Origin: Mycobacterium sp. UM_WGJ
Lineage (GTDB): Bacteria > Actinomycetota > Actinomycetes > Mycobacteriales > Mycobacteriaceae
NCBI RefSeq assembly: GCF_000455125.1
Contig: NZ_AUWR01000043.1
Coordinates: forward strand, 1-64,000
Direction: 5' to 3'
DNA: 64,000 bases
In this document: piece after piece, positions 1-64,000 of the stretch
Numbering within the stretch: the stretch's first letter is position 1
Layout: each line of letters opens with the position of its first letter
The notes under the pieces: model-generated
What the model was told of the DNA's origin: nothing
Seen by the model: only the letters and a program-made list of their open reading frames with translations
The model's database searches: none
Program-made: the position numbers and the translations under genes

Positions 1-111
1 ACGCCGGGGGGATTCAGTAGCGCCTGTAGCGATGGGGTGGTGACTACCGTTCGCTACCACTGCGATGGAACCTCAGTGCAGATGCTGGATGCACCGCCGC
101 TTGACCGCTAA
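1..111 (+). CDS. 3' end of an unidentified protein (partial)
   Basis: The first frame stays open from the window edge and ends at a TAA, giving 36 residues (ending PPLDR) with mostly G/C third positions. I do not recognise the protein. It would be the last gene before the transposon right end at 280-354, so it may be cargo of the neighbouring Tn7-like element. The 168 bases between it and that end hold nothing I can support. A chance open frame in GC-rich DNA is possible because the piece is so short. Confidence 0.3.
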   Translation, partial: TPGGFSSACSDGVVTTVRYHCDGTSVQMLDAPPLDR

Positions 112-279
112 CGGTCCGCGCACCGGTCGATTCATCGCACAGCTCATCACCACAAAACTAGAGCGGCCGACATTAACGGCGGTCAGCTCCCAGAACACGG
201 CGACGAGCCGGTAGCAACCCTCGACGCCGCGCCGTCAACGGCATCCCAGCAATCACTCCGAAGCATGCGTCCTCGCGCA

Positions 280-354
280 TGACACGTTCGTGAGACACAT
301 GACAAGGACATGACACCGCCGCTGAGAATATGACACGCAGCGTGAGACCCTACA
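280..354. mobile_element. Right end of a second, adjacent Tn7-like transposon
   Basis: Four copies of a TGACAC-N4/5-TGAGA type motif start at 280, 300 (weak), 311 and 331, and the segment ends GACCCTACA. The layout (steps of 20, 11 and 20 bases, same orientation) almost duplicates the right end of the complete element at 29132-29205 (steps of 19, 11 and 20). It therefore reads as the right terminus of a related element lying to the left, into whose dnaB-proximal junction the complete element later inserted. Its own left end and transposase genes would be outside the window. Confidence 0.75.
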
Positions 355-358
355 ATTG
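354..358. repeat. Target-site duplication AATTG, left copy
   Basis: AATTG directly precedes the TGTAGG terminus at 359 and is repeated directly after the CCTACA terminus at 29206-29210. A 5-bp duplication is the rule for Tn7-family transposition. The first A is also the last base of the neighbouring element's right end. Confidence 0.85.
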
Positions 359-458
359 TGTAGGTTCTCACGATCCGTGTCATATGGCGACGTGCTGAAC
401 TGCGGCGATGCAGAACGTCTCACGTGATGTCATCTGGCTTTGTCTCAAGGTCGTGTCA
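359..458. repeat. Transposon left end with three TnsB-site-like motifs
   Basis: Starting from TGTAGG, inverted copies of the end motif lie at 366-382, 418-432 and 443-458; each reads TGACA(C)...TGAGA on the minus strand. The outermost copy starts 7 bases from the tip, the same offset as at the right end. Three dispersed sites are what Tn7 has at its left end. Binding by the TnsB encoded here is inferred. Confidence 0.85.
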
Positions 459-544
459 TTTCTTCGGCCCCTCTTCGCTGCAACCCGCCCACGCGGATTC
501 TGCAGTCGGCCGCAGGATGAGAGAAGGCTTGCCATCCATCGTGA

Positions 545-2089
545 CTAGCGACTCTCATCGACGACCCATGGGCCACCCGCGAGCAGCTCCCGCGTGTTTG
601 CGAGGTGATGCCCGTACGATGACGAATAGCCGTAGCCCTCTTGCAGTGTGGCAGCGTCGAATCCCGCCCTGTTGAGTAGGTTCGTCCGCAACACCCATGT
701 GATCGAGTAGCTCAGCGCGATGAGTAGATCCAGAAATTGCCTGTCGTCGACGTGATCAGGGAGCGACGGCTGATGCGCCATGAGATTACGCGCCGTTGAC
801 ACAGCATCTGGCCAATCTGCGAATCCTGCAACAATATTCGGAATAGACAGACGGGCATCGGCAATCAGGTCAGCCATCCGGCTTCTGAACGTCTGGTCGT
901 TGATGTGTCCGAATGCCTCGGTGACCGCCTTGCTGAACTCGGCGCGGTCCTCGTCGGTGAAGTCGGGTCCGTCCATTTCTGGAAGCGCGGCGTTACGTGC
1001 ACGACGGCACATCTTCTTGATCTTGCTGTCGGACAGGCTTGTGACACGCCTATTCTTGTCTCTGAAAAGGCGGCGGTGTAGTCCTTCGGCCACCGCGACG
1101 AGCGTGAGCACCTGCGCCTCAAGCGTAGCGCCTTGTAGGCTGTCTACGACTGCAGCATCCAATCCCTGTGTTTCACTGCGGAAATCAATCCACGTTGCGA
1201 ATCTCTTGGCAGTGAGGTAGCGGGTGTCAAGGAGGATGTGGCTAGGTTCCGCTACGGATTCCCGGCCCCTATGTACATCACGCCATGGCCCGTCCGCTAC
1301 GAGCTGGACCTGAAGGCCGACGGCGGCCGCGTCGTCCTTCGTAGCCAACTGCGTGATCGTCGTGACGGCGTTGATCACGCCAGAGTCGAAGTGGTCGAAC
1401 GTCATCGGGTCCGAATTCGTGAACTCGATCCACCGTTCCCCCTGGCCGCCGCAGTACGTGCGTAGGAGGCCGCCGTCAGCCGTTTGTGCCACATCCTCGG
1501 CCGCATCCCACCAGGAAGGCCCGACTACCTGAAACCTGACGGCACGGTACGTCTGATCGGCAGTGACCAGATCGCCACTGAGGGCGTACCTCGCTCGGAA
1601 TTGTTGGCTTGCCTCACTAGGGTCGCGCAAGAATTCGAGGCGGCGAGTGTCGCCCTGCGCATGAACCAGCGTTACCGGTGTCCCATCGGCAAGTTCCCCA
1701 TGGATCGTCCTCGGCTGAAAATCGGCTACGAGATCCTCTGGGTCACTCGAGCGGGTAACCAGCGGGTGGCCGCTAGCTAGCCGAGAGACCGAGAACTTAC
1801 GCTCGGCGAAGATCGCCTTGTCTGTCACCAAGATCGGACGCTCGTCGCCGCCAGCGAGCAGTTGGCCCGACGTCCGACGCTCAGGTGTGTCGATCTGCCA
1901 GAACGTGCCATCCGACTGTTCCACCCGACAAGCATGCACTGCACCACCGACACAGCCGTGCTGCGATTTCAGAATAGCGGCGACTTGAACCCAGGCCCCG
2001 AAACGCCCGGCGGGCAACTTCACGGACGCCCGTGCGGTTTCGAGCAGGCTCGCCGTCGACGCGCCAACAATCGCACGAAGGCGAGCCAT
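545..2089 (-). CDS. ApeA-like HEPN anti-phage protein
   Basis: A 514-residue frame. The N-terminal half resembles the ApeA N-terminal beta-rich domain (GTFWQIDTPERRTSGQL, then alternating strands). The C-terminal third is helical and holds RNLMAH, the R-N-x3-H motif of HEPN ribonucleases. ApeA-family proteins are known single-gene abortive-infection defences that probably cleave RNA after phage sensing. The first about 55 residues look unlike the family, so the true start may be the GTG at 1924 (459 residues). It is the first gene inside the left end, a usual place for Tn7 cargo, and follows mmpL on the same strand after a 507-bp gap. Family assignment is from motif and layout only. Confidence 0.7.
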   Translation of the reverse strand: MARLRAIVGASTASLLETARASVKLPAGRFGAWVQVAAILKSQHGCVGGAVHACRVEQSDGTFWQIDTPERRTSGQLLAGGDERPILVTDKAIFAERKFSVSRLASGHPLVTRSSDPEDLVADFQPRTIHGELADGTPVTLVHAQGDTRRLEFLRDPSEASQQFRARYALSGDLVTADQTYRAVRFQVVGPSWWDAAEDVAQTADGGLLRTYCGGQGERWIEFTNSDPMTFDHFDSGVINAVTTITQLATKDDAAAVGLQVQLVADGPWRDVHRGRESVAEPSHILLDTRYLTAKRFATWIDFRSETQGLDAAVVDSLQGATLEAQVLTLVAVAEGLHRRLFRDKNRRVTSLSDSKIKKMCRRARNAALPEMDGPDFTDEDRAEFSKAVTEAFGHINDQTFRSRMADLIADARLSIPNIVAGFADWPDAVSTARNLMAHQPSLPDHVDDRQFLDLLIALSYSITWVLRTNLLNRAGFDAATLQEGYGYSSSYGHHLANTRELLAGGPWVVDESR

Positions 2090-2596
2090 CCGTTCTCAGT
2101 GCCGAGATCCTCGCCGCGACGTCACCTCAACCACGCAACCACAGGAGGTCGCGCTGCACATCCATGGTGTGATGTGATTAGAGCGAACTAATGGTTACCA
2201 CCGGTTTTCGACCACCGGAGCGGTTACGCCCTATACGGGGGGCGTTCGCGATCTGCGTTAAAGGTAACGCCGCCTACCACGGCGGATATCCTTGCCGGCG
2301 ATGGCCTTGGTGCTGTCCGTTGTCGTTCTATCTGAGGCACCCGGGACCAATTGACCTGCGGTGCTTCAGATCAAGTGACAACCGGTAACCGATGTTTTGC
2401 CATTTAGACTGGGGTAAGTCGACTCTCGTGGCGGCGAACGAGCTTGGTCGGGTGTCAGTTGTCCCTGGAGAGGCGTCGCCTGTGGGGGCAGGCGCGGGAG
2501 GATTCGGAACGCCCGGTCCAGCGCGCGGCCGGGATTTGTTCGCCATCACCGTCAGCGGACACTGCTTGGTTCCGGCTGGGATCTACGATCAGCAAC
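2090..2596. other. Non-coding gap between mmpL and the ApeA-like gene
   Basis: I see no convincing gene here. A short hairpin at 2477-2494 (arms CGCCTG/CAGGCG) could end mmpL transcription. The promoter of the ApeA-like gene should lie between about 1925 and 2300, but no -10/-35 pair stands out. Confidence 0.4.
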
Positions 2597-5500
2597 TCAT
2601 GCGGCCCGCCGGCTGCGATGGCGGTGCCGCACGTTGGGCCACCAGCTGGCTTCGCGCAGCAGTGTGGCGATGGCGGGGACGGTGAGGGTGCGCACCAGGA
2701 AAGTGTCGAGGAGTAGCCCGCAGCCGATGATGAGGCCGGCCTGGATCATGATGGCTATCGAGCCGGTGGTGAGGCCGAACATGCTGGCGGCGAAGATTAG
2801 GCCGGCTGAGGTGATGACGGAGCCGGTCTTGGCGACGGTGCGTAGTACGCCTACGCGGATATTGGGTCCGGATTCTTCGCGCAGCCGTGAGACGAGCAGC
2901 ATGTTGTAGTCGGCGCCGACTGCTACCAGGATGATGAACGCCAATAGCGGTACCGGCCAGGCGATGTCGTATCCGAGGCCCCATTGGAATATCAGAACGC
3001 CGATGCCTAGTGAGGCCAGGTAGTTCAACACGACGGTGCCCAGCAGGTACAGCGGGGCCAGTACGGCTCGCAGCAAAACCATGAGGATGAGCCCGACAAT
3101 GAGCAGGGTGGCGATGGCCAGTTGGGTGAAGTCCGCCCGCAGCAATCGCTGGATGTCGGAGTTGACGGCGGGGAACCCGGCAACCGAGGCGGTGGCGTCG
3201 GCCAGTGAGGTGTTGGGGCGCGCGGCGTTGGCAACGTCGACGATCTCGTGTGCCAGGCGGATTGCTGCGCCACTGTAGGGGTCGGGGGTCGATTCGATGG
3301 CAAAGCGTGCGGTTTTGCCGTCGGCTGACAGGAATTGTTTCGCTACATCGGCGAATCGGCGGTTCTCGAAGACGTTGGCGGGCAGGTAGAAGCCGCTGGC
3401 GGAGTCCGAGGAGGCGCTGGCGCGAGCGGAGTTCTGTAGCTGGGTAGCAATTTGGCTCATCCCGGACAGCAGTTCGATGTTGCTGTCGGCCAGTGTGTGC
3501 ACGCCGGTCGCCAGTGCTTGGGCGCCCGAGGCGAGTTGGCTGATGCCGTCTTGGAGTCGACTGATGTTGCCGGCCAGATCAGCGGGTTCACCGAGGGTTC
3601 CGAAGGCCTTGTCCAAGGCGGTGACCGCGTTTTGGACATTGGCGAGGGCGCCGGCCACGGTGGCATTGGTGTCGGGGTTGTAGTGGTCACCGAGGTCGGC
3701 GACCTCGGTGAAGAATCCGCTGTCGCGCAGGCTCACCAGAATCTGAACTTGATCGCGGATCTGGGTGCACTGCGGTGTGGTGACGCACCACGGGGAGGTG
3801 TTGAGGGCGGCGACGAGGGGGTCGAGGATTGCGATGGCGTTTTGGGCTTGTTCAGCCAAAGGTCGCAGCCCGGGGCCCGATTGGATGGCTTGGTCGACGG
3901 CCGGGGCGGTCGCTGAAAGCTGTTGCAGCAGGGGTCGGAACAGCTGGACCTGACTGCCGACAGAGTCGCTGTGTTCCAACATCGAGGTCAGTGGTGTCAA
4001 TGCGCTGCGCAGGGTGGTGTCAAGCTGAGCGAGCCCGCCGGCGAGTTGGTCGGCGCCGTCGGTGAGCTTGGTGAGATCGTCCTTGCGTTCGTTGCCATCG
4101 GCGACGGCGCCAGCCAACTTGTCACCGATCTGGCCGTTCTGCCACGAGAGTTGGGCCTGCTCGAGGCGCGCTCCGGTGGGCCGGGTGACCCCGGACACTT
4201 TGGTGATACCCGGGAGCTGGGAGATGCGGGAGGCCATTTCGTCGAGGTCAGCCAGCCCCTTACCGGTGCGCATGTCGGTGGGGTTTTCCACGACCAGGAA
4301 TTCGGGGATGACGATATCTTTGCCGAAGTGGCGGTCCAGCAACTGGTAGCCCTGGTTGCTTGCGGTGTTGGTGGGCTGGCCTTTGCGGTCGTCGTAGCTG
4401 ATTTTCATCGTCGTCGCGGCTCCTGCCAGGGCCAGCAGGATGACCAGGCTGATGATCAGAAACCGGCCGGGGCGCCGGACCACCGCGACCGCGACGCTGT
4501 TCCAGTACCGGCGGGTGCGATCGGATTTGGGTTCGCCGATACCACGTTTGGCGGCCAGCGCCAGCACCGGCGGCAGCAGCGTGACCGTGGCTGCGAATCC
4601 CACCAGCACCGCGACCGCGCACGCCGGGCCGAGCGCGGCGAACACGCTCAGGCGGGCGAAGACCATCGCCAAAAACGCGAGCGCGACGGTGGCCGCCGAG
4701 GCCAGGATCACCCGGCCGATGCTGGCTGTAGCGTGGATAACGGCCTGGTCGGCGGGCACCTGCGCGCGACGCTGCTCGTGATAGCGGCTGATCAAAAACA
4801 CCGTGTAATCGGTGCCCGCGCCCAGCAGGATCGCTGTCATAAACGCCACGGTGAACTGCGAGACAGGCATGCCCAGCTCGCCCAGTGCGGACAGTACACC
4901 GCGCCCGACGGCCAGGCTTACCCCGATCACGAGCAGCGGCAGCAGTGCGGTGAACACCGACCGGTACACGATCAGCAGGATCAGCGCGATCAAACCCGCA
5001 GTCGCGATCGAAATCAGCAGCAGGTCATGCTCGGCAGAAGCGATCATGTCACTGAACGTCGCCGGTGGCCCCGTCACATACGCCGTGGTCGACGTGCCGG
5101 CGAACACCCCAGCGGCGATGTCACGCACCGCCTGCACGGAGGCGGCCGCGGCGGGATCACCCAGCGTGCCGGCCACACCCACCGGCAGATACCACGCCTG
5201 GTGGTCCTGGCTGACCGCGTGGGCCGCGGTGACCGGCTCGGATAGCAGGTCTTCAACCAGCAAGACGTGATCGGTGTCGGCGTTCAGCCGCGCCACCAGC
5301 TGCTCGTAGTGCTGCCGCGCCACGAGAGTCAACCCGGCGGGGTCTTCCATCGCGACGAACACCATCGTTTTGGAACCCTGTTCGCCGAACGCCGCGCTCA
5401 TGTGGTCCACCGTTTGAAATGACGGCACATCGTGCGGGAGCAGGTTCACCGACTGCTGCCGCACCACCGTCTCCAGCTGCGGAAACAGCAGCGCCAGCAC

Positions 5501-5677
5501 CACCGCAACGCCGACCCATGCCCCCATCACCAGCGCCTTGCGCCGCACAGTGAACCCAGCCAGCGCCGCCAGTCGCGCGCTGTACTCGCTGGAATCCGCT
5601 GGAAGGGTCGAACGGCTATTGCGCGTCAGCAGTGTCGCCGTGGTACCCGAGAAGTCCCGATCGCCGTCGGCCACCAC
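2597..5677 (-). CDS. MmpL-family RND transporter (cargo copy)
   Basis: A 1026-residue inner-membrane exporter of the MmpL/HpnN branch of RND transporters, which move lipids or drugs using proton flow. Membrane segments follow an N-terminal cytoplasmic stretch (ALVMGAWVGVAVVLALLF). Two repeated halves carry the family signatures GAGTDYTVFLISRYHEQ and [18 protein letters not shown], separated by a periplasmic loop rich in Gln/Leu/Ala heptads. GTG start at 5677; a GGAGG lies very close, so the start may be a few codons on. It lies 111 bp downstream of the DUF6188 gene on the same strand, and a TetR gene faces away beyond an operator-like palindrome, suggesting TetR-controlled efflux. Unusual as Tn7 cargo. 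Substrate unknown. Confidence 0.9.
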   Translation of the reverse strand: MVADGDRDFSGTTATLLTRNSRSTLPADSSEYSARLAALAGFTVRRKALVMGAWVGVAVVLALLFPQLETVVRQQSVNLLPHDVPSFQTVDHMSAAFGEQGSKTMVFVAMEDPAGLTLVARQHYEQLVARLNADTDHVLLVEDLLSEPVTAAHAVSQDHQAWYLPVGVAGTLGDPAAAASVQAVRDIAAGVFAGTSTTAYVTGPPATFSDMIASAEHDLLLISIATAGLIALILLIVYRSVFTALLPLLVIGVSLAVGRGVLSALGELGMPVSQFTVAFMTAILLGAGTDYTVFLISRYHEQRRAQVPADQAVIHATASIGRVILASAATVALAFLAMVFARLSVFAALGPACAVAVLVGFAATVTLLPPVLALAAKRGIGEPKSDRTRRYWNSVAVAVVRRPGRFLIISLVILLALAGAATTMKISYDDRKGQPTNTASNQGYQLLDRHFGKDIVIPEFLVVENPTDMRTGKGLADLDEMASRISQLPGITKVSGVTRPTGARLEQAQLSWQNGQIGDKLAGAVADGNERKDDLTKLTDGADQLAGGLAQLDTTLRSALTPLTSMLEHSDSVGSQVQLFRPLLQQLSATAPAVDQAIQSGPGLRPLAEQAQNAIAILDPLVAALNTSPWCVTTPQCTQIRDQVQILVSLRDSGFFTEVADLGDHYNPDTNATVAGALANVQNAVTALDKAFGTLGEPADLAGNISRLQDGISQLASGAQALATGVHTLADSNIELLSGMSQIATQLQNSARASASSDSASGFYLPANVFENRRFADVAKQFLSADGKTARFAIESTPDPYSGAAIRLAHEIVDVANAARPNTSLADATASVAGFPAVNSDIQRLLRADFTQLAIATLLIVGLILMVLLRAVLAPLYLLGTVVLNYLASLGIGVLIFQWGLGYDIAWPVPLLAFIILVAVGADYNMLLVSRLREESGPNIRVGVLRTVAKTGSVITSAGLIFAASMFGLTTGSIAIMIQAGLIIGCGLLLDTFLVRTLTVPAIATLLREASWWPNVRHRHRSRRAA

Positions 5678-5788
5678 ACCTCCATCAAACGAAACTATCG
5701 ATATCGCTACGCTACTTGAAGTACCACAGTGGTCGATGCGTGCGGCTACTCAGCGGCGCACGCGCGACGCGGTGCGCGGAATAGACCA

Positions 5789-6223
5789 TTAACGACGCGC
5801 GGCGAGATCTATTTCGGCGTCGTCGGCCTCGGGGATGTCATAGCGGACCACCCGGACCCGCCCAGGCGGCAGGCATGCCATGTAGCCGTGGTGCCTGCCG
5901 TACAACTCCCAGGCGGTGGCGTGCGCGTCGGCGTCAACATCGATGCCGTGTCCGTTCGAAAAGCCAAGGTGCAACCCACCGTCATCGCCGTAACAGGCGT
6001 GCGTGCACACCGCTCCGGCCAGGTCCAACAGCGGGCGTTCGTGTTCTGCGACCCAGTTGGGATCGATGAGCACTTCCTCGGCCGGAAAGTCACCGGCGGG
6101 CGGCAACATGAGCCGTAGTGGGCGGGAAATGACCAGTTCGTTGCGGTCATCGAAGTCCAACACCAGCCCATCACGCAGCGACACGCGCTGCACAACGCAC
6201 GCTTGGATCCATTGGGTGTACAT
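5789..6223 (-). CDS. DUF6188-like small protein
   Basis: 144 residues, no membrane segment or signal peptide. The layout (QRVSLRDGLVLDFDDRNELVISRPLRLMLP, then a C-terminal GIDVDADAHATAWELYGRHHGYMACLPPG) matches small actinobacterial proteins of the DUF6188 type, whose function is unknown. It starts 41 bp from a perfect inverted repeat (6264-6296) and is followed by mmpL on the same strand, so the two may be co-transcribed under the divergent TetR regulator. Confidence 0.7.
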   Translation of the reverse strand: MYTQWIQACVVQRVSLRDGLVLDFDDRNELVISRPLRLMLPPAGDFPAEEVLIDPNWVAEHERPLLDLAGAVCTHACYGDDGGLHLGFSNGHGIDVDADAHATAWELYGRHHGYMACLPPGRVRVVRYDIPEADDAEIDLAARR

Positions 6224-6263
6224 GGCGCCTCCTTGGGCACATCCTCGGGCGAGGCCACAAATA

Positions 6264-6296
6264 CTACTACTAGTAGCGGTGCGCTACTAGTAGTAG
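6264..6296. promoter_or_regulatory. Perfect 15-bp inverted repeat, probable TetR operator
   Basis: CTACTACTAGTAGCG, a GTG spacer, then its exact reverse complement. It lies between the divergent DUF6188 gene and tetR. Length and symmetry fit a TetR-dimer operator. A shorter related stretch (CGCTACGCTAC) and palindromes such as ACCACAGTGGT occur near 5708-5733, just ahead of mmpL. Binding is inferred from position. Confidence 0.75.
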
Positions 6297-6439
6297 CGTT
6301 AACTGTGAGCCACGGAGACCGATCGAACACTTAAGGCGCTCCCACTACGAGCTGTTTCGCTGCGCTACCGTTGGTGCCATAACCGTCGGCCTAGCGCGCA
6401 ACGCCGGCCAAAAACGCGGAAGCAGCGAGGTGAGCGAGC

Positions 6440-7177
6440 GTGAGCAGCCGGCTGGAGTTGGGCCACGACGATGGCAATGACGACATCGACCCCCGCCGGA
6501 TCCGGTCCCGCAATCGCCTACTGGACGCAGCGGCCGCATTGCTCACCAGCGGCGGCATTGAGGCCGTCACCATCGACGCGGTCACCAAAGCCTCCAAGGT
6601 GGCTCGCACCACCCTCTACCGCCATTTCAACAACTCGTCGCAGTTGCTCGCAGCGACCTTCGAGCGGCTGCTACCTCAAGTCACCCCGCCCACACCGGCC
6701 AATGGAACGCTGCGCGAACGGCTCATCGAACTGCTCACCCGCCAGGCCGCCTTATTCGGCGACGCCCCGCTGCACGTCACCGCGCTGGCCTGGCTCGCCC
6801 TGGGCCCCACCGCAACCACCGATCACACCAGCGGTGACCACGCCCCCAGGGCGCTGCGCGCACGAGTCATTGACCAATACCGACAACCCTTCGACGCCAT
6901 CCTGCAAAGCGCCGAAGCTCGCGCCGAACTCGGCGACTTCGACGTCGAACTCGTACTGTGCCAACTCATCGGGCCATTCGCCTTCGCGCGAATGACCGGC
7001 CTGCGAACCATGACTGCCCACGACTGCACACGCATCGTCGACGACTTCCTCGCCGCCCACCGTCACAACGACAGCGAACCCGCAACCACACAGGCCGGCA
7101 ATAATTCCACCGCAATTCAGGCAGCAAATAGTGCCTCAGGTCAAACGAGAACGGACACCCGCGCTGGCCGTGGCTGA
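6440..7177 (+). CDS. TetR-family transcriptional regulator
   Basis: 245 residues with an N-terminal TetR helix-turn-helix (IDAVTKASKVARTTLYRHF, about residues 36-55) and a helical C-terminal ligand-binding part. GTG start. It is divergent from the DUF6188-mmpL pair, and the 216-bp gap holds a perfect 15-bp inverted repeat, so it most likely represses itself and the mmpL unit. The last about 30 residues are polar and low in complexity. Ligand unknown. Confidence 0.88.
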   Translation: MSSRLELGHDDGNDDIDPRRIRSRNRLLDAAAALLTSGGIEAVTIDAVTKASKVARTTLYRHFNNSSQLLAATFERLLPQVTPPTPANGTLRERLIELLTRQAALFGDAPLHVTALAWLALGPTATTDHTSGDHAPRALRARVIDQYRQPFDAILQSAEARAELGDFDVELVLCQLIGPFAFARMTGLRTMTAHDCTRIVDDFLAAHRHNDSEPATTQAGNNSTAIQAANSASGQTRTDTRAGRG

Positions 7178-7209
7178 CGAGCGCCCACTTCTCGGCCGAA
7201 TGAGGGCGA

Positions 7210-7877
7210 TTAGCTGGCGCTGCACCACGTTGCGGGCTCGTTCCCTGCCTTGGAGGCGGGCCGGTTGACCCGTGTGGCGCTGAGTTGCTGATCATAGATC
7301 CACTGTTCGATGGGGCGGGTGTGGTCGCGGCGCCGGGGAAACCGGTCGCCGATACGGATGTAGACCGCATCGACGGCGCGGGCTCGCGCGGGTGTTGCTG
7401 CCACGGTGTTCCAAATTCGGACGCGAGCGTCAGCCAGGATAGCGGCCAAGGCGATCAGGTCGGGGTACGCGGCGATATGCGCATCGACGTCGGCGTCGGT
7501 GGGCGGCGGCGTGAACGGGCTCACGGTGCGCGACCACCAACGGTGAATTCGAGCGGAGTCCCTAACCGCGAAGCGCGCGGCGTCGTTGTGACGGTGATGC
7601 AGCCGTGCATGGCGCACCGCGGCGGCCAGCACGGCGGGTGCACAACATCGTCGAGGGTGTAAGTGCCCCGACCTATCCAGCGGCGGTGCCGGCGGCAGAC
7701 TGTGGCGTAGTCAGGGAACCAGCAGTAGACGGGCTCGTAGACACCGCGCCGCGCCATGCACAGCCGGCACGCGGGTCGGGCGTGGCGACGTTGTCGGGTG
7801 GGGTCGCGGTCGTAGCCGGCGGACAACCTTATTAGCCGGGACTGCAGAGTGACCAATGGGTAGTTCGCTCCACCCAC
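7210..7877 (-). pseudogene. TniQ-like gene fragment with a frameshift
   Basis: Two overlapping frames join into one recognisable protein. The upstream frame gives PACRLCMARRGVYEP and VCRRHRRWIGRG, the Cys/His finger layout of actinobacterial TniQ proteins. The downstream frame, entered at about 7632, continues VLAAAVRHARLHHRH and YPDLIALAAILADARVRIW, as intact relatives do. One lost base in CACCCGCC/GTGCTG near 7633 explains the break. The N-terminal TniQ domain is also missing. Likely the relic of another transposon's targeting gene. Assignment by eye. Confidence 0.6.
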
Positions 7878-8430
7878 GACTCGTACCCGACGTGTTCACG
7901 CGTCGTCGAAAACCACCACAGCCCTGGATAATTGCTCTGTCTACGAAACGACGGGAATCCGCGGATAGGTGAGTAGTCCAACTCGAAGGTCACCGCGGCG
8001 CACTCCGCTAGCGGCAAGCGCGAGTGACCTCAGGTGGAGTTGAATTCAAGCTCAACACTACCGTTGACCTGCGGCCATAACGCTGCCGGAGACGTACGCA
8101 CCTAAATGACGGTGTCGGCCGTGCCTCGGATAACTTGGCAAAGACACGCCGATACCTCAGATGCGAAGGCAATACCCAACATCGGATGTCAACGGACAGG
8201 TGCGTCGCCAGTGAACGACGACCACTGGATTTACTTGTTGATGGCGGTTCACGAACCGGCACTCCGCCGGCCGATCTTATTCGTCACAGTGACGATAGCG
8301 TCCCGCTCCTCCTGCGCCGAGTGCCCGGCAGCCGACAATCAGCACCGTCAGACGCGCTCCGCCAGTCCCAACGGTCGTCATGGCCATGCGGTAATATCCG
8401 GTCGAAACCAACAAGTTGACTTGGGGCCGT
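7878..8430. other. Gap without a supported gene upstream of the GHKL-ATPase gene
   Basis: No frame here has convincing composition. An imperfect palindrome around TTGAATTCAA (8037-8053) could be a regulatory site. G+C begins to fall near 8040 and stays low through 11.9 kb, marking the two-gene unit that follows as a separate acquisition. Confidence 0.4.
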
Positions 8431-9513
8431 ATGGGTCAGATCGCAGGTTCGAGGGCAAATCCCGCACACTCCGTGGAGGTTAGCCAGGCAGCGACGGCCG
8501 CTGACGTGCTGGCGGTTGAGCGCGCGCTCAACTCAATCGTCAGTGCAGACCCCGCGGCCTCAGTTTCATTCCAACTGGCCAAGATCACGGGCCACGGCCG
8601 GAACCGAGTGTCACCAAAATGGGGACCCGTGCTAACGAACATCCTCCTCGATCGCTTGACGAAGTTTGGCCCCATCACGTTGGCTCTTCCTACTAGCGAG
8701 TCCGCCCAACGCCAGATTGCTCGATCAGGCCTGCTGTTCGCTCTATCGAGGCATCCAGGTCTGGCAGTCCATGGTGGCGATCTCCACACGCAGACCCACC
8801 TATCGAAATGGTCGAGGGACTGGGCGCCAACGGATTTCGACCAGACGCTCTTCTCCATTCCAGGGGAGAATGATGCCGACGATCCACAGGACTTGGACAC
8901 CGATCTTGTTGCATTCCTTAACCCGAACTGGAGCCCTGCAGATTCTTCCTCGGATGACGTCGATTCCGTCATCTACCCTTGGCTACGGAAACTACTCTCA
9001 AAAGCGCGTATAACCGACGTGACCCTTCGCAGTCAGGTCTTGCGCGATATGAGCTTCGCGACCAGCGAGTTACTGAACAACGTTCGGGATCACGCGCGTA
9101 TCGGATACCACGGAAATTGCGCGCTGACGTTGTTTGCCACAGGATCCTCAGTGTCGGACAGCCGGATCTACTTGAGCGTTGTAGACGACGGCGTCGGCAT
9201 GGCAACTACCCTGCAAGAGCGGGCGACTCAGTCGCTTCCGGACAGAGAACTTGTCGAAGCTGCATTCTCAGGAAACCTACCGCGACGTCACCGCGGCCGA
9301 GGCGAGGGCCTGTCGATCGTGCGGGCGATTGCCGACCGATACAATGGGAGCCTCTTTGCCGCGACTGGCCCCTCAGTAGAGGGTGCGATTGTCTACGAGC
9401 ACGAATCGACTGAGAAATCCGGTTGCGAGTATGTCGAGGGTTTAACTGTCCATGGTACCGTAATTGTGTTGTGCCTACCCACCGCCCAGATAGCCGCTGA
9501 TACAGAGAGCTAG
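8431..9513 (+). CDS. GHKL (HATPase-type) ATP-binding protein of a two-gene unit
   Basis: About 360 residues. The C-terminal half holds the Bergerat ATP-binding fold: N box ELLNNVRDH (about 213-221), G1 box VVDDGVGM (about 250-257) and G2 box RGRGEGLSIV (about 287-296). There is no histidine-kinase phosphoacceptor or sensor domain; the N-terminal about 190 residues are unrecognised. The ATG at 8431 was chosen; a TTG at 8416 or a later GTG is possible. It is followed 12 bp later by a 791-residue PRTase-like protein, so the two are surely one operon. Base composition is clearly lower in G+C than the chromosome. Lying in a transposon-borne defence island, it is a candidate ATP-dependent sensor or switch of an anti-phage system. 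Confidence 0.8.
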   Translation: MGQIAGSRANPAHSVEVSQAATAADVLAVERALNSIVSADPAASVSFQLAKITGHGRNRVSPKWGPVLTNILLDRLTKFGPITLALPTSESAQRQIARSGLLFALSRHPGLAVHGGDLHTQTHLSKWSRDWAPTDFDQTLFSIPGENDADDPQDLDTDLVAFLNPNWSPADSSSDDVDSVIYPWLRKLLSKARITDVTLRSQVLRDMSFATSELLNNVRDHARIGYHGNCALTLFATGSSVSDSRIYLSVVDDGVGMATTLQERATQSLPDRELVEAAFSGNLPRRHRGRGEGLSIVRAIADRYNGSLFAATGPSVEGAIVYEHESTEKSGCEYVEGLTVHGTVIVLCLPTAQIAADTES

Positions 9514-9525
9514 TCACGCGCTCCC

Positions 9526-11901
9526 ATGAATAGTTCAAGCGATGGATACTTGCGCATATCGGCGGATCGCGACCGTCCAATTCGTGATACCCTCGCGCCA
9601 GGTAATGAATTGGGACTTCTGTTTATCGACGTTCAGGGAGAGGGCACCGAGCCTGAGCGCCTCTGTCGAGCATTACAGAATTCTCCCCTTGCGAAGGTCC
9701 GATACATGCTCTTCCGGTGGCCTGCTTTGGGGCCAACACCGTCTGGCAACGCGGACAACAACACGGAATTGGACGTGATTTCGGCCTGGTTGGCGGCGAT
9801 GGCAAACCACGAAGTTTTGAAGCTTTTTAATCCACAACATCTCGGAGTTATCCGATTTAACATCGGCGCGAAACCTCAGGCAATATGGCATGGAGGCACC
9901 GCTCCAGAGGAAACACTAGAACGACATCTACTCGACCGAGCCTTACGGGTCGAGTTCCGCGCCCTCCTTGATTGGGGACATGGAATTTGGCGTCCTCAGA
10001 AATATCACTATGTGCTGCCTTCAGGCACACACTCTGACGTTTTTGTAAAGATCTTCGACGCATTTCGAACAACCCAAGACGTACATGCACTGGCGTCGTG
10101 GATGGTCGATAGACTGCGCGATGATCTCACCATTATCGCTGACACTGCAGACTTGATCCCGCTTGTGGTTCATTTGCAGGCCATCGCCAGGAGTCGGGGG
10201 TGGCAATCCATAAAGACCGAGGTTCTCGACGAGTATCCTCGCACTCGGGCAGATCTCTTCAACGCGATTCGCGCCGGCCGAAAATCCGCCAATGCGCTAA
10301 TACTGTTCTCTGTCAATGCATCTGGAACCTATCGGGACACCATGCATGATATCGCAACGAGCACGTTCCGATCTGCCACCGAGTGGTCGATGGTGGTACT
10401 TGTTGATAAGACCAGCACGCCCGAGGCAACCGGGTACTACGCAAAAGACAGCGAAGAGATCACAACCTGGCTTGGGTTAGCCATCCCCCCGAAGCCCAGT
10501 CCACACAATCCCACGGAATGCAAGCTTTGTGTAGACCCGGACCGGTCGCAAGTTGTGATGATTGATCCTCGGACCTTTGAAGCCGTAGCACTGCCGGGCG
10601 CCAATCTTATTATGCCGGACACCGCTTCGGCGAAGGCCAGCCGTTTATTCTGGACAGCTTGTAGTGATGCAGGAAGCATTGAATTTCTATCCTATCCAGC
10701 AGATTCTCCGTCACTCGCTGCACGCGAAAAAGAGGGCGTGATGGACCTGAAGATCAATACCCGCGGGCTATGGGCTTCAGATGGTTTTATCAGGGCCCTT
10801 GTTTCTCGCTTAAAGATTTTGGACCGCGACAGCGCAGCGAAAGCCATGCGCTTGTGCGACGGCATCGTTGTTAGCGCGTACGATTTCGAAACACCTAATT
10901 TTGACCGAGTACTCGAGATTCTCCGGAAATATCTCGACCTTCAGACTATACCTGTCATTGCGCTTCGCGCCCTAGGCTCTCCACATCCTCAACTCGCTGA
11001 CCTCCGACAACCACTGATTTTCAGTGCTGGGTCCGTCACTGGGTGGAACATTCGACAATTACTGTGCTCGGTTCAGGAATCTTGGCAGAACGAATCTAGG
11101 GCGGGCTCACCCCACTGTCTTGTCGTGCATGCACGACCGACCACGTTTCGCCAATGGCAAAATCTGGCGTCCTCATTCGAACGACGAATATTCTCGGTTT
11201 GGACATCGTATGTACCGGAGAGATCTCCCCTGAGCGAAGAAGCGACCTTGCTCTCTCGTTCGACAACGTCGGTTGAGGCCGTCGACGCCCAAGAATTTCT
11301 CATGAAGCGACTGGTGCTGTGCAAACCAACTGTCGACTGGCCGACTCGTATGGAACTTGCGGTATCTGGCGAGCCAGACCCTCGTGCGTTGCTTTGGGGC
11401 CTGACGGGCAGACATGACGAACGTGTACGGAATGAATCCCTTTACGGTACTCGGGTTGATGCGATCACTGCGTACGCAGCGATCGGGTCGGCTATGCAGT
11501 CCGCCAGACAACTATCTGAGCGGTCTGATCCGCGCTGGCCCATGTTCGATTTCGATTCGATATCGCGTTCCTACTTCGACGGAATAATTGTCGCAAGCAC
11601 CCTCCGATGGGCAAAGCCTGGGGAAGCATGGTGGGGCGCAAATGCCCGCGATCAACGTACCTCGGTGACCAGCCTCGTCAAACGAACTCAGAACTTTCAT
11701 GACCAAGTGGTGCTCTTCCCCGAACTGCTCTTGGCTGCGGCCCAAGGAAAGATCCCGTCCGCAGCAACCCAAGAGATGACGGACCTGATCGACACGATGA
11801 CAACCGACTGGCCTGCGGGAACCGATCCCGGTCCTATCAATCTTGGAAAGGAGTTGGTGCGAATACAGTCTCTTTGCACGATGGGTGGTGGCACCCACTA
11901 A
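9526..11901 (+). CDS. Large protein with phosphoribosyltransferase-like region, partner of the GHKL ATPase
   Basis: 791 residues, no membrane segments. Around residues 160-172 HYVLPSGTHSDVF resembles the start of orotate phosphoribosyltransferases (SG.hS..Y), and NALILFSVNASGTYRD (about 256-271) occupies the place of the PRPP loop, but the two acidic residues usual there are absent. A second similar stretch (GIVVSAYDFETPNFDRVL) follows near 450. A short CKLC occurs mid-protein without a full zinc finger. PRTase-like domains are reported in bacterial conflict systems, so this may be an effector or nucleotide-sensing part paired with the upstream ATPase. I know no named system with this exact pair. 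Low G+C and the defence-island context suggest recent transfer. Confidence 0.6.
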   Translation: MNSSSDGYLRISADRDRPIRDTLAPGNELGLLFIDVQGEGTEPERLCRALQNSPLAKVRYMLFRWPALGPTPSGNADNNTELDVISAWLAAMANHEVLKLFNPQHLGVIRFNIGAKPQAIWHGGTAPEETLERHLLDRALRVEFRALLDWGHGIWRPQKYHYVLPSGTHSDVFVKIFDAFRTTQDVHALASWMVDRLRDDLTIIADTADLIPLVVHLQAIARSRGWQSIKTEVLDEYPRTRADLFNAIRAGRKSANALILFSVNASGTYRDTMHDIATSTFRSATEWSMVVLVDKTSTPEATGYYAKDSEEITTWLGLAIPPKPSPHNPTECKLCVDPDRSQVVMIDPRTFEAVALPGANLIMPDTASAKASRLFWTACSDAGSIEFLSYPADSPSLAAREKEGVMDLKINTRGLWASDGFIRALVSRLKILDRDSAAKAMRLCDGIVVSAYDFETPNFDRVLEILRKYLDLQTIPVIALRALGSPHPQLADLRQPLIFSAGSVTGWNIRQLLCSVQESWQNESRAGSPHCLVVHARPTTFRQWQNLASSFERRIFSVWTSYVPERSPLSEEATLLSRSTTSVEAVDAQEFLMKRLVLCKPTVDWPTRMELAVSGEPDPRALLWGLTGRHDERVRNESLYGTRVDAITAYAAIGSAMQSARQLSERSDPRWPMFDFDSISRSYFDGIIVASTLRWAKPGEAWWGANARDQRTSVTSLVKRTQNFHDQVVLFPELLLAAAQGKIPSAATQEMTDLIDTMTTDWPAGTDPGPINLGKELVRIQSLCTMGGGTH

Positions 11902-12048
11902 TCGACGACATTGGGTGCCGAAGTCAGCGGAGCCGCCCGCCGATAATGACCAACTATGTCCGCTTAGCCCCAGACCGGTTCTTTTCAGTGCCGGAAACCT
12001 AGAGGAGGCGCGCCGCTGCGTCGGGGTGTCCGGCGAGCATCCCTGCTG

Positions 12049-13848
12049 TCATCGCGAAGGCTGGGCATCGAGGCGGAAGAGGTCGAACGCTTGCTCCGCA
12101 AGCCGCTGACGTCGCTCGCGCATCTGGTCAGCGGTCCACGCGTGCGCATCGGCGAGATCGGCGTTGAGGGACAGTCCGTTTCGAAAGCCGGTGTATCTAC
12201 CCTTCTCGTTAGTGTGGTCACGTTTGTCTTCGAACTTGCGGTTGCTAAGCGAGCTGTTGTAACCCGTGAGGGTCAAGTTGCCGAGGCTGTGGAGTAGTTC
12301 GTTGCGAACTACAGCAACATTCTCCGGTCCGCCGACCATGTCTTCCCAGGCTTTCGGGACGTTCCCGCCCTGAGGGAAGATGTGTTCCATCGTCCACACG
12401 TACTTGTTGGATTTCACGTCCCACAAGTCCGCCCAGACCTCGTCGGTCATGGCGTGTTCAGCAAGAGCCGCGAGAATGAAGCGTGCCACGTCGGGGTTGT
12501 CTTCGTAGATGGCGCCGAGTAGGCGATCCCGGAACTGATCGTCGCTGGCACTCTCAGCGACAAGCCGGCTGCGGATTGTATTGGCGATCTCTTTGCCGCG
12601 GAGGTTCGCGACGTCATCGATGAGCGAGGTGAACAGGCGGGCCAAGCGGTGCGTGGGGGGAGTGCCGGTCAGGTGGCGACGAACCATGAAGTTGGTTAGC
12701 AAAGCGGTGATCTCAGTCAAAGCCGCATCGCCAAGATCAAGACGCTCGCGGTAGGTGAACAAGTAGAGCAGGACGATGTGCGCGGTGGTGCCTTGTGCCC
12801 GAACCAGCCGCATTAGTTCGCGATCTAGGTCGCTGTCCCCTTGCGTGTTGCCAATGATGCGCCGATACAACACACCGGCAGCTGCGAGTCGCTTCACCAA
12901 TGCGTCGCGGTCGTCGTTGATCAGCACCTCATAGACCCGGATAAGGTTCGATCGGGTGATTGCGCTGACGCCCTGCACGGTGGGAAGTTCGGACGAGAAG
13001 GCCGAGTAGAACTGACGGAAGAATCGTTCCTGAACGTTGTAGGTATCGCCGAGGTTCTCGAGGAGGTTTGTCCAGGTCTCGAAGACCTCGTCGATTCCTT
13101 GATTGCCGGTGGTATCCGTGGAGGCCAGCAGTGTGTTCTTGATGAGGTCGATTGGTGTGAGCGGCAGTCCGCGGTTGTTGAGCGATTCGAAGAGCACGTA
13201 GGCATCCGAGGCGCTGCCGACCTCGATCTTGACAATGATTGCCCTGCGCACCTTCTCCAGAATGTCGAGGATTGCCGCGGCGGCCTCCTCGCCGATCGTT
13301 TCACCAGCAATGGACGCGATTCGGTTTTGGAAATGCCTGTACGCCTTCATGATTCGACGATTTCCGACGTTGGCGACTTCGGGGGCTTTCACGCCCGTGC
13401 CGGCGTCCGCGAGCACGTTGAGATAGTCGTCGTGATTCCGGTTTTGGTGCTGAGGTATCAACCGAGGTCGCGGCGGGTTCTTTGCGTAGGCCAAGTGGCG
13501 ACGGAGGTTGACGACATCGGCGCGGCCCTCGTCGTCCAGGTCGGAATCGTGTGCTCTGAGGGCCTTAAGTAGTGCCGCAAGTAACAGTGACAGGGTGGTC
13601 ATTCGCTGTTGACCGTCGATGAGTTCGAGCACCGAGGCGTCGGTCGTGTCGACTGATTGATTGACGCAGATGATCGTGCCGAGGAAGTGACCTTGGGATC
13701 TGTTCGACTCGATCAAGTCATCGAAGAGTTCGTCCCACTGCGACCTCTGCCATGAGTATTCACGCTGGTATCGGGGCACCTGGTAGACGACGTTCTGGTC
13801 GATATTCAGCAGTTCCTGCACTGTCCTGCTTTGCGCTGACCTAATCAA
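12049..13848 (-). CDS. DUF262/DUF1524 (GmrSD-like) nuclease
   Basis: 599 residues. The N-terminal DUF262 domain has YQVPRYQREYSW and the ParB/Srx-like LIDGQQRMTTL motif (about 76-86), which binds or hydrolyses nucleotide in GmrS-type proteins. The C-terminal DUF1524 domain has MEHIFPQG (about 487-494) and GNLTLTGYNSSLSN, the HNH-type nuclease signature. Such fused GmrSD-like proteins act as type IV modification-dependent restriction enzymes or work with modification systems such as SspE. It lies 68 bp downstream of hsdR on the same strand and is probably co-transcribed with the type I system. Specificity cannot be read from sequence. Confidence 0.85.
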   Translation of the reverse strand: MIRSAQSRTVQELLNIDQNVVYQVPRYQREYSWQRSQWDELFDDLIESNRSQGHFLGTIICVNQSVDTTDASVLELIDGQQRMTTLSLLLAALLKALRAHDSDLDDEGRADVVNLRRHLAYAKNPPRPRLIPQHQNRNHDDYLNVLADAGTGVKAPEVANVGNRRIMKAYRHFQNRIASIAGETIGEEAAAAILDILEKVRRAIIVKIEVGSASDAYVLFESLNNRGLPLTPIDLIKNTLLASTDTTGNQGIDEVFETWTNLLENLGDTYNVQERFFRQFYSAFSSELPTVQGVSAITRSNLIRVYEVLINDDRDALVKRLAAAGVLYRRIIGNTQGDSDLDRELMRLVRAQGTTAHIVLLYLFTYRERLDLGDAALTEITALLTNFMVRRHLTGTPPTHRLARLFTSLIDDVANLRGKEIANTIRSRLVAESASDDQFRDRLLGAIYEDNPDVARFILAALAEHAMTDEVWADLWDVKSNKYVWTMEHIFPQGGNVPKAWEDMVGGPENVAVVRNELLHSLGNLTLTGYNSSLSNRKFEDKRDHTNEKGRYTGFRNGLSLNADLADAHAWTADQMRERRQRLAEQAFDLFRLDAQPSR

Positions 13849-13916
13849 AAGATACCCCTACCTGCTCGTGTCCTGTGTGGTGCGTTTGGCGCCCCGCGTG
13901 GCAGCTCGGCGTTGTC

Positions 13917-16900
13917 CTATACGGTCTCGGCCTCCTCCGCTACCACCGTGTAAAACCATTTTGCGATGTCAGAGATCAGGTGTGTCCGTCCGGGCGCGTT
14001 GGTGAAGAAGTAGTCGCTCATCTTCTCGTGTGCGCCTTGGTTGTCGGCGACCGCACCGGTGACGGCGTCGTCGAAGTCGGGTGATTCGATGAACTGCTTG
14101 GCGGAGTTGACCTTTGCCTGCTGCACCAGCGCGTGGTCGTCGAGCAGGGTCCGCAGCAGAGTTTCGAGGAACGAGACCCGCTGTGATTCGGTGAAGTCTT
14201 CGGAGCCGAATAGGTCGTTGAGCCGGTCGAGGACCTGCTGGAAGGCAACCATTTTCGGGTCTCGCTTCTCCCCAGAGCCAGCCGCGGTCACGCCGGACAG
14301 TCCGACTCGCGCGCCCAGGCTGATATCGATTCTGCCCTGGTCAACTTGCTTGACCTGTTTGAGTACGACGTCGGTTAGGTCGATGGGTGCGGTGTAGTTG
14401 TCGGGCTGGATGACCCTTTCGAGGTGGCGCAGGTAGATCTGCCTTTTCTCCAGCCCAGGGTCGCCGTAGTCGATGATCTGCGACATGAAGTCATACAGGC
14501 GTACGAACGATCCGACGTCCTTGCGGAACATGTCCAGCTCCGCCAACGCCGCCTTGTCGCCCTCACCGCCGTTGTGGATCAGTGCCGCTTGGTAGCGCTC
14601 AGCGAAGCGTTTCTTGCCGGGATCGACCGCCGCGGCCAGGGCGTTGTTGCCCTTGCCTTTCACGAATACTCCTGCGCACTGGTCGATCTCGGCTTGGGTG
14701 TAGATGCCGGCGGTGTCGAGTTTGGCCGCTAGATCGTGCACCAGGTTCGGGTCGGTCTCGGTTTCCAGGAATGCGTCGGTGAAGTACGGCTCGAATGCCT
14801 CCCGGATCGCCGCGGGCTCGTTGACGAAGTCGACGACCTGGGTCATCGCGGCGGTCTTGGGCACGCCCGAGGGGGTGCGGTAGGTGCGGTTGAGCCGCGA
14901 GAGGGTCTGTACCGCGGTGACACCGGAGAGGATCTTGTCGACGTACATGGCGCACAGCAGGGGCTGGTCGAATCCGGTCTGGAACTTGTTGGCGACGATC
15001 ATGACCTTGTACTGGTCACCCTGGAATGCAGTCCGCAGATCGCGTACACCGGGATTCATGGTGGCCTCGGAGAAGTCGTCGGGACCGGATTCGGCGTCCT
15101 GCACGACGCCGGAGAATGCGACCAGGGTTCCGTAGCGATAGCCCTTTTGCGCGACGTAGGTATCGATCGCGAGCTTGTAGCGCACCGCGGCCTTGCGGGA
15201 GTCGGTGACGACCATTGCCTTGGCGTGCCCGTCGAGCAGGTCGGCGACATTGGCGCGGAAGTGCTCGACGATGATCGCGGCCTTCTGGGTGATTGTCTGT
15301 GGGTTGAGCTTGACCCAGCGCATCACCTCCTTGGTGGCCTGCGCCTGATCGACTTCGCCCGCGTGCGTGGCATTCTGCCCGATCTGGAACGCCAGTTTGA
15401 ACGAGTGGTATCCGGTCAGCACGTCGAGGATGTAGCCCTCCTCGATGGCCTGTTTCATGGTGTAGACGTGAAACGGTGCCGGCGCCTCGTCGGGAGAAGG
15501 CCTGCGGCCGAACAGCTCCAGTGTCTTGGCTTTCGGGGTGGCGGTGAACGCGAAGTAGGAGATGTTCGCCGACTCGGCGCGCTCGGTGGCTTCGGCGGCC
15601 AGGACGGCTTCGACGTCAACATCGCCGCCGTCTTCGATGTCCGCGATTTCCTCGGCAGTCAACACCGCTTTCAACTTGCCGGCGACCTGCCCGGACTGCG
15701 ACGAGTGCGCCTCGTCGGCGATAACGGCAAACGTCTTACCTTTGAGCCCCTTGTTCTTCCGGATCTCATCCATAGCGAACGGGAACGTCTGGATCGTGAC
15801 AACGACAATCAGCTTGCCGTCGGTCAGCGCTTTCGCCAGCAGACCCGACTTCGAGGCGCCGGCCTTGGCCGCCTCGTCCCGGTCGATTGCTACGACGATG
15901 CCCTGATCGTTGTCGATCTGCTTGATCGCATCCTGCAGCTGCGCATCGAGGACGTTGCGGTCGGTCACCACGATGACCGAGTCGAAGACCTTATCGTTAT
16001 CGACCTGCAGGCGCGCCATCCGGTGCGCCGTCCAGGCGATCGAGTCCGTCTTCCCCGATCCGGCGGAGTGCTGGATCAGGTATCGGTGCCCGACGCCCTC
16101 GATGGTGACCGCGGTGGTGAGCTCGGTGACGGCTTCCCACTGGTGGAACCGCGGGAACCGCAGCGTCGACGACTTGCTGGTCTTGCCGCTGATCGGGTCG
16201 GTCGAACTCTCGTGCTTGATGTACATCAGCCGGCCGAGGATGTTCAACCAGGCATCGCGCTGCAGCACCCGCTCCCGGAGATAGGCGGTCCGCGATCCGT
16301 TGGGGTTCAGCGGATTTCCGGCCCCGCCGGTCTCGGTGCCGCGGTTGAATGGCAGGAAGTGCGTCTTCTCGCCCATGAGGCAGGTCGTCATCCACACCTC
16401 GTCGTTGGACACCGCGAAGTGCACCAGCGCCCGGGCGCCGGACTCGAACAGTGGCTGCCACTTTCCGGTCGCGGGGTCCTTCGGGAGCCGGGAGGTGCGG
16501 TACTGGGTGATCGCGTCGGCGACGGTCTGGGTGAAGTCGGTCTTGAGTTCGGCGGTCGCGACTGGCAGGCCGTTGACGAAGAACACCAGGTCCACCGACC
16601 GGTTGTCTGCGGTGGAGAAGTGCACCTGCCGCATCACCCGCAGCCGCACCGCGGTGTAGTCGGCGTTGCGCTTGGCGTTCAGCGTGGATTCGGGCTGGAA
16701 CACGCACATCTGGAGTTTCGCCGCCAGGTGCGAGAACCCCTTGCGCAGTAGGTTCAGGGTGCCACCGCCATTCTCCAACGGCGTATCAAGGACTTTCACG
16801 ATCCGGTCCAGCAGCTGCCCCTGCTGCTTCTCCAGATCCTTCGATCCCGGCTTGACGACCTTCGCCAACTGGTCAGGCTGGGTGGCCTCCAGCCAACCGA

Positions 16901-17027
16901 GGACGTCCTCGGGGAACAGCGCCCGCTCCTTGTCGTATCCGGAGTCGTTCCGCGAGCACAACCAACCGTGGGCGGCGAGGTACTCGGCGATCTCCTTCTC
17001 GAACTCGATCTCGTTGTGCTGCGCCAT
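13917..17027 (-). CDS. hsdR: Type I restriction enzyme, restriction subunit
   Basis: 1036 residues. It cuts unmodified DNA after ATP-driven translocation, as part of the HsdR2M2S complex. The N-terminal nuclease has D...ELK (VATAELK, E160/K162). The SF2 helicase motor has Walker A SAGSGKT (about 321-328), DEAH at 438-441 and FTATPK further on. The C-terminal helical part contacts the methylase core. ATG start 3 bp after the hsdS stop. No truncation seen, so it should be active with the neighbouring hsdS and hsdM. Confidence 0.95.
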   Translation of the reverse strand: MAQHNEIEFEKEIAEYLAAHGWLCSRNDSGYDKERALFPEDVLGWLEATQPDQLAKVVKPGSKDLEKQQGQLLDRIVKVLDTPLENGGGTLNLLRKGFSHLAAKLQMCVFQPESTLNAKRNADYTAVRLRVMRQVHFSTADNRSVDLVFFVNGLPVATAELKTDFTQTVADAITQYRTSRLPKDPATGKWQPLFESGARALVHFAVSNDEVWMTTCLMGEKTHFLPFNRGTETGGAGNPLNPNGSRTAYLRERVLQRDAWLNILGRLMYIKHESSTDPISGKTSKSSTLRFPRFHQWEAVTELTTAVTIEGVGHRYLIQHSAGSGKTDSIAWTAHRMARLQVDNDKVFDSVIVVTDRNVLDAQLQDAIKQIDNDQGIVVAIDRDEAAKAGASKSGLLAKALTDGKLIVVVTIQTFPFAMDEIRKNKGLKGKTFAVIADEAHSSQSGQVAGKLKAVLTAEEIADIEDGGDVDVEAVLAAEATERAESANISYFAFTATPKAKTLELFGRRPSPDEAPAPFHVYTMKQAIEEGYILDVLTGYHSFKLAFQIGQNATHAGEVDQAQATKEVMRWVKLNPQTITQKAAIIVEHFRANVADLLDGHAKAMVVTDSRKAAVRYKLAIDTYVAQKGYRYGTLVAFSGVVQDAESGPDDFSEATMNPGVRDLRTAFQGDQYKVMIVANKFQTGFDQPLLCAMYVDKILSGVTAVQTLSRLNRTYRTPSGVPKTAAMTQVVDFVNEPAAIREAFEPYFTDAFLETETDPNLVHDLAAKLDTAGIYTQAEIDQCAGVFVKGKGNNALAAAVDPGKKRFAERYQAALIHNGGEGDKAALAELDMFRKDVGSFVRLYDFMSQIIDYGDPGLEKRQIYLRHLERVIQPDNYTAPIDLTDVVLKQVKQVDQGRIDISLGARVGLSGVTAAGSGEKRDPKMVAFQQVLDRLNDLFGSEDFTESQRVSFLETLLRTLLDDHALVQQAKVNSAKQFIESPDFDDAVTGAVADNQGAHEKMSDYFFTNAPGRTHLISDIAKWFYTVVAEEAETV

Positions 17028-17030
17028 GTT

Positions 17031-18305
17031 TCAGGCCAACCCTCCGCGCACGTCGATCTGCCCGGTCACCGCCGCGGTGATCAGCGCGGAGCGGCGCTCG
17101 CGGGCGAGCTCGATGAACCGCTCCGTCTCCGCGATGAGGGTGTCGATCGCTTCCGCCTGCGCCAGCCACTTCACACCTCGTCGGTGCTGCTCTGCCATGG
17201 GCAGCTCAGGAAATGGCAGCTCTCGTAGCGAACCGACGTTGAAGTGCCCTTGGATGGCTCCTACCGATCCTTCCGCGACCATCGATCGCGTCGACGGGGC
17301 ATTGAGGTATGCGGCGAGGAAATCGGGATCGACACGGCAGCCGGGTCGGACGATCAGGAGGTCGATAGCGTTCACCCCGTCGAGTTCGGGCGGTACAACT
17401 GCCGCCGCACCTGCTTGACCGGTGCGGACCACCACCACGTCTCCGCTACGGAGACGTGACTTCGTGTGCTGCGCGTCGCCCTCCTGGGTCAGGTGTACGA
17501 GTTCAGCCGTCGTTATCCATCCCGGGCGGACGTTGAGTCCGCGCAGGGCGGGTACCCCGTCCTCTGAGTACCACGCAGATGGGTTGACAACGATGCCCAC
17601 GGTGACGTCGTCAACGAAGTGCTTCAACGGGTGCACTGCCCCCGCGGCGCCGATGAGCTGGTCAGCCACCGACGCGCGCCACTCCCGCAGCAGGTCTATG
17701 AGTCGCGTCTGCTCCTCGATGAGCGTGTCGGTCCGGGCCGTCTCCCGGTCCAGGAAGTCGGCGATGGCCCGCTGCTGCACCCGTGGGGGCAACGGGAACT
17801 TGATGCGATTGATATCTCTCTGGAAGAGATGAGGCACCCCCATCCCACCACGTAGGCGGTCGAACGTCGCTTGCGCGTAAGAACTCGCGATGAACCAGTA
17901 GAGATAGCGGCCGTCAAGTTCACGCCGTGGTGTAAGAACGGCGATCGAGCCGTTCACCGTGGCCGGCCCCGGCATATCACGGACGACATTCACCGTGCCG
18001 ATCGTTGAGCCGTCTTTGGTTAGCAGCACGTCACCAGTCGCAAGCATGATCTCCGGCGACTCCTCGTAGCGGTCGACGGAGATCTTGTTCGCCGCCATGT
18101 AGTCGATCGAGGATGTCTTGATGTCTGGGGTGGCGAGCATCGGGATGCCGTCGTCTACGTATTCGCTGGCGGTCAGACCCTTCCAGCCCAACCGGGCACG
18201 GACGTAGACCACACGGCCGATCTCACATTCGTCCCATTCGGCGGGGAGGTCTTCCAGCCATTCCAGGCTGCTCGCGCGCATAGACCTGTCTGAGGTCCTG
18301 CTCAT
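17031..18305 (-). CDS. hsdS: Type I restriction enzyme, specificity subunit
   Basis: 424 residues with two target-recognition domains, each followed by a long helix (conserved regions LPPRVQQRAIADFLDRETAR and LPMAEQHRRGVKWLAQAEAI). This is the normal HsdS plan that reads a bipartite DNA target and docks HsdM and HsdR. Its ATG overlaps the hsdM stop as ATGA. The first recognition domain spans about residues 20-175 and the second about 225-380. The recognised sequence cannot be predicted by eye. Confidence 0.93.
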   Translation of the reverse strand: MSRTSDRSMRASSLEWLEDLPAEWDECEIGRVVYVRARLGWKGLTASEYVDDGIPMLATPDIKTSSIDYMAANKISVDRYEESPEIMLATGDVLLTKDGSTIGTVNVVRDMPGPATVNGSIAVLTPRRELDGRYLYWFIASSYAQATFDRLRGGMGVPHLFQRDINRIKFPLPPRVQQRAIADFLDRETARTDTLIEEQTRLIDLLREWRASVADQLIGAAGAVHPLKHFVDDVTVGIVVNPSAWYSEDGVPALRGLNVRPGWITTAELVHLTQEGDAQHTKSRLRSGDVVVVRTGQAGAAAVVPPELDGVNAIDLLIVRPGCRVDPDFLAAYLNAPSTRSMVAEGSVGAIQGHFNVGSLRELPFPELPMAEQHRRGVKWLAQAEAIDTLIAETERFIELARERRSALITAAVTGQIDVRGGLA

Positions 18306-20065
18306 CCCTCCACCTCGCGCAGCAGGTCCATGATCCTCGCGACCTGCTTCTCTAGGTCCGCGTCGATCTCGGCGAGGGGGCGGGGCGGAATGTACTTGTA
18401 GAAGTGCCGGGTGAACGGGATCTCGTAGCCCACCTTCGTCTTGGCGGTGTCGACCCAGGCGTCCGGCACATGCGGCAGCACCTCGGCGTCGAAGTACGCT
18501 TTGATCGTCGCCGCTCGACCCGCATCCCCGGCGGTGTTGCCGCCGTAGGTGAACGGGATGTTTTCGGTGTCGCGCAGCTTAGAGTCCGGCTTCGGGTTAC
18601 CCTTGCGGTCCGTCGACACCTTCCCGGTCTCGGTCAGCAGCGGCCGCTCGACCGTGACCGTCCAGTACGCGAAGTCGCTGGCGGTGAACACTTTCGAGTA
18701 TTCGGGATCGGCCTCGTCGAACGCGTCGTACAGGCTCATGATGCGGTCGCGCGCGTCGGCGTCGAGCTCGCGGCTTTTCGCACCGAGGCTCTTGCGCATC
18801 TTGGTCCAGAACGAGGTGGCGTCGATCAACTGCACCTTGCCGACCCGCTCCGGACGCTTCGTGTTATCCAAGATCCAGATGTAGGTGGCGATGCCGGTGT
18901 TGAAGAACATGTTCGTCGGCAGCGCGACGATCGCCTCCACCAGATCGGACTCTAGGAGCCACTGCCGGATCCGCGACGGGCCAGACTCGGCGGCGCCGTT
19001 GAACAGCGGCGAGCCGTTGAGAACGATCCCTGCCCGCCCGCCACCGTCGTGTGCCTGCCGCATCTTCGACGCCAGATGTGACAAGAACAGCATCTGACCG
19101 TCGCCGATCGCCGGCAGCCCGTGCGAGAAACGTGAATTCTGTGCCAGTGCCTCCTTTTTCACCGATTCCTGCGAGGCCTTCCAGTCCACGCCGTAGGGCG
19201 GGTTGGACATACAGAAGTCGAAGGTGCGGTCGAAGAACAGGTCGTCGGCCAGGGTGTCGCCGAGCTTGATGTTCCCGGCGTCCTGGCCCTTGGCGATCAT
19301 GTCGGACTTGCAGATCGCGTAGGACTGGTCGTTGATCTCCTGCCCGTACAGCCGCAGCCGCGCCTCCGGGTTGCGTTCCAGTAGCCGCTCTTCCGCGACG
19401 GACAGCATCCCGCCGGTTCCAGCGGTCGGGTCGTAGATGGTGCGCACCGTGCCCGCTTCGAGCAGAGCCGCGCTCTCCTCCGCGAACAGCAGATCCACCA
19501 TCAGCCGGATCGCATCGCGCGGGGTGTAGTGCTCGCCGGCCTCTTCGTTGGAGGCCTCCGCGAACTTGTAGATCAAGAACTCGAACAGGTCGCCCATCTC
19601 GGCGTTCGACATCACATCGGGGTGTAGGTCCACCTCGGCGAACTGCGAGGTCACCAGGTACAGGCGGTTTTTCTCGTCCAGGGTGGCCAGCTCGTTCTCG
19701 AACTTGAACCGCTCGAAGACGTCGATGTTCGCGGAGAACCCGGTGATGTAGTCCATCAGGTTCGCGCGCAGGCCCTCCGGGTCCTCCAGCAGGGTCTTGA
19801 AGTCGAAGGCGCTGGTGTTGTAGAAGGTCAGGCCGGTCTTGCGCTTGACCTGCACGTCCAGGGCTCCGCCGGCGTACTTCTCGGCGAGGGTCCGCACCTC
19901 GTCGCGGGTGGGTTCGACCACGCAGTCCAGGCGACGCAGGATCGTGAACGGCAGGATCACGCCCCCATACTGATGCGGCTTGTACACACCGCGGAGCTGA
20001 TCGGCGATTCCCCACACGAAGTTGCCCAGCTTGCTCAAACCCGATCTCCCTTGACGGTCCTGCAT
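18302..20065 (-). CDS. hsdM: Type I DNA methyltransferase subunit
   Basis: 587 residues, an N6-adenine methylase that marks host DNA and forms the core of the type I complex. An N-terminal helical domain (NFVWGIADQLRGVY) is followed by motif I DPTAGTGGML (S-adenosylmethionine binding) and catalytic motif IV NPPYGVDW (near residue 288). First gene of the operon hsdM-hsdS-hsdR-DUF262 gene. It is divergent from the HEPN gene, with 81 bp between them that must hold both promoters. Confidence 0.95.
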   Translation of the reverse strand: MQDRQGRSGLSKLGNFVWGIADQLRGVYKPHQYGGVILPFTILRRLDCVVEPTRDEVRTLAEKYAGGALDVQVKRKTGLTFYNTSAFDFKTLLEDPEGLRANLMDYITGFSANIDVFERFKFENELATLDEKNRLYLVTSQFAEVDLHPDVMSNAEMGDLFEFLIYKFAEASNEEAGEHYTPRDAIRLMVDLLFAEESAALLEAGTVRTIYDPTAGTGGMLSVAEERLLERNPEARLRLYGQEINDQSYAICKSDMIAKGQDAGNIKLGDTLADDLFFDRTFDFCMSNPPYGVDWKASQESVKKEALAQNSRFSHGLPAIGDGQMLFLSHLASKMRQAHDGGGRAGIVLNGSPLFNGAAESGPSRIRQWLLESDLVEAIVALPTNMFFNTGIATYIWILDNTKRPERVGKVQLIDATSFWTKMRKSLGAKSRELDADARDRIMSLYDAFDEADPEYSKVFTASDFAYWTVTVERPLLTETGKVSTDRKGNPKPDSKLRDTENIPFTYGGNTAGDAGRAATIKAYFDAEVLPHVPDAWVDTAKTKVGYEIPFTRHFYKYIPPRPLAEIDADLEKQVARIMDLLREVEG

Positions 20066-20146
20066 CCACGCCTGTCAGAGGAACTTTATCGACAGCGGGA
20101 AGGGCTCGCGGCTGGTCGGCGAGGCCGCTCGATCTGGGCTGCCGTC

Positions 20147-21214
20147 ATGCCGTTCGTTCGAACTGATGGAGCCCTGCTGACGAGCGCCGCCGCCTACGCT
20201 CGGTTCGTGCCGGAAGTTGAGACGCGTGTGGTCGAGGGGTACTACGAGTGCCCAGTGCCATTCACTGTCGACGTCGCTGCACTGGATGTGGCGTACTCAG
20301 CGGTCGTAGCGGGAGAATCGCTCTTCGTGCGGCTGCCGTGCGCTGCCGGTGTTGATCGGTCACGAGCTGAGCTATCGGCGCCGCCGCAGCACTACACAGA
20401 ACGTGCGGACCTGTTGAGCCAGCGGCCTGAGTTGGCGCCCTTCTGGGGTCAGGTAGTGACGTGGGCGAGACGGTTCGCTGCTCCGAAAGCCGCCAATGTC
20501 CGCCGGATCGGGATCTCACTGGTTGTGGCCGGAGACGACGACGCAGTTCGCGACACCGGCCGTCGAGTGGCCGAAGCCGTGCCGGTGTGGTGGGCCGCGG
20601 TCGGCGCTTGGATCGAAGTGGTGCATGGCCAGGATCTATCCCGGCTAGGTGCCGCCGGTCCTGGGATCAAGTTCAGCGGAACCACGCTTTGGTCGCGGCT
20701 CTACGGTCTGCATGGCCATCCCATTCGCGCTGGCGCGATCCTGCCGGTCGGCTCGAACGCGTTCGGTCTGGTTTGGCCGAACTATGTGCCGATTGACGCT
20801 CAGCAACTGCAGCGCTGCATCGATCGCGCCCAAGATGACGGGCCGCCTCCCGCGGAATGGTTGCTGCTTCGCGATGCCAACTCATTGTGCGCGGGACACG
20901 ATTACCGACGAGCCGCACTCGACGCAGGCCTGGCCGCCGAACTCGCCGTCACCAAGCTCATCCGCGCCCACCTCACCGCTGTCGGCCATTCGAACGTCGA
21001 CAAAGAGCTGGACGCCAATTCGATGCTCGGTCGGCTGTGCTGCTATTGGATCGAGCGGTGCGGCGGAACCCTGCCTGTCGACTACCGGGATCGGCTGATC
21101 AAACGGCGCAACGCTGCCACCCACGCAGGTGCGGTTCTCTCAGAAGCGGACGCGCGCGATGCCATTGCCGTCGCGCGCGAGATTCTCGACCAGGCAACGC
21201 CGCTGCCCGCGTAG
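20147..21214 (+). CDS. HEPN-motif protein divergent from the type I system
   Basis: 355 residues from the ATG at 20147; the frame is open further upstream but would overlap hsdM. The N-terminal two thirds is unrecognised (mixed alpha/beta, no membrane segment). The C-terminal about 110 residues are helical and contain RRNAATH: R321-N-x3-H326, the catalytic signature of HEPN ribonucleases. A DUF2384-type antitoxin-like gene follows 63 bp later on the same strand. Together these suggest an RNA-targeting abortive-infection or toxin-antitoxin unit guarding the restriction system, but family membership of the N-terminal part is unknown. Confidence 0.65.
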   Translation: MPFVRTDGALLTSAAAYARFVPEVETRVVEGYYECPVPFTVDVAALDVAYSAVVAGESLFVRLPCAAGVDRSRAELSAPPQHYTERADLLSQRPELAPFWGQVVTWARRFAAPKAANVRRIGISLVVAGDDDAVRDTGRRVAEAVPVWWAAVGAWIEVVHGQDLSRLGAAGPGIKFSGTTLWSRLYGLHGHPIRAGAILPVGSNAFGLVWPNYVPIDAQQLQRCIDRAQDDGPPPAEWLLLRDANSLCAGHDYRRAALDAGLAAELAVTKLIRAHLTAVGHSNVDKELDANSMLGRLCCYWIERCGGTLPVDYRDRLIKRRNAATHAGAVLSEADARDAIAVAREILDQATPLPA

Positions 21215-21277
21215 CAGGGCCGGGAGCCGGGCGCTGATCCGGTCGTCTGCCGCCACGACGAGGGCTAGATTCGAATC

Positions 21278-21607
21278 ATGGCTGTCCCCACGCAGCAGAA
21301 GGTAACTGCGCTTGTCCGTGACTTCGGGTCGGAGCATCTCGCCGAAATGCTCGACGTTGACCCAGCGCAGGTCGAACGGTGGCGACGTGGCGAGGCAATC
21401 GACGAGATCAACGCCGAACGCATAGACCTTCTTGAACTCGTCATGGCGCACCTATTGCGTCTGTATCCGGTCGAGAACGCTCAGCGCTGGCTCGTTGGGC
21501 TGAACCCCAACCTTGGTGACCGTCGGCCTGTGGACCTCATCCGCCGTCGGCGGACCCGCGAATTGCTCGATGCGATTGCTAATGAGCGGGCCGGGAGCTT
21601 CGCCTGA
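21278..21607 (+). CDS. MbcA/ParS (DUF2384)-type antitoxin-like protein
   Basis: 109 residues. The N-terminal half is a small helix-turn-helix (HLAEMLDVDPAQVERWRRGE) and the C-terminal half matches the MbcA/ParS/Xre toxin-binding domain (AQRWLVGLNPNLGDRRPVDL). Known relatives neutralise RES-domain NAD+-degrading toxins, but no RES gene is present here. Its only same-strand neighbour is the HEPN gene 63 bp upstream, so it may be that protein's antitoxin or regulator. It converges on tniQ. Confidence 0.78.
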   Translation: MAVPTQQKVTALVRDFGSEHLAEMLDVDPAQVERWRRGEAIDEINAERIDLLELVMAHLLRLYPVENAQRWLVGLNPNLGDRRPVDLIRRRRTRELLDAIANERAGSFA

Positions 21608-21638
21608 GGCCCGTGGCGTGTTGCCTGCGTCATCGGCG

Positions 21639-23924
21639 TCATGTGGCGACCTTTGCGCTATTCCTCGCGCCTCCGCGCGGTCGCAACGGGACGCCGTAGG
21701 TTTTCGCCCACCGGGCCATGGTCGTCGTGCTGACGCCGCGTTCACGTGCAAGGTCGGGTAACGGGCGTTGGTGGTCGACGTATTGGGTGTAGAGCCAATT
21801 GGCATCGACGGTGTACTTGGTTGCTTTGCCGGGTTTACGTGTCTCGATCTGGTAGTCGGCGGCAAGGCGAGCGACGGTCTGTCGGCTGACGCCGGCCTGA
21901 TCCGCGATCTCGGCAAGGCTCATCCCGCAGAGTTCGTACCGCTCGATGAAGGCCTCGCGGGGGTATGCCTCCTTGGCGCGGCGGTAGGCGTTGAGGTCGG
22001 TGGCTGCGGAAGGTGTTGGGTGGCAGGTGAGGAGGTAACGGACCGTGTCAAGGTCTGCGCCGGCATCTTCGGCGGCGCGGCCGATGGTCAGTCCCGCCTG
22101 GATGCCGCGGTGTAGGGCGGCGAGGTCGACGGCGTCGGGGTTCTGGCCCGGCAGACGTAAGCCCCCCAGGAAGTCTGTGTCCGGCTCGTAGTGCACCGGT
22201 TCGGCCCGGACGCCTTGCTCGGCAAGGAATTCCAGTGCATGGTCGTCGAGTGCGTCGCTGAGTTCCGGGGTGAGATAATAGGGGAAGTCGGCGATTTTGG
22301 TCCGTAGGGCGGGGCAGATGCTCTGGCCGCTGATAGGCATACCGGAGATGCGCTCTTGTAAATAGAACCGGGCCACTTGGGCGCGGGCCGACCCGCGGCT
22401 GGTGGCCCCGGTTTCGCGGCAGATGCGCTGCCAGGTGTCGTCGGGCAGCAGGTTGTCGTAGTTGAGACGGCGGCGCCGCGAGTAGTCGATCGGGACTGTT
22501 GCGCCGGCGAGATTTTCGGCGAGGGCGTCGATTGCCTTGCTGATATCCGTCCAGTCGGGGTGTTTGTTGAGCAGTTGGAGAACGCGTGAGACGGCATGGT
22601 CGTCGAGTGGGCTGTTGAGTCGGCGGGTGAGCGGACCGAGTTTGGTCTTGGTGTCGACGAGCAGGACTGCGACCGATAGCGCGGGTCGCAGCTGCCGCAG
22701 ATGACTTCCAGGTATGGATAGTCGCAGGGCGACGTTCTGCCACAGTGAGGTCGGCAGTTGATCGATCTGCTCGTCGAGGTCGGCTAGATTCCGTTTCGGG
22801 ATTGCCGGCCAGCTGCTGACGGTTCGGTATCGCAGTTGATCGCTGGGTTTGAGGCTCGGGCCAAGTGCGGCAAGCTGCACCGCGCCAGAAACACCGCCGG
22901 TCCACAGTAGATGCGTAGTGCATGGGTGGGCGCGGCGTGAGCGCATCGCGGTGATCAACCACCTCAGCGACTGTCCGGCGGTTGGTACATCTGGTTGTTC
23001 CAGACAGTGCAGGGCAGTAATGACTCCCACTGCGGTCAGGCTCACTGCCTCGGGCACCTGAAAGGCAAGTTTCTTGGTCGGGCTGCGGTTACGTGCGGTC
23101 GGTAGATGGGGATGGTCTTGCTGATACGCGGTCAGCAGGTCAGTGCCGATGATCGGTTCGAGTTCCGACGGGCTTGCATAGGTGAGCGCCCGGATGGCGA
23201 TTGCTCGGATATCGGCAAGGACGCTGGCCGCTGATTGTGGGTCGCACGCGTACACACCGCTGTTGATGATGTCGGCGGTGATGATCTCGTTGATCCGGCG
23301 TTGGGCGGACAGGATGCCATGATGTTCGTCGTCGAAGGTGAGGGCTTTGGCTGTGGTCAGGTCGGCACCGCAGCGCTCATCCCTGGCTGTGCGGTTTTCG
23401 GCTGGAGCTGCGCAGTAGCCCGGTGATGGAATGGACCTGCTCCATAGCTGTCGACTTCGGGGCCGGGTCATGCAGGCTGGGCAGGCATCGACCAGCAGGC
23501 AGCTGTGCTTGAGGCAGGCAAACGTCCATCCCAGCCGCCAGGCCAACTGCCAACGACCACCGGATTCAGCGAGGCAGTGCGGACAGTAGCGTGAGCCGGC
23601 CCGCGGGCCCCAAGGATAGGTTCTGTCGAGCCCACCGGTGGCGGTGTCAGTTGCCAGGGCGCGGCCTTCAAAGTGCGACAACGTCATTGCTCGAATGCTT
23701 GCTGAGTCGACGGTCGTCGCTGTGGTCAGCGCATGACATTGATCCGGTGTCAGATGCACCATCCACCGGGGGACCCAGTGGGGGGTCCATCCATCGAGAC
23801 CGATAGCCGCTACAAGATCCCCCCAGCTGGTCTGGGTTCGGTGCGCGAGTGCTTCCAACCAGGAGTCGAGTGCTTCGCCTGCGATCGGGTCGACGTTGAT
23901 GGGGATGCGTCGGATGTCGCTCAT
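21639..23924 (-). CDS. tniQ: TniQ/TnsD-type target-selection protein
   Basis: 761 residues. The N-terminal TniQ domain begins MSDIRRIPINVDPIAGEAL with a zinc finger (YCPHC at 113-117, then ACLKH and ACPAC). The long C-terminal part ends in helix-turn-helix-like units (EIADQAGVSRQTVARL and DLARERGVSTTTMARW). In Tn7, TnsD binds a fixed chromosomal site and recruits TnsC. The large C-terminal DNA-binding region here suits a site-specific TnsD and, given the insertion point, it probably reads the 3' end of dnaB. ATG start overlaps the tniB stop as ATGA. The frame is open further upstream but inside tniB. Confidence 0.9.
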   Translation of the reverse strand: MSDIRRIPINVDPIAGEALDSWLEALAHRTQTSWGDLVAAIGLDGWTPHWVPRWMVHLTPDQCHALTTATTVDSASIRAMTLSHFEGRALATDTATGGLDRTYPWGPRAGSRYCPHCLAESGGRWQLAWRLGWTFACLKHSCLLVDACPACMTRPRSRQLWSRSIPSPGYCAAPAENRTARDERCGADLTTAKALTFDDEHHGILSAQRRINEIITADIINSGVYACDPQSAASVLADIRAIAIRALTYASPSELEPIIGTDLLTAYQQDHPHLPTARNRSPTKKLAFQVPEAVSLTAVGVITALHCLEQPDVPTAGQSLRWLITAMRSRRAHPCTTHLLWTGGVSGAVQLAALGPSLKPSDQLRYRTVSSWPAIPKRNLADLDEQIDQLPTSLWQNVALRLSIPGSHLRQLRPALSVAVLLVDTKTKLGPLTRRLNSPLDDHAVSRVLQLLNKHPDWTDISKAIDALAENLAGATVPIDYSRRRRLNYDNLLPDDTWQRICRETGATSRGSARAQVARFYLQERISGMPISGQSICPALRTKIADFPYYLTPELSDALDDHALEFLAEQGVRAEPVHYEPDTDFLGGLRLPGQNPDAVDLAALHRGIQAGLTIGRAAEDAGADLDTVRYLLTCHPTPSAATDLNAYRRAKEAYPREAFIERYELCGMSLAEIADQAGVSRQTVARLAADYQIETRKPGKATKYTVDANWLYTQYVDHQRPLPDLARERGVSTTTMARWAKTYGVPLRPRGGARNSAKVAT

Positions 23925-25045
23925 GACGCTCGCACGCTGACTCGTGTGGTGAGCTTGCCCGCTTGCAGGGCGGACTGCAGTTCCTGGCGGGCTTTCTCTG
24001 AGGCTTCGTCGTTCTTCACCCGGTCGAGTAGGTCTTGGGTGAGCCGTTCGGCCCCGGTGCGCACGGCGCGTTGGCAACTTCGGTTGATCAGCGTGATCAG
24101 TGATCCAATATGCCCGGTGGATCGGGCATAGAGGTAGTCGGAGAGCTCATCGGCGATCATGCCCGGGTGACTGTCGGCCAGGACAATCCGCTGCTCCAGG
24201 GTCAACAGGAGATCACGCCATCGTTTGCGCTCTGCCTTGGTTTTCACGGTGAATGCGTCCATGCCGAGCTTTGTTGTACGCCTTCCCGTTTGGGCGATGA
24301 TCGCATCCTGGTAGGACGATCCCTCCGAGAACAGCCCGTGCTTGGTCAGCCCAACGCCGATGTAGATGATGGTGACCGGGAATTCGTTGGCGATGTATTT
24401 GAAGTGGTTGCTGATCTCCACACCCTGGGTGTTGCGCCAGCGCAGGAAGTGCAGGTCGTCGATCATCAACAGGCGGGTCTGGCAGGCCAGTACGCAGTCC
24501 AGGGCTCGGTGGGCCAGCTGCGCGGCGGTCCCGCGATGGGTGCCGGGGTGCCCGAAGTAGTCGAGCATCGCTCGGTTGAAATCGACCATGCCCGTGTTGC
24601 CGGTCAGTCCCACCCGACACACGGGGATTCGCCGGTGCCCTCCTGGCGTTGCCGATCCGCGTTCGGTGATTTCGCGGCGGTGAAAGTCGCGGGCGAAGGC
24701 CAGGGCTGCGGTGGTCTTACCCAAGCCGGGGAATCCGTCAATGGCGACAGCACTTTTGGGTTTGTCGCCGGTTTGATGGTTGCTGTCGACGATGTCCCAG
24801 AGTTGTTCGTGCAGCTCAGCGAGTTGCGGTGTCCGCAAGGGTCCGAGGTTGGCATGCCAGGTGCGTCGTTGGGCGTTGTAGTCCATCAGCGCGGCCTCGC
24901 CGAGTGCCTTGATCCCTGCACGGGTCAGCGGTTCGGGACGGGTCAGCACCGGGGCTTCGGCGAAAGCGAAGAATCCTTCGTTGCGCGCCAACGTGAGATT
25001 GTCCAGGTTCGCCGGGTGTGGCGGCGGCTGCACCGCGGCAGTCAT
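23921..25045 (-). CDS. tniB: TniB/TnsC-type AAA+ transposition regulator
   Basis: 374 residues. AAA+ ATPase with Walker A GFPGLGKTT (about 102-110) and Walker B LLMIDDLHFL (about 190-199). TnsC-type proteins polymerise on DNA and join the target selector to the transposase. The start is the second of two ATGs (25045), because GGAGG at 25050-25054 lies correctly ahead of it; it overlaps the tnsB stop as ATGA. The family size (330-380 residues) is normal. Confidence 0.92.
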   Translation of the reverse strand: MTAAVQPPPHPANLDNLTLARNEGFFAFAEAPVLTRPEPLTRAGIKALGEAALMDYNAQRRTWHANLGPLRTPQLAELHEQLWDIVDSNHQTGDKPKSAVAIDGFPGLGKTTAALAFARDFHRREITERGSATPGGHRRIPVCRVGLTGNTGMVDFNRAMLDYFGHPGTHRGTAAQLAHRALDCVLACQTRLLMIDDLHFLRWRNTQGVEISNHFKYIANEFPVTIIYIGVGLTKHGLFSEGSSYQDAIIAQTGRRTTKLGMDAFTVKTKAERKRWRDLLLTLEQRIVLADSHPGMIADELSDYLYARSTGHIGSLITLINRSCQRAVRTGAERLTQDLLDRVKNDEASEKARQELQSALQAGKLTTRVSVRAS

Positions 25046-27186
25046 GCGTCCTCCCATGCGGTGGCGTAGAAGTCGTCAGGGTCATCGCTGCTGTCATCGT
25101 CTCCGCACTCGTCGTCAGCTGGCGGTTCAGCGCGGTGGCAGTCGGGGGCTTCCGCGCCCCGACCGCCTGTTACCTCGTCAGGCAATGCCTGTTTCAGGGA
25201 GGACAGGCTCCGAACCGACTCTTGCGGGCTATCGGTTGTAGCACAGAGCAGTTCGTCTTGTCGGGATTGGCGCAGCGCCAGGCGCCGTTCGGTTGGGGTT
25301 TTGCCCAGCCCGAGGTTCCACCGTTCCAGCAGCAGTTCCATCGCGAGTTGGTCGTTCGGATAGGTGCAATGCTTCCTTGCCAGTCGCCGGCCGAAGGCAA
25401 GTGTGTCCTCGCCGAAGGGTGCCTTGAGCATGCCGGCGTGCTCCCACATCAGGGTGTGCCACGTCCGGTTGTGCGGATCACGAAAGTAGACGCGAGAGAT
25501 GTCATCGGGGTGGTGATGGACGGGCCATAGCCCACCGGGGTAGGGGCTGCGTTCGTTGCGATAGAGGTCGAGGGATGGCCCGTTGTATCGGCGGAGACGG
25601 ATCTCGACGCCGTAGTGCTGGATGGTGCGCTTCTCGACGGCGAGGAACTCGTAGGCAAGATCGGGGTCTTGCGGGGCCTCGATGTAGCCGGCGCGGGCAA
25701 GACCGTGCTCGAACATGGTCGCCGGGGACAGGTCCAATCCTGGAAGTCCTGGCTCGACCAGTCCATCGTGAGGGCGTCGGTGGTACACCACCGCAATCCA
25801 CTCTCGGATGATCGCTTCGAGTTCATCGATGTAGAAGTGCGCCTCATCTTCCGGGGCCAGGCCGCGGGAATGGACATCCGGGCCTTTATAGCCGGGGAGG
25901 TACTGGAGCAGGTCTTGTCTAATAGTGAGGAAGAACCGTTCGACGGGACCCTTGTCACGCCCCATACGCAATCGTGCGGGTTGGATCGAGATCCGCATGC
26001 GTTGGCACACACTCGTCAGGTGCTCGGAGACGTAGATTTTGCCGTGGTCGACAATCAGGCTTTCGGGAACGATCACCGGCCCAGCGGCGCGGGTGCCGTC
26101 ACGGTCGATCGCATCGACGTCAAGCAGCACCGATCGAGGGATGCCGTGTTCGGGCCAGGTCGCTTCTTTGGGCCAGCTGGCGGGTGCGGCCGGCGGCCGG
26201 TAGCACTGGTATAGCACCGTCGCGGCGTCCACCGACTTCGTCGACACCGGTGTCAAGCGCAGACCGGTGATGCAACGGGTGTACCAATCCATGCCCACGG
26301 TGAGCTCCACTTGGGTCCACCGCAGGGTGAGGGGATCCATCGCGAAGACATCGAGTCGGGTGGTATCCATCAGCAGGTATTCACCTGGCCGAGTCGGTCG
26401 CAATTTCCCATAGGTTCCCGGATTTCGTTCAGCAATATCCCGGTTACGTTTGGTGCTAAGCCGAAAGGTCGCGTACTTCGCTTCGAGGACAGTCAAGACG
26501 CGAAATGCGCTCGCGCGACTTGGGATTGGTACGGCATCGGGACCGTAGCGGGCCATGACACGGGCGTTAGCATGCTTGATTACCGCGGTCTGCGAGGGCC
26601 GGGATTGATCGACATGTTCCACCATGACCTCGATGGCGGCCTCGCGCCACCGGTCGTCAACCCTGGGTAGATTGCGAACCCGCACCTGCTTGCTTTGGAC
26701 GAGCCCTGCCTCCCCGTGCTGCCGGAATGCGGCCACCATCCGCTGAATGGTGCGCAGTTTGACACCGAGCTCAGCTGCCTTTGCCTTGTACCTGACTGTC
26801 TGCGGCAGGGCGGGGTCGTACTCCGGCCGGGGCTCACCCTTTTCACCCGCTTCTGCGCTGCCACCGCGGTATCCGGTGAGGACCTCGCGGATGTGAGCAG
26901 CGCAGTCCCGGATCCTGACGCGTTCCGACTCACTGATCACCGCCAGGATCGTGGCGGCCACATCCTCCAGGCAGTCTGATGACCCGGATTCGTTGGGCTC
27001 GTCGTGGGGGTGGTCGTGACGGTAGGCCAGAAGTGCGCTCAAAGCAATGCGGCGAATCCGCACCGTACCAACCGTTTTGACGATTGCGCTGTTACCACCG
27101 AATCCTGTGCGGATTTCCACGATCTCGATCAGCTCGCCATAAAAGCTCAGTCGGCTGCCCGGGCCGATGCGGAGGCGTCCCATCAT
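25042..27186 (-). CDS. tnsB: TnsB-type DDE transposase
   Basis: 714 residues. N-terminal helix-turn-helix domains (ELGVKLRTIQRMVAAFRQHG) bind the transposon ends. A catalytic rve core follows with D274 (LLMDTTRLDV), D380 (LIVDHGKIY) and E416 (GPVERFF), the 35-residue D-E gap typical of the fold. A Mu-type C-terminal domain follows. It cuts and joins the 3' ends. The ATG at 27186 overlaps the tnsA stop. All catalytic residues are present, so the transposase looks functional. Confidence 0.95.
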   Translation of the reverse strand: MMGRLRIGPGSRLSFYGELIEIVEIRTGFGGNSAIVKTVGTVRIRRIALSALLAYRHDHPHDEPNESGSSDCLEDVAATILAVISESERVRIRDCAAHIREVLTGYRGGSAEAGEKGEPRPEYDPALPQTVRYKAKAAELGVKLRTIQRMVAAFRQHGEAGLVQSKQVRVRNLPRVDDRWREAAIEVMVEHVDQSRPSQTAVIKHANARVMARYGPDAVPIPSRASAFRVLTVLEAKYATFRLSTKRNRDIAERNPGTYGKLRPTRPGEYLLMDTTRLDVFAMDPLTLRWTQVELTVGMDWYTRCITGLRLTPVSTKSVDAATVLYQCYRPPAAPASWPKEATWPEHGIPRSVLLDVDAIDRDGTRAAGPVIVPESLIVDHGKIYVSEHLTSVCQRMRISIQPARLRMGRDKGPVERFFLTIRQDLLQYLPGYKGPDVHSRGLAPEDEAHFYIDELEAIIREWIAVVYHRRPHDGLVEPGLPGLDLSPATMFEHGLARAGYIEAPQDPDLAYEFLAVEKRTIQHYGVEIRLRRYNGPSLDLYRNERSPYPGGLWPVHHHPDDISRVYFRDPHNRTWHTLMWEHAGMLKAPFGEDTLAFGRRLARKHCTYPNDQLAMELLLERWNLGLGKTPTERRLALRQSRQDELLCATTDSPQESVRSLSSLKQALPDEVTGGRGAEAPDCHRAEPPADDECGDDDSSDDPDDFYATAWEDA

Positions 27187-28001
27187 GAGTTCGGCCCTTT
27201 GCGTAGGACAGCAGTCGATTGCAGAGGTGCATCCAGGTCGGTGGCAATGGCCCCGGACCACAACAGATGACACAGAGCGGGCCGCACCAGTGGAACAGGT
27301 AGGCCAGCATGAGCTGTGAGCGCCTGTTCAATAGTGAGGCCCTCGACGTCGAGGCGGCTCACGGCGTCCAGGACGTCCCTATTGATCCGTCGCTCATCAC
27401 GGTAGCCGGCCAGGAACCGAATGTTGTTCAGCTCAACAGGTGGTGGTTCGCTCCACACCTCGTAGTCCCATCCCAGGTCCTCGATGAGGTGGCGCGTCCA
27501 GGCCAGGGTGTAAGCGACTTTGGGAACGGCCACGCTTTGACGTGGCTTGACGTCGACGACAATCGGGCCGTTTCGGGTACTGAGTAGAAAGTCAGGGATG
27601 TGTCGGCGCCGTTTGCCGTCGACATCGGCTTCGATCAGAAATGGTTGGGCCGCAATGGAGGTGACTGACGGTTCGAAATCGGCGTAGAGCAACCGTGCCA
27701 GTTCCAGGCGGGACTCGTAGATGACGTGGTCGTTCTGAGTCTTCGCCCAGTAGGTTCCCGAGTAGTGCTGCTGGCCATACCACCACCGGAAGGTCCGCCA
27801 CGGGGCCAACGGTGCCGAGAGCACCACAGCGGCATCCACCCAATCAGCGGTCTGGATCTGATCGTCTGTGGTCGTACGAAACGAGATCACGGCGGCACGT
27901 CGATCAACCTGGGTAGGCAGCTCAGGCGTGTGTGCGCCCGCCCGACAGGTCGGCACAGGCGACCCCGTCTTGACAAGCGCGGTCGGATAAGTTGAACTCA
28001 T
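27183..28001 (-). CDS. tnsA: TnsA-type heteromeric transposase endonuclease
   Basis: 272 residues. Restriction-enzyme-like nuclease that cuts the 5' ends of the element so that it moves by cut-and-paste. Catalytic residues are visible: YESRLELARL (E96/E100), HIPDFLL (D137) and VVDVK (K152). The C-terminal helical part is a TnsB/TnsC-contact domain in Tn7. First gene of the four-gene operon. Upstream lie a 16-bp palindrome and a strong hairpin, so expression is probably separately controlled from the small regulators nearer the right end. Confidence 0.93.
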   Translation of the reverse strand: MSSTYPTALVKTGSPVPTCRAGAHTPELPTQVDRRAAVISFRTTTDDQIQTADWVDAAVVLSAPLAPWRTFRWWYGQQHYSGTYWAKTQNDHVIYESRLELARLLYADFEPSVTSIAAQPFLIEADVDGKRRRHIPDFLLSTRNGPIVVDVKPRQSVAVPKVAYTLAWTRHLIEDLGWDYEVWSEPPPVELNNIRFLAGYRDERRINRDVLDAVSRLDVEGLTIEQALTAHAGLPVPLVRPALCHLLWSGAIATDLDAPLQSTAVLRKGPNS

Positions 28002-28034
28002 GAAAGTCCCTTCGCATGGGGATTGAGGTGAATG

Positions 28035-28050
28035 GCGGTACGTGTACCGC
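28035..28050. promoter_or_regulatory. Palindrome ahead of tnsA, possible operator of the transposition operon
   Basis: GCGGTAC-GT-GTACCGC, perfect 7-bp arms, ending 34 bp from the tnsA start codon. Position and symmetry suit a repressor site for one of the two small DNA-binding proteins encoded upstream (28118-28378 and 28724-29080). A weaker inverted repeat (TGTTGTC/GACAACA) lies at 28094-28112. Confidence 0.5.
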
Positions 28051-28052
28051 TA

Positions 28053-28082
28053 CCGAAGGCCGGGTGCCCGCCCGGCCTTCGG
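28053..28082 (-). terminator. Strong hairpin between the RHH-like gene and tnsA
   Basis: CCGAAGGCCGGG and CCCGGCCTTCGG form a perfect 12-bp stem with a 6-base loop. It lies 35 bp after the stop of the RHH-like gene and before tnsA on the same strand, without a clear T run on that strand. It likely ends or attenuates transcription entering the tns operon. Confidence 0.65.
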
Positions 28083-28117
28083 CATTTCTCGGGTGTTGTC
28101 AGCGCGACAACATCAGG

Positions 28118-28378
28118 TCAGTCCCGTCTTGTCGGCCCTCCGTTGGCTTCGCCTTGACTGCCCGCAAACGGTTCGCCATGTATTGGCGCCCCTGCGATTT
28201 CGGAAATAGCTGCCTTGCCGGCCATCCGTTCGTAACCCAGGTCGATGAGCCTGGCACCGGCTTCTGACAACGACACGTTCCACTCACGAGCGCACCGATA
28301 AGCAGCCTCAGCGGACGCACGCGGAAGCCGAAACTCCACACGAACTCTGTCCCGAACTCCAAGCTCTGGGCGATCCAT
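28118..28378 (-). CDS. Small ribbon-helix-helix-like protein
   Basis: 86 residues from the ATG at 28378, which has AAGGGGG just ahead. DRVRVEFRLPRASAEAAYRC and WNVSLSEAGARLIDLGYE look like a beta strand plus two helices of the ribbon-helix-helix type, followed by a polar tail. It lies between tnsA and the xre gene inside the right end. Probably a DNA-binding regulator of the transposon. Family assignment is tentative. Confidence 0.55.
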   Translation of the reverse strand: MDRPELGVRDRVRVEFRLPRASAEAAYRCAREWNVSLSEAGARLIDLGYERMAGKAAISEIAGAPIHGEPFAGSQGEANGGPTRRD

Positions 28379-28723
28379 GGGCACCCCCTTCCGCTGTACA
28401 CCCGTTCCGAATTCGGCGGGATGACGGCGTTTCGCCGACGCTATACCGGTATCAAACACCCTGCAGGACAGAAAGTCTCGCCGCTCTGCTGCATCACAAC
28501 CGACGCCGTCGATCAGCCCTACACAATCCGTGAACACGCAGGCGGTCACGTCGCTGTTTAATTAGCGGCAAAAGCCCTGGACACTCCCGCCGCGATCGGC
28601 AAAGTTGCGGAACCCGCAACAGCGACACCACAGATTGTGAGGTTCATCACAACATGGGTCGAGGCGAGGCGGCTGCCGTACGGGGACGTCAACGGACAAC
28701 TCGTCGAGATGTTCCTCCCCGCT
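28379..28723. other. Gap between the two small regulator genes
   Basis: No gene with support. A 29-codon minus-strand frame starting MNLTICGVAVAG and ending at 28558 could encode a tiny hydrophobic peptide but has no ribosome-binding site I trust. Confidence 0.35.
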
Positions 28724-29080
28724 TCATAGGTCGTCGACCTCGTCCCGGAGAGCAACCGCAAAGGCTTCTTGATCAGCGCGCCGCCGGGCCAACTGGTCCG
28801 GCGTCAGACGTGCGTCAGTGGCATCAAGTACGTCATCGTGACCCTCGTAGGGAGCCAGGTTGATCCTGATTTCGAGGTCGACCGCAGCCAGGATGCGCGC
28901 CAGCACAGGCAGTGACGGCTGCCGAGTCCCTGATTCGATACGGGCGATCGTCGACTGCGGCACGCCAGCCAGTTCGGCGAGCTGGCGCTGCGATACACCG
29001 AACTGACTCCGGGCCACCTTCAACAGATTTCCCGCAAGCCGCTCGACATGACCAATTCGCGCGGGCCCCATTCTCGCCAT
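28724..29080 (-). CDS. Xre-family helix-turn-helix regulator
   Basis: 118 residues. A clear Cro/C1-type helix-turn-helix (VSQRQLAELAGVPQSTIARI, about 29-48) is followed by ESGTRQPSLPVLARIL and an acidic, Arg-rich C-terminal tail. It is the first gene inside the right end and has the palindrome GATAGC-N6-GCTATC 8 bp ahead of its start, so it is probably autoregulated and may control the tns genes or restrict movement. It could also be an orphan antitoxin, as no toxin gene is next to it. Confidence 0.8.
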   Translation of the reverse strand: MARMGPARIGHVERLAGNLLKVARSQFGVSQRQLAELAGVPQSTIARIESGTRQPSLPVLARILAAVDLEIRINLAPYEGHDDVLDATDARLTPDQLARRRADQEAFAVALRDEVDDL

Positions 29081-29087
29081 ACCCCAC

Positions 29088-29105
29088 GATAGCTAATCGG
29101 CTATC
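29088..29105. promoter_or_regulatory. Inverted repeat ahead of the xre gene, probable autoregulatory operator
   Basis: GATAGC and GCTATC arms with a 6-base spacer (TAATCG), starting 8 bp from the ATG. Xre-type repressors commonly bind such sites. Confidence 0.55.
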
Positions 29106-29131
29106 ACGTTTTCCCGATACCCCCACCCGCA

Positions 29132-29205
29132 TGACACGGGTTGAGACAGGTGACACGGAGGTGACACCACCGCTGAGAAAGTGACACCAGCGGTGAGACC
29201 CTACA
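29132..29205. repeat. Transposon right end with four TnsB-site-like motifs
   Basis: TGACAC...TGAGA motifs start at 29132, 29151 (weak), 29162 and 29182, and the segment closes with GACCCTACA. The outermost motif ends 7 bases from the tip, mirroring the left end. Four tightly packed sites are the known Tn7 right-end layout. Nearly the same arrangement recurs at 280-354. Confidence 0.87.
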
Positions 29206-29210
29206 AATTG
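29206..29210. repeat. Target-site duplication AATTG, right copy
   Basis: Direct copy of 354-358, directly after the CCTACA terminus and 8 bp before the dnaB stop codon. Confidence 0.85.
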
Positions 29211-29218
29211 GTAGCTTC

Positions 29219-30595
29219 TCAGTGCGCCATGTTCGTAAACCGCGACAAGTGCAGCTGGTGCGCTACGGTCACCGTTTTGGTCGGACCGTTACGGTGCTTG
29301 GCCAAGATCAGGTCCGCCTCGCCGCCCCGCGGGTCGTCCCGTTCAAAAGCATCCGGGCGATGCAAAAGTATAACCATGTCCGCGTCTTGCTCCAAACTTC
29401 CACTTTCGCGGAGGTCTGCCAGCATGGGCTTCTTGTCTGTGCGCTGCTCGGGCCCACGGTTGAGCTGGCTCAGCGCGATCACCGGCACTTCGAGCTCCTT
29501 GGCCAGCAGCTTGAGATTCCGGGAGAATTCCGAGACCTCCTGCTGGCGCGACTCGACCTTCTTGCCGGAGGTCATCAGCTGCATGTAGTCGACCGCCACC
29601 AGTCGCAGGTCGGCCTTCTGCTTGAGCCGGCGGGCTTTGGCGCGGATCTCCATCATGGTCAGGTTCGGCGAATCGTCGATGTAGAGCGGGGCCTCGCTGA
29701 TCTCACTCATCCGCCGCGCCAGCCGGGTCCAGTCGTCGTCTGTCATCCGTCCCGAGCGCATGTCGCCGAGTTTGATCTTGGCTTCAGCGGAGAGCAGTCG
29801 CATGACGATCTCGGACTTGCTCATTTCCAGCGAAAAGATGACGCTGGCCATCCGGTTCTTGATCGAGCACGACCGCATGAAGTCAAGTGCCAGTGTGGAC
29901 TTCCCCATACCGGGCCGCGCCGCAATGATGATCATCTGTCCCGGGTGCAGCCCGTTGGTCACCTCGTCGAGGTCGGTGAAGCCGGTCGGCACACCGCGCG
30001 CGATACCGCCGTGCGAGGCGATCGCGTCGATCTCGTCCATGGTCGGCTGCAGCAGGTCTTCCAGCGGTACGAAGTCCTCGGAGCTGCGCCGTTCGGCCAC
30101 CTCATAGATCTCGGCCTGGGCCCGGTCGACGATCTCGGCGACATCGGCGCCCTCAGCACCGGCGTATCCGTACTGCACCACTCGGGTACCGGCCTCCACC
30201 AGCCGGCGCAGGATCGCCTTCTCCGCGACGATCGTGGCGTAGTAGCCGGCGTTGGCCGCGGTCGGCACCGTGGAGATCAGCGTGTGCAGGTATGGGGCGC
30301 CGCCCACCCGGCGCAGCAGGCCGCGGCGGTCCAGCTCGGCCGCCACAGTCACCGCGTCGGCCGGCTCTCCGCGCCCGTAGAGGTCCAGGATCGCGTCGTA
30401 GATGTTCTGGTGCACCGGGCGGTAGAAGTCAGCCGGCCGCAGCCGCTCCAGCACGTCGGCGATGGCGTCCTTGCTCAGCAGCATGCCCCCGAGCACCGAC
30501 TGCTCTGCGGCGAGATCCTGGGGTGGCTGGCGGCCCACGTCCTCGCGTGGCGGCTCCTCAAGCTCAGAATGACCACGGTCGTCGACTACCGCCAT
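29219..30595 (-). CDS. dnaB: Replicative DNA helicase DnaB
   Basis: 458 residues, the hexameric 5'-3' helicase of the replication fork. The N-terminal domain (QDLAAEQSVLGGMLLSKDAI) is followed by the RecA-like motor with Walker A ARPGMGKST and VDYMQLM. The start MAVVDD matches the M. tuberculosis protein; a longer frame exists upstream. The M. tuberculosis gene carries an intein, but here the length shows none. The stop codon lies 13 bp from a Tn7-like right end, and the 3' end, kept intact (ending RFTNMAH), is the probable attachment site. Confidence 0.97.
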   Translation of the reverse strand: MAVVDDRGHSELEEPPREDVGRQPPQDLAAEQSVLGGMLLSKDAIADVLERLRPADFYRPVHQNIYDAILDLYGRGEPADAVTVAAELDRRGLLRRVGGAPYLHTLISTVPTAANAGYYATIVAEKAILRRLVEAGTRVVQYGYAGAEGADVAEIVDRAQAEIYEVAERRSSEDFVPLEDLLQPTMDEIDAIASHGGIARGVPTGFTDLDEVTNGLHPGQMIIIAARPGMGKSTLALDFMRSCSIKNRMASVIFSLEMSKSEIVMRLLSAEAKIKLGDMRSGRMTDDDWTRLARRMSEISEAPLYIDDSPNLTMMEIRAKARRLKQKADLRLVAVDYMQLMTSGKKVESRQQEVSEFSRNLKLLAKELEVPVIALSQLNRGPEQRTDKKPMLADLRESGSLEQDADMVILLHRPDAFERDDPRGGEADLILAKHRNGPTKTVTVAHQLHLSRFTNMAH

Positions 30596-31029
30596 GCGCC
30601 CCACCTTCTCCACCGGCACACTCGAACGTCTTTTCGACGTTGATGCCGCAACCTAACAGCGGACACCGACATCCCGCCCTGTCGTGCCGCGTTGACGGTA
30701 GGCGTTGCTGGCGGCCGTACAAAACGGGCTTGTTCACAAAGGTGTGGATTAAGTGTGCACACCTTTCCCGCAATTGTTTGGATCGGTGGGGATGACTTGT
30801 GGATTGCCCTTCTAACCCGGGTTATCCCCGCAGGTAGCGGCGGTAGCGATGGGTGTTTTGATTGTGGAAGACAATCTCTTCGGCGTGTCGTCATTGGTTG
30901 CCGTCTTGGGCGTGTTGCCTTGCAGGCAGGTAGACGCGATTCCACATCAAAGTAAACGACCCCACCCATGCACACGGGCCTAAAAGTTAGCCAGCGCTAA
31001 CCTGATGGAACCTCGTCCGAACACAGCAA
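30596..31029. promoter_or_regulatory. dnaB upstream region with DnaA-box-like sites
   Basis: No gene seen. Between 30730 and 30830 lie TTGTTCACA (30730), TGTGGATTA (30743), TTGTGGATT (30797) and TTATCCCCG (30822), each close to a DnaA box. An inverted repeat AAAGGTGTG/CACACCTTT spans 30738-30766. This may let DnaA control dnaB, or simply be promoter sequence. Confidence 0.45.
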
Positions 31030-31065
31030 AGCCCCGGCGGCGCCGATCAGGGCGCTGCCGGGGCT
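31030..31065 (-). terminator. Hairpin terminator after rplI
   Basis: AGCCCCGGC...GCCGGGGCT forms a 9-bp perfect outer stem extended by GGCGCC/GGGCGCT, 14 bp beyond the rplI stop. It should end the rpsF-ssb-rpsR-rplI transcript before dnaB. Confidence 0.7.
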
Positions 31066-31078
31066 GCTGCGGTATGTG

Positions 31079-31537
31079 CTAGTTTGCCGCGGCGACGTCG
31101 AGGGTGACGTCGACGTTCACGTCGGGGTGCAGGTGCACCGACACCGGGTGGCTGCCGACGGCCTTGATGTGGGCCTTGGGCAGCCGGACGATCCGCCGGT
31201 CGAGGTTCGGCCCGCCGGCCTTCTTGATGGCGGCGACCACGTCAGCCGCGGTGACCGAGCCGAACAGCTTGCCCGAGTCGCCGGAGGTCTTCACCGGCAA
31301 GGTGACCGTGCCCAGCGCCTGAAGAGCTTCCTTGAGCTCCTTGGCGTGGTCCAGGTCGCGCACCTGCTTGGTCTCGCGGGCCCGACGGATGTCGTCGGCC
31401 TGCTTCTGCGCGCCGCGCGTGGCGACGATGGCCAGCCCCCGCGGGAGCAGGAAGTTGCGGCCGTATCCGTCCTTGACCTCGACGGTGTCTCCGGCCGCTC
31501 CGAGGTGGTCCACCTCAGCGGTCAAAATGAGCTTCAT
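31079..31537 (-). CDS. rplI: 50S ribosomal protein L9
   Basis: 152 residues. The N-terminal RNA-binding part has the family signature [13 protein letters not shown] ([14 protein letters not shown]), a long connecting helix and a C-terminal domain. Last gene of the operon rpsF-ssb-rpsR-rplI, the order found in other mycobacteria. Confidence 0.98.
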
Positions 31538-31570
31538 CGTTTCGTACTTTCTCCAAGATTGAGTGGTCGG

Positions 31571-31825
31571 CTAGCGCGCCGACGAGGTGAAGGGCAGCAA
31601 CGCGACCTCGCGGGCGTTCTTCACCGCGAGCGCGACGTCGCGCTGGTGCTGAACGCAGTTGCCGGTCACACGACGGGCGCGGATCTTGCCCCGCTCACTG
31701 ATGTAGGTGCGCAGCAGCGAGGTGTCCTTGTAGTCGATCACCTGCTTCTTGTTCGAGCAGAATGCGCACTTGCGAGCCTTGATCGGCTTTTCAGGAGCCG
31801 GACGCCGCTTGTTGGATTTGGCCAT
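31571..31825 (-). CDS. rpsR: 30S ribosomal protein S18, zinc-type
   Basis: 84 residues. CAFCSNKK and a later NCVQHQRD keep the cysteines and histidine of the zinc-binding (C+) form, as in M. tuberculosis rpsR1. Mycobacteria usually have a second zinc-free copy used under zinc starvation, which is not in this window. Confidence 0.97.
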
Positions 31826-31858
31826 CTACCTATCTCTTTCGTGCTGTGGTTCGTTTGT

Positions 31859-32377
31859 CTAAAAGGGCGGCTCGTCGTCGGCGCCACCGAAGGAGCCGGA
31901 CGCCGGAGCACTGCCCCACGGGTCTTCCGCGGCCGGGCCGGACGCGCCCGACGGGCCGGACGGGGCTGACATGCCGCCGCCCCCGCCGAAGCCGCCTCCG
32001 CCGCCACCGCGGCTGACCTTGTTGATCTTGGCGGTGGCGTACCGCAACGAGGGGCCGACCTCGTCGACCTCGACCTCGTAGACGGTGCGCTTCTCGCCCT
32101 CGCGGGTCTCGAAGGACCGCTGCCGCAGCCGCCCGGTGACGATCACCCGCGATCCGCGGGTGAGGCTCTCGGCCACGTTCTCGGCGGCCTCACGCCAGAT
32201 GTTGCACCGAAGGAACAGCGCGTCGCCGTCCTTCCACTCATTGCTCTGCCGGTCAAAGACCCGCGGGGTGGACGCCACCGTGAAGTTGGCGACCGCCGCC
32301 CCCGAGGGGGTGAACCGCAGATCCGGGTCCGCGGTCAGGTTTCCAACGACGGTGATCGTGGTGTCACCTACAGCCAC
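31859..32377 (-). CDS. ssb: Single-stranded DNA-binding protein
   Basis: 172 residues. N-terminal OB fold ([21 protein letters not shown]), a Gly-rich linker (about 120-150) and the acidic tip DDEPPF that recruits replication and repair partners. It lies between rpsF and rpsR as in other mycobacteria. Confidence 0.98.
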
Positions 32378-32454
32378 GGGGCCCTCCTAGGATCGGTGTC
32401 AGCGCTTGATGCTGCATTCGCAGCATGAGCCTACGCAACGGCTGCGACAGTCGC

Positions 32455-32745
32455 CTACGACTTGTCGGTGCGCATCACCTTGGTACGAAGCACCGACTCG
32501 TTCAGGCTGAGCTGACGGTCGAGCTCGGACACGGTGGCCGGCTCGGCCTTGACGTCGATGACCGCGTAGATGCCCTCGGCATGCTTGGCGATCTCGTAAG
32601 CCAGGCGGCGCTTGCCCCAGATGTCGACCTTGTCCACCGAACCGCCGTCTTTACGGATGACGTTCAGGAACGTCTCCAGGGACGGGGCAACGGTGCGCTC
32701 GTCGAGAGTGGGGTCAAGGATGACCATGATTTCGTATGGACGCAT
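32455..32745 (-). CDS. rpsF: 30S ribosomal protein S6
   Basis: 96 residues beginning [16 protein letters not shown], the standard S6 start, and forming a single alpha/beta domain that pairs with S18. A GGAGGTGAT ribosome-binding site precedes the ATG. First gene of the operon. It is divergent from fadD; the 183-bp gap should carry both promoters. Confidence 0.97.
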
Positions 32746-32928
32746 GGGAACCTCATCACCTCCTATGGTCGTAGTGCGGCCGTGGAGGTATCCACGGCAG
32801 GAGGGTCGCCTGCGTCGGCAACCGGGCTAGGTTACCGGAGGACCGGTCCCGCGGCGAAATTGAGGTACAAGGTCCTCCCGTTCACGCTCGCCCGGCACAT
32901 GTCGGACTGTGACGGTAGCCTCACCGCC

Positions 32929-34668
32929 ATGTCAGATGTTTCCCTATTAACTTTGCTGCGCGAGCGGGCTTTCCTCTCCCCGGATGAGCCGGCATTCACC
33001 TACACCGATTACGACCAGGATTGGGAGGGCGTCGCGGAGACGCTGTCCTGGTCACAGGTCTATCGGCGAGCCCTCAACGTGGCCCGCGAGCTCAAGCAGC
33101 ACGGCTCGGCCGGGGACCGGGCCGTCATCCTCGCCCCCCAGGGCCTCGGCTACGTCGCGGCCTTCCTCGGTGCCATCCAGGCGGGATTCATCGCGGTGCC
33201 CCTGCCGGTGCCGCATCCCGGCGCACATGATGAGCGGGTCAGCGCCGTGCTCACCGACACCGCGCCGTCCGTCGTCCTGACCACCGCCGGGGCCGCCGGC
33301 CTGGTCGCCGAGTATGTGCGCGAATCCGGGGCCGACGCCACCGCGACAGTCGTCGCTGTCGACACCCTGGACCTGGACGCCAGTGTCGCCATGGGTGAGC
33401 CGCCTGTCGACTCCGGCGGGGTGGCGTACCTGCAGTACACCTCGGGGTCGACCCGGCTTCCGGCCGGGGTGATGGTGTCGCACCGCAACCTTCAGGTGAA
33501 CTTCCGGCAGTTCATGGCGGGCTACTTCCCGGAGTTCAACGGGGTGGCGCCGCCCGACACCACGATCGTGTCGTGGCTGCCCTTCTACCACGATCTGGGC
33601 TTGATCCTGGGCATCATCGCGCCGGTCCTCGGCGGCTACCGGTGCGAGCTGAGCAGCCCCGTGGCGTTCCTGCAACGTCCGGCGCGCTGGATCCAGGCCA
33701 TGGCCAGCCACACCCGGGCATTTTCTGCGGCGCCGAACTTCGCCTTCGAACTGGCGGTGCGCAAGACCACCGACGAGGACCTGGCCGGCCGCGATCTGGG
33801 CGACGTGCTGGGCATCGTCAGCGGCAGCGAACGCGTCCACCCCGCGACTTTGGAGCGCTTTCTCAACCGATTCGCTCCCCACAACTTCCGTGCCCGGGCG
33901 CTGCACCCCGCGTATGGGTTGGCCGAGGCCACCCTGTACGTCGCCACGCTCGACGTGGAGTGCGCGCCCCAGACCGTCTACTTCGAATCGGAGAAGTTGA
34001 CGCGCGGCAGCGCGCAGCGGTGTGAGGCGCCGGACGGTACGCCCCTGCTCACCTACGGTGTGCCGAAGTCGCCGGCGGTGCGCATCGTGGACCCCGAAAC
34101 CTGCGCCGAGTGCTCGGTGGGAACCGTCGGCGAGATCTGGACGGCCGGCGCCAACGTAGCCGCCGGCTACTGGAACAAGCCGGAACAGACGCGGGAAGTG
34201 TTCGAGGCCAGTCTGGTCAGGGCGTCCGAGGGCACCCCGAGCGGCCCCTGGCTGCGGACCGGTGACCTCGGATTCATCTCCGAGGGTGAGCTGTTCATCG
34301 TCGGCCGCATGAAGGATCTGCTGATCATCCGCGGGCGCAACCACTACCCCGAGGACATCGAAGCCACCCTCCAAGAGATCAGCGGCGGTCGCGTCGCGGC
34401 GATCGCGGTTCCCGTCAACGAGGACGAGACCCTGGTCACCATCATCGAGGTCCGCGATCGTGGCGAATCCCCGGAGGACACCGCCCTGCGACTGACCACC
34501 CTGAAAAACGATGTGCAGGTAGCCATCTCCCAGACCCACGGAGTGACCGTCGCCGATGTCGTGCTGGTCGGGCCGGGATCGATTCCCATCACCACCAGCG
34601 GCAAGGTTCGCCGGGCCGCCTGCGTCGAGCAGTACCAGAACCAGCAGTTCACCCGGATGGACCGCTGA
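32929..34668 (+). CDS. Fatty-acyl-AMP ligase (FadD23-like)
   Basis: 579 residues, close to the 580-585 of FadD23/FadD26. It activates a fatty acid as acyl-AMP and passes it to the polyketide synthase encoded at 41098-47442. AMP-binding motif YLQYTSGSTRLPAGVMVSH (about 167-185), a later YGLAEATLYV, the GWLRTGDLG equivalent (PWLRTGDLGF) and the C-terminal KVRRAACVEQY. ATG at 32929 chosen, matching the family's start (MSDVSLLTLLRERA); an in-frame ATG lies 30 bp earlier. First gene of the rightward half of the lipid locus, followed by the Sap-like gene after 33 bp. Confidence 0.9.
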   Translation: MSDVSLLTLLRERAFLSPDEPAFTYTDYDQDWEGVAETLSWSQVYRRALNVARELKQHGSAGDRAVILAPQGLGYVAAFLGAIQAGFIAVPLPVPHPGAHDERVSAVLTDTAPSVVLTTAGAAGLVAEYVRESGADATATVVAVDTLDLDASVAMGEPPVDSGGVAYLQYTSGSTRLPAGVMVSHRNLQVNFRQFMAGYFPEFNGVAPPDTTIVSWLPFYHDLGLILGIIAPVLGGYRCELSSPVAFLQRPARWIQAMASHTRAFSAAPNFAFELAVRKTTDEDLAGRDLGDVLGIVSGSERVHPATLERFLNRFAPHNFRARALHPAYGLAEATLYVATLDVECAPQTVYFESEKLTRGSAQRCEAPDGTPLLTYGVPKSPAVRIVDPETCAECSVGTVGEIWTAGANVAAGYWNKPEQTREVFEASLVRASEGTPSGPWLRTGDLGFISEGELFIVGRMKDLLIIRGRNHYPEDIEATLQEISGGRVAAIAVPVNEDETLVTIIEVRDRGESPEDTALRLTTLKNDVQVAISQTHGVTVADVVLVGPGSIPITTSGKVRRAACVEQYQNQQFTRMDR

Positions 34669-34701
34669 GCCGGCCGCGTCCCCGCGATACGACGTCGCCG
34701 C

Positions 34702-35379
34702 ATGTGGATAGCCCTGGTGGTGATGGCGGCTGCCACCAGCATCGAGCCGGTGCGCATCGGTCTGACGCTGCTGATGCTGAACCGGCCCCGGCCGGTACTG
34801 CAGCTGATGGCGTTCCTGGGCGGCGGCTTCGTCATGGGGACTACCGGCGGTCTGGTGGTGTTGTTCCTCCTGCCGCCCTCGGTCACCGAGTCCTCTGGGC
34901 TGACGCTGCCGCGCGTTCAGATCATCGTCGGCGCGCTGGCACTGCTGACCGCCGCGGTTCTCGTGCTCAGGGTGCTGGTCGCCAGTCCACGCCAGACCCG
35001 TACGGGTCGTTCCGATTCGGTCCCGGTCGGATTCTCTGCTCGAGCCCAGCGGTTGCTCAAAGGCCGGTCACTGTGGGTTGCGGGAACAGCCGGTTTGGGT
35101 ATCGCGCTGCCTTCGGTGGACTACCTCGCCGCGATGGCGATCATCGTCGCCTCCGGCGCCGCCACCAGCACGAAGATCGCCGCACTGCTGACCTTCAATG
35201 TGTTGGCGTTCGCGCTCGTCGAGATTCCGCTGCTGGCCTACCTGGTGGCACCCGACGCCACCCGGAGGTTCATGGCCGCGCTGCACAACTGGGGTCGGCA
35301 ACGCCGGCCTGGCCAGGTCGCAGCGCTGCTGGCCGCCGTCGGCGGTGTCTTATGCACTGCCGGTGTCCTGGGATTGTGA
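34702..35379 (+). CDS. Sap/Gap-like lipid-transport membrane protein
   Basis: 225 residues with about six hydrophobic segments (MWIALVVMAAATSIEPVRIG, then VGALALLTAAVLVLRVLV and others). Resembles the GAP/Sap (sulfolipid- or GPL-addressing) proteins that sit beside MmpL transporters in mycobacterial lipid loci and help move the lipid to the surface. It lies between fadD and the PE-PPE-domain gene on the same strand, as in known loci of this kind. Confidence 0.8.
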   Translation: MWIALVVMAAATSIEPVRIGLTLLMLNRPRPVLQLMAFLGGGFVMGTTGGLVVLFLLPPSVTESSGLTLPRVQIIVGALALLTAAVLVLRVLVASPRQTRTGRSDSVPVGFSARAQRLLKGRSLWVAGTAGLGIALPSVDYLAAMAIIVASGAATSTKIAALLTFNVLAFALVEIPLLAYLVAPDATRRFMAALHNWGRQRRPGQVAALLAAVGGVLCTAGVLGL

Positions 35380-35431
35380 GAAGGTGGACGTCGGGTCCGC
35401 CAGCGGGCCTGCACGGTTGAAGGGGTTAGCG

Positions 35432-36523
35432 ATGAAACGACTGGTCGCCGGAGCTCTCGCGGTGCTGCTCGCCGGGTCGGCTAGTGGGTTGAGTGCAAGT
35501 ACCGCGACTGCGGCTCCGGCACGTCCCCTCGATACCCCGGGGATTGCACCGTCGCCGACGCCGCCGCCGGTGGGCGATGCGTCGAATGTGGACGTCGTCT
35601 ACGCAGTCGGCGGTGCTCGACCACCGGGCATCCCGTGGGCGGACTACACCAAGCGCGCCGGCTCCGGCTATTTCCCGAACAAGAAGCGCGAGATCATCGA
35701 CTACCCGGCTGGCGCCATGTTCCGGTGGGTGCCCACCATGTTCGCGCCCGACGCCAAGCGCGACAACGTGACCGTGGCCGCCGCTGTCGACGCGGCCACC
35801 GACAGCCTGGACGCGATCATTCGCAGCGGGAATGAGCCGGCCGCCGTTGTCGGGTTGTCGCAGGGCACCATGGCGCTGGACAAGGAGCAGGTCCGGCTCG
35901 CCAACGACCCCAGTGCGCCGCCGCCACACATGCTGCAGTTCTCGACGTTCGGCTCCCCCATGGGAAAGCACGCTTTCGGGAAGAGCTTTCTCTCCGGACT
36001 CTTCCCACCGGGCAGCCGTCTACCACTCGAGGACTACACCATGCCCCCGGAAGTGGAGAGCCAGTATGACTCCAATCGGGTGGTCGCTGCCTACGACGGC
36101 ATGGCCGACTTCCCGGATCGGCCCGAGAACCTGTGGTCGGTAGCCAATGCGCTCATCGGCGCCGCCATCGTGCACACGCCTGCTGCCTTCACCACGCCCG
36201 CCGACGTGCCCGCCCAGAACATCCGGTCCACCGTCAATTCCCGGGGCGCGACGACGACGTCGTACTTCATCCCGATCAATCACCTGCCGCTGACCCTGCC
36301 GCTACGCTTCGCCGGCGTACCCGACGACGTGGTCGACCAGCTCGACGCCTTCCTGCAGCCGCAGGTCGACGCCGGCTACTCCCGCAATGACGACCCCGCT
36401 ACCCGACCCATTTCAGTCCACCCGGCCGGGATGGACGTGGTGCAGGTTCTGGGACCGGAGACCAACAGCGCTGTCGACGACACCGTCGGCAAGCTTCGCA
36501 GCTTCTTCGGATTCACCGGCTGA
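35432..36523 (+). CDS. Exported PE-PPE-domain serine acyltransferase/hydrolase (Chp-like)
   Basis: 363 residues from the ATG at 35432, which starts a signal peptide (MKRLVAGALAVLLAGSASG, Ala-rich cleavage region). The mature part is a PE-PPE-domain alpha/beta hydrolase with nucleophile motif GLSQGTMAL. Chp1/Chp2 and the PE acyltransferase of trehalose polyphleate loci, of the same domain type, move acyl chains between trehalose lipids at the cell surface. Upstream in-frame codons run into the Sap-like gene and are unlikely to be translated. Converges on mmpL with 9 bp between the stops. Confidence 0.83.
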   Translation: MKRLVAGALAVLLAGSASGLSASTATAAPARPLDTPGIAPSPTPPPVGDASNVDVVYAVGGARPPGIPWADYTKRAGSGYFPNKKREIIDYPAGAMFRWVPTMFAPDAKRDNVTVAAAVDAATDSLDAIIRSGNEPAAVVGLSQGTMALDKEQVRLANDPSAPPPHMLQFSTFGSPMGKHAFGKSFLSGLFPPGSRLPLEDYTMPPEVESQYDSNRVVAAYDGMADFPDRPENLWSVANALIGAAIVHTPAAFTTPADVPAQNIRSTVNSRGATTTSYFIPINHLPLTLPLRFAGVPDDVVDQLDAFLQPQVDAGYSRNDDPATRPISVHPAGMDVVQVLGPETNSAVDDTVGKLRSFFGFTG

Positions 36524-36532
36524 CCCACGGCC

Positions 36533-39500
36533 TCAGGCGTCGGCCACCGTCTCGATCACATCGCCGTTGGCGCTGCCCCGTTTCAGAGAGTCGGGCCGGG
36601 GTTGTAGCCACGGTCGCGCGGGCCACCAATTGGCCCGTCCCAGCAGCGCGGCCGCGGCGGGCACGGTAATACTGCGCACCACAAAGGTGTCCACAAGGAT
36701 GCCGGCGCCGATCACGAAGCCGCCCTGCACCACGGCCCCCACACTGGCGAACAGCAGCCCGAACATCGCGGAGGCGAATATGAGTCCCGCTGCGGTGATC
36801 ACCGCGCCGGTTGAGCCGACCGTGCGGATGACGCTGGTCCGCACGCCCAGCGACGACTCGTCGCGCAAGCGGGACGCCAGCAGCATGTTGTAGTCGGCGC
36901 CCACCGCCACCAGCACCACAAACGCCAAACCTGGCACGCTCCAATGCAGTTGCTGGCCCAATATGACCTGAAAGACCAAGGCACCGAGCCCGATCGCCGA
37001 CAGGTAGGAGACGATCACCGAGCCCACCAGATAGATCGGTGCGATGACCGAGCGCAGCAGGGCGGTCAGAATCAGCAGCACCACCAGGGTTGTCAGGACA
37101 ACGATGAGCCGGATATCCCGGTCGTAGTAGTCGCGAATATCGCGCAGTGTGACAGGGTACCCGGAGATCGAGATCGAGGCATCCGCCAGCACGGTATTGG
37201 GTTGCGCCGCTTGGGCGGTCGCGAGAATCGTGTTGACCTGGTCCATGGCTTCGGTGCTGAACGGGTCCTCACCGGTTTGGATGAAATACCGCACCGAATG
37301 CCCGTCGGGCGAGACGAAGGTGTGGGCCAGTTCCTTGAATTCCTCCGTGGCCAGCACCTGTCGGGGCACATTGAAACCCGCCATGGACGGTTCGGAAGCC
37401 TCATGGCCCATGGTCATGAGGAACGCTGACGCGGTGTCGAGGCCCAGTCCCAACTCCTTGGTCTGGTCGACCAGGAGTTGCACCCCGTCGGCCACCTGAC
37501 GGCCGGCGCTGGCGAGCTCGCTGGTGCCGTTCTGCATCTCGATGACCTTGCGCTGCACCCGACGAGGGCTGTCGAATCCCAGCGCATGCAGAGACTGCGA
37601 GGCTGACTGCAAGGAGCGGCTGAGCCCGTTGACCGCCGACGACAGCGTCTGCGAGGGCTGCGCCGACTGCAGCTGGCGAAACAGGCTGGAGATCTCATCG
37701 AGAGTGCCTGCGGCGCGGGCGTTCTGCAGCTTGTGGAACTCGGCCCGCGCCGTCCCGCAGATCGGATTGGCGTCGCATGTCGGGCTGGCATCGAGGGACT
37801 CGGTGACGGGATCGACCCAGTCGAAGCTGGACGCGAGCCCGGCGAAGGTCACCTGGAGGGCGTCGCCGAGCGCCCGGATACTGTTGACCAGCCTAGTGGC
37901 CTGGTCGATTTCACCGAATGTCTTGGTGCCGCCGAACTGCATCTGCAGATACGCCAGCGCATCGACCAGACTTCGCACGCTGCCAAGCGACTGGCTGACC
38001 TGGGTGTTCAGATCTTCGAGGCTGTTTGCCAACTTCCGGGATCCCGTGGTCAGCCGGTTGAGGTCGCCGTCGCGCTCAGCGATCAAGCCCGCGGCGTCGC
38101 CCAGCTGGCCCCCGACCTCACCGGCTTGATAAGTGGCCCTGGCCTCTTCGAGCGACTCCCCACCCGGCCGGGTGACACCGCGGACGGCGGCCACGCCCGG
38201 GATCTGGCTGATCCGTTGCGCCATCTGCTCCATATCGGCAAGAGCCCGCGGCGTACGCAGATCGTTGGGAGATTGGACCAGCAGGTACTCAGGGATCGTC
38301 TGGTTCACCGCGAAGTGCCGATCCAGCGCCGCATACCCCACTGAGCTGTCAACGGAATCCGGCAGTTGTTTGCGGTCGTCGTAGTTGAACCGAATCAGCC
38401 CGGCGGCACTGCCCAACGCCAGCAACAGCGCCAGGCTACCGACCAGATACGTCTTGGGGCGCCGAACGATTCGCACCCCGGTGCGGCGCCAGAACCGCGC
38501 AGCGCGTTCGGGGCGTGGTGCCACCCATCCGCGCGGTCCGGCCAGCGTCAGAATGGCCGGAAGCAACGTCACCGCCGCCAAGAACGCCACCGCGATCCCG
38601 ATCGCCAGCACCGGGCCGACGGTGGCGAAGACCCCCAGTTTGGCAAAGCCCATCCCCAGCAGGGTGATGGCAACGGTGGCCGCAGACGCGGCAATCACCT
38701 TGCCTATCGACGCCAGGGCGCGCTGCACGGCGCGCCGGCAGTCCTCGGCAGTACCGGATCCCATCCGGATGTAGTCGTGATAGCGGCTGACCAGGAAGAC
38801 GACGTAATCGGTTCCCACCCCGGCAATCAAGGCGCTGAGCATCACGATGGCCTGGTTGGAGACGGCCATTCCGCTCACCAGTGACGCGGTCGCGACTGCC
38901 GCCTGGGCGACCACCATCGATACGCCGATGGTGATCAGCGGCAGCAGCATGGTGAGCGGGTTGCGGTAGATGACGCCCAAAATGAACAGCAGCAGCACAC
39001 CTATCGCCAGCTCGATCGCGAACCGGTCCCGCGCCCCGGCATCGGTCAGGTCGGCGACCGTGGCCGCTGGGCCGGTGACGTCGGCGGTCAGTGTCGACCC
39101 GGCAACGGTCTCCTTGACGATCTCGGCAACGCGGACGTATGCCGCGTAGGCCTCCGGAGTTCCCAAGTCCCCCGCCAGCCCGACCGGAAGTATCCATGCT
39201 TTTCCGTCACCGCTGACGAGCACCTCCCGCAGCGCCGGGGTGGTGTGAAAGTCCTGCAGCATCACCACGTCTTCGGTATCAAGACGCAGCCGGTCCACCA
39301 ACGTGCGGTAAACCCTCTCATCGGCTCGATCCAAGCCCGCCTCATCGGTGAGCAGAACGGTCAGCACGTTCTCCGAGCCGTCCTCGTCAAAGGCGGCGGA
39401 CACTTTGGCGGCGGCCTGGACCGACGGGGCATCGGCGGGCAGCACGGCCACCGGATGACGTTGCGCCATCTCGGTCAGCGACGGCGCGAACAGCGGCAGC

Positions 39501-39577
39501 AGCACGACCAGCAGCGCCCAGAAGCCGATCACCGGCCATGGGCGCCGTACGACGAAGTCGCCTAGCCGGCTGAAGAT
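36533..39577 (-). CDS. MmpL lipid exporter (MmpL10/MmpL8-like)
   Basis: About 1014 residues if begun at the ATC at 39577. RND-type exporter with two six-helix halves, signatures [17 protein letters not shown] and [15 protein letters not shown], and a Leu/Gln-rich periplasmic helical region. It should export the trehalose lipid made by Pks and PapA. The first in-frame ATG/GTG (GTG, 39532) falls inside the first membrane helix and drops [14 protein letters not shown], which family members have. GGAGGTGA at 39582-39589 lies ideally ahead of ATC, and a stop codon lies upstream, so a rare ATC start is likely. Confidence 0.88.
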
Positions 39578-39622
39578 AGGTTCACCTCCGGCAGTTGCAC
39601 GTCACTGTGAATGGGACTGGGC

Positions 39623-41029
39623 TCATGCGACCCTCTCCCGGTCGGCAATCCGCTCAAACACGGACTTCAACAACGCCAGGTAGCGGGCCACCGATTCGTG
39701 GGCCTCCGGGTTGTCGGGGAACACCGCGGTGGCAGCGGTCTCCTCCCCGACCCGGATCACATAGAGCGACATCTGATACGAGTACCGGCCGTCGCTGTAC
39801 ACCCCGATGTTCAGGTCGTCCAGGCCCGCGGCGATCAACGCGGACAACGGGGCGGCCCCGGCGTCGAGGAAATTGATGACGGGAAAATTGGGCGGCGGTT
39901 TGCCCAGGCTGGGTACCAACTCGCGCACCCGTTGGTAGGGCACATCGGCCAGCGTCCTGCCCGTATCGAAAGAGATCTGCGCGGCGTTGGCGGCGTCCGC
40001 AAACGAGGACTCCGCGACGGGAACGGTGATCGGGATCAGGCCGGTGAACCAGCCCAGGGTGAGGTCATCGTCCGGAGATCTGCGGGTATCCCGCGGGGTG
40101 AGTCCGTAAAACGTGTCCGCACCGGTGAGTTCCCGGTGAGCCAGGCCGCAGCACGCCAGGACACCACCGATGAAACGCGTGTTCGCGTCGGTGCAGGCGG
40201 ACTCGAAATCGACGGTCTGCGTCTCATCGAGCATGGTGACGGTGACCATGGCCGCGTCACACGGTTGCGCGGGGTCGCCGAGCGGCAGCGGGAAACCGGG
40301 CAGGCTGTTGTCGTTGTGTTCGGCGAAGGTTCGCCAGGCTTGGATCTCCGGCGACTCTTCGGTGAGCGCAGAGGTGAACCGGTGCTGACGGACGCAGAAC
40401 TCGCTGTAATTTCCCGCCGGTGGCAACTCCAGCGGTGCTCCACCGGCGACCAGCGCGTTGTACATGAAGTAGAGCTCCATCAACGTCACGCCGGCGACCG
40501 CCGCGTCCACGTGCACGTGATCGATGCTGGCGAAGAAGGTGAAGTGGCTCTTGCCCTGAATGATCCCGAACCGGAAGCAGTCCCACTGCAACGGATCGGG
40601 CGTCTCGTTCAACAGAGCGCGTACCTGCGGCAACGCCAGTTCCCCGTGATCGACCGGGACGAACTGGATATCGGCCGGGTCGTCTATGACGTGGCGGATG
40701 AGGCGTCCGTCGTCGGTGTGCTCGAACCAGCTGCGGTAGGTCTCGTGCCGCCGCACGTGCGCATTGATGATGTAGTCGATGGCCCGCCGGTCGCAACGGC
40801 CGGCCATGTCGCAACTGAGCACCATCAGGCGCGAGTAGTCGAGTCCGACGGCCGTCTGGTCGATGTAGCCGCGAATGTGTTGTTCCTGCATGTAACTGGC
40901 AGGCACGGTGTTGACCGGCGCCTGTCGCGCCGCGGCCAGCGCAGCAGCCGACGGCTGCCACACGACGGTGGGCCCGGCCTCGGGCTCCCAGTCCGCCAAC
41001 GTTCCCAACGCCAATGGCCCTACACGCAC
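39623..41029 (-). CDS. Polyketide-associated acyltransferase (PapA3-like)
   Basis: 468 residues, the length of PapA3 (472). Condensation-type acyltransferase that moves acyl chains onto trehalose. Active-site stretch SIDHVHVDAAV keeps the H-x3-D catalytic core; the usual preceding His is Asp. A later DLTLGWFTGLIPI matches the family's second motif. It lies between pks and mmpL on the same strand and is likely co-transcribed. Confidence 0.88.
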   Translation of the reverse strand: MRVGPLALGTLADWEPEAGPTVVWQPSAAALAAARQAPVNTVPASYMQEQHIRGYIDQTAVGLDYSRLMVLSCDMAGRCDRRAIDYIINAHVRRHETYRSWFEHTDDGRLIRHVIDDPADIQFVPVDHGELALPQVRALLNETPDPLQWDCFRFGIIQGKSHFTFFASIDHVHVDAAVAGVTLMELYFMYNALVAGGAPLELPPAGNYSEFCVRQHRFTSALTEESPEIQAWRTFAEHNDNSLPGFPLPLGDPAQPCDAAMVTVTMLDETQTVDFESACTDANTRFIGGVLACCGLAHRELTGADTFYGLTPRDTRRSPDDDLTLGWFTGLIPITVPVAESSFADAANAAQISFDTGRTLADVPYQRVRELVPSLGKPPPNFPVINFLDAGAAPLSALIAAGLDDLNIGVYSDGRYSYQMSLYVIRVGEETAATAVFPDNPEAHESVARYLALLKSVFERIADRERVA

Positions 41030-41097
41030 GTCTGCTCCTCTACTCGTGCTAACAACGCTTCGGCTGGCAACTCGGGACAGCGACCGGCCGATTCAAA

Positions 41098-44000
41098 CTA
41101 CCTACCCCCGCGAGACTCCGCATGTTCTAAGCGTGCGGCCAGCTGCTCGCATACGTGCTGCGACAGGCCACGCACCGTGGTGAGCTGAGCAGGACCGACA
41201 CGGACCCCGGTCTCGGTTTCGATCCGGGTACGAAACTCCAAGCTGGCCAACGAATCCAGGCCGTATTCGGGCAGCGGCCGGTCCGGATCAACGGTACGGC
41301 GCAACAGCAGACTGATCTGATCGGAGACCACACGCTGGATCGAGTCCAACCATTCGTCGCGCGGGAGCTCCTTCAGGCCGGCGAGGAACCGCTGCGCGTC
41401 GGGACTGCTTCGCCGCACCGGCCGGAACGCTTCGGCGAACGGGCTGCGGTGTGCCAGCGCCGCCAACCACGGTGCACGGGTGATCGGCGCGTATCCAGCG
41501 TAGGGGCGGCCATAGCTCAGCACCGCATGGAAGGCGCGGGCGGCTTCGGCGGAGGTGATCGCAGCCGGCACGCCGTCGGCGGAGTCAGCGACACTTCCGG
41601 TATCGGCCCACGGCCCCCAGCCGATCACGGTGGCCGGCAAACCCTGGGCCTGGCGCCAGCGTCCGAATGCGTCCAACCAACTGTCGGCTGCTGCGGCGGC
41701 GCCCTGGCCGGGCGATCCGATCAGTGCCGCAGTCGAGGAGAACGCGCAGAACCAGTCCAACGGTTGTGCGGTTGCCTGTTCGCGCAACGACCGATGCAGG
41801 TTCCACGCGCCGTAGACCTTCGGCTCCCAGCAGCGGTCAACCAGGCCACCGGTGGTTTCGGTCAGCGGTGCGTCGCCCTCCGGGGCGACCGCATGCAGGA
41901 CGCCGCGCACCGCCAGGCCAGAGGCCGTCGCCGCCGCCACCAGCCGGTCCGCGGTCTGCGGCTCCGCGATATCGCCGCATTCCACCGCAATGTCGGTGCC
42001 CCGTGCGCGCAACCGCTCGATAGTCTGTTGCGCTTGGCGATCCGGTGCCGAATCGCCGTTCAGCACGATGCGGCCACATCCCGCTGCGGCCATCTCCGCA
42101 GCCAGGTGCAACCCGGCTCCGCTGGTGCCACCGGTGACGATGTAGGCGCCATCGGCCCGGAACGGCCGCGTCTGCGCCGGTGGCACCACCGCAACGGTGC
42201 TACCGGTCTGGGGCACATCCAGCAAAACCGTTGCCGCGCAGCCATCGGCGCCCGCCAGTCGCAGTGCGGAGGGCGCATCCAGCAAAGGTCGGTGGATGGT
42301 CTTCGGCTGCGGGAGACTGCCGTCAGCCGCCTTTCGGTAGACGGTGCCCAGCAATCGCTGGACCGTTTCTGGATGACTGTGCGCCAGCAACGCCAAGTCG
42401 ACCACGTGCAGCGACAGGTTGCGACGGAATGGGTACAGGCCCAGCCGACTGTCACCGTAGACGTCCTGTTTGCCCAGCTCGATGAACCGTCCGCCGAAGT
42501 TCAACAGTTCGATTCCAACGCGCTGCGCCACCCCGGACAGCGAGTTGAGCACCACGTCGACACCGTAGCCAGCTGTGTCGTGGCGTATCCGATCGGCGAA
42601 CTCAAGACTGCCAGAGTCATAGACGTGCTCAATACCCATGTCGCGCAGCTGTTGTCGCCGCTGCGAGGTATCTGCGGTGGCGAACACCTGACACCCGACC
42701 GCGCGCGCAATCGCGATCGCGGCCTGACCGACTCCACCGGTAGCGCAATGAATCAGCACCTTGTCCTCTGATGTCACGCGCGCCAGGTCGTGCAGTCCAT
42801 ACCAGGCGGTGGCATATGCGGTCGGCCAGGCGGCGGCTTCGGACACCGGCAGTTCCGCCGGCAGGGTGGCCGCCAGCCGGGCATCGCAGGTGATGAAGGT
42901 GCTCCAACAGCCGTCCGGAGAGACCCCGCCGACGTGGTCACCCACGCGGTGGCCGGTGACATCAGGGCCGACGGCCGTCACCACGCCCGCGAAATCGGCG
43001 CCCAGCTGCTGCAGGCCTGCCTCGATCGTGGAGTACTCGACGGGAGCGGCTCCCACACAGTTGATTCCGGTGGCCGCCACCGCAACCTCGATCTGACCGC
43101 TGCCCGGCGCCATCCGCGGGGCGGCGACCGGTTCCCACGACTCGGGGTCAGCGGGATCGCGGCGTTGCAGGCGCAGACAGTCTTGGCCGTGCTGGACTAC
43201 GGTGGTCCGCCGATCGGCTGGGCCGAGCGGTCCGGGGCGCAGCCGCGCGGTGTACCAGTCGCCGTCACGCCACGCGGTCTCGTCCTCCTGCGACCCGCCC
43301 TGAAGTTGCGCCGCAAGCTGCGCGGCCAATGCCTCGTCGTGTTCGGCAGCACTGCCGTCCACATCGATCTGGGTGACCTTCAAGTGCGGATACTCCGAGT
43401 CGACCACCCGAATCAGCCCACGCAGGCCCGCTTGCTCCAGGTTGGGCCGATCCTCAGGTCGCACCGCGGCGGCGTCTCGGGTCAGCACATACAGCCGCGG
43501 TGACTCCCCCGGAAGCGCCACCATCTGCCGCACGATGTCTAGCAGGTAGGTCACGAATTCGCGGCCGATCCGCGGGGAGTTGGAATCGTTGCGCGCCGGT
43601 GGGGTGACCACAACAACTCCGGTCCGGCCATCAAGCATCCCGCTGAGTCCGTCTGCCACGGACCCGCGGTCGATCGGCAGGGAAACCGGGTGCGACTGCG
43701 CCCCTTCTCCGTTGAGCACCTCACCGAGGCGGCCGGCCAGCGCATCTGTGGCATCAGCCATGCTCAACAGCAGCCAGCTTCCCGCATCGGGGGCCACCGC
43801 AACCGGTTGGTCACGACGCTCCCACTCGATGGTCAGGAGGCGCTCATCAAGGGTGCGTTCGGCGGACTCGCTCTCCGAGCGGCCGGCCTCGAATTGCAGA
43901 CCCTCGACGGTGAGCAACACATTGCCCGAGACGTCCATCAATTCCAGATCAGCCTCGCAGGCGTCGGATCGCGCTGCCGTCACAGTGCTCAGGCAGTACC

Positions 44001-47000
44001 GCACGTCGCGGATCAGATGATGGCGGCGCAGCCTGCGCACACCGACCGGGCGCAGTAGTCCCCCATCACCGGCGCGCGGGACGTCGGGTCGCATGACGAC
44101 CGACATGATGCACGCTTCGAGTAGGGCCGGATGAACTTCATAGAGCGCCTGCTCCGGGCGGGCCGGCCCCGGCAGCGCAACTTCGGCCAGGGCCGTGGCA
44201 CCGATAGTGTGTCCGCCGTCGCCGAACCGGAGCTCGACCAAACCCGAGAACGCCGCACTGTATTGAATTCCATTACGGGCAGCGGTTTTTCGTAGCTCGG
44301 CGCCGTCCACCCTGGCCTGGTGCGCGGCCAGCAACGCGGCGATATCGCGGGTCGATGGCTGCCGAACGGCCGACTGAGCCTGCAACACCGCGGTTGCGCA
44401 ATCGACACCGTCGCGGCCCTGACGGGTATGCACCGTGAAGTCCAGGACCCCGGGCGCCACCACCACCGCCCCCGAGGACACCGATGTCCGGTCGTCGAGG
44501 GTCAGCAGCTGTTCGAACCGAACATCGCGAATCTCGGCTGATTCGCCCAGGCCGGCACGGGCGGCGGCCAGGGCCATCTCGCAGTAGGCGGCCGCGGGCA
44601 GGATGGCCGTGTTGTGAACGCGGTGATCGTCGAGCCACGGGTGCGCCACGATTCCCACGTCGCCCTGCCAGACGTGGCGTTCGGGTTCCTCCAGCAGGTG
44701 GACGTGGGCTCCCAACAACGGGTGTACCGCCCGGACCGCCGCGCCGCGCGGGGTGGTGTCTGCGTCTTCCCGGCTGAGTATCAGCTCACGGTGGCTCCAG
44801 CTCGGCAGCGGCGCTTCCACCAATGCCCCCGACGGGTAGATCGCAGCGAAGTCCACCGCGGTCCCGACACTGTGCAGGTCAGCGACGAACCCGCGCAATC
44901 CATTCCAGGGCTGGTGTTCACCCGGGGTGACCGCCAGTGCAGCGATCGGGATATCGAGGTTCTTGGCATTCTGCTCGAGGACCTCAGCCAGCCGTGGGTG
45001 CGACGCCAGCTCTCCGAAGACCCGGTAGCCGTCCTTGATCGCCGCCTGCACGGCCGCTGCGAACCGCGCCATGTAACGCAGGTTGTCCGCCCAGTACTGG
45101 CCGTCGAATGCCGGCCGGTCACGGGGCGACCACAAAGTCGCGGAGTAGTAGGGGATCTCGGGCTCAGCCGGTTTGAGGTCGGCGAGGGCCAGCGCCATCT
45201 CGTTGAGGACCGGCTCAACCTGCGGCGAGTGCGCGGCGACTGCGGTCGGCACCTCACGCGCCGGAACTCCCTGTTGCTGCCAGTCGGCCACCAGGCCCCG
45301 AACAGTCGCTGCGTCTCCGCCGATGGTCGTCGACTCCGGCGACTCGACCACAGCGAGCACCGCGTCCGACACGTCACGAATAGACAACTCCGACAGCACT
45401 TGCTGCGCAGGCAGTTCCACGGTGGCCATGGCGCCGTTGCCGACGATCCGCGACATCAAACGTGACCGTCGACATACCACGCGCAGCCCGTCCTCCAGGG
45501 TCAGTCCGCCGGCTACGACGGCCGCCGCGGCCTCGCCGAGCGAATGCCCGATGACGGCACCCGGCCGAACCCCGTGGGCCTTCATCGCCTCGGCCAGTGC
45601 GACCTGGATGGCGAAGTTCGTCGGCTGCCCTCGTTCGACTTCGGTCGGCGGCCGCTCGGCGGCGATGGCTTCGGCGAGTGAGAAGCCGGCCTCTGCCGCG
45701 ACGACCGGCTCCATCTGGGCGATCGCGTCCGCGAAAGTCGGTTCTTCGGCGAGCAATGCCGCCATTGGCGCCCACGGGGGAGCTTGCTCGGAGAACACCC
45801 ACACCGGACCGCGGCCATCCGCTTCGATAGCGGGCTGGTACGCCAAGTCGTTGCCGGCGATTTTGCGCAGCGCGTCGCTGAGTTCGCCGAAGTTGCCCGC
45901 CGACACCGCCGTTCGTACCGACCGGTGGGATCGCCTCCGCGCCAGCGTGTAGCCGAGATCGGCGAGGCCGACGGTAGTCATCGCGCTGCCGTGTTCGTCG
46001 ACCCAGTCCGCCATCCGGGCGGACGTCACCCGCAGCTGGTCTGCGGAGTTCGCCGATATCGGGAAGAGCAAGGGCGCCTGCCGGCCGTCTGCTGTCCCCG
46101 TCTCCGTGGTCGCATCCGGCACCGCCGACACCGGTGGTTGCTCGACGATGACGTGCACGTTGGTGCCCGACCGGCCATGCGAAGAGACCGCGGCCCGACG
46201 CGGATGGCCCGCCTTGGTCGGCCATGACGTATTTTCAAGCGGCACAACCAGGTTGGTTTCTATCCCAGCGAGCTGGTCCGGCAGCCGGGTGAAATTCAGA
46301 TGTCGTGGGATCGTGCCGTGCTGCAGGGCCAGTATCGCCTTCATCAGGCCCAGCGGTCCGGACGCCGACTGGCAGTGCCCGAAGTTGGCCTTGACCGACG
46401 CCACGAAGCAGCGCTGGTCGGTGCCGTAGACCTCGGCCAGGCCCGCGTACTCGGTCAGATCCGCGGCCGGGTTTCCCAGACCGTGTGCTTCAACCAGCTC
46501 CACCGTGGCGGCGTCGACGCCGGCCGCGGCCAATGCGGTCTGATACACCGCGACCTGCGCCGGCTGCGACGGCGCCCCGGCCGTTCCGGTGCCGCCGTCC
46601 TGATTGGCGGCACTGCCGCGCAGCACCGCCAGGATGCGGTCGTGATCGCGGATGGCCTCGGGCAGTCGCTTGAGAAGCAACACCACGCAGCCTTCACCCG
46701 CCACGAATCCGTCGGCGTCGGCGTCGAAGGCCCGGCAACGGCCGGTCGGAGACAATATGCCCTGCTGCGAGCCGGCCACCGACCTGCGGGGGTCGAGCAT
46801 CACCGATACGCCGCCGGCCAGGGCGAGCTCGCTCTCGCCGACCTGCAGGCTGCGGCATGCCTGGTGGACTGCCATCAGGCCCGAGGAACACTCCGTGTCC
46901 ACCGTGACTGCCGGCCCGTGCAGTCCCAGGGCCTGCGACACCCTTGCGGACGCGAAGCCGATGCTGGTCGCGGTGAATCCGTACGGTCCCTCGGCGGCGC

Positions 47001-47442
47001 CGCAGTCGGCGGACAGCTGCTCATAGTCGCTGTGCGTCAGCCCCACGAAGACCCCGGTCTGTGATCGGGTCAAGGCCGCCGGGTCGATTCCGGCATGCTC
47101 GACGGCCTCCCACGAGGTCTCCAGCAGCAGGCGGTGTTGCGGGTCGACCGCGATGGCTTCCGGCTCGGTCATGCCGAAGAAGTCGGCATCGAACGCGCCG
47201 ATGGAGTCCAGGAAGCCGCCCCATCGGGATACCGACCTGCCCGGCTGCCCCGGCTCGGAGCCGTAGTAGGCGTCGACATCCCACCGGTCCGCGGGCACTT
47301 CGCCGATGAGGTCGGCACCGCGCAGCAATGCTTCCCAGAACCGTTGCGGAGAATCGATGCCGCCGGGCAGCCGGCAGGCCAGCCCGATAACGGCGATCGG
47401 CAGGGCGGACGGGTCGTGAGGAGGGGGAGGAGCGGTAGTCAT
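41098..47442 (-). CDS. Type I iterative polyketide synthase (Pks2-like)
   Basis: 2114 residues, the size of Pks2. Order: KS (VDTECSSG, C185; HGLGNP; NFGHCQ), AT (GHSLGE, S634), DH ([13 protein letters not shown]940), ER ([10 protein letters not shown], about 1562), KR (VTGGTSGAG, about 1765) and ACP (GLDSL, S2064). It should lengthen the starter from the FadD protein. Odd points: the KR Tyr and Asn (YAAAN in relatives) are Ala1916 and Asp1920; the KS has DTEC for DTAC; the DH Gly is Asn and HPALLEAC replaces HPALLDA. KS, AT, ER and ACP key residues are intact. Either KR activity is lost or uses another residue. Confidence 0.92.
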
Positions 47443-47534
47443 CGCCCTCGCGAGGTTACAGCACGGTCACGACAAACTTGCGCCTACGTAAACTCAGGTA
47501 CCAAAAAGAGGCCGCTAAACCACTATTCAAGTCC

Positions 47535-48833
47535 TCAAGGACGTACCCGCAGTTCACTTTGCGAGGAGGTTCGGATGGGCAGCATCGCGACCAATCCGGC
47601 CGCCAGCACGACCAACAGGCCGCCGAGCCCGGCCCGGTCGGCACCGAACAGATCCACGAAGGTGAAGAACAGCGTCGGCGCCAGGAACGTGGCCGCACGC
47701 CCGGTGGTGGTGTAGAGCCCGAAGGTCAGGCCTTCCTTTCCGGTGGCGCTCATCTGTAGCAACAAGGTGCGCGCCGAGGACTGGGCCGGTCCGATGAACA
47801 GGCACAGCAGCAAGCCGCAGACCCAGAACGTCAGGGGCCCCGACAGTGCCAGCAAAACCAGCCCCACCACGATCATCGACGCCAACGCGCCGAGGATCAC
47901 CGCCTTGGACCCGATGCGCTCGTCGAGCAGCCCGCCGAGCGCCGCCCCGACCGCGGCCACCGTGCTGGCTGTGACTCCGAACAGCAGCACATCAGCAGCG
48001 GAGATGCCGTACACGTTCACCCCCAACACCGCCCCGAACGCGACCACCCCGGTAAGCCCGTCCCGGAACACCGCGCTGGCCAGCAGGTAGTAGACGATGT
48101 TGTGGTCACGGCGCCATTCGGCGACCAGATCGGCTCGAAGCTGGCGGAAGCCTTTCGTGGCGGCGTTCGGCAGATCGTCAACGGCGGCATCGGCACACGC
48201 CTTTGGCCGTGACCTCAGCAACGGCAACGCGAAGACCAAGAACCACATCGCGGTCAGCAGCATCGCCGCGCGCACGTTCACCCCGTCAGCGGTCGGCAGG
48301 TGCAGCAGACCAACGTTGGACCCCTCCCCCGCGACGAAGCCCACGTAGACCACCAACAGCAGTGCCACACTGCCCAGGTAACCGGCGGCCAGACCGAAAC
48401 CGGAAACCCTGCCGGAGTTCTGCGGTACGGTGACCGACCGCAACATCGCGTTGTAGGGGACGGTGGCCAGATCACTGCAGGCGGCCGTCACGGCCAACAG
48501 TGCCAAGCCCGGCAACAGGTAACGCGGGTCATCGCGGATCAGGCTCATCGACGCGGTCAACACGGCAACCGTGCCGGTCAACACGATCAACGCCACACGC
48601 CGCCGCCGTGGGTCGGTGATCGAGTTGCCGGTCAGTGGAGCCATCAAGGCCACCACGATCCCGGCAATGGCCATTGCCCGGCCCAGCCAGCTGGCCGGCG
48701 AGGTGCCGGCGCCCGCCCCGACCGAGGCGGTCAAGTACACCGAGAAAACGAACGTGATGGTGATCGCGTTGAGGCCGGTGGCTCCGCAGTCCCAGAGCGC
48801 CCACGCCAACCACGGGGGTTTCCGCACGGGCAC
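47535..48833 (-). CDS. Major facilitator superfamily transporter
   Basis: About 432 residues from the GTG at 48833 (or 48827), with about 12 hydrophobic segments starting PPWLAWALWDCGATGLNAIT. UMF1-type MFS permeases begin similarly. It lies 5 bp after the GT87-like gene and 92 bp before pks, all on one strand. Role in the lipid locus is unknown; it may belong to the cell-wall operon instead. Confidence 0.8.
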   Translation of the reverse strand: MPVRKPPWLAWALWDCGATGLNAITITFVFSVYLTASVGAGAGTSPASWLGRAMAIAGIVVALMAPLTGNSITDPRRRRVALIVLTGTVAVLTASMSLIRDDPRYLLPGLALLAVTAACSDLATVPYNAMLRSVTVPQNSGRVSGFGLAAGYLGSVALLLVVYVGFVAGEGSNVGLLHLPTADGVNVRAAMLLTAMWFLVFALPLLRSRPKACADAAVDDLPNAATKGFRQLRADLVAEWRRDHNIVYYLLASAVFRDGLTGVVAFGAVLGVNVYGISAADVLLFGVTASTVAAVGAALGGLLDERIGSKAVILGALASMIVVGLVLLALSGPLTFWVCGLLLCLFIGPAQSSARTLLLQMSATGKEGLTFGLYTTTGRAATFLAPTLFFTFVDLFGADRAGLGGLLVVLAAGLVAMLPIRTSSQSELRVRP

Positions 48834-48838
48834 AAACC

Positions 48839-50461
48839 CTATAGCTGTCGCGCACTCACCTGCCCGCCGGTTCCCATTTCGGCCTGGGATCGAAGCCAGG
48901 GCAGGGGCGCATCCGGTGCCGCATCGAACACCCCGCCGGCGGGGTCGTCGGCCCACCCGTGGGCGCGCACCAGATCTTGCTGCGGGAGGTAGATCTGCCG
49001 AATCACCAATGCGCACAGCACCACCACCGCCACGTCACGTAGCAGCACGGTGGTGGTGAACCACTGCTCAGGGAGACCGCGATCGGCAACGCTGTAGAGG
49101 TAGTACATCCGCGGCACCCAGACCAGCGCATCGACGGTCATCCACACCAACAGCAGCCGGCGGTGCGGCAGCGCGAGCACCGCCAGCGGCACCAGCCACA
49201 GCGAGAACTGCGGACTCCACACTTTGTTGGTCAACAGGAACGCCGCGACCACCAGAAACGCCAACTGCGCGACGCGCGGCCGCCGCGGCGCCGTCAGCGC
49301 GATGTAGCCGATTCCGATGCAGCACAGCGCAAACAACGCGGCGACGACTCCGTTGAGCACCGTCGGGGGCTGCCACATCCCCAGGTCGCCGTCGAAGCCC
49401 TGCCAGCCGGTCAATGACCGGAGCACGTTGTAGAGCGAATCCATGTCATCGCCGCGGCGGGAGTTGAGCCGGAAGAACTCGCTCCAGCCCCGCGGCGCGT
49501 ACAACAGCACCGGCAGATTCACCACCAGCCAGCTGACCGCGGTGGCCACCACGGTGCGTTTGACCTCCCGCAGCCGGCCGGTACGCAGCCCCAGCACCAG
49601 CAGCGGGAACAGCAGCAACAGCGGATACAGCTTGGCGGCGGTGCCCAGACCGAGCAGCACCCCGGCCGCGGTCGGGCGGCGTCGCGCCCAGGCCAACAGA
49701 CCGGCCCCGGCGAACGCGGTCGCCAACGCGTCGAAGTTGGTGAAGATCTGGAAGATCACCAGCGGCGAAGCCGCCACCAGCGCCGCGTCCCAGATGCGTC
49801 GACCGGCCAACACAGCGGTGGACCACACCGTCGCCAGCCAAGCCAGGGCCAGCCCCAGCGCGACGATGTCGAAGAACACCACTACCTCGGCCACCCCGCT
49901 CAACGCCGGGATCTTCACCACCTTGGTGATTGCCGTGTATGTCTTCGCCAAAGCCATCGCCGAGTACTGGTACAGACCGGTCAGCACCGGATATTCCATG
50001 TAGCGCACGGCCGGCAGCCCGTCGTAGCGGATCTGTTCCTTGCCCGACGAGTCCTTCTCCACCCAGCTGGACTTGTACGGGAACTTGCCCTGATCCAGCA
50101 GCTCCGCGGTGTAGAGCGGCACCACGTCGGAGTAGCACAGCTGGAAGTACGCACGCTCGTTGTCCCAGTTGGCCACCCGCTGGTCGGGACTGCCGCTGCC
50201 GGTGCTCTGCAGGCACGCCGACTTGGTGGTCCAGCCCAGCGCCAAGAACAGCACGGCGATCAAAAACATCACCCGCAGCGGCGTCATGAACCTGGTCCGC
50301 CCGATCAGCGCGTGCCGGCCGACCGGGCCGCCGATGGTGTTCGACAGCGCATGGCCGACGACATCGGTGCGGCTGGGCAGGTCGCGGTCGTCGGCGCTGC
50401 GCAGGTCGGCCGCCAGCCGCCGGGGCGATCGCATGGTGCGTTCGGTGGTCTCCTCCGTCAC
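48839..50461 (-). CDS. Rv0051-like membrane glycosyltransferase (GT87/DUF2029)
   Basis: 540 residues, multi-pass membrane protein of the GT87 (DUF2029) family, polyprenyl-phosphate-sugar-dependent mannosyltransferases of the mycobacterial envelope. An N-terminal cytoplasmic part is followed by a hydrophobic helix (TPLRVMFLIAVLFLALGW) and about ten more. GTG start overlaps the stop of the upstream ponA gene as GTGA. The same ponA1-Rv0051 order occurs in M. tuberculosis. Confidence 0.87.
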   Translation of the reverse strand: MTEETTERTMRSPRRLAADLRSADDRDLPSRTDVVGHALSNTIGGPVGRHALIGRTRFMTPLRVMFLIAVLFLALGWTTKSACLQSTGSGSPDQRVANWDNERAYFQLCYSDVVPLYTAELLDQGKFPYKSSWVEKDSSGKEQIRYDGLPAVRYMEYPVLTGLYQYSAMALAKTYTAITKVVKIPALSGVAEVVVFFDIVALGLALAWLATVWSTAVLAGRRIWDAALVAASPLVIFQIFTNFDALATAFAGAGLLAWARRRPTAAGVLLGLGTAAKLYPLLLLFPLLVLGLRTGRLREVKRTVVATAVSWLVVNLPVLLYAPRGWSEFFRLNSRRGDDMDSLYNVLRSLTGWQGFDGDLGMWQPPTVLNGVVAALFALCCIGIGYIALTAPRRPRVAQLAFLVVAAFLLTNKVWSPQFSLWLVPLAVLALPHRRLLLVWMTVDALVWVPRMYYLYSVADRGLPEQWFTTTVLLRDVAVVVLCALVIRQIYLPQQDLVRAHGWADDPAGGVFDAAPDAPLPWLRSQAEMGTGGQVSARQL

Positions 50462-52971
50462 GGCAGAGCCTCCGGCGCCGGGGGCGGCAGGGGCTGCTCC
50501 GGGGGCGGCGGCAGAGGCGGAGGCGGCGGCGGGGGCGGGAAGGCCTCCGGCAGCGGGAAGCCCGGCGGCGGAGGCGGCGGCTCGTCAAGGCCCGGTGCAG
50601 GCGGCGGCGGATACCAGTCGTTCTGCACCGGTATCGGCGCGCTGGTCGGCACGCCGGCGAAGCCGCCGATCTCGGTGGGCTTGGGAAACTCCACGATCGG
50701 GTCACCCGACAGCGCGCCATCCATGCTGGCTTTCCAAATGTCGGCCGGCAGTCCCGCGCCGTATACCGGCCCGCCCCACTTGCTGGTCAGCGGTTCGTCG
50801 CCCCCGGTGGTGCCCACCCAGACCGCCGTCGACAGGGTCGGCGTGTAGCCGACCATCCAAGCGTCCCGGTTGGCCCCGGTGGTGCCGAGCTGGGTGGTGC
50901 CGGTCTTGGCCGCGGACGGGCGGCCACCAGCCAGGTCGTGCCCGCCCGACCAGCTCGGAATCGCCTTCATGGCATCAGTGACATTGTCGGCGACTGCTTT
51001 CGGAACTCGCTGCTCCCCGGAGTCCTTGGTGGTGCCGTCGAAGAGCACCCGGTCGTCGGGACCCACGACCTTCTCAATGAAGTGCGGCCGGTGGTACCTC
51101 CCGGAGTCGGCCAGGGTCGCGTACGCCGACGCCATATCGATCACCCGAGTCTGGTACTGGCCGAGCACGATGCCATTCTCCGGGGGCCCGCCCGAGCCGT
51201 CCTGGGACAGGGTGTGCGCGACGCCCGGAAAGCTCTCAGCGACGCCGAGCTGGTGTGCGGCATCGGCGACGTCCTGCGGTCCGTGCTTGAGTTTGAGCAT
51301 CAACCGGTAGTAGACCGTGTTGAGCGACCGCTTGAGTGCCTCAGCGATGTTGCAGACTCCACAGCTGGCTCCCCCCACGTTGCTGATCTTGGTGTTGCCG
51401 ACCGTCAGCGGGCCGCTGTCGATCTGCTCCCCCAAACCGATACCCTGCTTCAGCGCCGCCACCAAGGCGAACACCTTGAATGAAGACCCGGTCTGCAAGC
51501 CGGCCTGGGCGAAGTCGAACCCGCCGACCTCGTCACCACCGTAGTAGGCGCGCACCGCGCCGCTGCGTGGATCGATGGAGACCACTGCGGTCCGCATTGT
51601 CGGTTTTTGCCCGGCCATGGTCGCCTTGACGGCTTTCTCCACCGCCCGCTGCGCCTTCATGTCGATCGTGGTGGTGATGCGCAGTCCCTCCATGTTCAGG
51701 GTCTGCTCGTCGATGCCGAACATGTCGAGCAACTCCTCGGTGACCTGGCGCTGAATCAGTCCGGCGGGTCCGGAGGCTTGGTCGGCATTGCGCGCCTGGT
51801 CAGGCGGGATGGTCGCCGGGAAGACCTGCTTGGCCCGCTCGCTGAGCGTCAGGGCGCCAGTCTGCACCATGCCATCGAGTACCCAATTCCAACGGGCGAC
51901 CGCGCGGTCCCGATTGATCGCCGGATCCAGCGCCGATGGCCGCTGAATGACCGCCGCCAGCAAGGCGCCCTCGGAGACGGTCAGGTCCTCGACCCGCTTG
52001 TCGAAGTACGCGCGGGCGGCCGCGGCGATCCCATAGGTGGTGCGGCCGAAGTAGATGATGTTGAGGTAGGCCTCCAGCACTTCGTCCTTGGACCACTCCC
52101 CGGACATCTTGGTGGCGATGACGAGCTCTTTGCCCTTGCGGACCAACCCGCCCATGCCGGCCCGCTCAGACCCGACCAGCGCGTTCTTGACGTACTGCTG
52201 GGTGATCGTCGAACCGCCCTGGGTGTCACCACCGGTGAGGTTGTTCTTGACCGCCCGAAACAACCCCGAGACCGAGAAGCCGGCGTTGGTGTAGAAGTCG
52301 CGGTCCTCGGCGGCGACCACCGCGTCACGTACGTGGGCCGGCACCCGGTCCAGTTTGATGTCAATCCGATTCCCATCCGGGGGAACGATTTTCGCCAGCT
52401 CGGTGCCATCGGCGGCGAGGATGGTCGACACCTGAGTGGTGTGGATGTCACCGGGTTGGGGGATCTCCACGGTGCGGTAGGCCATCCCGAAGGTAACGAC
52501 CGGCAACGCCAGGAGCGTCGCAGCGGCGGCGTACAGGCCGCGTCTGGCCCAGCGCCACCTCCGGCGTCGACGCGATTCGTACTGATCGGGCTCTGCTGCC
52601 AGATCTGTCGGCGATTCGTCTGGGATAGGGGACTTTTCGCGATCCGGGCGTGGCCGCTCCATGGCAGCCTTGACCGCTTCCAGGCGCTCCTGCAGGTCCG
52701 CCTTGTCTTCAGTGCAGTCGGCGGACTTGGCTGCGGCTGCGCCGGCGTCCGGCCCGCTCTCTTCATCAGTGGGCGTGGCGTCGGTAGTCGTCAAGAAGTG
52801 TTCTTCTTCAGCGCTGTCGGCGCTCGGCGCTGTCGGACCCTGGGCTTTCACCGGTGGCCAGGGCATCCCCGCGGATAGGAGTCGGGCTTCCGGCCCTTCG
52901 TCATACCGACTCGGGCGCAACCCATTTCGGCGATCGGCGAAGTGCTCAGCAGCCAGCCGTCCCCCACGCAT
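50458..52971 (-). CDS. Class A penicillin-binding protein, second ponA1-type copy
   Basis: 837 residues. Bifunctional peptidoglycan synthase: one membrane helix (about 140-162), glycosyltransferase GT51 with EDRDFY and the GGSTITQQ motif, then transpeptidase with SSFK (S-x2-K), SLN and KTGTT. The C-terminal tail is an extreme Pro run (about 65 residues). Only 71 bp separate it from the first copy, to which it is very similar throughout. The start is uncertain in the first 60 residues. The divergent N-terminus and longer tail suggest a specialised duplicate. Confidence 0.9.
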   Translation of the reverse strand: MRGGRLAAEHFADRRNGLRPSRYDEGPEARLLSAGMPWPPVKAQGPTAPSADSAEEEHFLTTTDATPTDEESGPDAGAAAAKSADCTEDKADLQERLEAVKAAMERPRPDREKSPIPDESPTDLAAEPDQYESRRRRRWRWARRGLYAAAATLLALPVVTFGMAYRTVEIPQPGDIHTTQVSTILAADGTELAKIVPPDGNRIDIKLDRVPAHVRDAVVAAEDRDFYTNAGFSVSGLFRAVKNNLTGGDTQGGSTITQQYVKNALVGSERAGMGGLVRKGKELVIATKMSGEWSKDEVLEAYLNIIYFGRTTYGIAAAARAYFDKRVEDLTVSEGALLAAVIQRPSALDPAINRDRAVARWNWVLDGMVQTGALTLSERAKQVFPATIPPDQARNADQASGPAGLIQRQVTEELLDMFGIDEQTLNMEGLRITTTIDMKAQRAVEKAVKATMAGQKPTMRTAVVSIDPRSGAVRAYYGGDEVGGFDFAQAGLQTGSSFKVFALVAALKQGIGLGEQIDSGPLTVGNTKISNVGGASCGVCNIAEALKRSLNTVYYRLMLKLKHGPQDVADAAHQLGVAESFPGVAHTLSQDGSGGPPENGIVLGQYQTRVIDMASAYATLADSGRYHRPHFIEKVVGPDDRVLFDGTTKDSGEQRVPKAVADNVTDAMKAIPSWSGGHDLAGGRPSAAKTGTTQLGTTGANRDAWMVGYTPTLSTAVWVGTTGGDEPLTSKWGGPVYGAGLPADIWKASMDGALSGDPIVEFPKPTEIGGFAGVPTSAPIPVQNDWYPPPPAPGLDEPPPPPPGFPLPEAFPPPPPPPPLPPPPEQPLPPPAPEALP

Positions 52972-53042
52972 CGCTGCAGTCGCATGGTCAACAGGTTACT
53001 TCCGTGGACTCACCATCGGGTTGAAACGAGGTCACAAACGCA

Positions 53043-55520
53043 CTACGGCGCAGCGGGCGGCTGCTCGGCCGCCGGCGGGCCGCCCGGTTCGGGCGCTTGC
53101 GGCACAGCCGGGGCAGGCGGGGCAGGCGGGGCGGCCGTGATGGTGGTGGGCGGACCGATCGGGATGGTGATGCCCGGCGCGATCTCGATCGTCGGCTGGA
53201 TGACGGTCTCCTCCGGCGGCAACGGCGGGCCGTCGTCCGTGGGCGGGGGCGGGGGCGGTGCGGCCGGGACGCCGGCGTAACCGCCGATCTCGGTAGGCGT
53301 GGGGAAGGTTTCGTTGGGGGTGCCCTTCAGGGCGCCGTCCATGGTGGCCTTCCAGATGTCCGCCGGAATGCCCGCGCCATAGACCGGGCCACCCCACTGA
53401 TTCACCAGGGGTTCGTCTCCCCCGGTGGTGCCCACCCAGACCGCGGTCGACAGCGACGGCGTGTAGCCGACCATCCAGCCGTCCCGGTTGGCACCGGTGT
53501 CGCCCAGCTGCGTGGTACCGGTCTTGGCCGCCGACGCCCGTCCGCCGGCCAGGTTGTGCCCACGCGACCATCCCGCGATGGGCTGCATAGCGGAGGTGAC
53601 GTTGTCGGCGACCGCTTTGGGGATGCGCTGCTCACCGGTGTCTTCGGAGGTCCGCACATCGAACAGCACCCGGCCGTCGGCGCTGACCACCTTCTCCACG
53701 AAGTGCGGCGGGTGATAGATGCCGGAGGCCGCCAGCGTGGCGTACGCCGAGGCCATGTCGATGACCCGGGTCTGATACTGGCCGAGCACCACGCCGCCTT
53801 CGGGAGGGCCGCCGTCCTGCGACAGCGTGTGCGGCACGCCGGGGAAGCTCTTCGCGACCCCGGCCTGATGCGCGGCGTCGGCGACGTCCTGCGCCCCGTT
53901 CTTGAGCTTGAGCATCAGCCGGTAGTAGGCGGTGTTCAGTGAGCGCTTGAGCGCCTCGGCGATGTTGCAGACACCGCAGCCCTCACCCTCGGCGTTGGTG
54001 ATCTTGGTACGGCCGTTGTCGAGGGTCAGCGGCGAACTGTCGACCTGGTAGCCCAGACCGATGCCCTGTTCGAGCGCGGCCACCAGCGCGAACACCTTGA
54101 ACGACGACCCGGTCTGCAACCCGGCCTGGGCGAAGTCGAAACCGTTGGCATCGGAGCCCCCGTAGTAGGCGCGCACTCCGCCGTCACGCGGGTCGATGGA
54201 CACCACCGCGGTCCGCATGTTGGGAATCTGATCTTTGAGGTACGTGGCCACCGCGTCTTCGGCGGCGGCCTGCGCCGCCGGGTCGATGGTGGTGGTGATC
54301 TGCAGGCCCTGGGTGTTGAGCGTCTGCTCGTCGATGTTGAACAGCTCGAGCAGCTCCTGGGTCACCTGCCGCTGGATCAACCCGTTGGGTCCGGTGGTGA
54401 TGTTCTGGGAGCGGGCCAGCTCGGGTGACACGGTGGGCGGAAACTCCTGGGCGGCACGCTCACTGGCGGAAAGGGCCCCGGTCTCCACCATGCCGTCGAG
54501 CACCCAGTTCCACCGGTCCAGTGCGCCTTCGGGGTCGACCGCAGGGTCCAGGGTGGACGGCCGCTGGATCAGTGCGGCCAGCAGCGCACCCTCGGCGATG
54601 TCGAGGTCCTCCACCGGCTTGTCGAAGTAGGCCCTGGACGCCGCGGCGATCCCGTAGGCGCCGCGGCCAAAGTAAATGATGTTCAGGTAAGCCTGCAGCA
54701 CATCGTCTTTGCGCCACGCGCTGGACATCTTGGTGGCGATCACAAGCTCTTTGGCCTTGCGGACCAATCCACCCATGCCGGCCCGCTCGGACCCGACCAG
54801 CGCGTTCTTGACGTACTGCTGGGTGATCGTCGAGCCGCCCTGGGTGTCGCCGCCGAACAGATTGTTCTTGATCGCGCGGGCGAAGCCCGACACCGAAAAT
54901 CCCGGGTTGGAGTAGAAGTCGCGGTCCTCGGCCGCCAACACCGCGTTACGCACGTAGACCGGCACCTGGTTGATATCGATGTCGACGCGGTTGCCTTCCG
55001 GCGGAACGATTTTGGCCAGCTCGGAACCGTCACTGGCCAGGATCGTCGACACCTGGTTGGTCCGGATGTCGCCGGGCGAGGGTACGTCGGTGATGGAGTA
55101 GGCCATAGCGAAGGTGATGACCGGCAACAACAGCATCACCACCACAGCGATACCGAGGCCGCGCCGGATCCATCGCCAGTTCGGCGGATGTGCACGCAGC
55201 CACTCCAGCGGATTCGGCGCGACCGGTGCATCGGTGGGGGCGGAGCGCTCAGCCCGCCGCGGCGGCGGCGCGGTCGGCTTCTCCGGCGGCGGCTCGCGCC
55301 GCGGGATCCGTCCGCTCAACGCCTGCTCGCGGGGCGGAGGAGCCCCGTCCAGGGCCGCCCGGACCGCGTCGATCGGGTCCCGCAGGTCGGCCGTCACGGC
55401 GTCGTCGACCGCCGGAATGATTGTGGTCTGCCGGTCATCAGGTCCCGACGGTGGGCGGCGGCCGGCGTCGGAGGGCCGGGCCGAGCCAGCATCGGACCCG
55501 TCGTCGTGATGTTTACTCAC
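53043..55520 (-). CDS. ponA1: Class A penicillin-binding protein PonA1
   Basis: 825 residues from the GTG at 55520, which overlaps the stop of the DUF5318 gene by 8 bp as in M. tuberculosis (Rv0049-Rv0050). Cytoplasmic Pro/Arg-rich N-terminus, one membrane helix (GIAVVVMLLLPVITFAMAY), GT51 glycosyltransferase (EDRDFY, GGSTITQQ) and transpeptidase (SSFK, SLN, KTGTT), and a Pro/Ala tail. PonA1 drives polar growth in mycobacteria. Position identifies it as the ancestral copy; a second copy follows immediately. Confidence 0.95.
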   Translation of the reverse strand: MSKHHDDGSDAGSARPSDAGRRPPSGPDDRQTTIIPAVDDAVTADLRDPIDAVRAALDGAPPPREQALSGRIPRREPPPEKPTAPPPRRAERSAPTDAPVAPNPLEWLRAHPPNWRWIRRGLGIAVVVMLLLPVITFAMAYSITDVPSPGDIRTNQVSTILASDGSELAKIVPPEGNRVDIDINQVPVYVRNAVLAAEDRDFYSNPGFSVSGFARAIKNNLFGGDTQGGSTITQQYVKNALVGSERAGMGGLVRKAKELVIATKMSSAWRKDDVLQAYLNIIYFGRGAYGIAAASRAYFDKPVEDLDIAEGALLAALIQRPSTLDPAVDPEGALDRWNWVLDGMVETGALSASERAAQEFPPTVSPELARSQNITTGPNGLIQRQVTQELLELFNIDEQTLNTQGLQITTTIDPAAQAAAEDAVATYLKDQIPNMRTAVVSIDPRDGGVRAYYGGSDANGFDFAQAGLQTGSSFKVFALVAALEQGIGLGYQVDSSPLTLDNGRTKITNAEGEGCGVCNIAEALKRSLNTAYYRLMLKLKNGAQDVADAAHQAGVAKSFPGVPHTLSQDGGPPEGGVVLGQYQTRVIDMASAYATLAASGIYHPPHFVEKVVSADGRVLFDVRTSEDTGEQRIPKAVADNVTSAMQPIAGWSRGHNLAGGRASAAKTGTTQLGDTGANRDGWMVGYTPSLSTAVWVGTTGGDEPLVNQWGGPVYGAGIPADIWKATMDGALKGTPNETFPTPTEIGGYAGVPAAPPPPPPTDDGPPLPPEETVIQPTIEIAPGITIPIGPPTTITAAPPAPPAPAVPQAPEPGGPPAAEQPPAAP

Positions 55521-55938
55521 TGGCGGTACGGGCTCCGCTGCGTGCCGGCCGTCGACCGCGGGATCCCTTGGGCGGGCTCGCGAGGCCCAACACATACGAC
55601 TTCACCAGGTGATTCCAGCTGCAGGTCCGGCACACCTCGACGACATACACCGAGAACTCCGAGAACCGGGTGGCCAACAGGACCAGTTCCTCGGCGGTAC
55701 GCGCCGAGCCCGAGACCGCTCCGAGCTGGTCGCCGTACACCCAGGACACCAGGGTGAGGGGCTCCTTGCGGCAGATGGGGCAGACCACCGCACTGGCCTT
55801 GCCGTGGAACTTCGCGGCGCGCAGCAGATAGGGGTTGGCGTCACACACCTCAGTGACCCCGGTGCGCCCGGAGTAGACCTCGGCCAGCAGGGAACGCCGC
55901 CGGAGCGCGTAGTCCACTACCTGTCGCTGCAATCGCAC
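55513..55938 (-). CDS. DUF5318 zinc-finger-like protein (Rv0049-like)
   Basis: 141 residues from the GTG at 55938 (VRLQRQVVDYALRRRSLLAE). Two pairs of cysteines (CPICRKE and CRTCSWN) probably bind zinc. Conserved next to ponA1 across mycobacteria; function unknown. The C-terminus is basic (GSRGRRPARSGARTASE). Confidence 0.9.
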   Translation of the reverse strand: MRLQRQVVDYALRRRSLLAEVYSGRTGVTEVCDANPYLLRAAKFHGKASAVVCPICRKEPLTLVSWVYGDQLGAVSGSARTAEELVLLATRFSEFSVYVVEVCRTCSWNHLVKSYVLGLASPPKGSRGRRPARSGARTASE

Positions 55939-56040
55939 GGTCACCAGAGTACGTCGGGTGCACACCGGCGGTGGCGATCAACGCCCCCAACCGGCGGATT
56001 CGGCGTCAACGCGGCGCGGCCTTCTTTTACTATCGTCGCC

Positions 56041-56892
56041 GTGGCGACACGGCAGACCGCGGGCACTCGGGCCAAAGACAGCGACCGGGACGACGTCTGC
56101 CGAATCCTGGACAGCGCTCTGGCCCAGGGGCAGGTGTCCAGCGCCGAACACCAGGAGCGCATCAGCGCGGCCACCCGCGCCGTGACCCTGGGAGACCTGC
56201 ATTCCCTGGTCGGTGACCTGCAGACCGAGACCGCGCCGGTCAAGCTGCCGACGCTGCGCGGTCCCGCCGAGTTCGGCGTGCGCGGTGTCGCCGTCAAGGC
56301 GCTGGGCGCACTGGGCGCCGCGTTGGTGGCGGGAATGCTGCTCGGTTGGGCGATGTACGGGAACACCAGCTCGCCGCTGAGCTTCACCTCGGATCCTGGC
56401 GCCAAGCCGGACGGTGTCGCGCCGGTGGTACTCACCCCGCCACGACAGCTGCAGTCCCTGGGCGGGCTGACCGGCCTGCTGGAGCAGGCTCGGCAGAAGT
56501 TCGGCGACACCATGGGCTACCGGCTGGTGGTCTACCCCGACTACGCATCGCTGAATCGTCCCGACCCGACCGAAGAGCGCCGCAAACTGGACTACTCCTA
56601 CCGCGGCGGCTGGGATGACCCGTCGACCTCGTCCAAGAGCAGCGATGACGTGCTCGTCGATCTGAGCGCATTCGACGTGAAAGCCGCGGTCGGCATCCTG
56701 CGCGGGGCTCCCGAGACGCTCGGGATCAAACCCGCCGACGTGAAAAGCACCTACCTGATCGTCGATCCGGCGCGGGATCCCACCACACCGGGGGCGCTGT
56801 CGCTGTCGGTGTACGTTTCCAGCGACTACGGCGGCGGCTACATCGCTTTCGCCGGCGACGGAACCGTCAAGCGCATCAATTACCCGTCCTGA
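56041..56892 (+). CDS. DUF1707 membrane protein (Rv0048c-like)
   Basis: 283 residues from the GTG at 56041 (VATRQTAGTRAKDSDRDDVC). The N-terminal DUF1707 domain (RDDVCRILDSALAQGQVSSAEHQERI) is followed by one membrane helix (ALGALGAALVAGMLLGWAM) and an extracellular domain. Function unknown. Divergent from the DUF5318-ponA1 operon, with 102 bp between. Confidence 0.88.
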   Translation: MATRQTAGTRAKDSDRDDVCRILDSALAQGQVSSAEHQERISAATRAVTLGDLHSLVGDLQTETAPVKLPTLRGPAEFGVRGVAVKALGALGAALVAGMLLGWAMYGNTSSPLSFTSDPGAKPDGVAPVVLTPPRQLQSLGGLTGLLEQARQKFGDTMGYRLVVYPDYASLNRPDPTEERRKLDYSYRGGWDDPSTSSKSSDDVLVDLSAFDVKAAVGILRGAPETLGIKPADVKSTYLIVDPARDPTTPGALSLSVYVSSDYGGGYIAFAGDGTVKRINYPS

Positions 56893-57017
56893 CCGGCGGG
56901 TTTCACGCTATTGAACATCGGGCGAACAGTAGCCACTTGGGCTTGGTTATATCGGCGCGATACTATGGCGCGAACCGTCGACCGGACGTAGCTACACCAT
57001 CTCAGGAGGTGACTGGA

Positions 57018-57617
57018 GTGCTTGAGCTTGCGATTTTGGGCTTGCTGCTCGAGTCTCCGATGCACGGCTACGAGCTGCGGAAGCGGTTGACCGGTCTGCT
57101 GGGTGCGTTCCGGGCGTTCTCCTACGGCTCGCTGTATCCCGCGCTGCGGCGCATGCAGCTGGCTGGGGTGATCGCCGAGGACGCCGCGCCGACGGGGACC
57201 CCGGTGCGCCGGGCCCGACGGGTGTACCGGCTGACCGACGCCGGCCGTCAGCGGTTCAACGAGCTGGTGTCCGACACCGGTCCGCAGAACTACACCGACG
57301 ACGGCTTCGGAGTCCACCTGGCGTTCTTCAACCGCACCCCCGCTGAGGCGCGGATGCGGATTCTCGAAGGCCGCCGCCGGCAGGTGGAAGAACGCCGGGA
57401 AGGTCTGCGCAACGCGGTGGCACGGGCCAGCAACTCATTGGACCGCTACACCCGCCAACTGCACCAGCTCGGGCTGGAGTCCAGTGAGCGGGAGGTCAAG
57501 TGGCTCAACGAGTTGATCGCGGCCGAACGCGTATCGCAGGGCTCGTCCGGGGGCGACGAGCGCGCGCAGCGCGCGAGGAGAGACCCGGCGGCATCGAACC
57601 GCGCCGAACAACCCTGA
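57018..57617 (+). CDS. PadR-family transcriptional regulator (Rv0047c-like)
   Basis: 199 residues. Winged helix ([20 protein letters not shown], then [14 protein letters not shown]) and a C-terminal coiled coil for dimerisation. AGGAGGT at 57004-57010 fixes the GTG start at 57018. It lies directly upstream of ino1, and in M. tuberculosis its counterpart is linked to ino1 control. Confidence 0.93.
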
Positions 57618-57635
57618 TCCCGCGTACGGACGCGG
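57618..57635 (+). terminator. Hairpin between padR and ino1
   Basis: CCCGCGT-ACGG-ACGCGGG directly after the padR stop, with no T run. It may terminate padR or lie in the ino1 leader. Confidence 0.4.
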
Positions 57636-57696
57636 GTATCGGGACAACACAACACAGCACTTCAGCATTGAAAGCAGAAAAAGGAGAGCGTCGAAA

Positions 57697-58788
57697 ATGA
57701 CTGAGCAAACGACGGATGTGCGGGTCGCCATTGTCGGCGTCGGCAACTGCGCGTCCTCGCTGGTCCAAGGCGTCCAGTACTACCAGAACGCCGACGACAC
57801 CTCGACGGTCCCCGGCTTGATGCACGTGCGCTTCGGCCCGTACCACGTCCGCGACGTGAAGTTCGTCGCGGCGTTCGACGTGGACGCCAAGAAGGTCGGC
57901 TTCGACCTGTCCGAGGCCATCTTCGCCTCGGAGAACAACACCATCAAGATCGCTGACGTGCCGCCCACCAACGTGATCGTGCAGCGCGGCCCGACCCTGG
58001 ACGGCATCGGCAAGTACTACGCCGAGACCATCGAGGTCTCCGACGTCGAGGCCGTCGACGTGGTCGCCGCCCTGCGCGAGGCCAAGGTCGACGTGCTGGT
58101 CTCCTACCTGCCCGTGGGCTCTGAAGAGGCCGACAAGTTCTACGCCCAGTGCGCCATCGACGCCGGTGTGGCGTTCGTCAACGCACTGCCGGTGTTCATC
58201 GCCTCCGACCCGGTGTGGGCCAAGAAGTTCGCCGACGCCGGCGTGCCGATCGTCGGCGACGACATCAAGAGCCAGGTCGGCGCCACCATCACCCACCGGG
58301 TGATGGCCAAGCTGTTCGAGGACCGCGGTGTCACGCTCGACCGCACGTACCAGCTCAACGTCGGCGGCAACATGGACTTCAAGAACATGCTTGAGCGTGA
58401 GCGGCTGGAGTCCAAGAAGGTCTCCAAGACCCAGGCCGTCACCTCTAACCTGACCGGCTCGCTGGCCGGCAAGGTCGAGGACAAGAACGTCCACATCGGC
58501 CCGTCCGACCACGTCGCCTGGCTCGATGACCGCAAGTGGGCCTACGTGCGGTTGGAGGGTCGCGCCTTCGGTGACGCGCCGCTGAACCTGGAGTACAAGC
58601 TCGAGGTGTGGGACTCGCCGAACTCGGCCGGCATCATCATCGACGCGGTGCGTGCCGCCAAGATCGCCAAGGACCGCGGCATCGGCGGACCGATCCTGCC
58701 GGCGTCGGCATACCTGATGAAGAGCCCGCCCAAGCAGCTGGCGGACGACGTCGCGCGCGCCCAGCTCGAGGAATTCATCGTCGGCTAG
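57697..58788 (+). CDS. ino1: myo-Inositol-1-phosphate synthase
   Basis: 363 residues. Converts glucose 6-phosphate to inositol 1-phosphate with NAD, feeding phosphatidylinositol, mannosylated lipids and mycothiol. NAD-binding start [17 protein letters not shown] and later [15 protein letters not shown] and NVGGNMDF match the family. AAAAGGAGA precedes the ATG. Order padR-ino1-hydrolase as in M. tuberculosis. Confidence 0.97.
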
Positions 58789-58810
58789 CGGCCGCCGCTG
58801 CGCACCGCAC

Positions 58811-59707
58811 ATGACTGACGACGAGCTGGCCGGCCTCTCGGAGTTCGCCCTCTTGGGAGGCAACGCCGAGCAGGCCGGTCTGACCGGTCCGTTGCTCGAC
58901 GTGGAGCGGATCGAGGCCGGTGAGGTCAGTGCGCTGCGCTGGGGTTCGGCGCCGCCGCGGGTGGTGTTCCTGCATGGCGGCGCGCAGAACGCTCACACCT
59001 GGGACACCGTCATCCTCGGGCTCGGCGAGCCCGCGCTGGCGGTGGACCTGCCCGGCCATGGCCGTTCGGCGTGGCGTGCGGACGGCGACTACTCACCGCA
59101 GCGCAATGCCGCCACTTTGGCGCCCGTACTGCAGGAGCTGGCCTCCGATGCCGAATTGGTGGTCGGTATGTCGCTGGGCGGGCTGACCGCGATCCGCCTG
59201 GCGGCCACCGCCGGCGAGCTGGTGCCCCGGTTGGCGATCGTGGATGTGACGCCGTCGGCTTTGCAGCGCCATGCCGAGATGAGTGCCGCCGACCGCGGAA
59301 CCGTGGCGTTGGCCCAAGGCGACCGGACCTTCCCCGAGTTCGAGTCGCTGCTGGCCGTCACAGCGGCCGCGGCGCCGCACCGCGATGTGGAGTCCCTGCG
59401 ACGCGGGCTGTTCCACAACACTCGTCGGTTGCCCGACGGCAGTTGGACGTGGCGCTACGACACCATCCGCTCGGTCGGCGACTTCACCGAGCTGTGGACC
59501 GATGTCTCGGCGATCACCGCGCCGACCACCTTGATCCGCGGCGGCGATTCGTTCTTCGTCACCGCCGACGACGTCGCCGAGTTCACCCAACGCTCGCCGG
59601 GGCTGACCACCCACGTGGTGGACGGTGCCGGACACTCCGTACAAAGTGATCGGCCTCGTGTCCTGGTCGAGCTGCTTCGGATGGCCCTCGCCGAGAACCG
59701 GAGCTGA
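58811..59707 (+). CDS. Alpha/beta hydrolase (Rv0045c-like)
   Basis: 298 residues. HGGAQNAHTW (oxyanion hole), nucleophile elbow GMSLGGLTA, an acid in the region TLIRGGDSFFVTADD and GAGHSVQSD (catalytic His). A cytosolic esterase; Rv0045c hydrolyses short esters. Follows ino1 by 22 bp. Confidence 0.92.
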   Translation: MTDDELAGLSEFALLGGNAEQAGLTGPLLDVERIEAGEVSALRWGSAPPRVVFLHGGAQNAHTWDTVILGLGEPALAVDLPGHGRSAWRADGDYSPQRNAATLAPVLQELASDAELVVGMSLGGLTAIRLAATAGELVPRLAIVDVTPSALQRHAEMSAADRGTVALAQGDRTFPEFESLLAVTAAAAPHRDVESLRRGLFHNTRRLPDGSWTWRYDTIRSVGDFTELWTDVSAITAPTTLIRGGDSFFVTADDVAEFTQRSPGLTTHVVDGAGHSVQSDRPRVLVELLRMALAENRS

Positions 59708-59711
59708 GACG

Positions 59712-59827
59712 GCCGCAGCGACACCGGCGGTTCAGCGAGGCTCGACGAAGGAGAGGCGAAGCTGGAAGCGCCGCAGCGACACCGGCGGTTCAGCGAGGCT
59801 CGACGAAGGAGAGGCGAAGCTGGAAGC
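59712..59827. repeat. Two perfect 58-bp tandem repeats
   Basis: The units 59712-59769 and 59770-59827 are identical (starting GCCGCAGCGACACCGG) and a partial third begins GCCGCA at 59828. They fill most of the gap between the hydrolase and oxidoreductase genes. Size and setting resemble mycobacterial interspersed repetitive units used in strain typing; copy number may vary. Confidence 0.9.
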
Positions 59828-59866
59828 GCCGCATCAGCACCGCGGTTCCGGGGATAAGGTGGCGAG

Positions 59867-60664
59867 ATGGCCCGGCCCATCCGCATTGCCGTCCAACTGC
59901 AGCCCCAACACGCCGCGCACTACGGCGCCATCCGCGACGCGGTCCGGCGTTGCGAAGACCTCGGCGTCGACATCGCCTTCAACTGGGACCATTTCTTCCC
60001 GCTCTACGGCGACCGCGATGGACCGCACTTCGAGTGCTGGACCATGCTGGCCGCCTGGGCCGAGCAGACCTCGCGCATCCAGATCGGCGCGCTGGTGTCG
60101 TGTAACTCCTATCGCAACCCGGAGCTGCTCGCGGACATGGCCCGCACCGTCGACCACATCAGCGACGGCCGGCTGATCCTGGGCATCGGCTCGGGCTGGA
60201 AACACCGGGACTACCGGGAATACGGCTACGAGTTCGGCACCGCCGGCAGCCGCCTCGACGACTTGGCCGGCGCGCTGCCCCGGATCAAAAGCCGTCTGAC
60301 GCAGTTGAATCCGCCGCCTACCCGAGCGATCCCGCTACTGATCGGGGGCGGCGGGGAGCGCAAGACCCTGCGCTTGGTCGCCGAGCACGCCGACATGTGG
60401 CACAGCTTCGCCGACGCCGACGCCTACCCGCACAAGGCAGCCGTGCTGGCGGAGCACTGTGCCGCCGTCGGGCGAGACCCCGCCACCATCGAACACTCGG
60501 CGGCGCTGGGCGGCGACCAGACCCGGGGCACGGTGGCCGAATTGCTGGCCGAGGCCGACGCACTGACCGGACTGGGGGTCCGCCTGCTGACCATCGGCAG
60601 CAGCGGACCCGACTACGACCTGTCCGCCGCCGAGGCGCTGTGCCGATGGCGCGACCAGCAATAA
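59867..60664 (+). CDS. LLM-class F420-dependent oxidoreductase (Rv0044c-like)
   Basis: 265 residues, luciferase-like TIM barrel (DIAFNWDHFFPLYGDRDG, then LGIGSGWKHRDYREYG). Members use coenzyme F420; the substrate is unknown. ATG start. Its last 19 bp overlap the ABC-transporter gene, so the two may be translated together. Confidence 0.9.
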   Translation: MARPIRIAVQLQPQHAAHYGAIRDAVRRCEDLGVDIAFNWDHFFPLYGDRDGPHFECWTMLAAWAEQTSRIQIGALVSCNSYRNPELLADMARTVDHISDGRLILGIGSGWKHRDYREYGYEFGTAGSRLDDLAGALPRIKSRLTQLNPPPTRAIPLLIGGGGERKTLRLVAEHADMWHSFADADAYPHKAAVLAEHCAAVGRDPATIEHSAALGGDQTRGTVAELLAEADALTGLGVRLLTIGSSGPDYDLSAAEALCRWRDQQ

Positions 60665-62427
60665 GGCTCGCGGCGTTCATCGCCACGTGCATGATCGTGG
60701 GCGGACTGGCGGCGGTGCCGCCGGCCGGGGCCGCCCCGGACCTGTGCACCCCGCCCGGGGAGCAGGCCGCGGTCGCGTTGCCGGTCAAACTGGCCAACGC
60801 CAAGCGGCCACGCGAGGACAAATACACCACGGCCGGCGTCGAACCGCTCAGTTCGATTGACGTGACCAAGCTCGGGCTGGGCACCCCCGGAGTGTTGACG
60901 GTCGGCACGCTGACCGAAAGCCCACCGACGAACTGCATCAACGCCCACGGCCGTTACAGCGGGTTCGACAACGAACTGCTACGGGCCATCGCCAAGAAGC
61001 TGGGCTTGCGGGTGCATTTCGTCGGTACCGACTTCTTCGGCCTGCTGGCCCAGGTGGAGTCGGGACGCTTCGACGTCGGGTCGGCGTCGATCAACGCCAC
61101 TGACGAGCGCCGCCGCACCGTCGGCTTCACCAACGGCTACGACTTCGGGTACATGGCGCTGGTGGTCCCGGCCGGATCCGGGATCACCGGATTCGACTCC
61201 CTGGCCAGCGGTCAGCGCATCGCGGTGGTCCAAGGCACGGTCGAAGACGCCTACGCCGTCGACGCCCTGGAAGTCGAACCGGTGCGGTTCCCCGACTCGG
61301 TCACGCTCTACGCCAGCCTGAAAAGCCACCAGGTCGACGCGTGGGTGGCCCCGTCGCTGACCGCACTGAACCTGTTGAAGCCGGGTGACCCGGCACAGAT
61401 CGTCGGCTACACGTTCAGCCCGGCCGGCTTCGAGGCGTACGCGGTGGCCAAGGGGAACCAGGCGCTGATCTCGGCGCTGAACTCCGGCTTGGACGCCGTC
61501 ATCGAAGACGGCACCTGGCCGCAGCTGTTCACCGACTGGGTGCCGCGGCCGTTGCCGCCGGATTGGCAGCCGGGTTCCAAGTCGGCGGCCACCCCGCACC
61601 TGCCAGACTTCGCCGCGATTGCGGCCCGGCATCACCGGCCCGAGTCGGAACCGTACACACCCAAATCGACTCTGGCGCAGCTACGCGACTCCTTCTTCGA
61701 CTGGCAGTTGTACCGGCGCGCCCTGCCCGATCTGCTCAAGACCGGCCTGCCCAACACGGTGCTGCTGACGGTGAGCGGCGGCGTCATCGGCTTGATCGCC
61801 GGCCTGGGGCTGGCCGTGGCCGGCCTTTCGCGCAGCCGTTGGCTGCGCTGGCCGGCGCGGATCTACACCGACATCTTCCGGGGGTTGCCCGAGGTGCTGA
61901 TCATCCTGCTCATCGGCCTGGCGGTCGGGCCGCTGGTGGGCGGCCTGACGCACAACAATCCCTATCCGCTGGGGATCGCGGCCCTGGGGCTGACCGCGGC
62001 GGCGTACATCGGAGAGATCCTGCGTTCGGGCATCCAGAGTGTGGAGTCCGGTCAGCTGGAGGCCTCGCGCGCACTGGGTTTCGGCTACCCGGAGGCGATG
62101 CGACTGGTGGTGATCCCGCAGGGCATCCGGCGGGTGCTGCCGGCACTGGTCAACCAGTTCATCGCCCTGCTCAAAGCGTCGGCGCTGCTGTACTTCCTCG
62201 GCCTGGTCGCCGGTCAGCGGGAGTTGTTCCAGGTGGGACGCGACTTCAACGCCCAGACCGGCAGCCTGTCCCCCTTGGTGGCCGCAGGCATCCTCTACCT
62301 GGCTCTGACCATCCCGCTGACGCACCTGGTGAACGTCGTCGATCATCGGCTGCGGCGCGGCAGGCCCCCCGAACCCGACGATGCCGTCGAGCTGAGCCCG
62401 GCGATCTCCAGTCAGGAGATGACGTGA
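60646..62427 (+). CDS. Amino-acid ABC importer, fused binding protein and permease
   Basis: 593 residues. Signal peptide (LAAFIATCMIVGGLAAVPPAGAA), a periplasmic polar-amino-acid binding domain (about 70-310: GRYSGFDNELLRAIAKKLGL, then RFDVGSASINATDERR), then a His/Glu/Gln-type permease with the EAA-like loop EASRALGFGYPEAMRLVVIPQ. The ATG at 60646 lies inside the preceding gene. Substrate probably a polar amino acid such as glutamine. The ATPase overlaps its stop. Confidence 0.92.
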   Translation: MARPAIRLAAFIATCMIVGGLAAVPPAGAAPDLCTPPGEQAAVALPVKLANAKRPREDKYTTAGVEPLSSIDVTKLGLGTPGVLTVGTLTESPPTNCINAHGRYSGFDNELLRAIAKKLGLRVHFVGTDFFGLLAQVESGRFDVGSASINATDERRRTVGFTNGYDFGYMALVVPAGSGITGFDSLASGQRIAVVQGTVEDAYAVDALEVEPVRFPDSVTLYASLKSHQVDAWVAPSLTALNLLKPGDPAQIVGYTFSPAGFEAYAVAKGNQALISALNSGLDAVIEDGTWPQLFTDWVPRPLPPDWQPGSKSAATPHLPDFAAIAARHHRPESEPYTPKSTLAQLRDSFFDWQLYRRALPDLLKTGLPNTVLLTVSGGVIGLIAGLGLAVAGLSRSRWLRWPARIYTDIFRGLPEVLIILLIGLAVGPLVGGLTHNNPYPLGIAALGLTAAAYIGEILRSGIQSVESGQLEASRALGFGYPEAMRLVVIPQGIRRVLPALVNQFIALLKASALLYFLGLVAGQRELFQVGRDFNAQTGSLSPLVAAGILYLALTIPLTHLVNVVDHRLRRGRPPEPDDAVELSPAISSQEMT

Positions 62428-63170
62428 CGGCGCCCGCAGCGCGCGAGCCGGTGTCGCTGGCGGCCAAAGGAATTGAGTTGTCCTTCGGCAAACACCAGGT
62501 GTTGCGCGGAGTCGACCTCGACGTGCCGGCGGGCGCCACCGCCGCGGTGATCGGCCCCTCCGGGTCGGGTAAGTCGACGATGCTGCGCACCTTGAACCGG
62601 CTCCACGAACCCGATGCCGGCGACGTCCTCTTGGGCGGCCGATCGGTGTTGGCCGACGACCCCGACGAGCTGCGGCAGCGGATCGGGATGGTGTTCCAGC
62701 ATTTCAATCTGTTCCCGCACCGCAGCGTGCTGGACAACATCACGCTGGCTCCGCGCAAGCTGCGCGGGATGTCCGACGACGCCGCCCGCGAACTGGCGCT
62801 GGGGCTGTTGGATCGGGTCGGGCTGAAGAAGAAGGCCACCTCCCGCCCCTCGGCGCTCTCCGGCGGCCAGCAGCAACGGGTGGCGATCGCCCGCGCCCTG
62901 GCGATGCAGCCGCAGGTGATGCTTTTCGACGAAGCCACCTCGGCGCTGGATCCGGAGTTGGTCAAGGGGATCCTGGCATTGATCGCCGAACTCGGGGCCG
63001 ACGGCATGACGATGGTGGTGGTCACCCATGAGATGGGCTTCGCCCGCTCGGCGTCGGACACGGTGGTGTTCATGGACCGGGGCCAGGTCGTGGAGTGCGG
63101 GCCGCCCGATCAGATCTTCGACAACGCCGAGACGCAGCGGCTGCAGAAGTTTCTGTCCCAGGTGTTGTGA
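62424..63170 (+). CDS. Amino-acid ABC importer, ATPase
   Basis: 248 residues. Walker A GPSGSGKST, signature LSGGQQQRVAIARALA, Walker B VMLFDEATSALDPE and the switch His (VVVTHEMGFAR). GTG start overlaps the permease stop as GTGA. Works with the fused binding protein/permease. Confidence 0.95.
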   Translation: MTAPAAREPVSLAAKGIELSFGKHQVLRGVDLDVPAGATAAVIGPSGSGKSTMLRTLNRLHEPDAGDVLLGGRSVLADDPDELRQRIGMVFQHFNLFPHRSVLDNITLAPRKLRGMSDDAARELALGLLDRVGLKKKATSRPSALSGGQQQRVAIARALAMQPQVMLFDEATSALDPELVKGILALIAELGADGMTMVVVTHEMGFARSASDTVVFMDRGQVVECGPPDQIFDNAETQRLQKFLSQVL

Positions 63171-63227
63171 CAGCAACCTGTACGACTTGTCAACCCGCTT
63201 CACAGTCACCCGTTAGACTGGCGAACT

Positions 63228-63740
63228 ATGACGGAGAGCAAGGCCGATACGCCGCAGGTGACGGCGATCGCAGAAGGCTTGCACCGTTCGCTGTCCAAAC
63301 TGTTCTCGATCCTGCGTCGCGGCGATATCAGCAGAGGCACCCCGACTGGCGAACTCACGCTGGCTCAGCTGTCGATCCTGATCACGCTGCTGGACCGGGG
63401 CCCCATCCGGATGACCGAGCTGGCCGCCCATGAGCGGGTCCGCACCCCCACCACCACAGTGGCGATCCGCCGCCTGGAGAAGATCGGTCTGGTCAAGCGC
63501 AGCCGCGATCCCTCGGATCTGCGGGCCGTGCTGGTCGACATCACCCCCGAGGGTCTGGCGAGCCACCGCGAGTCGCTGGCAAACCGGCACGCGGCGTTGG
63601 CGGCGATGCTGAACAAGCTCAGCCAGGAAGAACTCGACACCCTGACCCGCGCGCTCGAGCCCCTGGAGCGGCTGGCGACCTGTGATGGTGTCGAACCGGC
63701 AGCCGCCGGCGATGCGGGCTGCCCCATGGATTGCGGTTGA
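63228..63740 (+). CDS. MarR-family transcriptional regulator
   Basis: 170 residues. Winged helix (MTELAAHERVRTPTTTVAIRR then LEKIGLVKRSRDPSDLRAVL) and a C-terminal dimer helix. It ends with a Cys-containing tail (GCPMDCG). It may correspond to M. tuberculosis Rv0042c. The stop overlaps the next gene's ATG by one base. Confidence 0.9.
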   Translation: MTESKADTPQVTAIAEGLHRSLSKLFSILRRGDISRGTPTGELTLAQLSILITLLDRGPIRMTELAAHERVRTPTTTVAIRRLEKIGLVKRSRDPSDLRAVLVDITPEGLASHRESLANRHAALAAMLNKLSQEELDTLTRALEPLERLATCDGVEPAAAGDAGCPMDCG

Positions 63741-64000
63741 TGCCGACTGCGCTGATCACCGGAGCCGGTGGTGGTATCGGTTCGGCGATAGCGGCGGCGT
63801 TGGCGCCGACCCACACCCTGTTGCTCGCCGGTCGCCCGTCGGCGCGGTTGGACGCCGTGGCCGAACGGCTCGGCGCCACCACCTGGCCGCTGGACCTGGC
63901 CGACATCGACGGGATCGAGGCGGCCACCGAGATCGTCGACGAACTCGACGTGTTGGTGCATAACGCCGGGGTGATGCTGCCCGGTGCCGCCGGCGAGTCC
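63740..64000 (+). CDS. Short-chain dehydrogenase/reductase (cut by the window end)
   Basis: The first 87 residues show the Rossmann start ALITGAGGGIGSAIAAAL (TGxxxGxG) and VLVHNAGV (NNAG equivalent). The catalytic YxxxK lies beyond the window. The ATG overlaps the marR stop, so they form one operon. Confidence 0.85.
   Translation, partial: MPTALITGAGGGIGSAIAAALAPTHTLLLAGRPSARLDAVAERLGATTWPLDLADIDGIEAATEIVDELDVLVHNAGVMLPGAAGES

Follow-up and report, generated by a model that had tools for sequence, protein, structure and literature searches.

A Tn7-like transposon beside dnaB in a mycobacterium and the 3' end of dnaB as its probable attachment site

A stretch of mycobacterial DNA of 64,000 nucleotides (the window) carries a transposon just past the 3' end of the helicase gene dnaB, which raises the question of whether the element homes to this gene, as Tn7 does to glmS. 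Contig C43 of a 4.47-Mb genome begins with the window; by dnaB and the element, close relatives are Mycolicibacter arupensis, longobardus, and senuensis, so the host is a mycobacterium of that group. An earlier note, made from the letters of the window, had proposed a complete Tn7-like transposon that uses the dnaB 3' end as its attachment site. As set out below, the region is very probably a complete actinobacterial-type tnsA-tnsB-tniB-tniQ transposon that homes to the dnaB 3' end in the manner of Tn7 at glmS.

Borders, transposition genes, and cargo of the element

The borders in the earlier note were reproduced: the tips TGTAGG and CCTACA and the direct AATTG copies are at the positions in Table 1, and the right end faces dnaB. 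The motif TCTCA(3-7)TGTCA occurs at the three left-end sites and, in reverse, at the three exact right-end sites and at 280, 311, and 331, and nowhere else in the 64 kb, whereas 50 single-base shuffles average 0.26 per window. With TGAC at 29151 as a partial fourth site on the right, the earlier description of three spaced plus four packed motifs is a fair one. TGTAGG by itself is not significant (16 in the window vs 10.65 expected), and a looser end-site search with 3 mismatches was not above chance (32 vs 51 expected). The sites resemble TnsB-type arrays in both ends, to which TnsB would bind. In Tn7, the right end likewise lies beside the target gene, and the sites have the same 3+4 layout.

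The order of genes inward from the right end is a small helix-turn-helix gene, tnsA, tnsB, tniB, and tniQ, which bears out the tnsA-tnsB-tniB-tniQ order read previously. A weak match (E 0.024) places the E, D, and K of TnsA in line with those of a solved structure. For TnsB, phmmer gives E 2e-15 to solved TnsB chains with D, D, and E aligned, and its Pfam domain falls slightly under the cut-off (21.2 vs 21.7 bits). The tniQ gene most likely starts at 23924 (ATG) rather than at the first possible start, 24077; the TniQ protein has 761 residues, and the TnsD of Tn7 is shorter. The element thus has a DDE-type TnsB, TnsA, a TnsC/TniB ATPase, TniQ/TnsD, a 5-bp duplication, and site arrays in both ends, by which it is assigned as Tn7-like and complete. 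No second TniQ was found in the genome. No TnsE family was present among the Pfam and NCBIfam matches of the scanned proteins; TnsE has been called weakly conserved in the text of a survey (PMC8649781). Among the Pfam and PADLOC matches of the scanned proteins there were no Cas effector genes, and the element is therefore not classed as a CRISPR-associated transposon. Elsewhere in the same genome, a second TnsB-like gene (33%) is located at G000:C14:40050-41873; the M. abscessus prophages prophiGD05-1, GD15-1, and GD20-1 have relatives at 31-33%, annotated as transposase.

To judge by family matches, the cargo is largely of anti-phage type. The HATPase gene and its 791-residue partner (8416-11901), located in this defence-rich element, are a candidate novel defence pair.

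Table 1. Features of the element and its surroundings in the window
Feature	Position	Strand	Remarks
Right end of a second, apparently older element	280..354	(-)	Same orientation; packed sites 280, 311, 331; interior past contig end
Target duplication AATTG, left copy	354..358		First A doubles as last base of the older end's CCTACA
Whole Tn7-like element	359..29205	(-)	28,847 bp; right end (29205) faces dnaB; basis: tips, 5-bp duplication, end sites, tns genes
Left end	359..464	(+)	Tip TGTAGG; three spaced transposase-type sites at 366, 418, 443
ApeA/HEPN-type protein	545..2089	(-)	Pfam; no PADLOC match
MMPL transporter	2597..5677	(-)	
TetR regulator	6440..7177	(+)	
HATPase protein	8416..9513	(+)	
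791-aa protein without family	9526..11901	(+)	No Pfam, NCBIfam, or PADLOC match
GmrSD-type restriction protein	12049..13848	(-)	
HsdR	13917..17027	(-)	
HsdS	17031..18305	(-)	
HsdM, type I restriction	18302..20065	(-)	
tniQ/tnsD	21639..23924	(-)	TniQ domain PF06527 (1.7e-20) and C-terminal helix-turn-helix pair; proposed reader of the dnaB 3' end
tniB/tnsC, AAA ATPase	23921..25057	(-)	PF05621 and AAA_22 above cut-off; Walker A and B spotted by eye
tnsB, DDE transposase	25042..27273	(-)	Start codon uncertain
tnsA, endonuclease	27183..28001	(-)	Pfam PF08722 and NCBIfam NF033179 (TnsA_like_Actin), above cut-off
Small regulator, HTH_3 (Xre-type)	28724..29080	(-)	Pfam
Right end	29132..29205	(-)	Tip CCTACA; packed sites 29182, 29162, partial 29151, 29132
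Target duplication AATTG, right copy	29206..29210		
Spacer, target duplication to dnaB stop	29211..29218		8 bp
dnaB	29219..30619	(-)	Intact, both DnaB domains, no intein; proposed to provide the attachment site with its 3' coding end

Spacing, recurrence, and arrays at the dnaB 3' end

The insertion had been placed 13 bp past the dnaB stop with the helicase left intact, and both points hold: the tip-to-stop distance is 13 bp, duplication included, and both DnaB domains are encoded. Conservation of the dnaB coding sequence alone gives a 3' end that looks conserved. Loci L061-L090 were obtained with a query holding 256 bp of element end and favour occupied sites, a bias avoided by a pattern free of element interior (tip, 2-32 N, and the dnaB 3' motif TTYRCVAAYATGGC), which was applied to 396 same-genus genomes. 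A tip lies beside dnaB in 95 of them, own genome included, and the reversed-pattern control gave 0. The tip is 22-26 bp from the A of the methionine codon in the NMA motif in 78 of 97 matches (25 bp in the window); of the other 19, 8 are at 13 bp exactly and 11 at further distances in the range 15-33 bp. Among 67 distinct dnaB 3' ends in the loci, a set enriched for occupied sites, 49 have a tip, which is at 22-26 bp in 47.

The mean stop-to-tip distance is 11.6 bp for the 29 dnaB genes with a shorter tail and 8.5 bp for the 20 with one extra codon (p 1e-7), whereas the Met-to-tip distance is nearly equal in the two groups (23.6 vs 23.5, p 0.46). The spacing of the tip tracks the Met codon and not the stop, and the coding DNA is therefore the anchor. 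No clear preference is seen in the five bases where the element inserted (51 different among 53; 0.1-0.27 bit per position); both this tally and the anchor test include L146, whose TGTAGG at 13 bp does not represent a family-1 tip and is followed by a tip of family 2, the second family described below.

TGTAGG stands exactly 13 nt after the Met codon in G388, G134, G242, G030, G393, G148, G382, and G274, and in G242, G030, and G274 a family-2 tip follows 6-10 nt after it. In L115 (G030:C47, near 2300), the tip is 13 nt from Met, closer than usual by approximately one helical turn, and the dnaB stop codon itself appears to come from the element tip.

TniQ relatives (E 1e-20 or better) are present in 77 of the 396 genomes, own included; 60 stretches were taken from 53 of the 77 genomes (119 TniQ rows in total). 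Within these 60 loci, tnsA follows dnaB in 26 and does not in 23; it lies too near a contig end in 5, and 6 have no tnsA. A set of 77 named loci comes from an alignment-based scan (the best 80 of 99 matches), a single-protein scan with the window TniQ having found no relative; the corresponding counts are 31, 26, 5, and 15. Here, a locus is "not at dnaB" when 1.5 kb or more of sequence precedes tnsA and contains no dnaB; the two sets overlap in genomes, and the dnaB-sited counts in both include family-2 members. In the dnaB-sited loci, tnsA is 66-4430 bp past dnaB on the same strand. The dnaB-sited named loci belong to Mycolicibacter, Mycolicibacterium, Mycobacteroides chelonae, several Tsukamurella, Nocardia brasiliensis, a Pseudonocardiaceae strain, Actinoplanes couchii, and a Streptomycetaceae MAG, and in Mycolicibacterium alvei the dnaB used is on a 304-kb plasmid. 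Outside the genus the arrangement is rare: an order sample of 61 included 56 other-genus genomes, of which 0 have a tip at 22-26 bp and one, G427, has it at 18. The earlier note had suggested searching other mycobacteria for the same tniQ beside dnaB, and a dnaB location was found for all of the five closest TniQs (57-76%).

A share of the 95 tip-bearing genomes represents relics or chance. Among 12 chosen because no tns genes were found beside the tip, 8 have no TnsB at E 1e-10, and one, G332, ends 349 bp on. Seven tips were read, six without tns genes and one (L256) with them; end repeats are present at six of the seven, L261 being the one without.

The element might instead insert widely and survive only past dnaB, where a gap between convergent genes is harmless. 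The downstream neighbour is convergent in the relatives read, which makes the gap neutral, and some relatives do sit at other genes. Such survivorship without targeting, however, leaves unexplained the 22-26 bp spacing and its tracking of a codon rather than the stop, the common strand of dnaB and tnsA wherever both were mapped, the repeat insertion at the same point, and the use of a plasmid dnaB, and we consider it very improbable. Use of the dnaB 3' end as the attachment site, as first proposed, is by comparison strongly supported across these genomes by the fixed distance to a coding motif, by recurrence in many genomes, and by a TniQ clade that is mostly at dnaB.

In G166 a convergent reading frame is located approximately 0.3 kb downstream of dnaB; in G069 this frame immediately follows a lone decayed right end, and in G016 and G022 it is found beyond the inserts. 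The neighbour gene of G069, used in order to close the empty site of the window, had no DNA match in the window's own genome in a search that had no positive control. The right end in G069 (L158, 19428-19540) is approximately 95 bp long and is all that stands beside dnaB, without an element following it.

In the window, the site next to dnaB holds a tandem array. The contig stops 358 bp left of the element, and within this space is a second right end, absent from the earlier note, of which 328-354 is an inverted copy of the left tip (89% over 27 bp). This end is 97% identical over 76 bp to the dnaB-side right end of Mycolicibacter senuensis and 83% identical to the window's own right end. Because of its orientation, the element to which it belonged appears to have adjoined dnaB before the present one inserted between them. 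Target duplications were also confirmed in three relatives with arrays at dnaB: GATTT in G181 (M. longobardus), repeated at two successive left ends, TTGTG in G282 (Candidatus Mycobacterium methanotrophicum), and CGACC in G209. Abutting left and right ends occur in G016 as well and, at dnaB or elsewhere, in L186, L194, and L205. The inner junctions of G016 are without the duplication of the first tip, and this genome is counted only for abutting ends; its far junction (44339/44344) was rejected as part of an array, as it is beyond the neighbour gene.

The clustering of dnaB-sited TniQs on the TniQ tree would also follow from one ancient insertion inherited with dnaB without repeated homing. 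Against this, the five-bp sequences differ in nearly every case, the arrays have unlike ends, and two sister species, that of the window and Mycolicibacter arupensis, have the same first 12 bp after dnaB but tips at 13 and 14 bp. A single inherited insertion is hardly credible on these grounds; the insertions at dnaB are repeated and independent.

The dnaB genes of many relatives (L092-L108) are split near residues 246 and 409 in an intein-like manner, while that of the window is unsplit. The inserts are putative inteins, and two kinds of mobile DNA may thus share dnaB as a target.

Copies sited elsewhere and the choice of target

The loci not at dnaB (23 of 60 and 26 of 77) are mostly outside the window's TniQ clade, with three inside (L107, L111, and L114). 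G278 contains three closely similar tns sets (L106, L107, and L256). One is at dnaB, with a tniQ that aligns only in pieces; the other two, with tniQ in one frame, are at the 3' ends of two homologs of phrog_15934, a phage-protein family, which are 50% alike. Closely related tniQ genes at unrelated sites had been named in the earlier note as a finding that would refute homing to dnaB, and two of the G278 copies are in part of this kind, with a TniQ very close to a dnaB-sited one; the third copy is at dnaB. In M. triplex, the 10 kb upstream of a family-2 member contain no dnaB, while its counterpart of like layout in M. ahvazicum does sit at dnaB. A single alternative gene shared by all non-dnaB copies was considered and rejected, as the nearest upstream frames are of different families or none. 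In the distant Streptomyces relatives L242 and L243, the tip is at the end of a glycosyltransferase (Glycos_transf_2) frame in both strains, and this gene is perhaps another attachment gene.

Siting was mapped on one quick tree of 92 TniQs made by one method (FastTree). The dnaB label requires 18 changes, vs 29.3 when shuffled (0 of 500 as low), a statistic inflated by relatedness. Of the 36 rows in the clade of the window TniQ, 25 are at dnaB and 3 elsewhere, 1 belongs to an array behind a dnaB-sited element, and 7 are without a siting call. When 25 dnaB-sited TniQs were compared with 21 sited elsewhere, the largest contrast was found in the last helix-turn-helix (700-755), with an identity of 0.55 within the dnaB-sited group and 0.31 to the others. 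Because this contrast is the strongest, we propose that the last helix-turn-helix reads the dnaB end.

A second, distant Tn7-like family (family 2), whose TnsA, TnsB, and TniB are 24-32% identical to those of the window family, uses the same spot. Its tips are 18-27 bp from Met in 25 of the 396 genomes, with a mode of 23 (8 of 25) and 0 for the reversed-pattern control. Something other than TniQ (TniB, the HTH protein, or replication or transcription by the host at dnaB) could accordingly choose the target, with TniQ as an adaptor only, because the two families share the spot with very different TniQ C-termini and the family-2 TniQs of L148 and L233 are without the second helix-turn-helix. On the other hand, relatives with approximately 40-58% identical TnsB and TniQs of other clades are not at dnaB, and the dnaB label clusters on the TniQ tree. 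We regard selection by another factor as unlikely and favour TniQ as the selector.

Proposed mechanism and comparison with known systems

In the mechanism that we propose, TniQ would act like TnsD, with its C-terminal helix-turn-helix pair binding the last 12 or so codons of dnaB. The bound TniQ would recruit the ATPase TniB (TnsC), and TnsA and TnsB would excise the element and join it approximately 23 bp downstream of the NMA methionine codon, so that the helicase is spared. A newcomer with different end sites could insert again between dnaB and the older element, which would generate cargo arrays. A wider picture is offered tentatively, as one that may well prove wrong. The dnaB 3' end might be a shared mycobacterial hub, used at near-equal spacing (mode 23 bp) by at least two anciently separate families with different selector C-termini; later arrivals would stack into defence arrays, and plasmid copies of dnaB would let one selector serve both a safe chromosomal home and a vehicle to new hosts, replacing the two-pathway design of Tn7.

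A close described group is clade 2 of Benler et al. 2021, which comprises Actinobacteria-dominated Tn7-like transposons that are not experimentally characterised (PMC8649781). The window TnsA matches the NCBIfam family TnsA_like_Actin, and the element may belong to this clade, for which the text consulted names no dnaB attachment site (PMC8649781). Tn7706 of Rhodococcus erythropolis, another genus of the same order, has the same gene set (tnsA, tnsB, tniQ, and tniB) in 19 kb and occurs in nine copies, six of them on plasmids; it differs in that dnaB is absent from the main text of that paper (PMC12915292). Tn6022 is located at comM, which it inactivates, and CAST elements are located at tRNA genes or parE, according to the texts consulted (PMC10293859, PMC11406308). 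These are likewise Tn7-like elements with TniQ-based choice of a conserved gene, whereas in the window dnaB is spared and no CRISPR genes are present among the Pfam and PADLOC matches.

The attachment genes named in these sources are glmS, yhiN, comM, parE, and tRNA genes (PMC11406308, PMC10293859), and the accessible text of another Tn7-like study mentions DnaB as a negative control (PMC10991518). In the open-access literature searched, no description of dnaB as a Tn7-like attachment gene was found. An essential replication gene appears to join the short list of such genes, and a little-studied actinobacterial group gains a target that is concrete and open to test. Because it is conserved across mycobacteria, the homing site could come into use for neutral single-copy integration, and in the arrays one sees defence genes accumulate beside one gene.

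A parallel in mode of insertion is Tn7 itself, in which TnsD binds the last 36 bp of glmS and the element inserts approximately 25 bp from there, at a point where no particular sequence is required and 5 bp are duplicated (PMC2918618). The window element resembles it in its TnsA, TnsB, TnsC, and TnsD-type proteins, in the 5-bp duplication, and in a selector that would read the 3' coding end of an essential gene, and differs from it in being at dnaB rather than glmS, in its TGTAGG tips, and in the arrays formed at one site.
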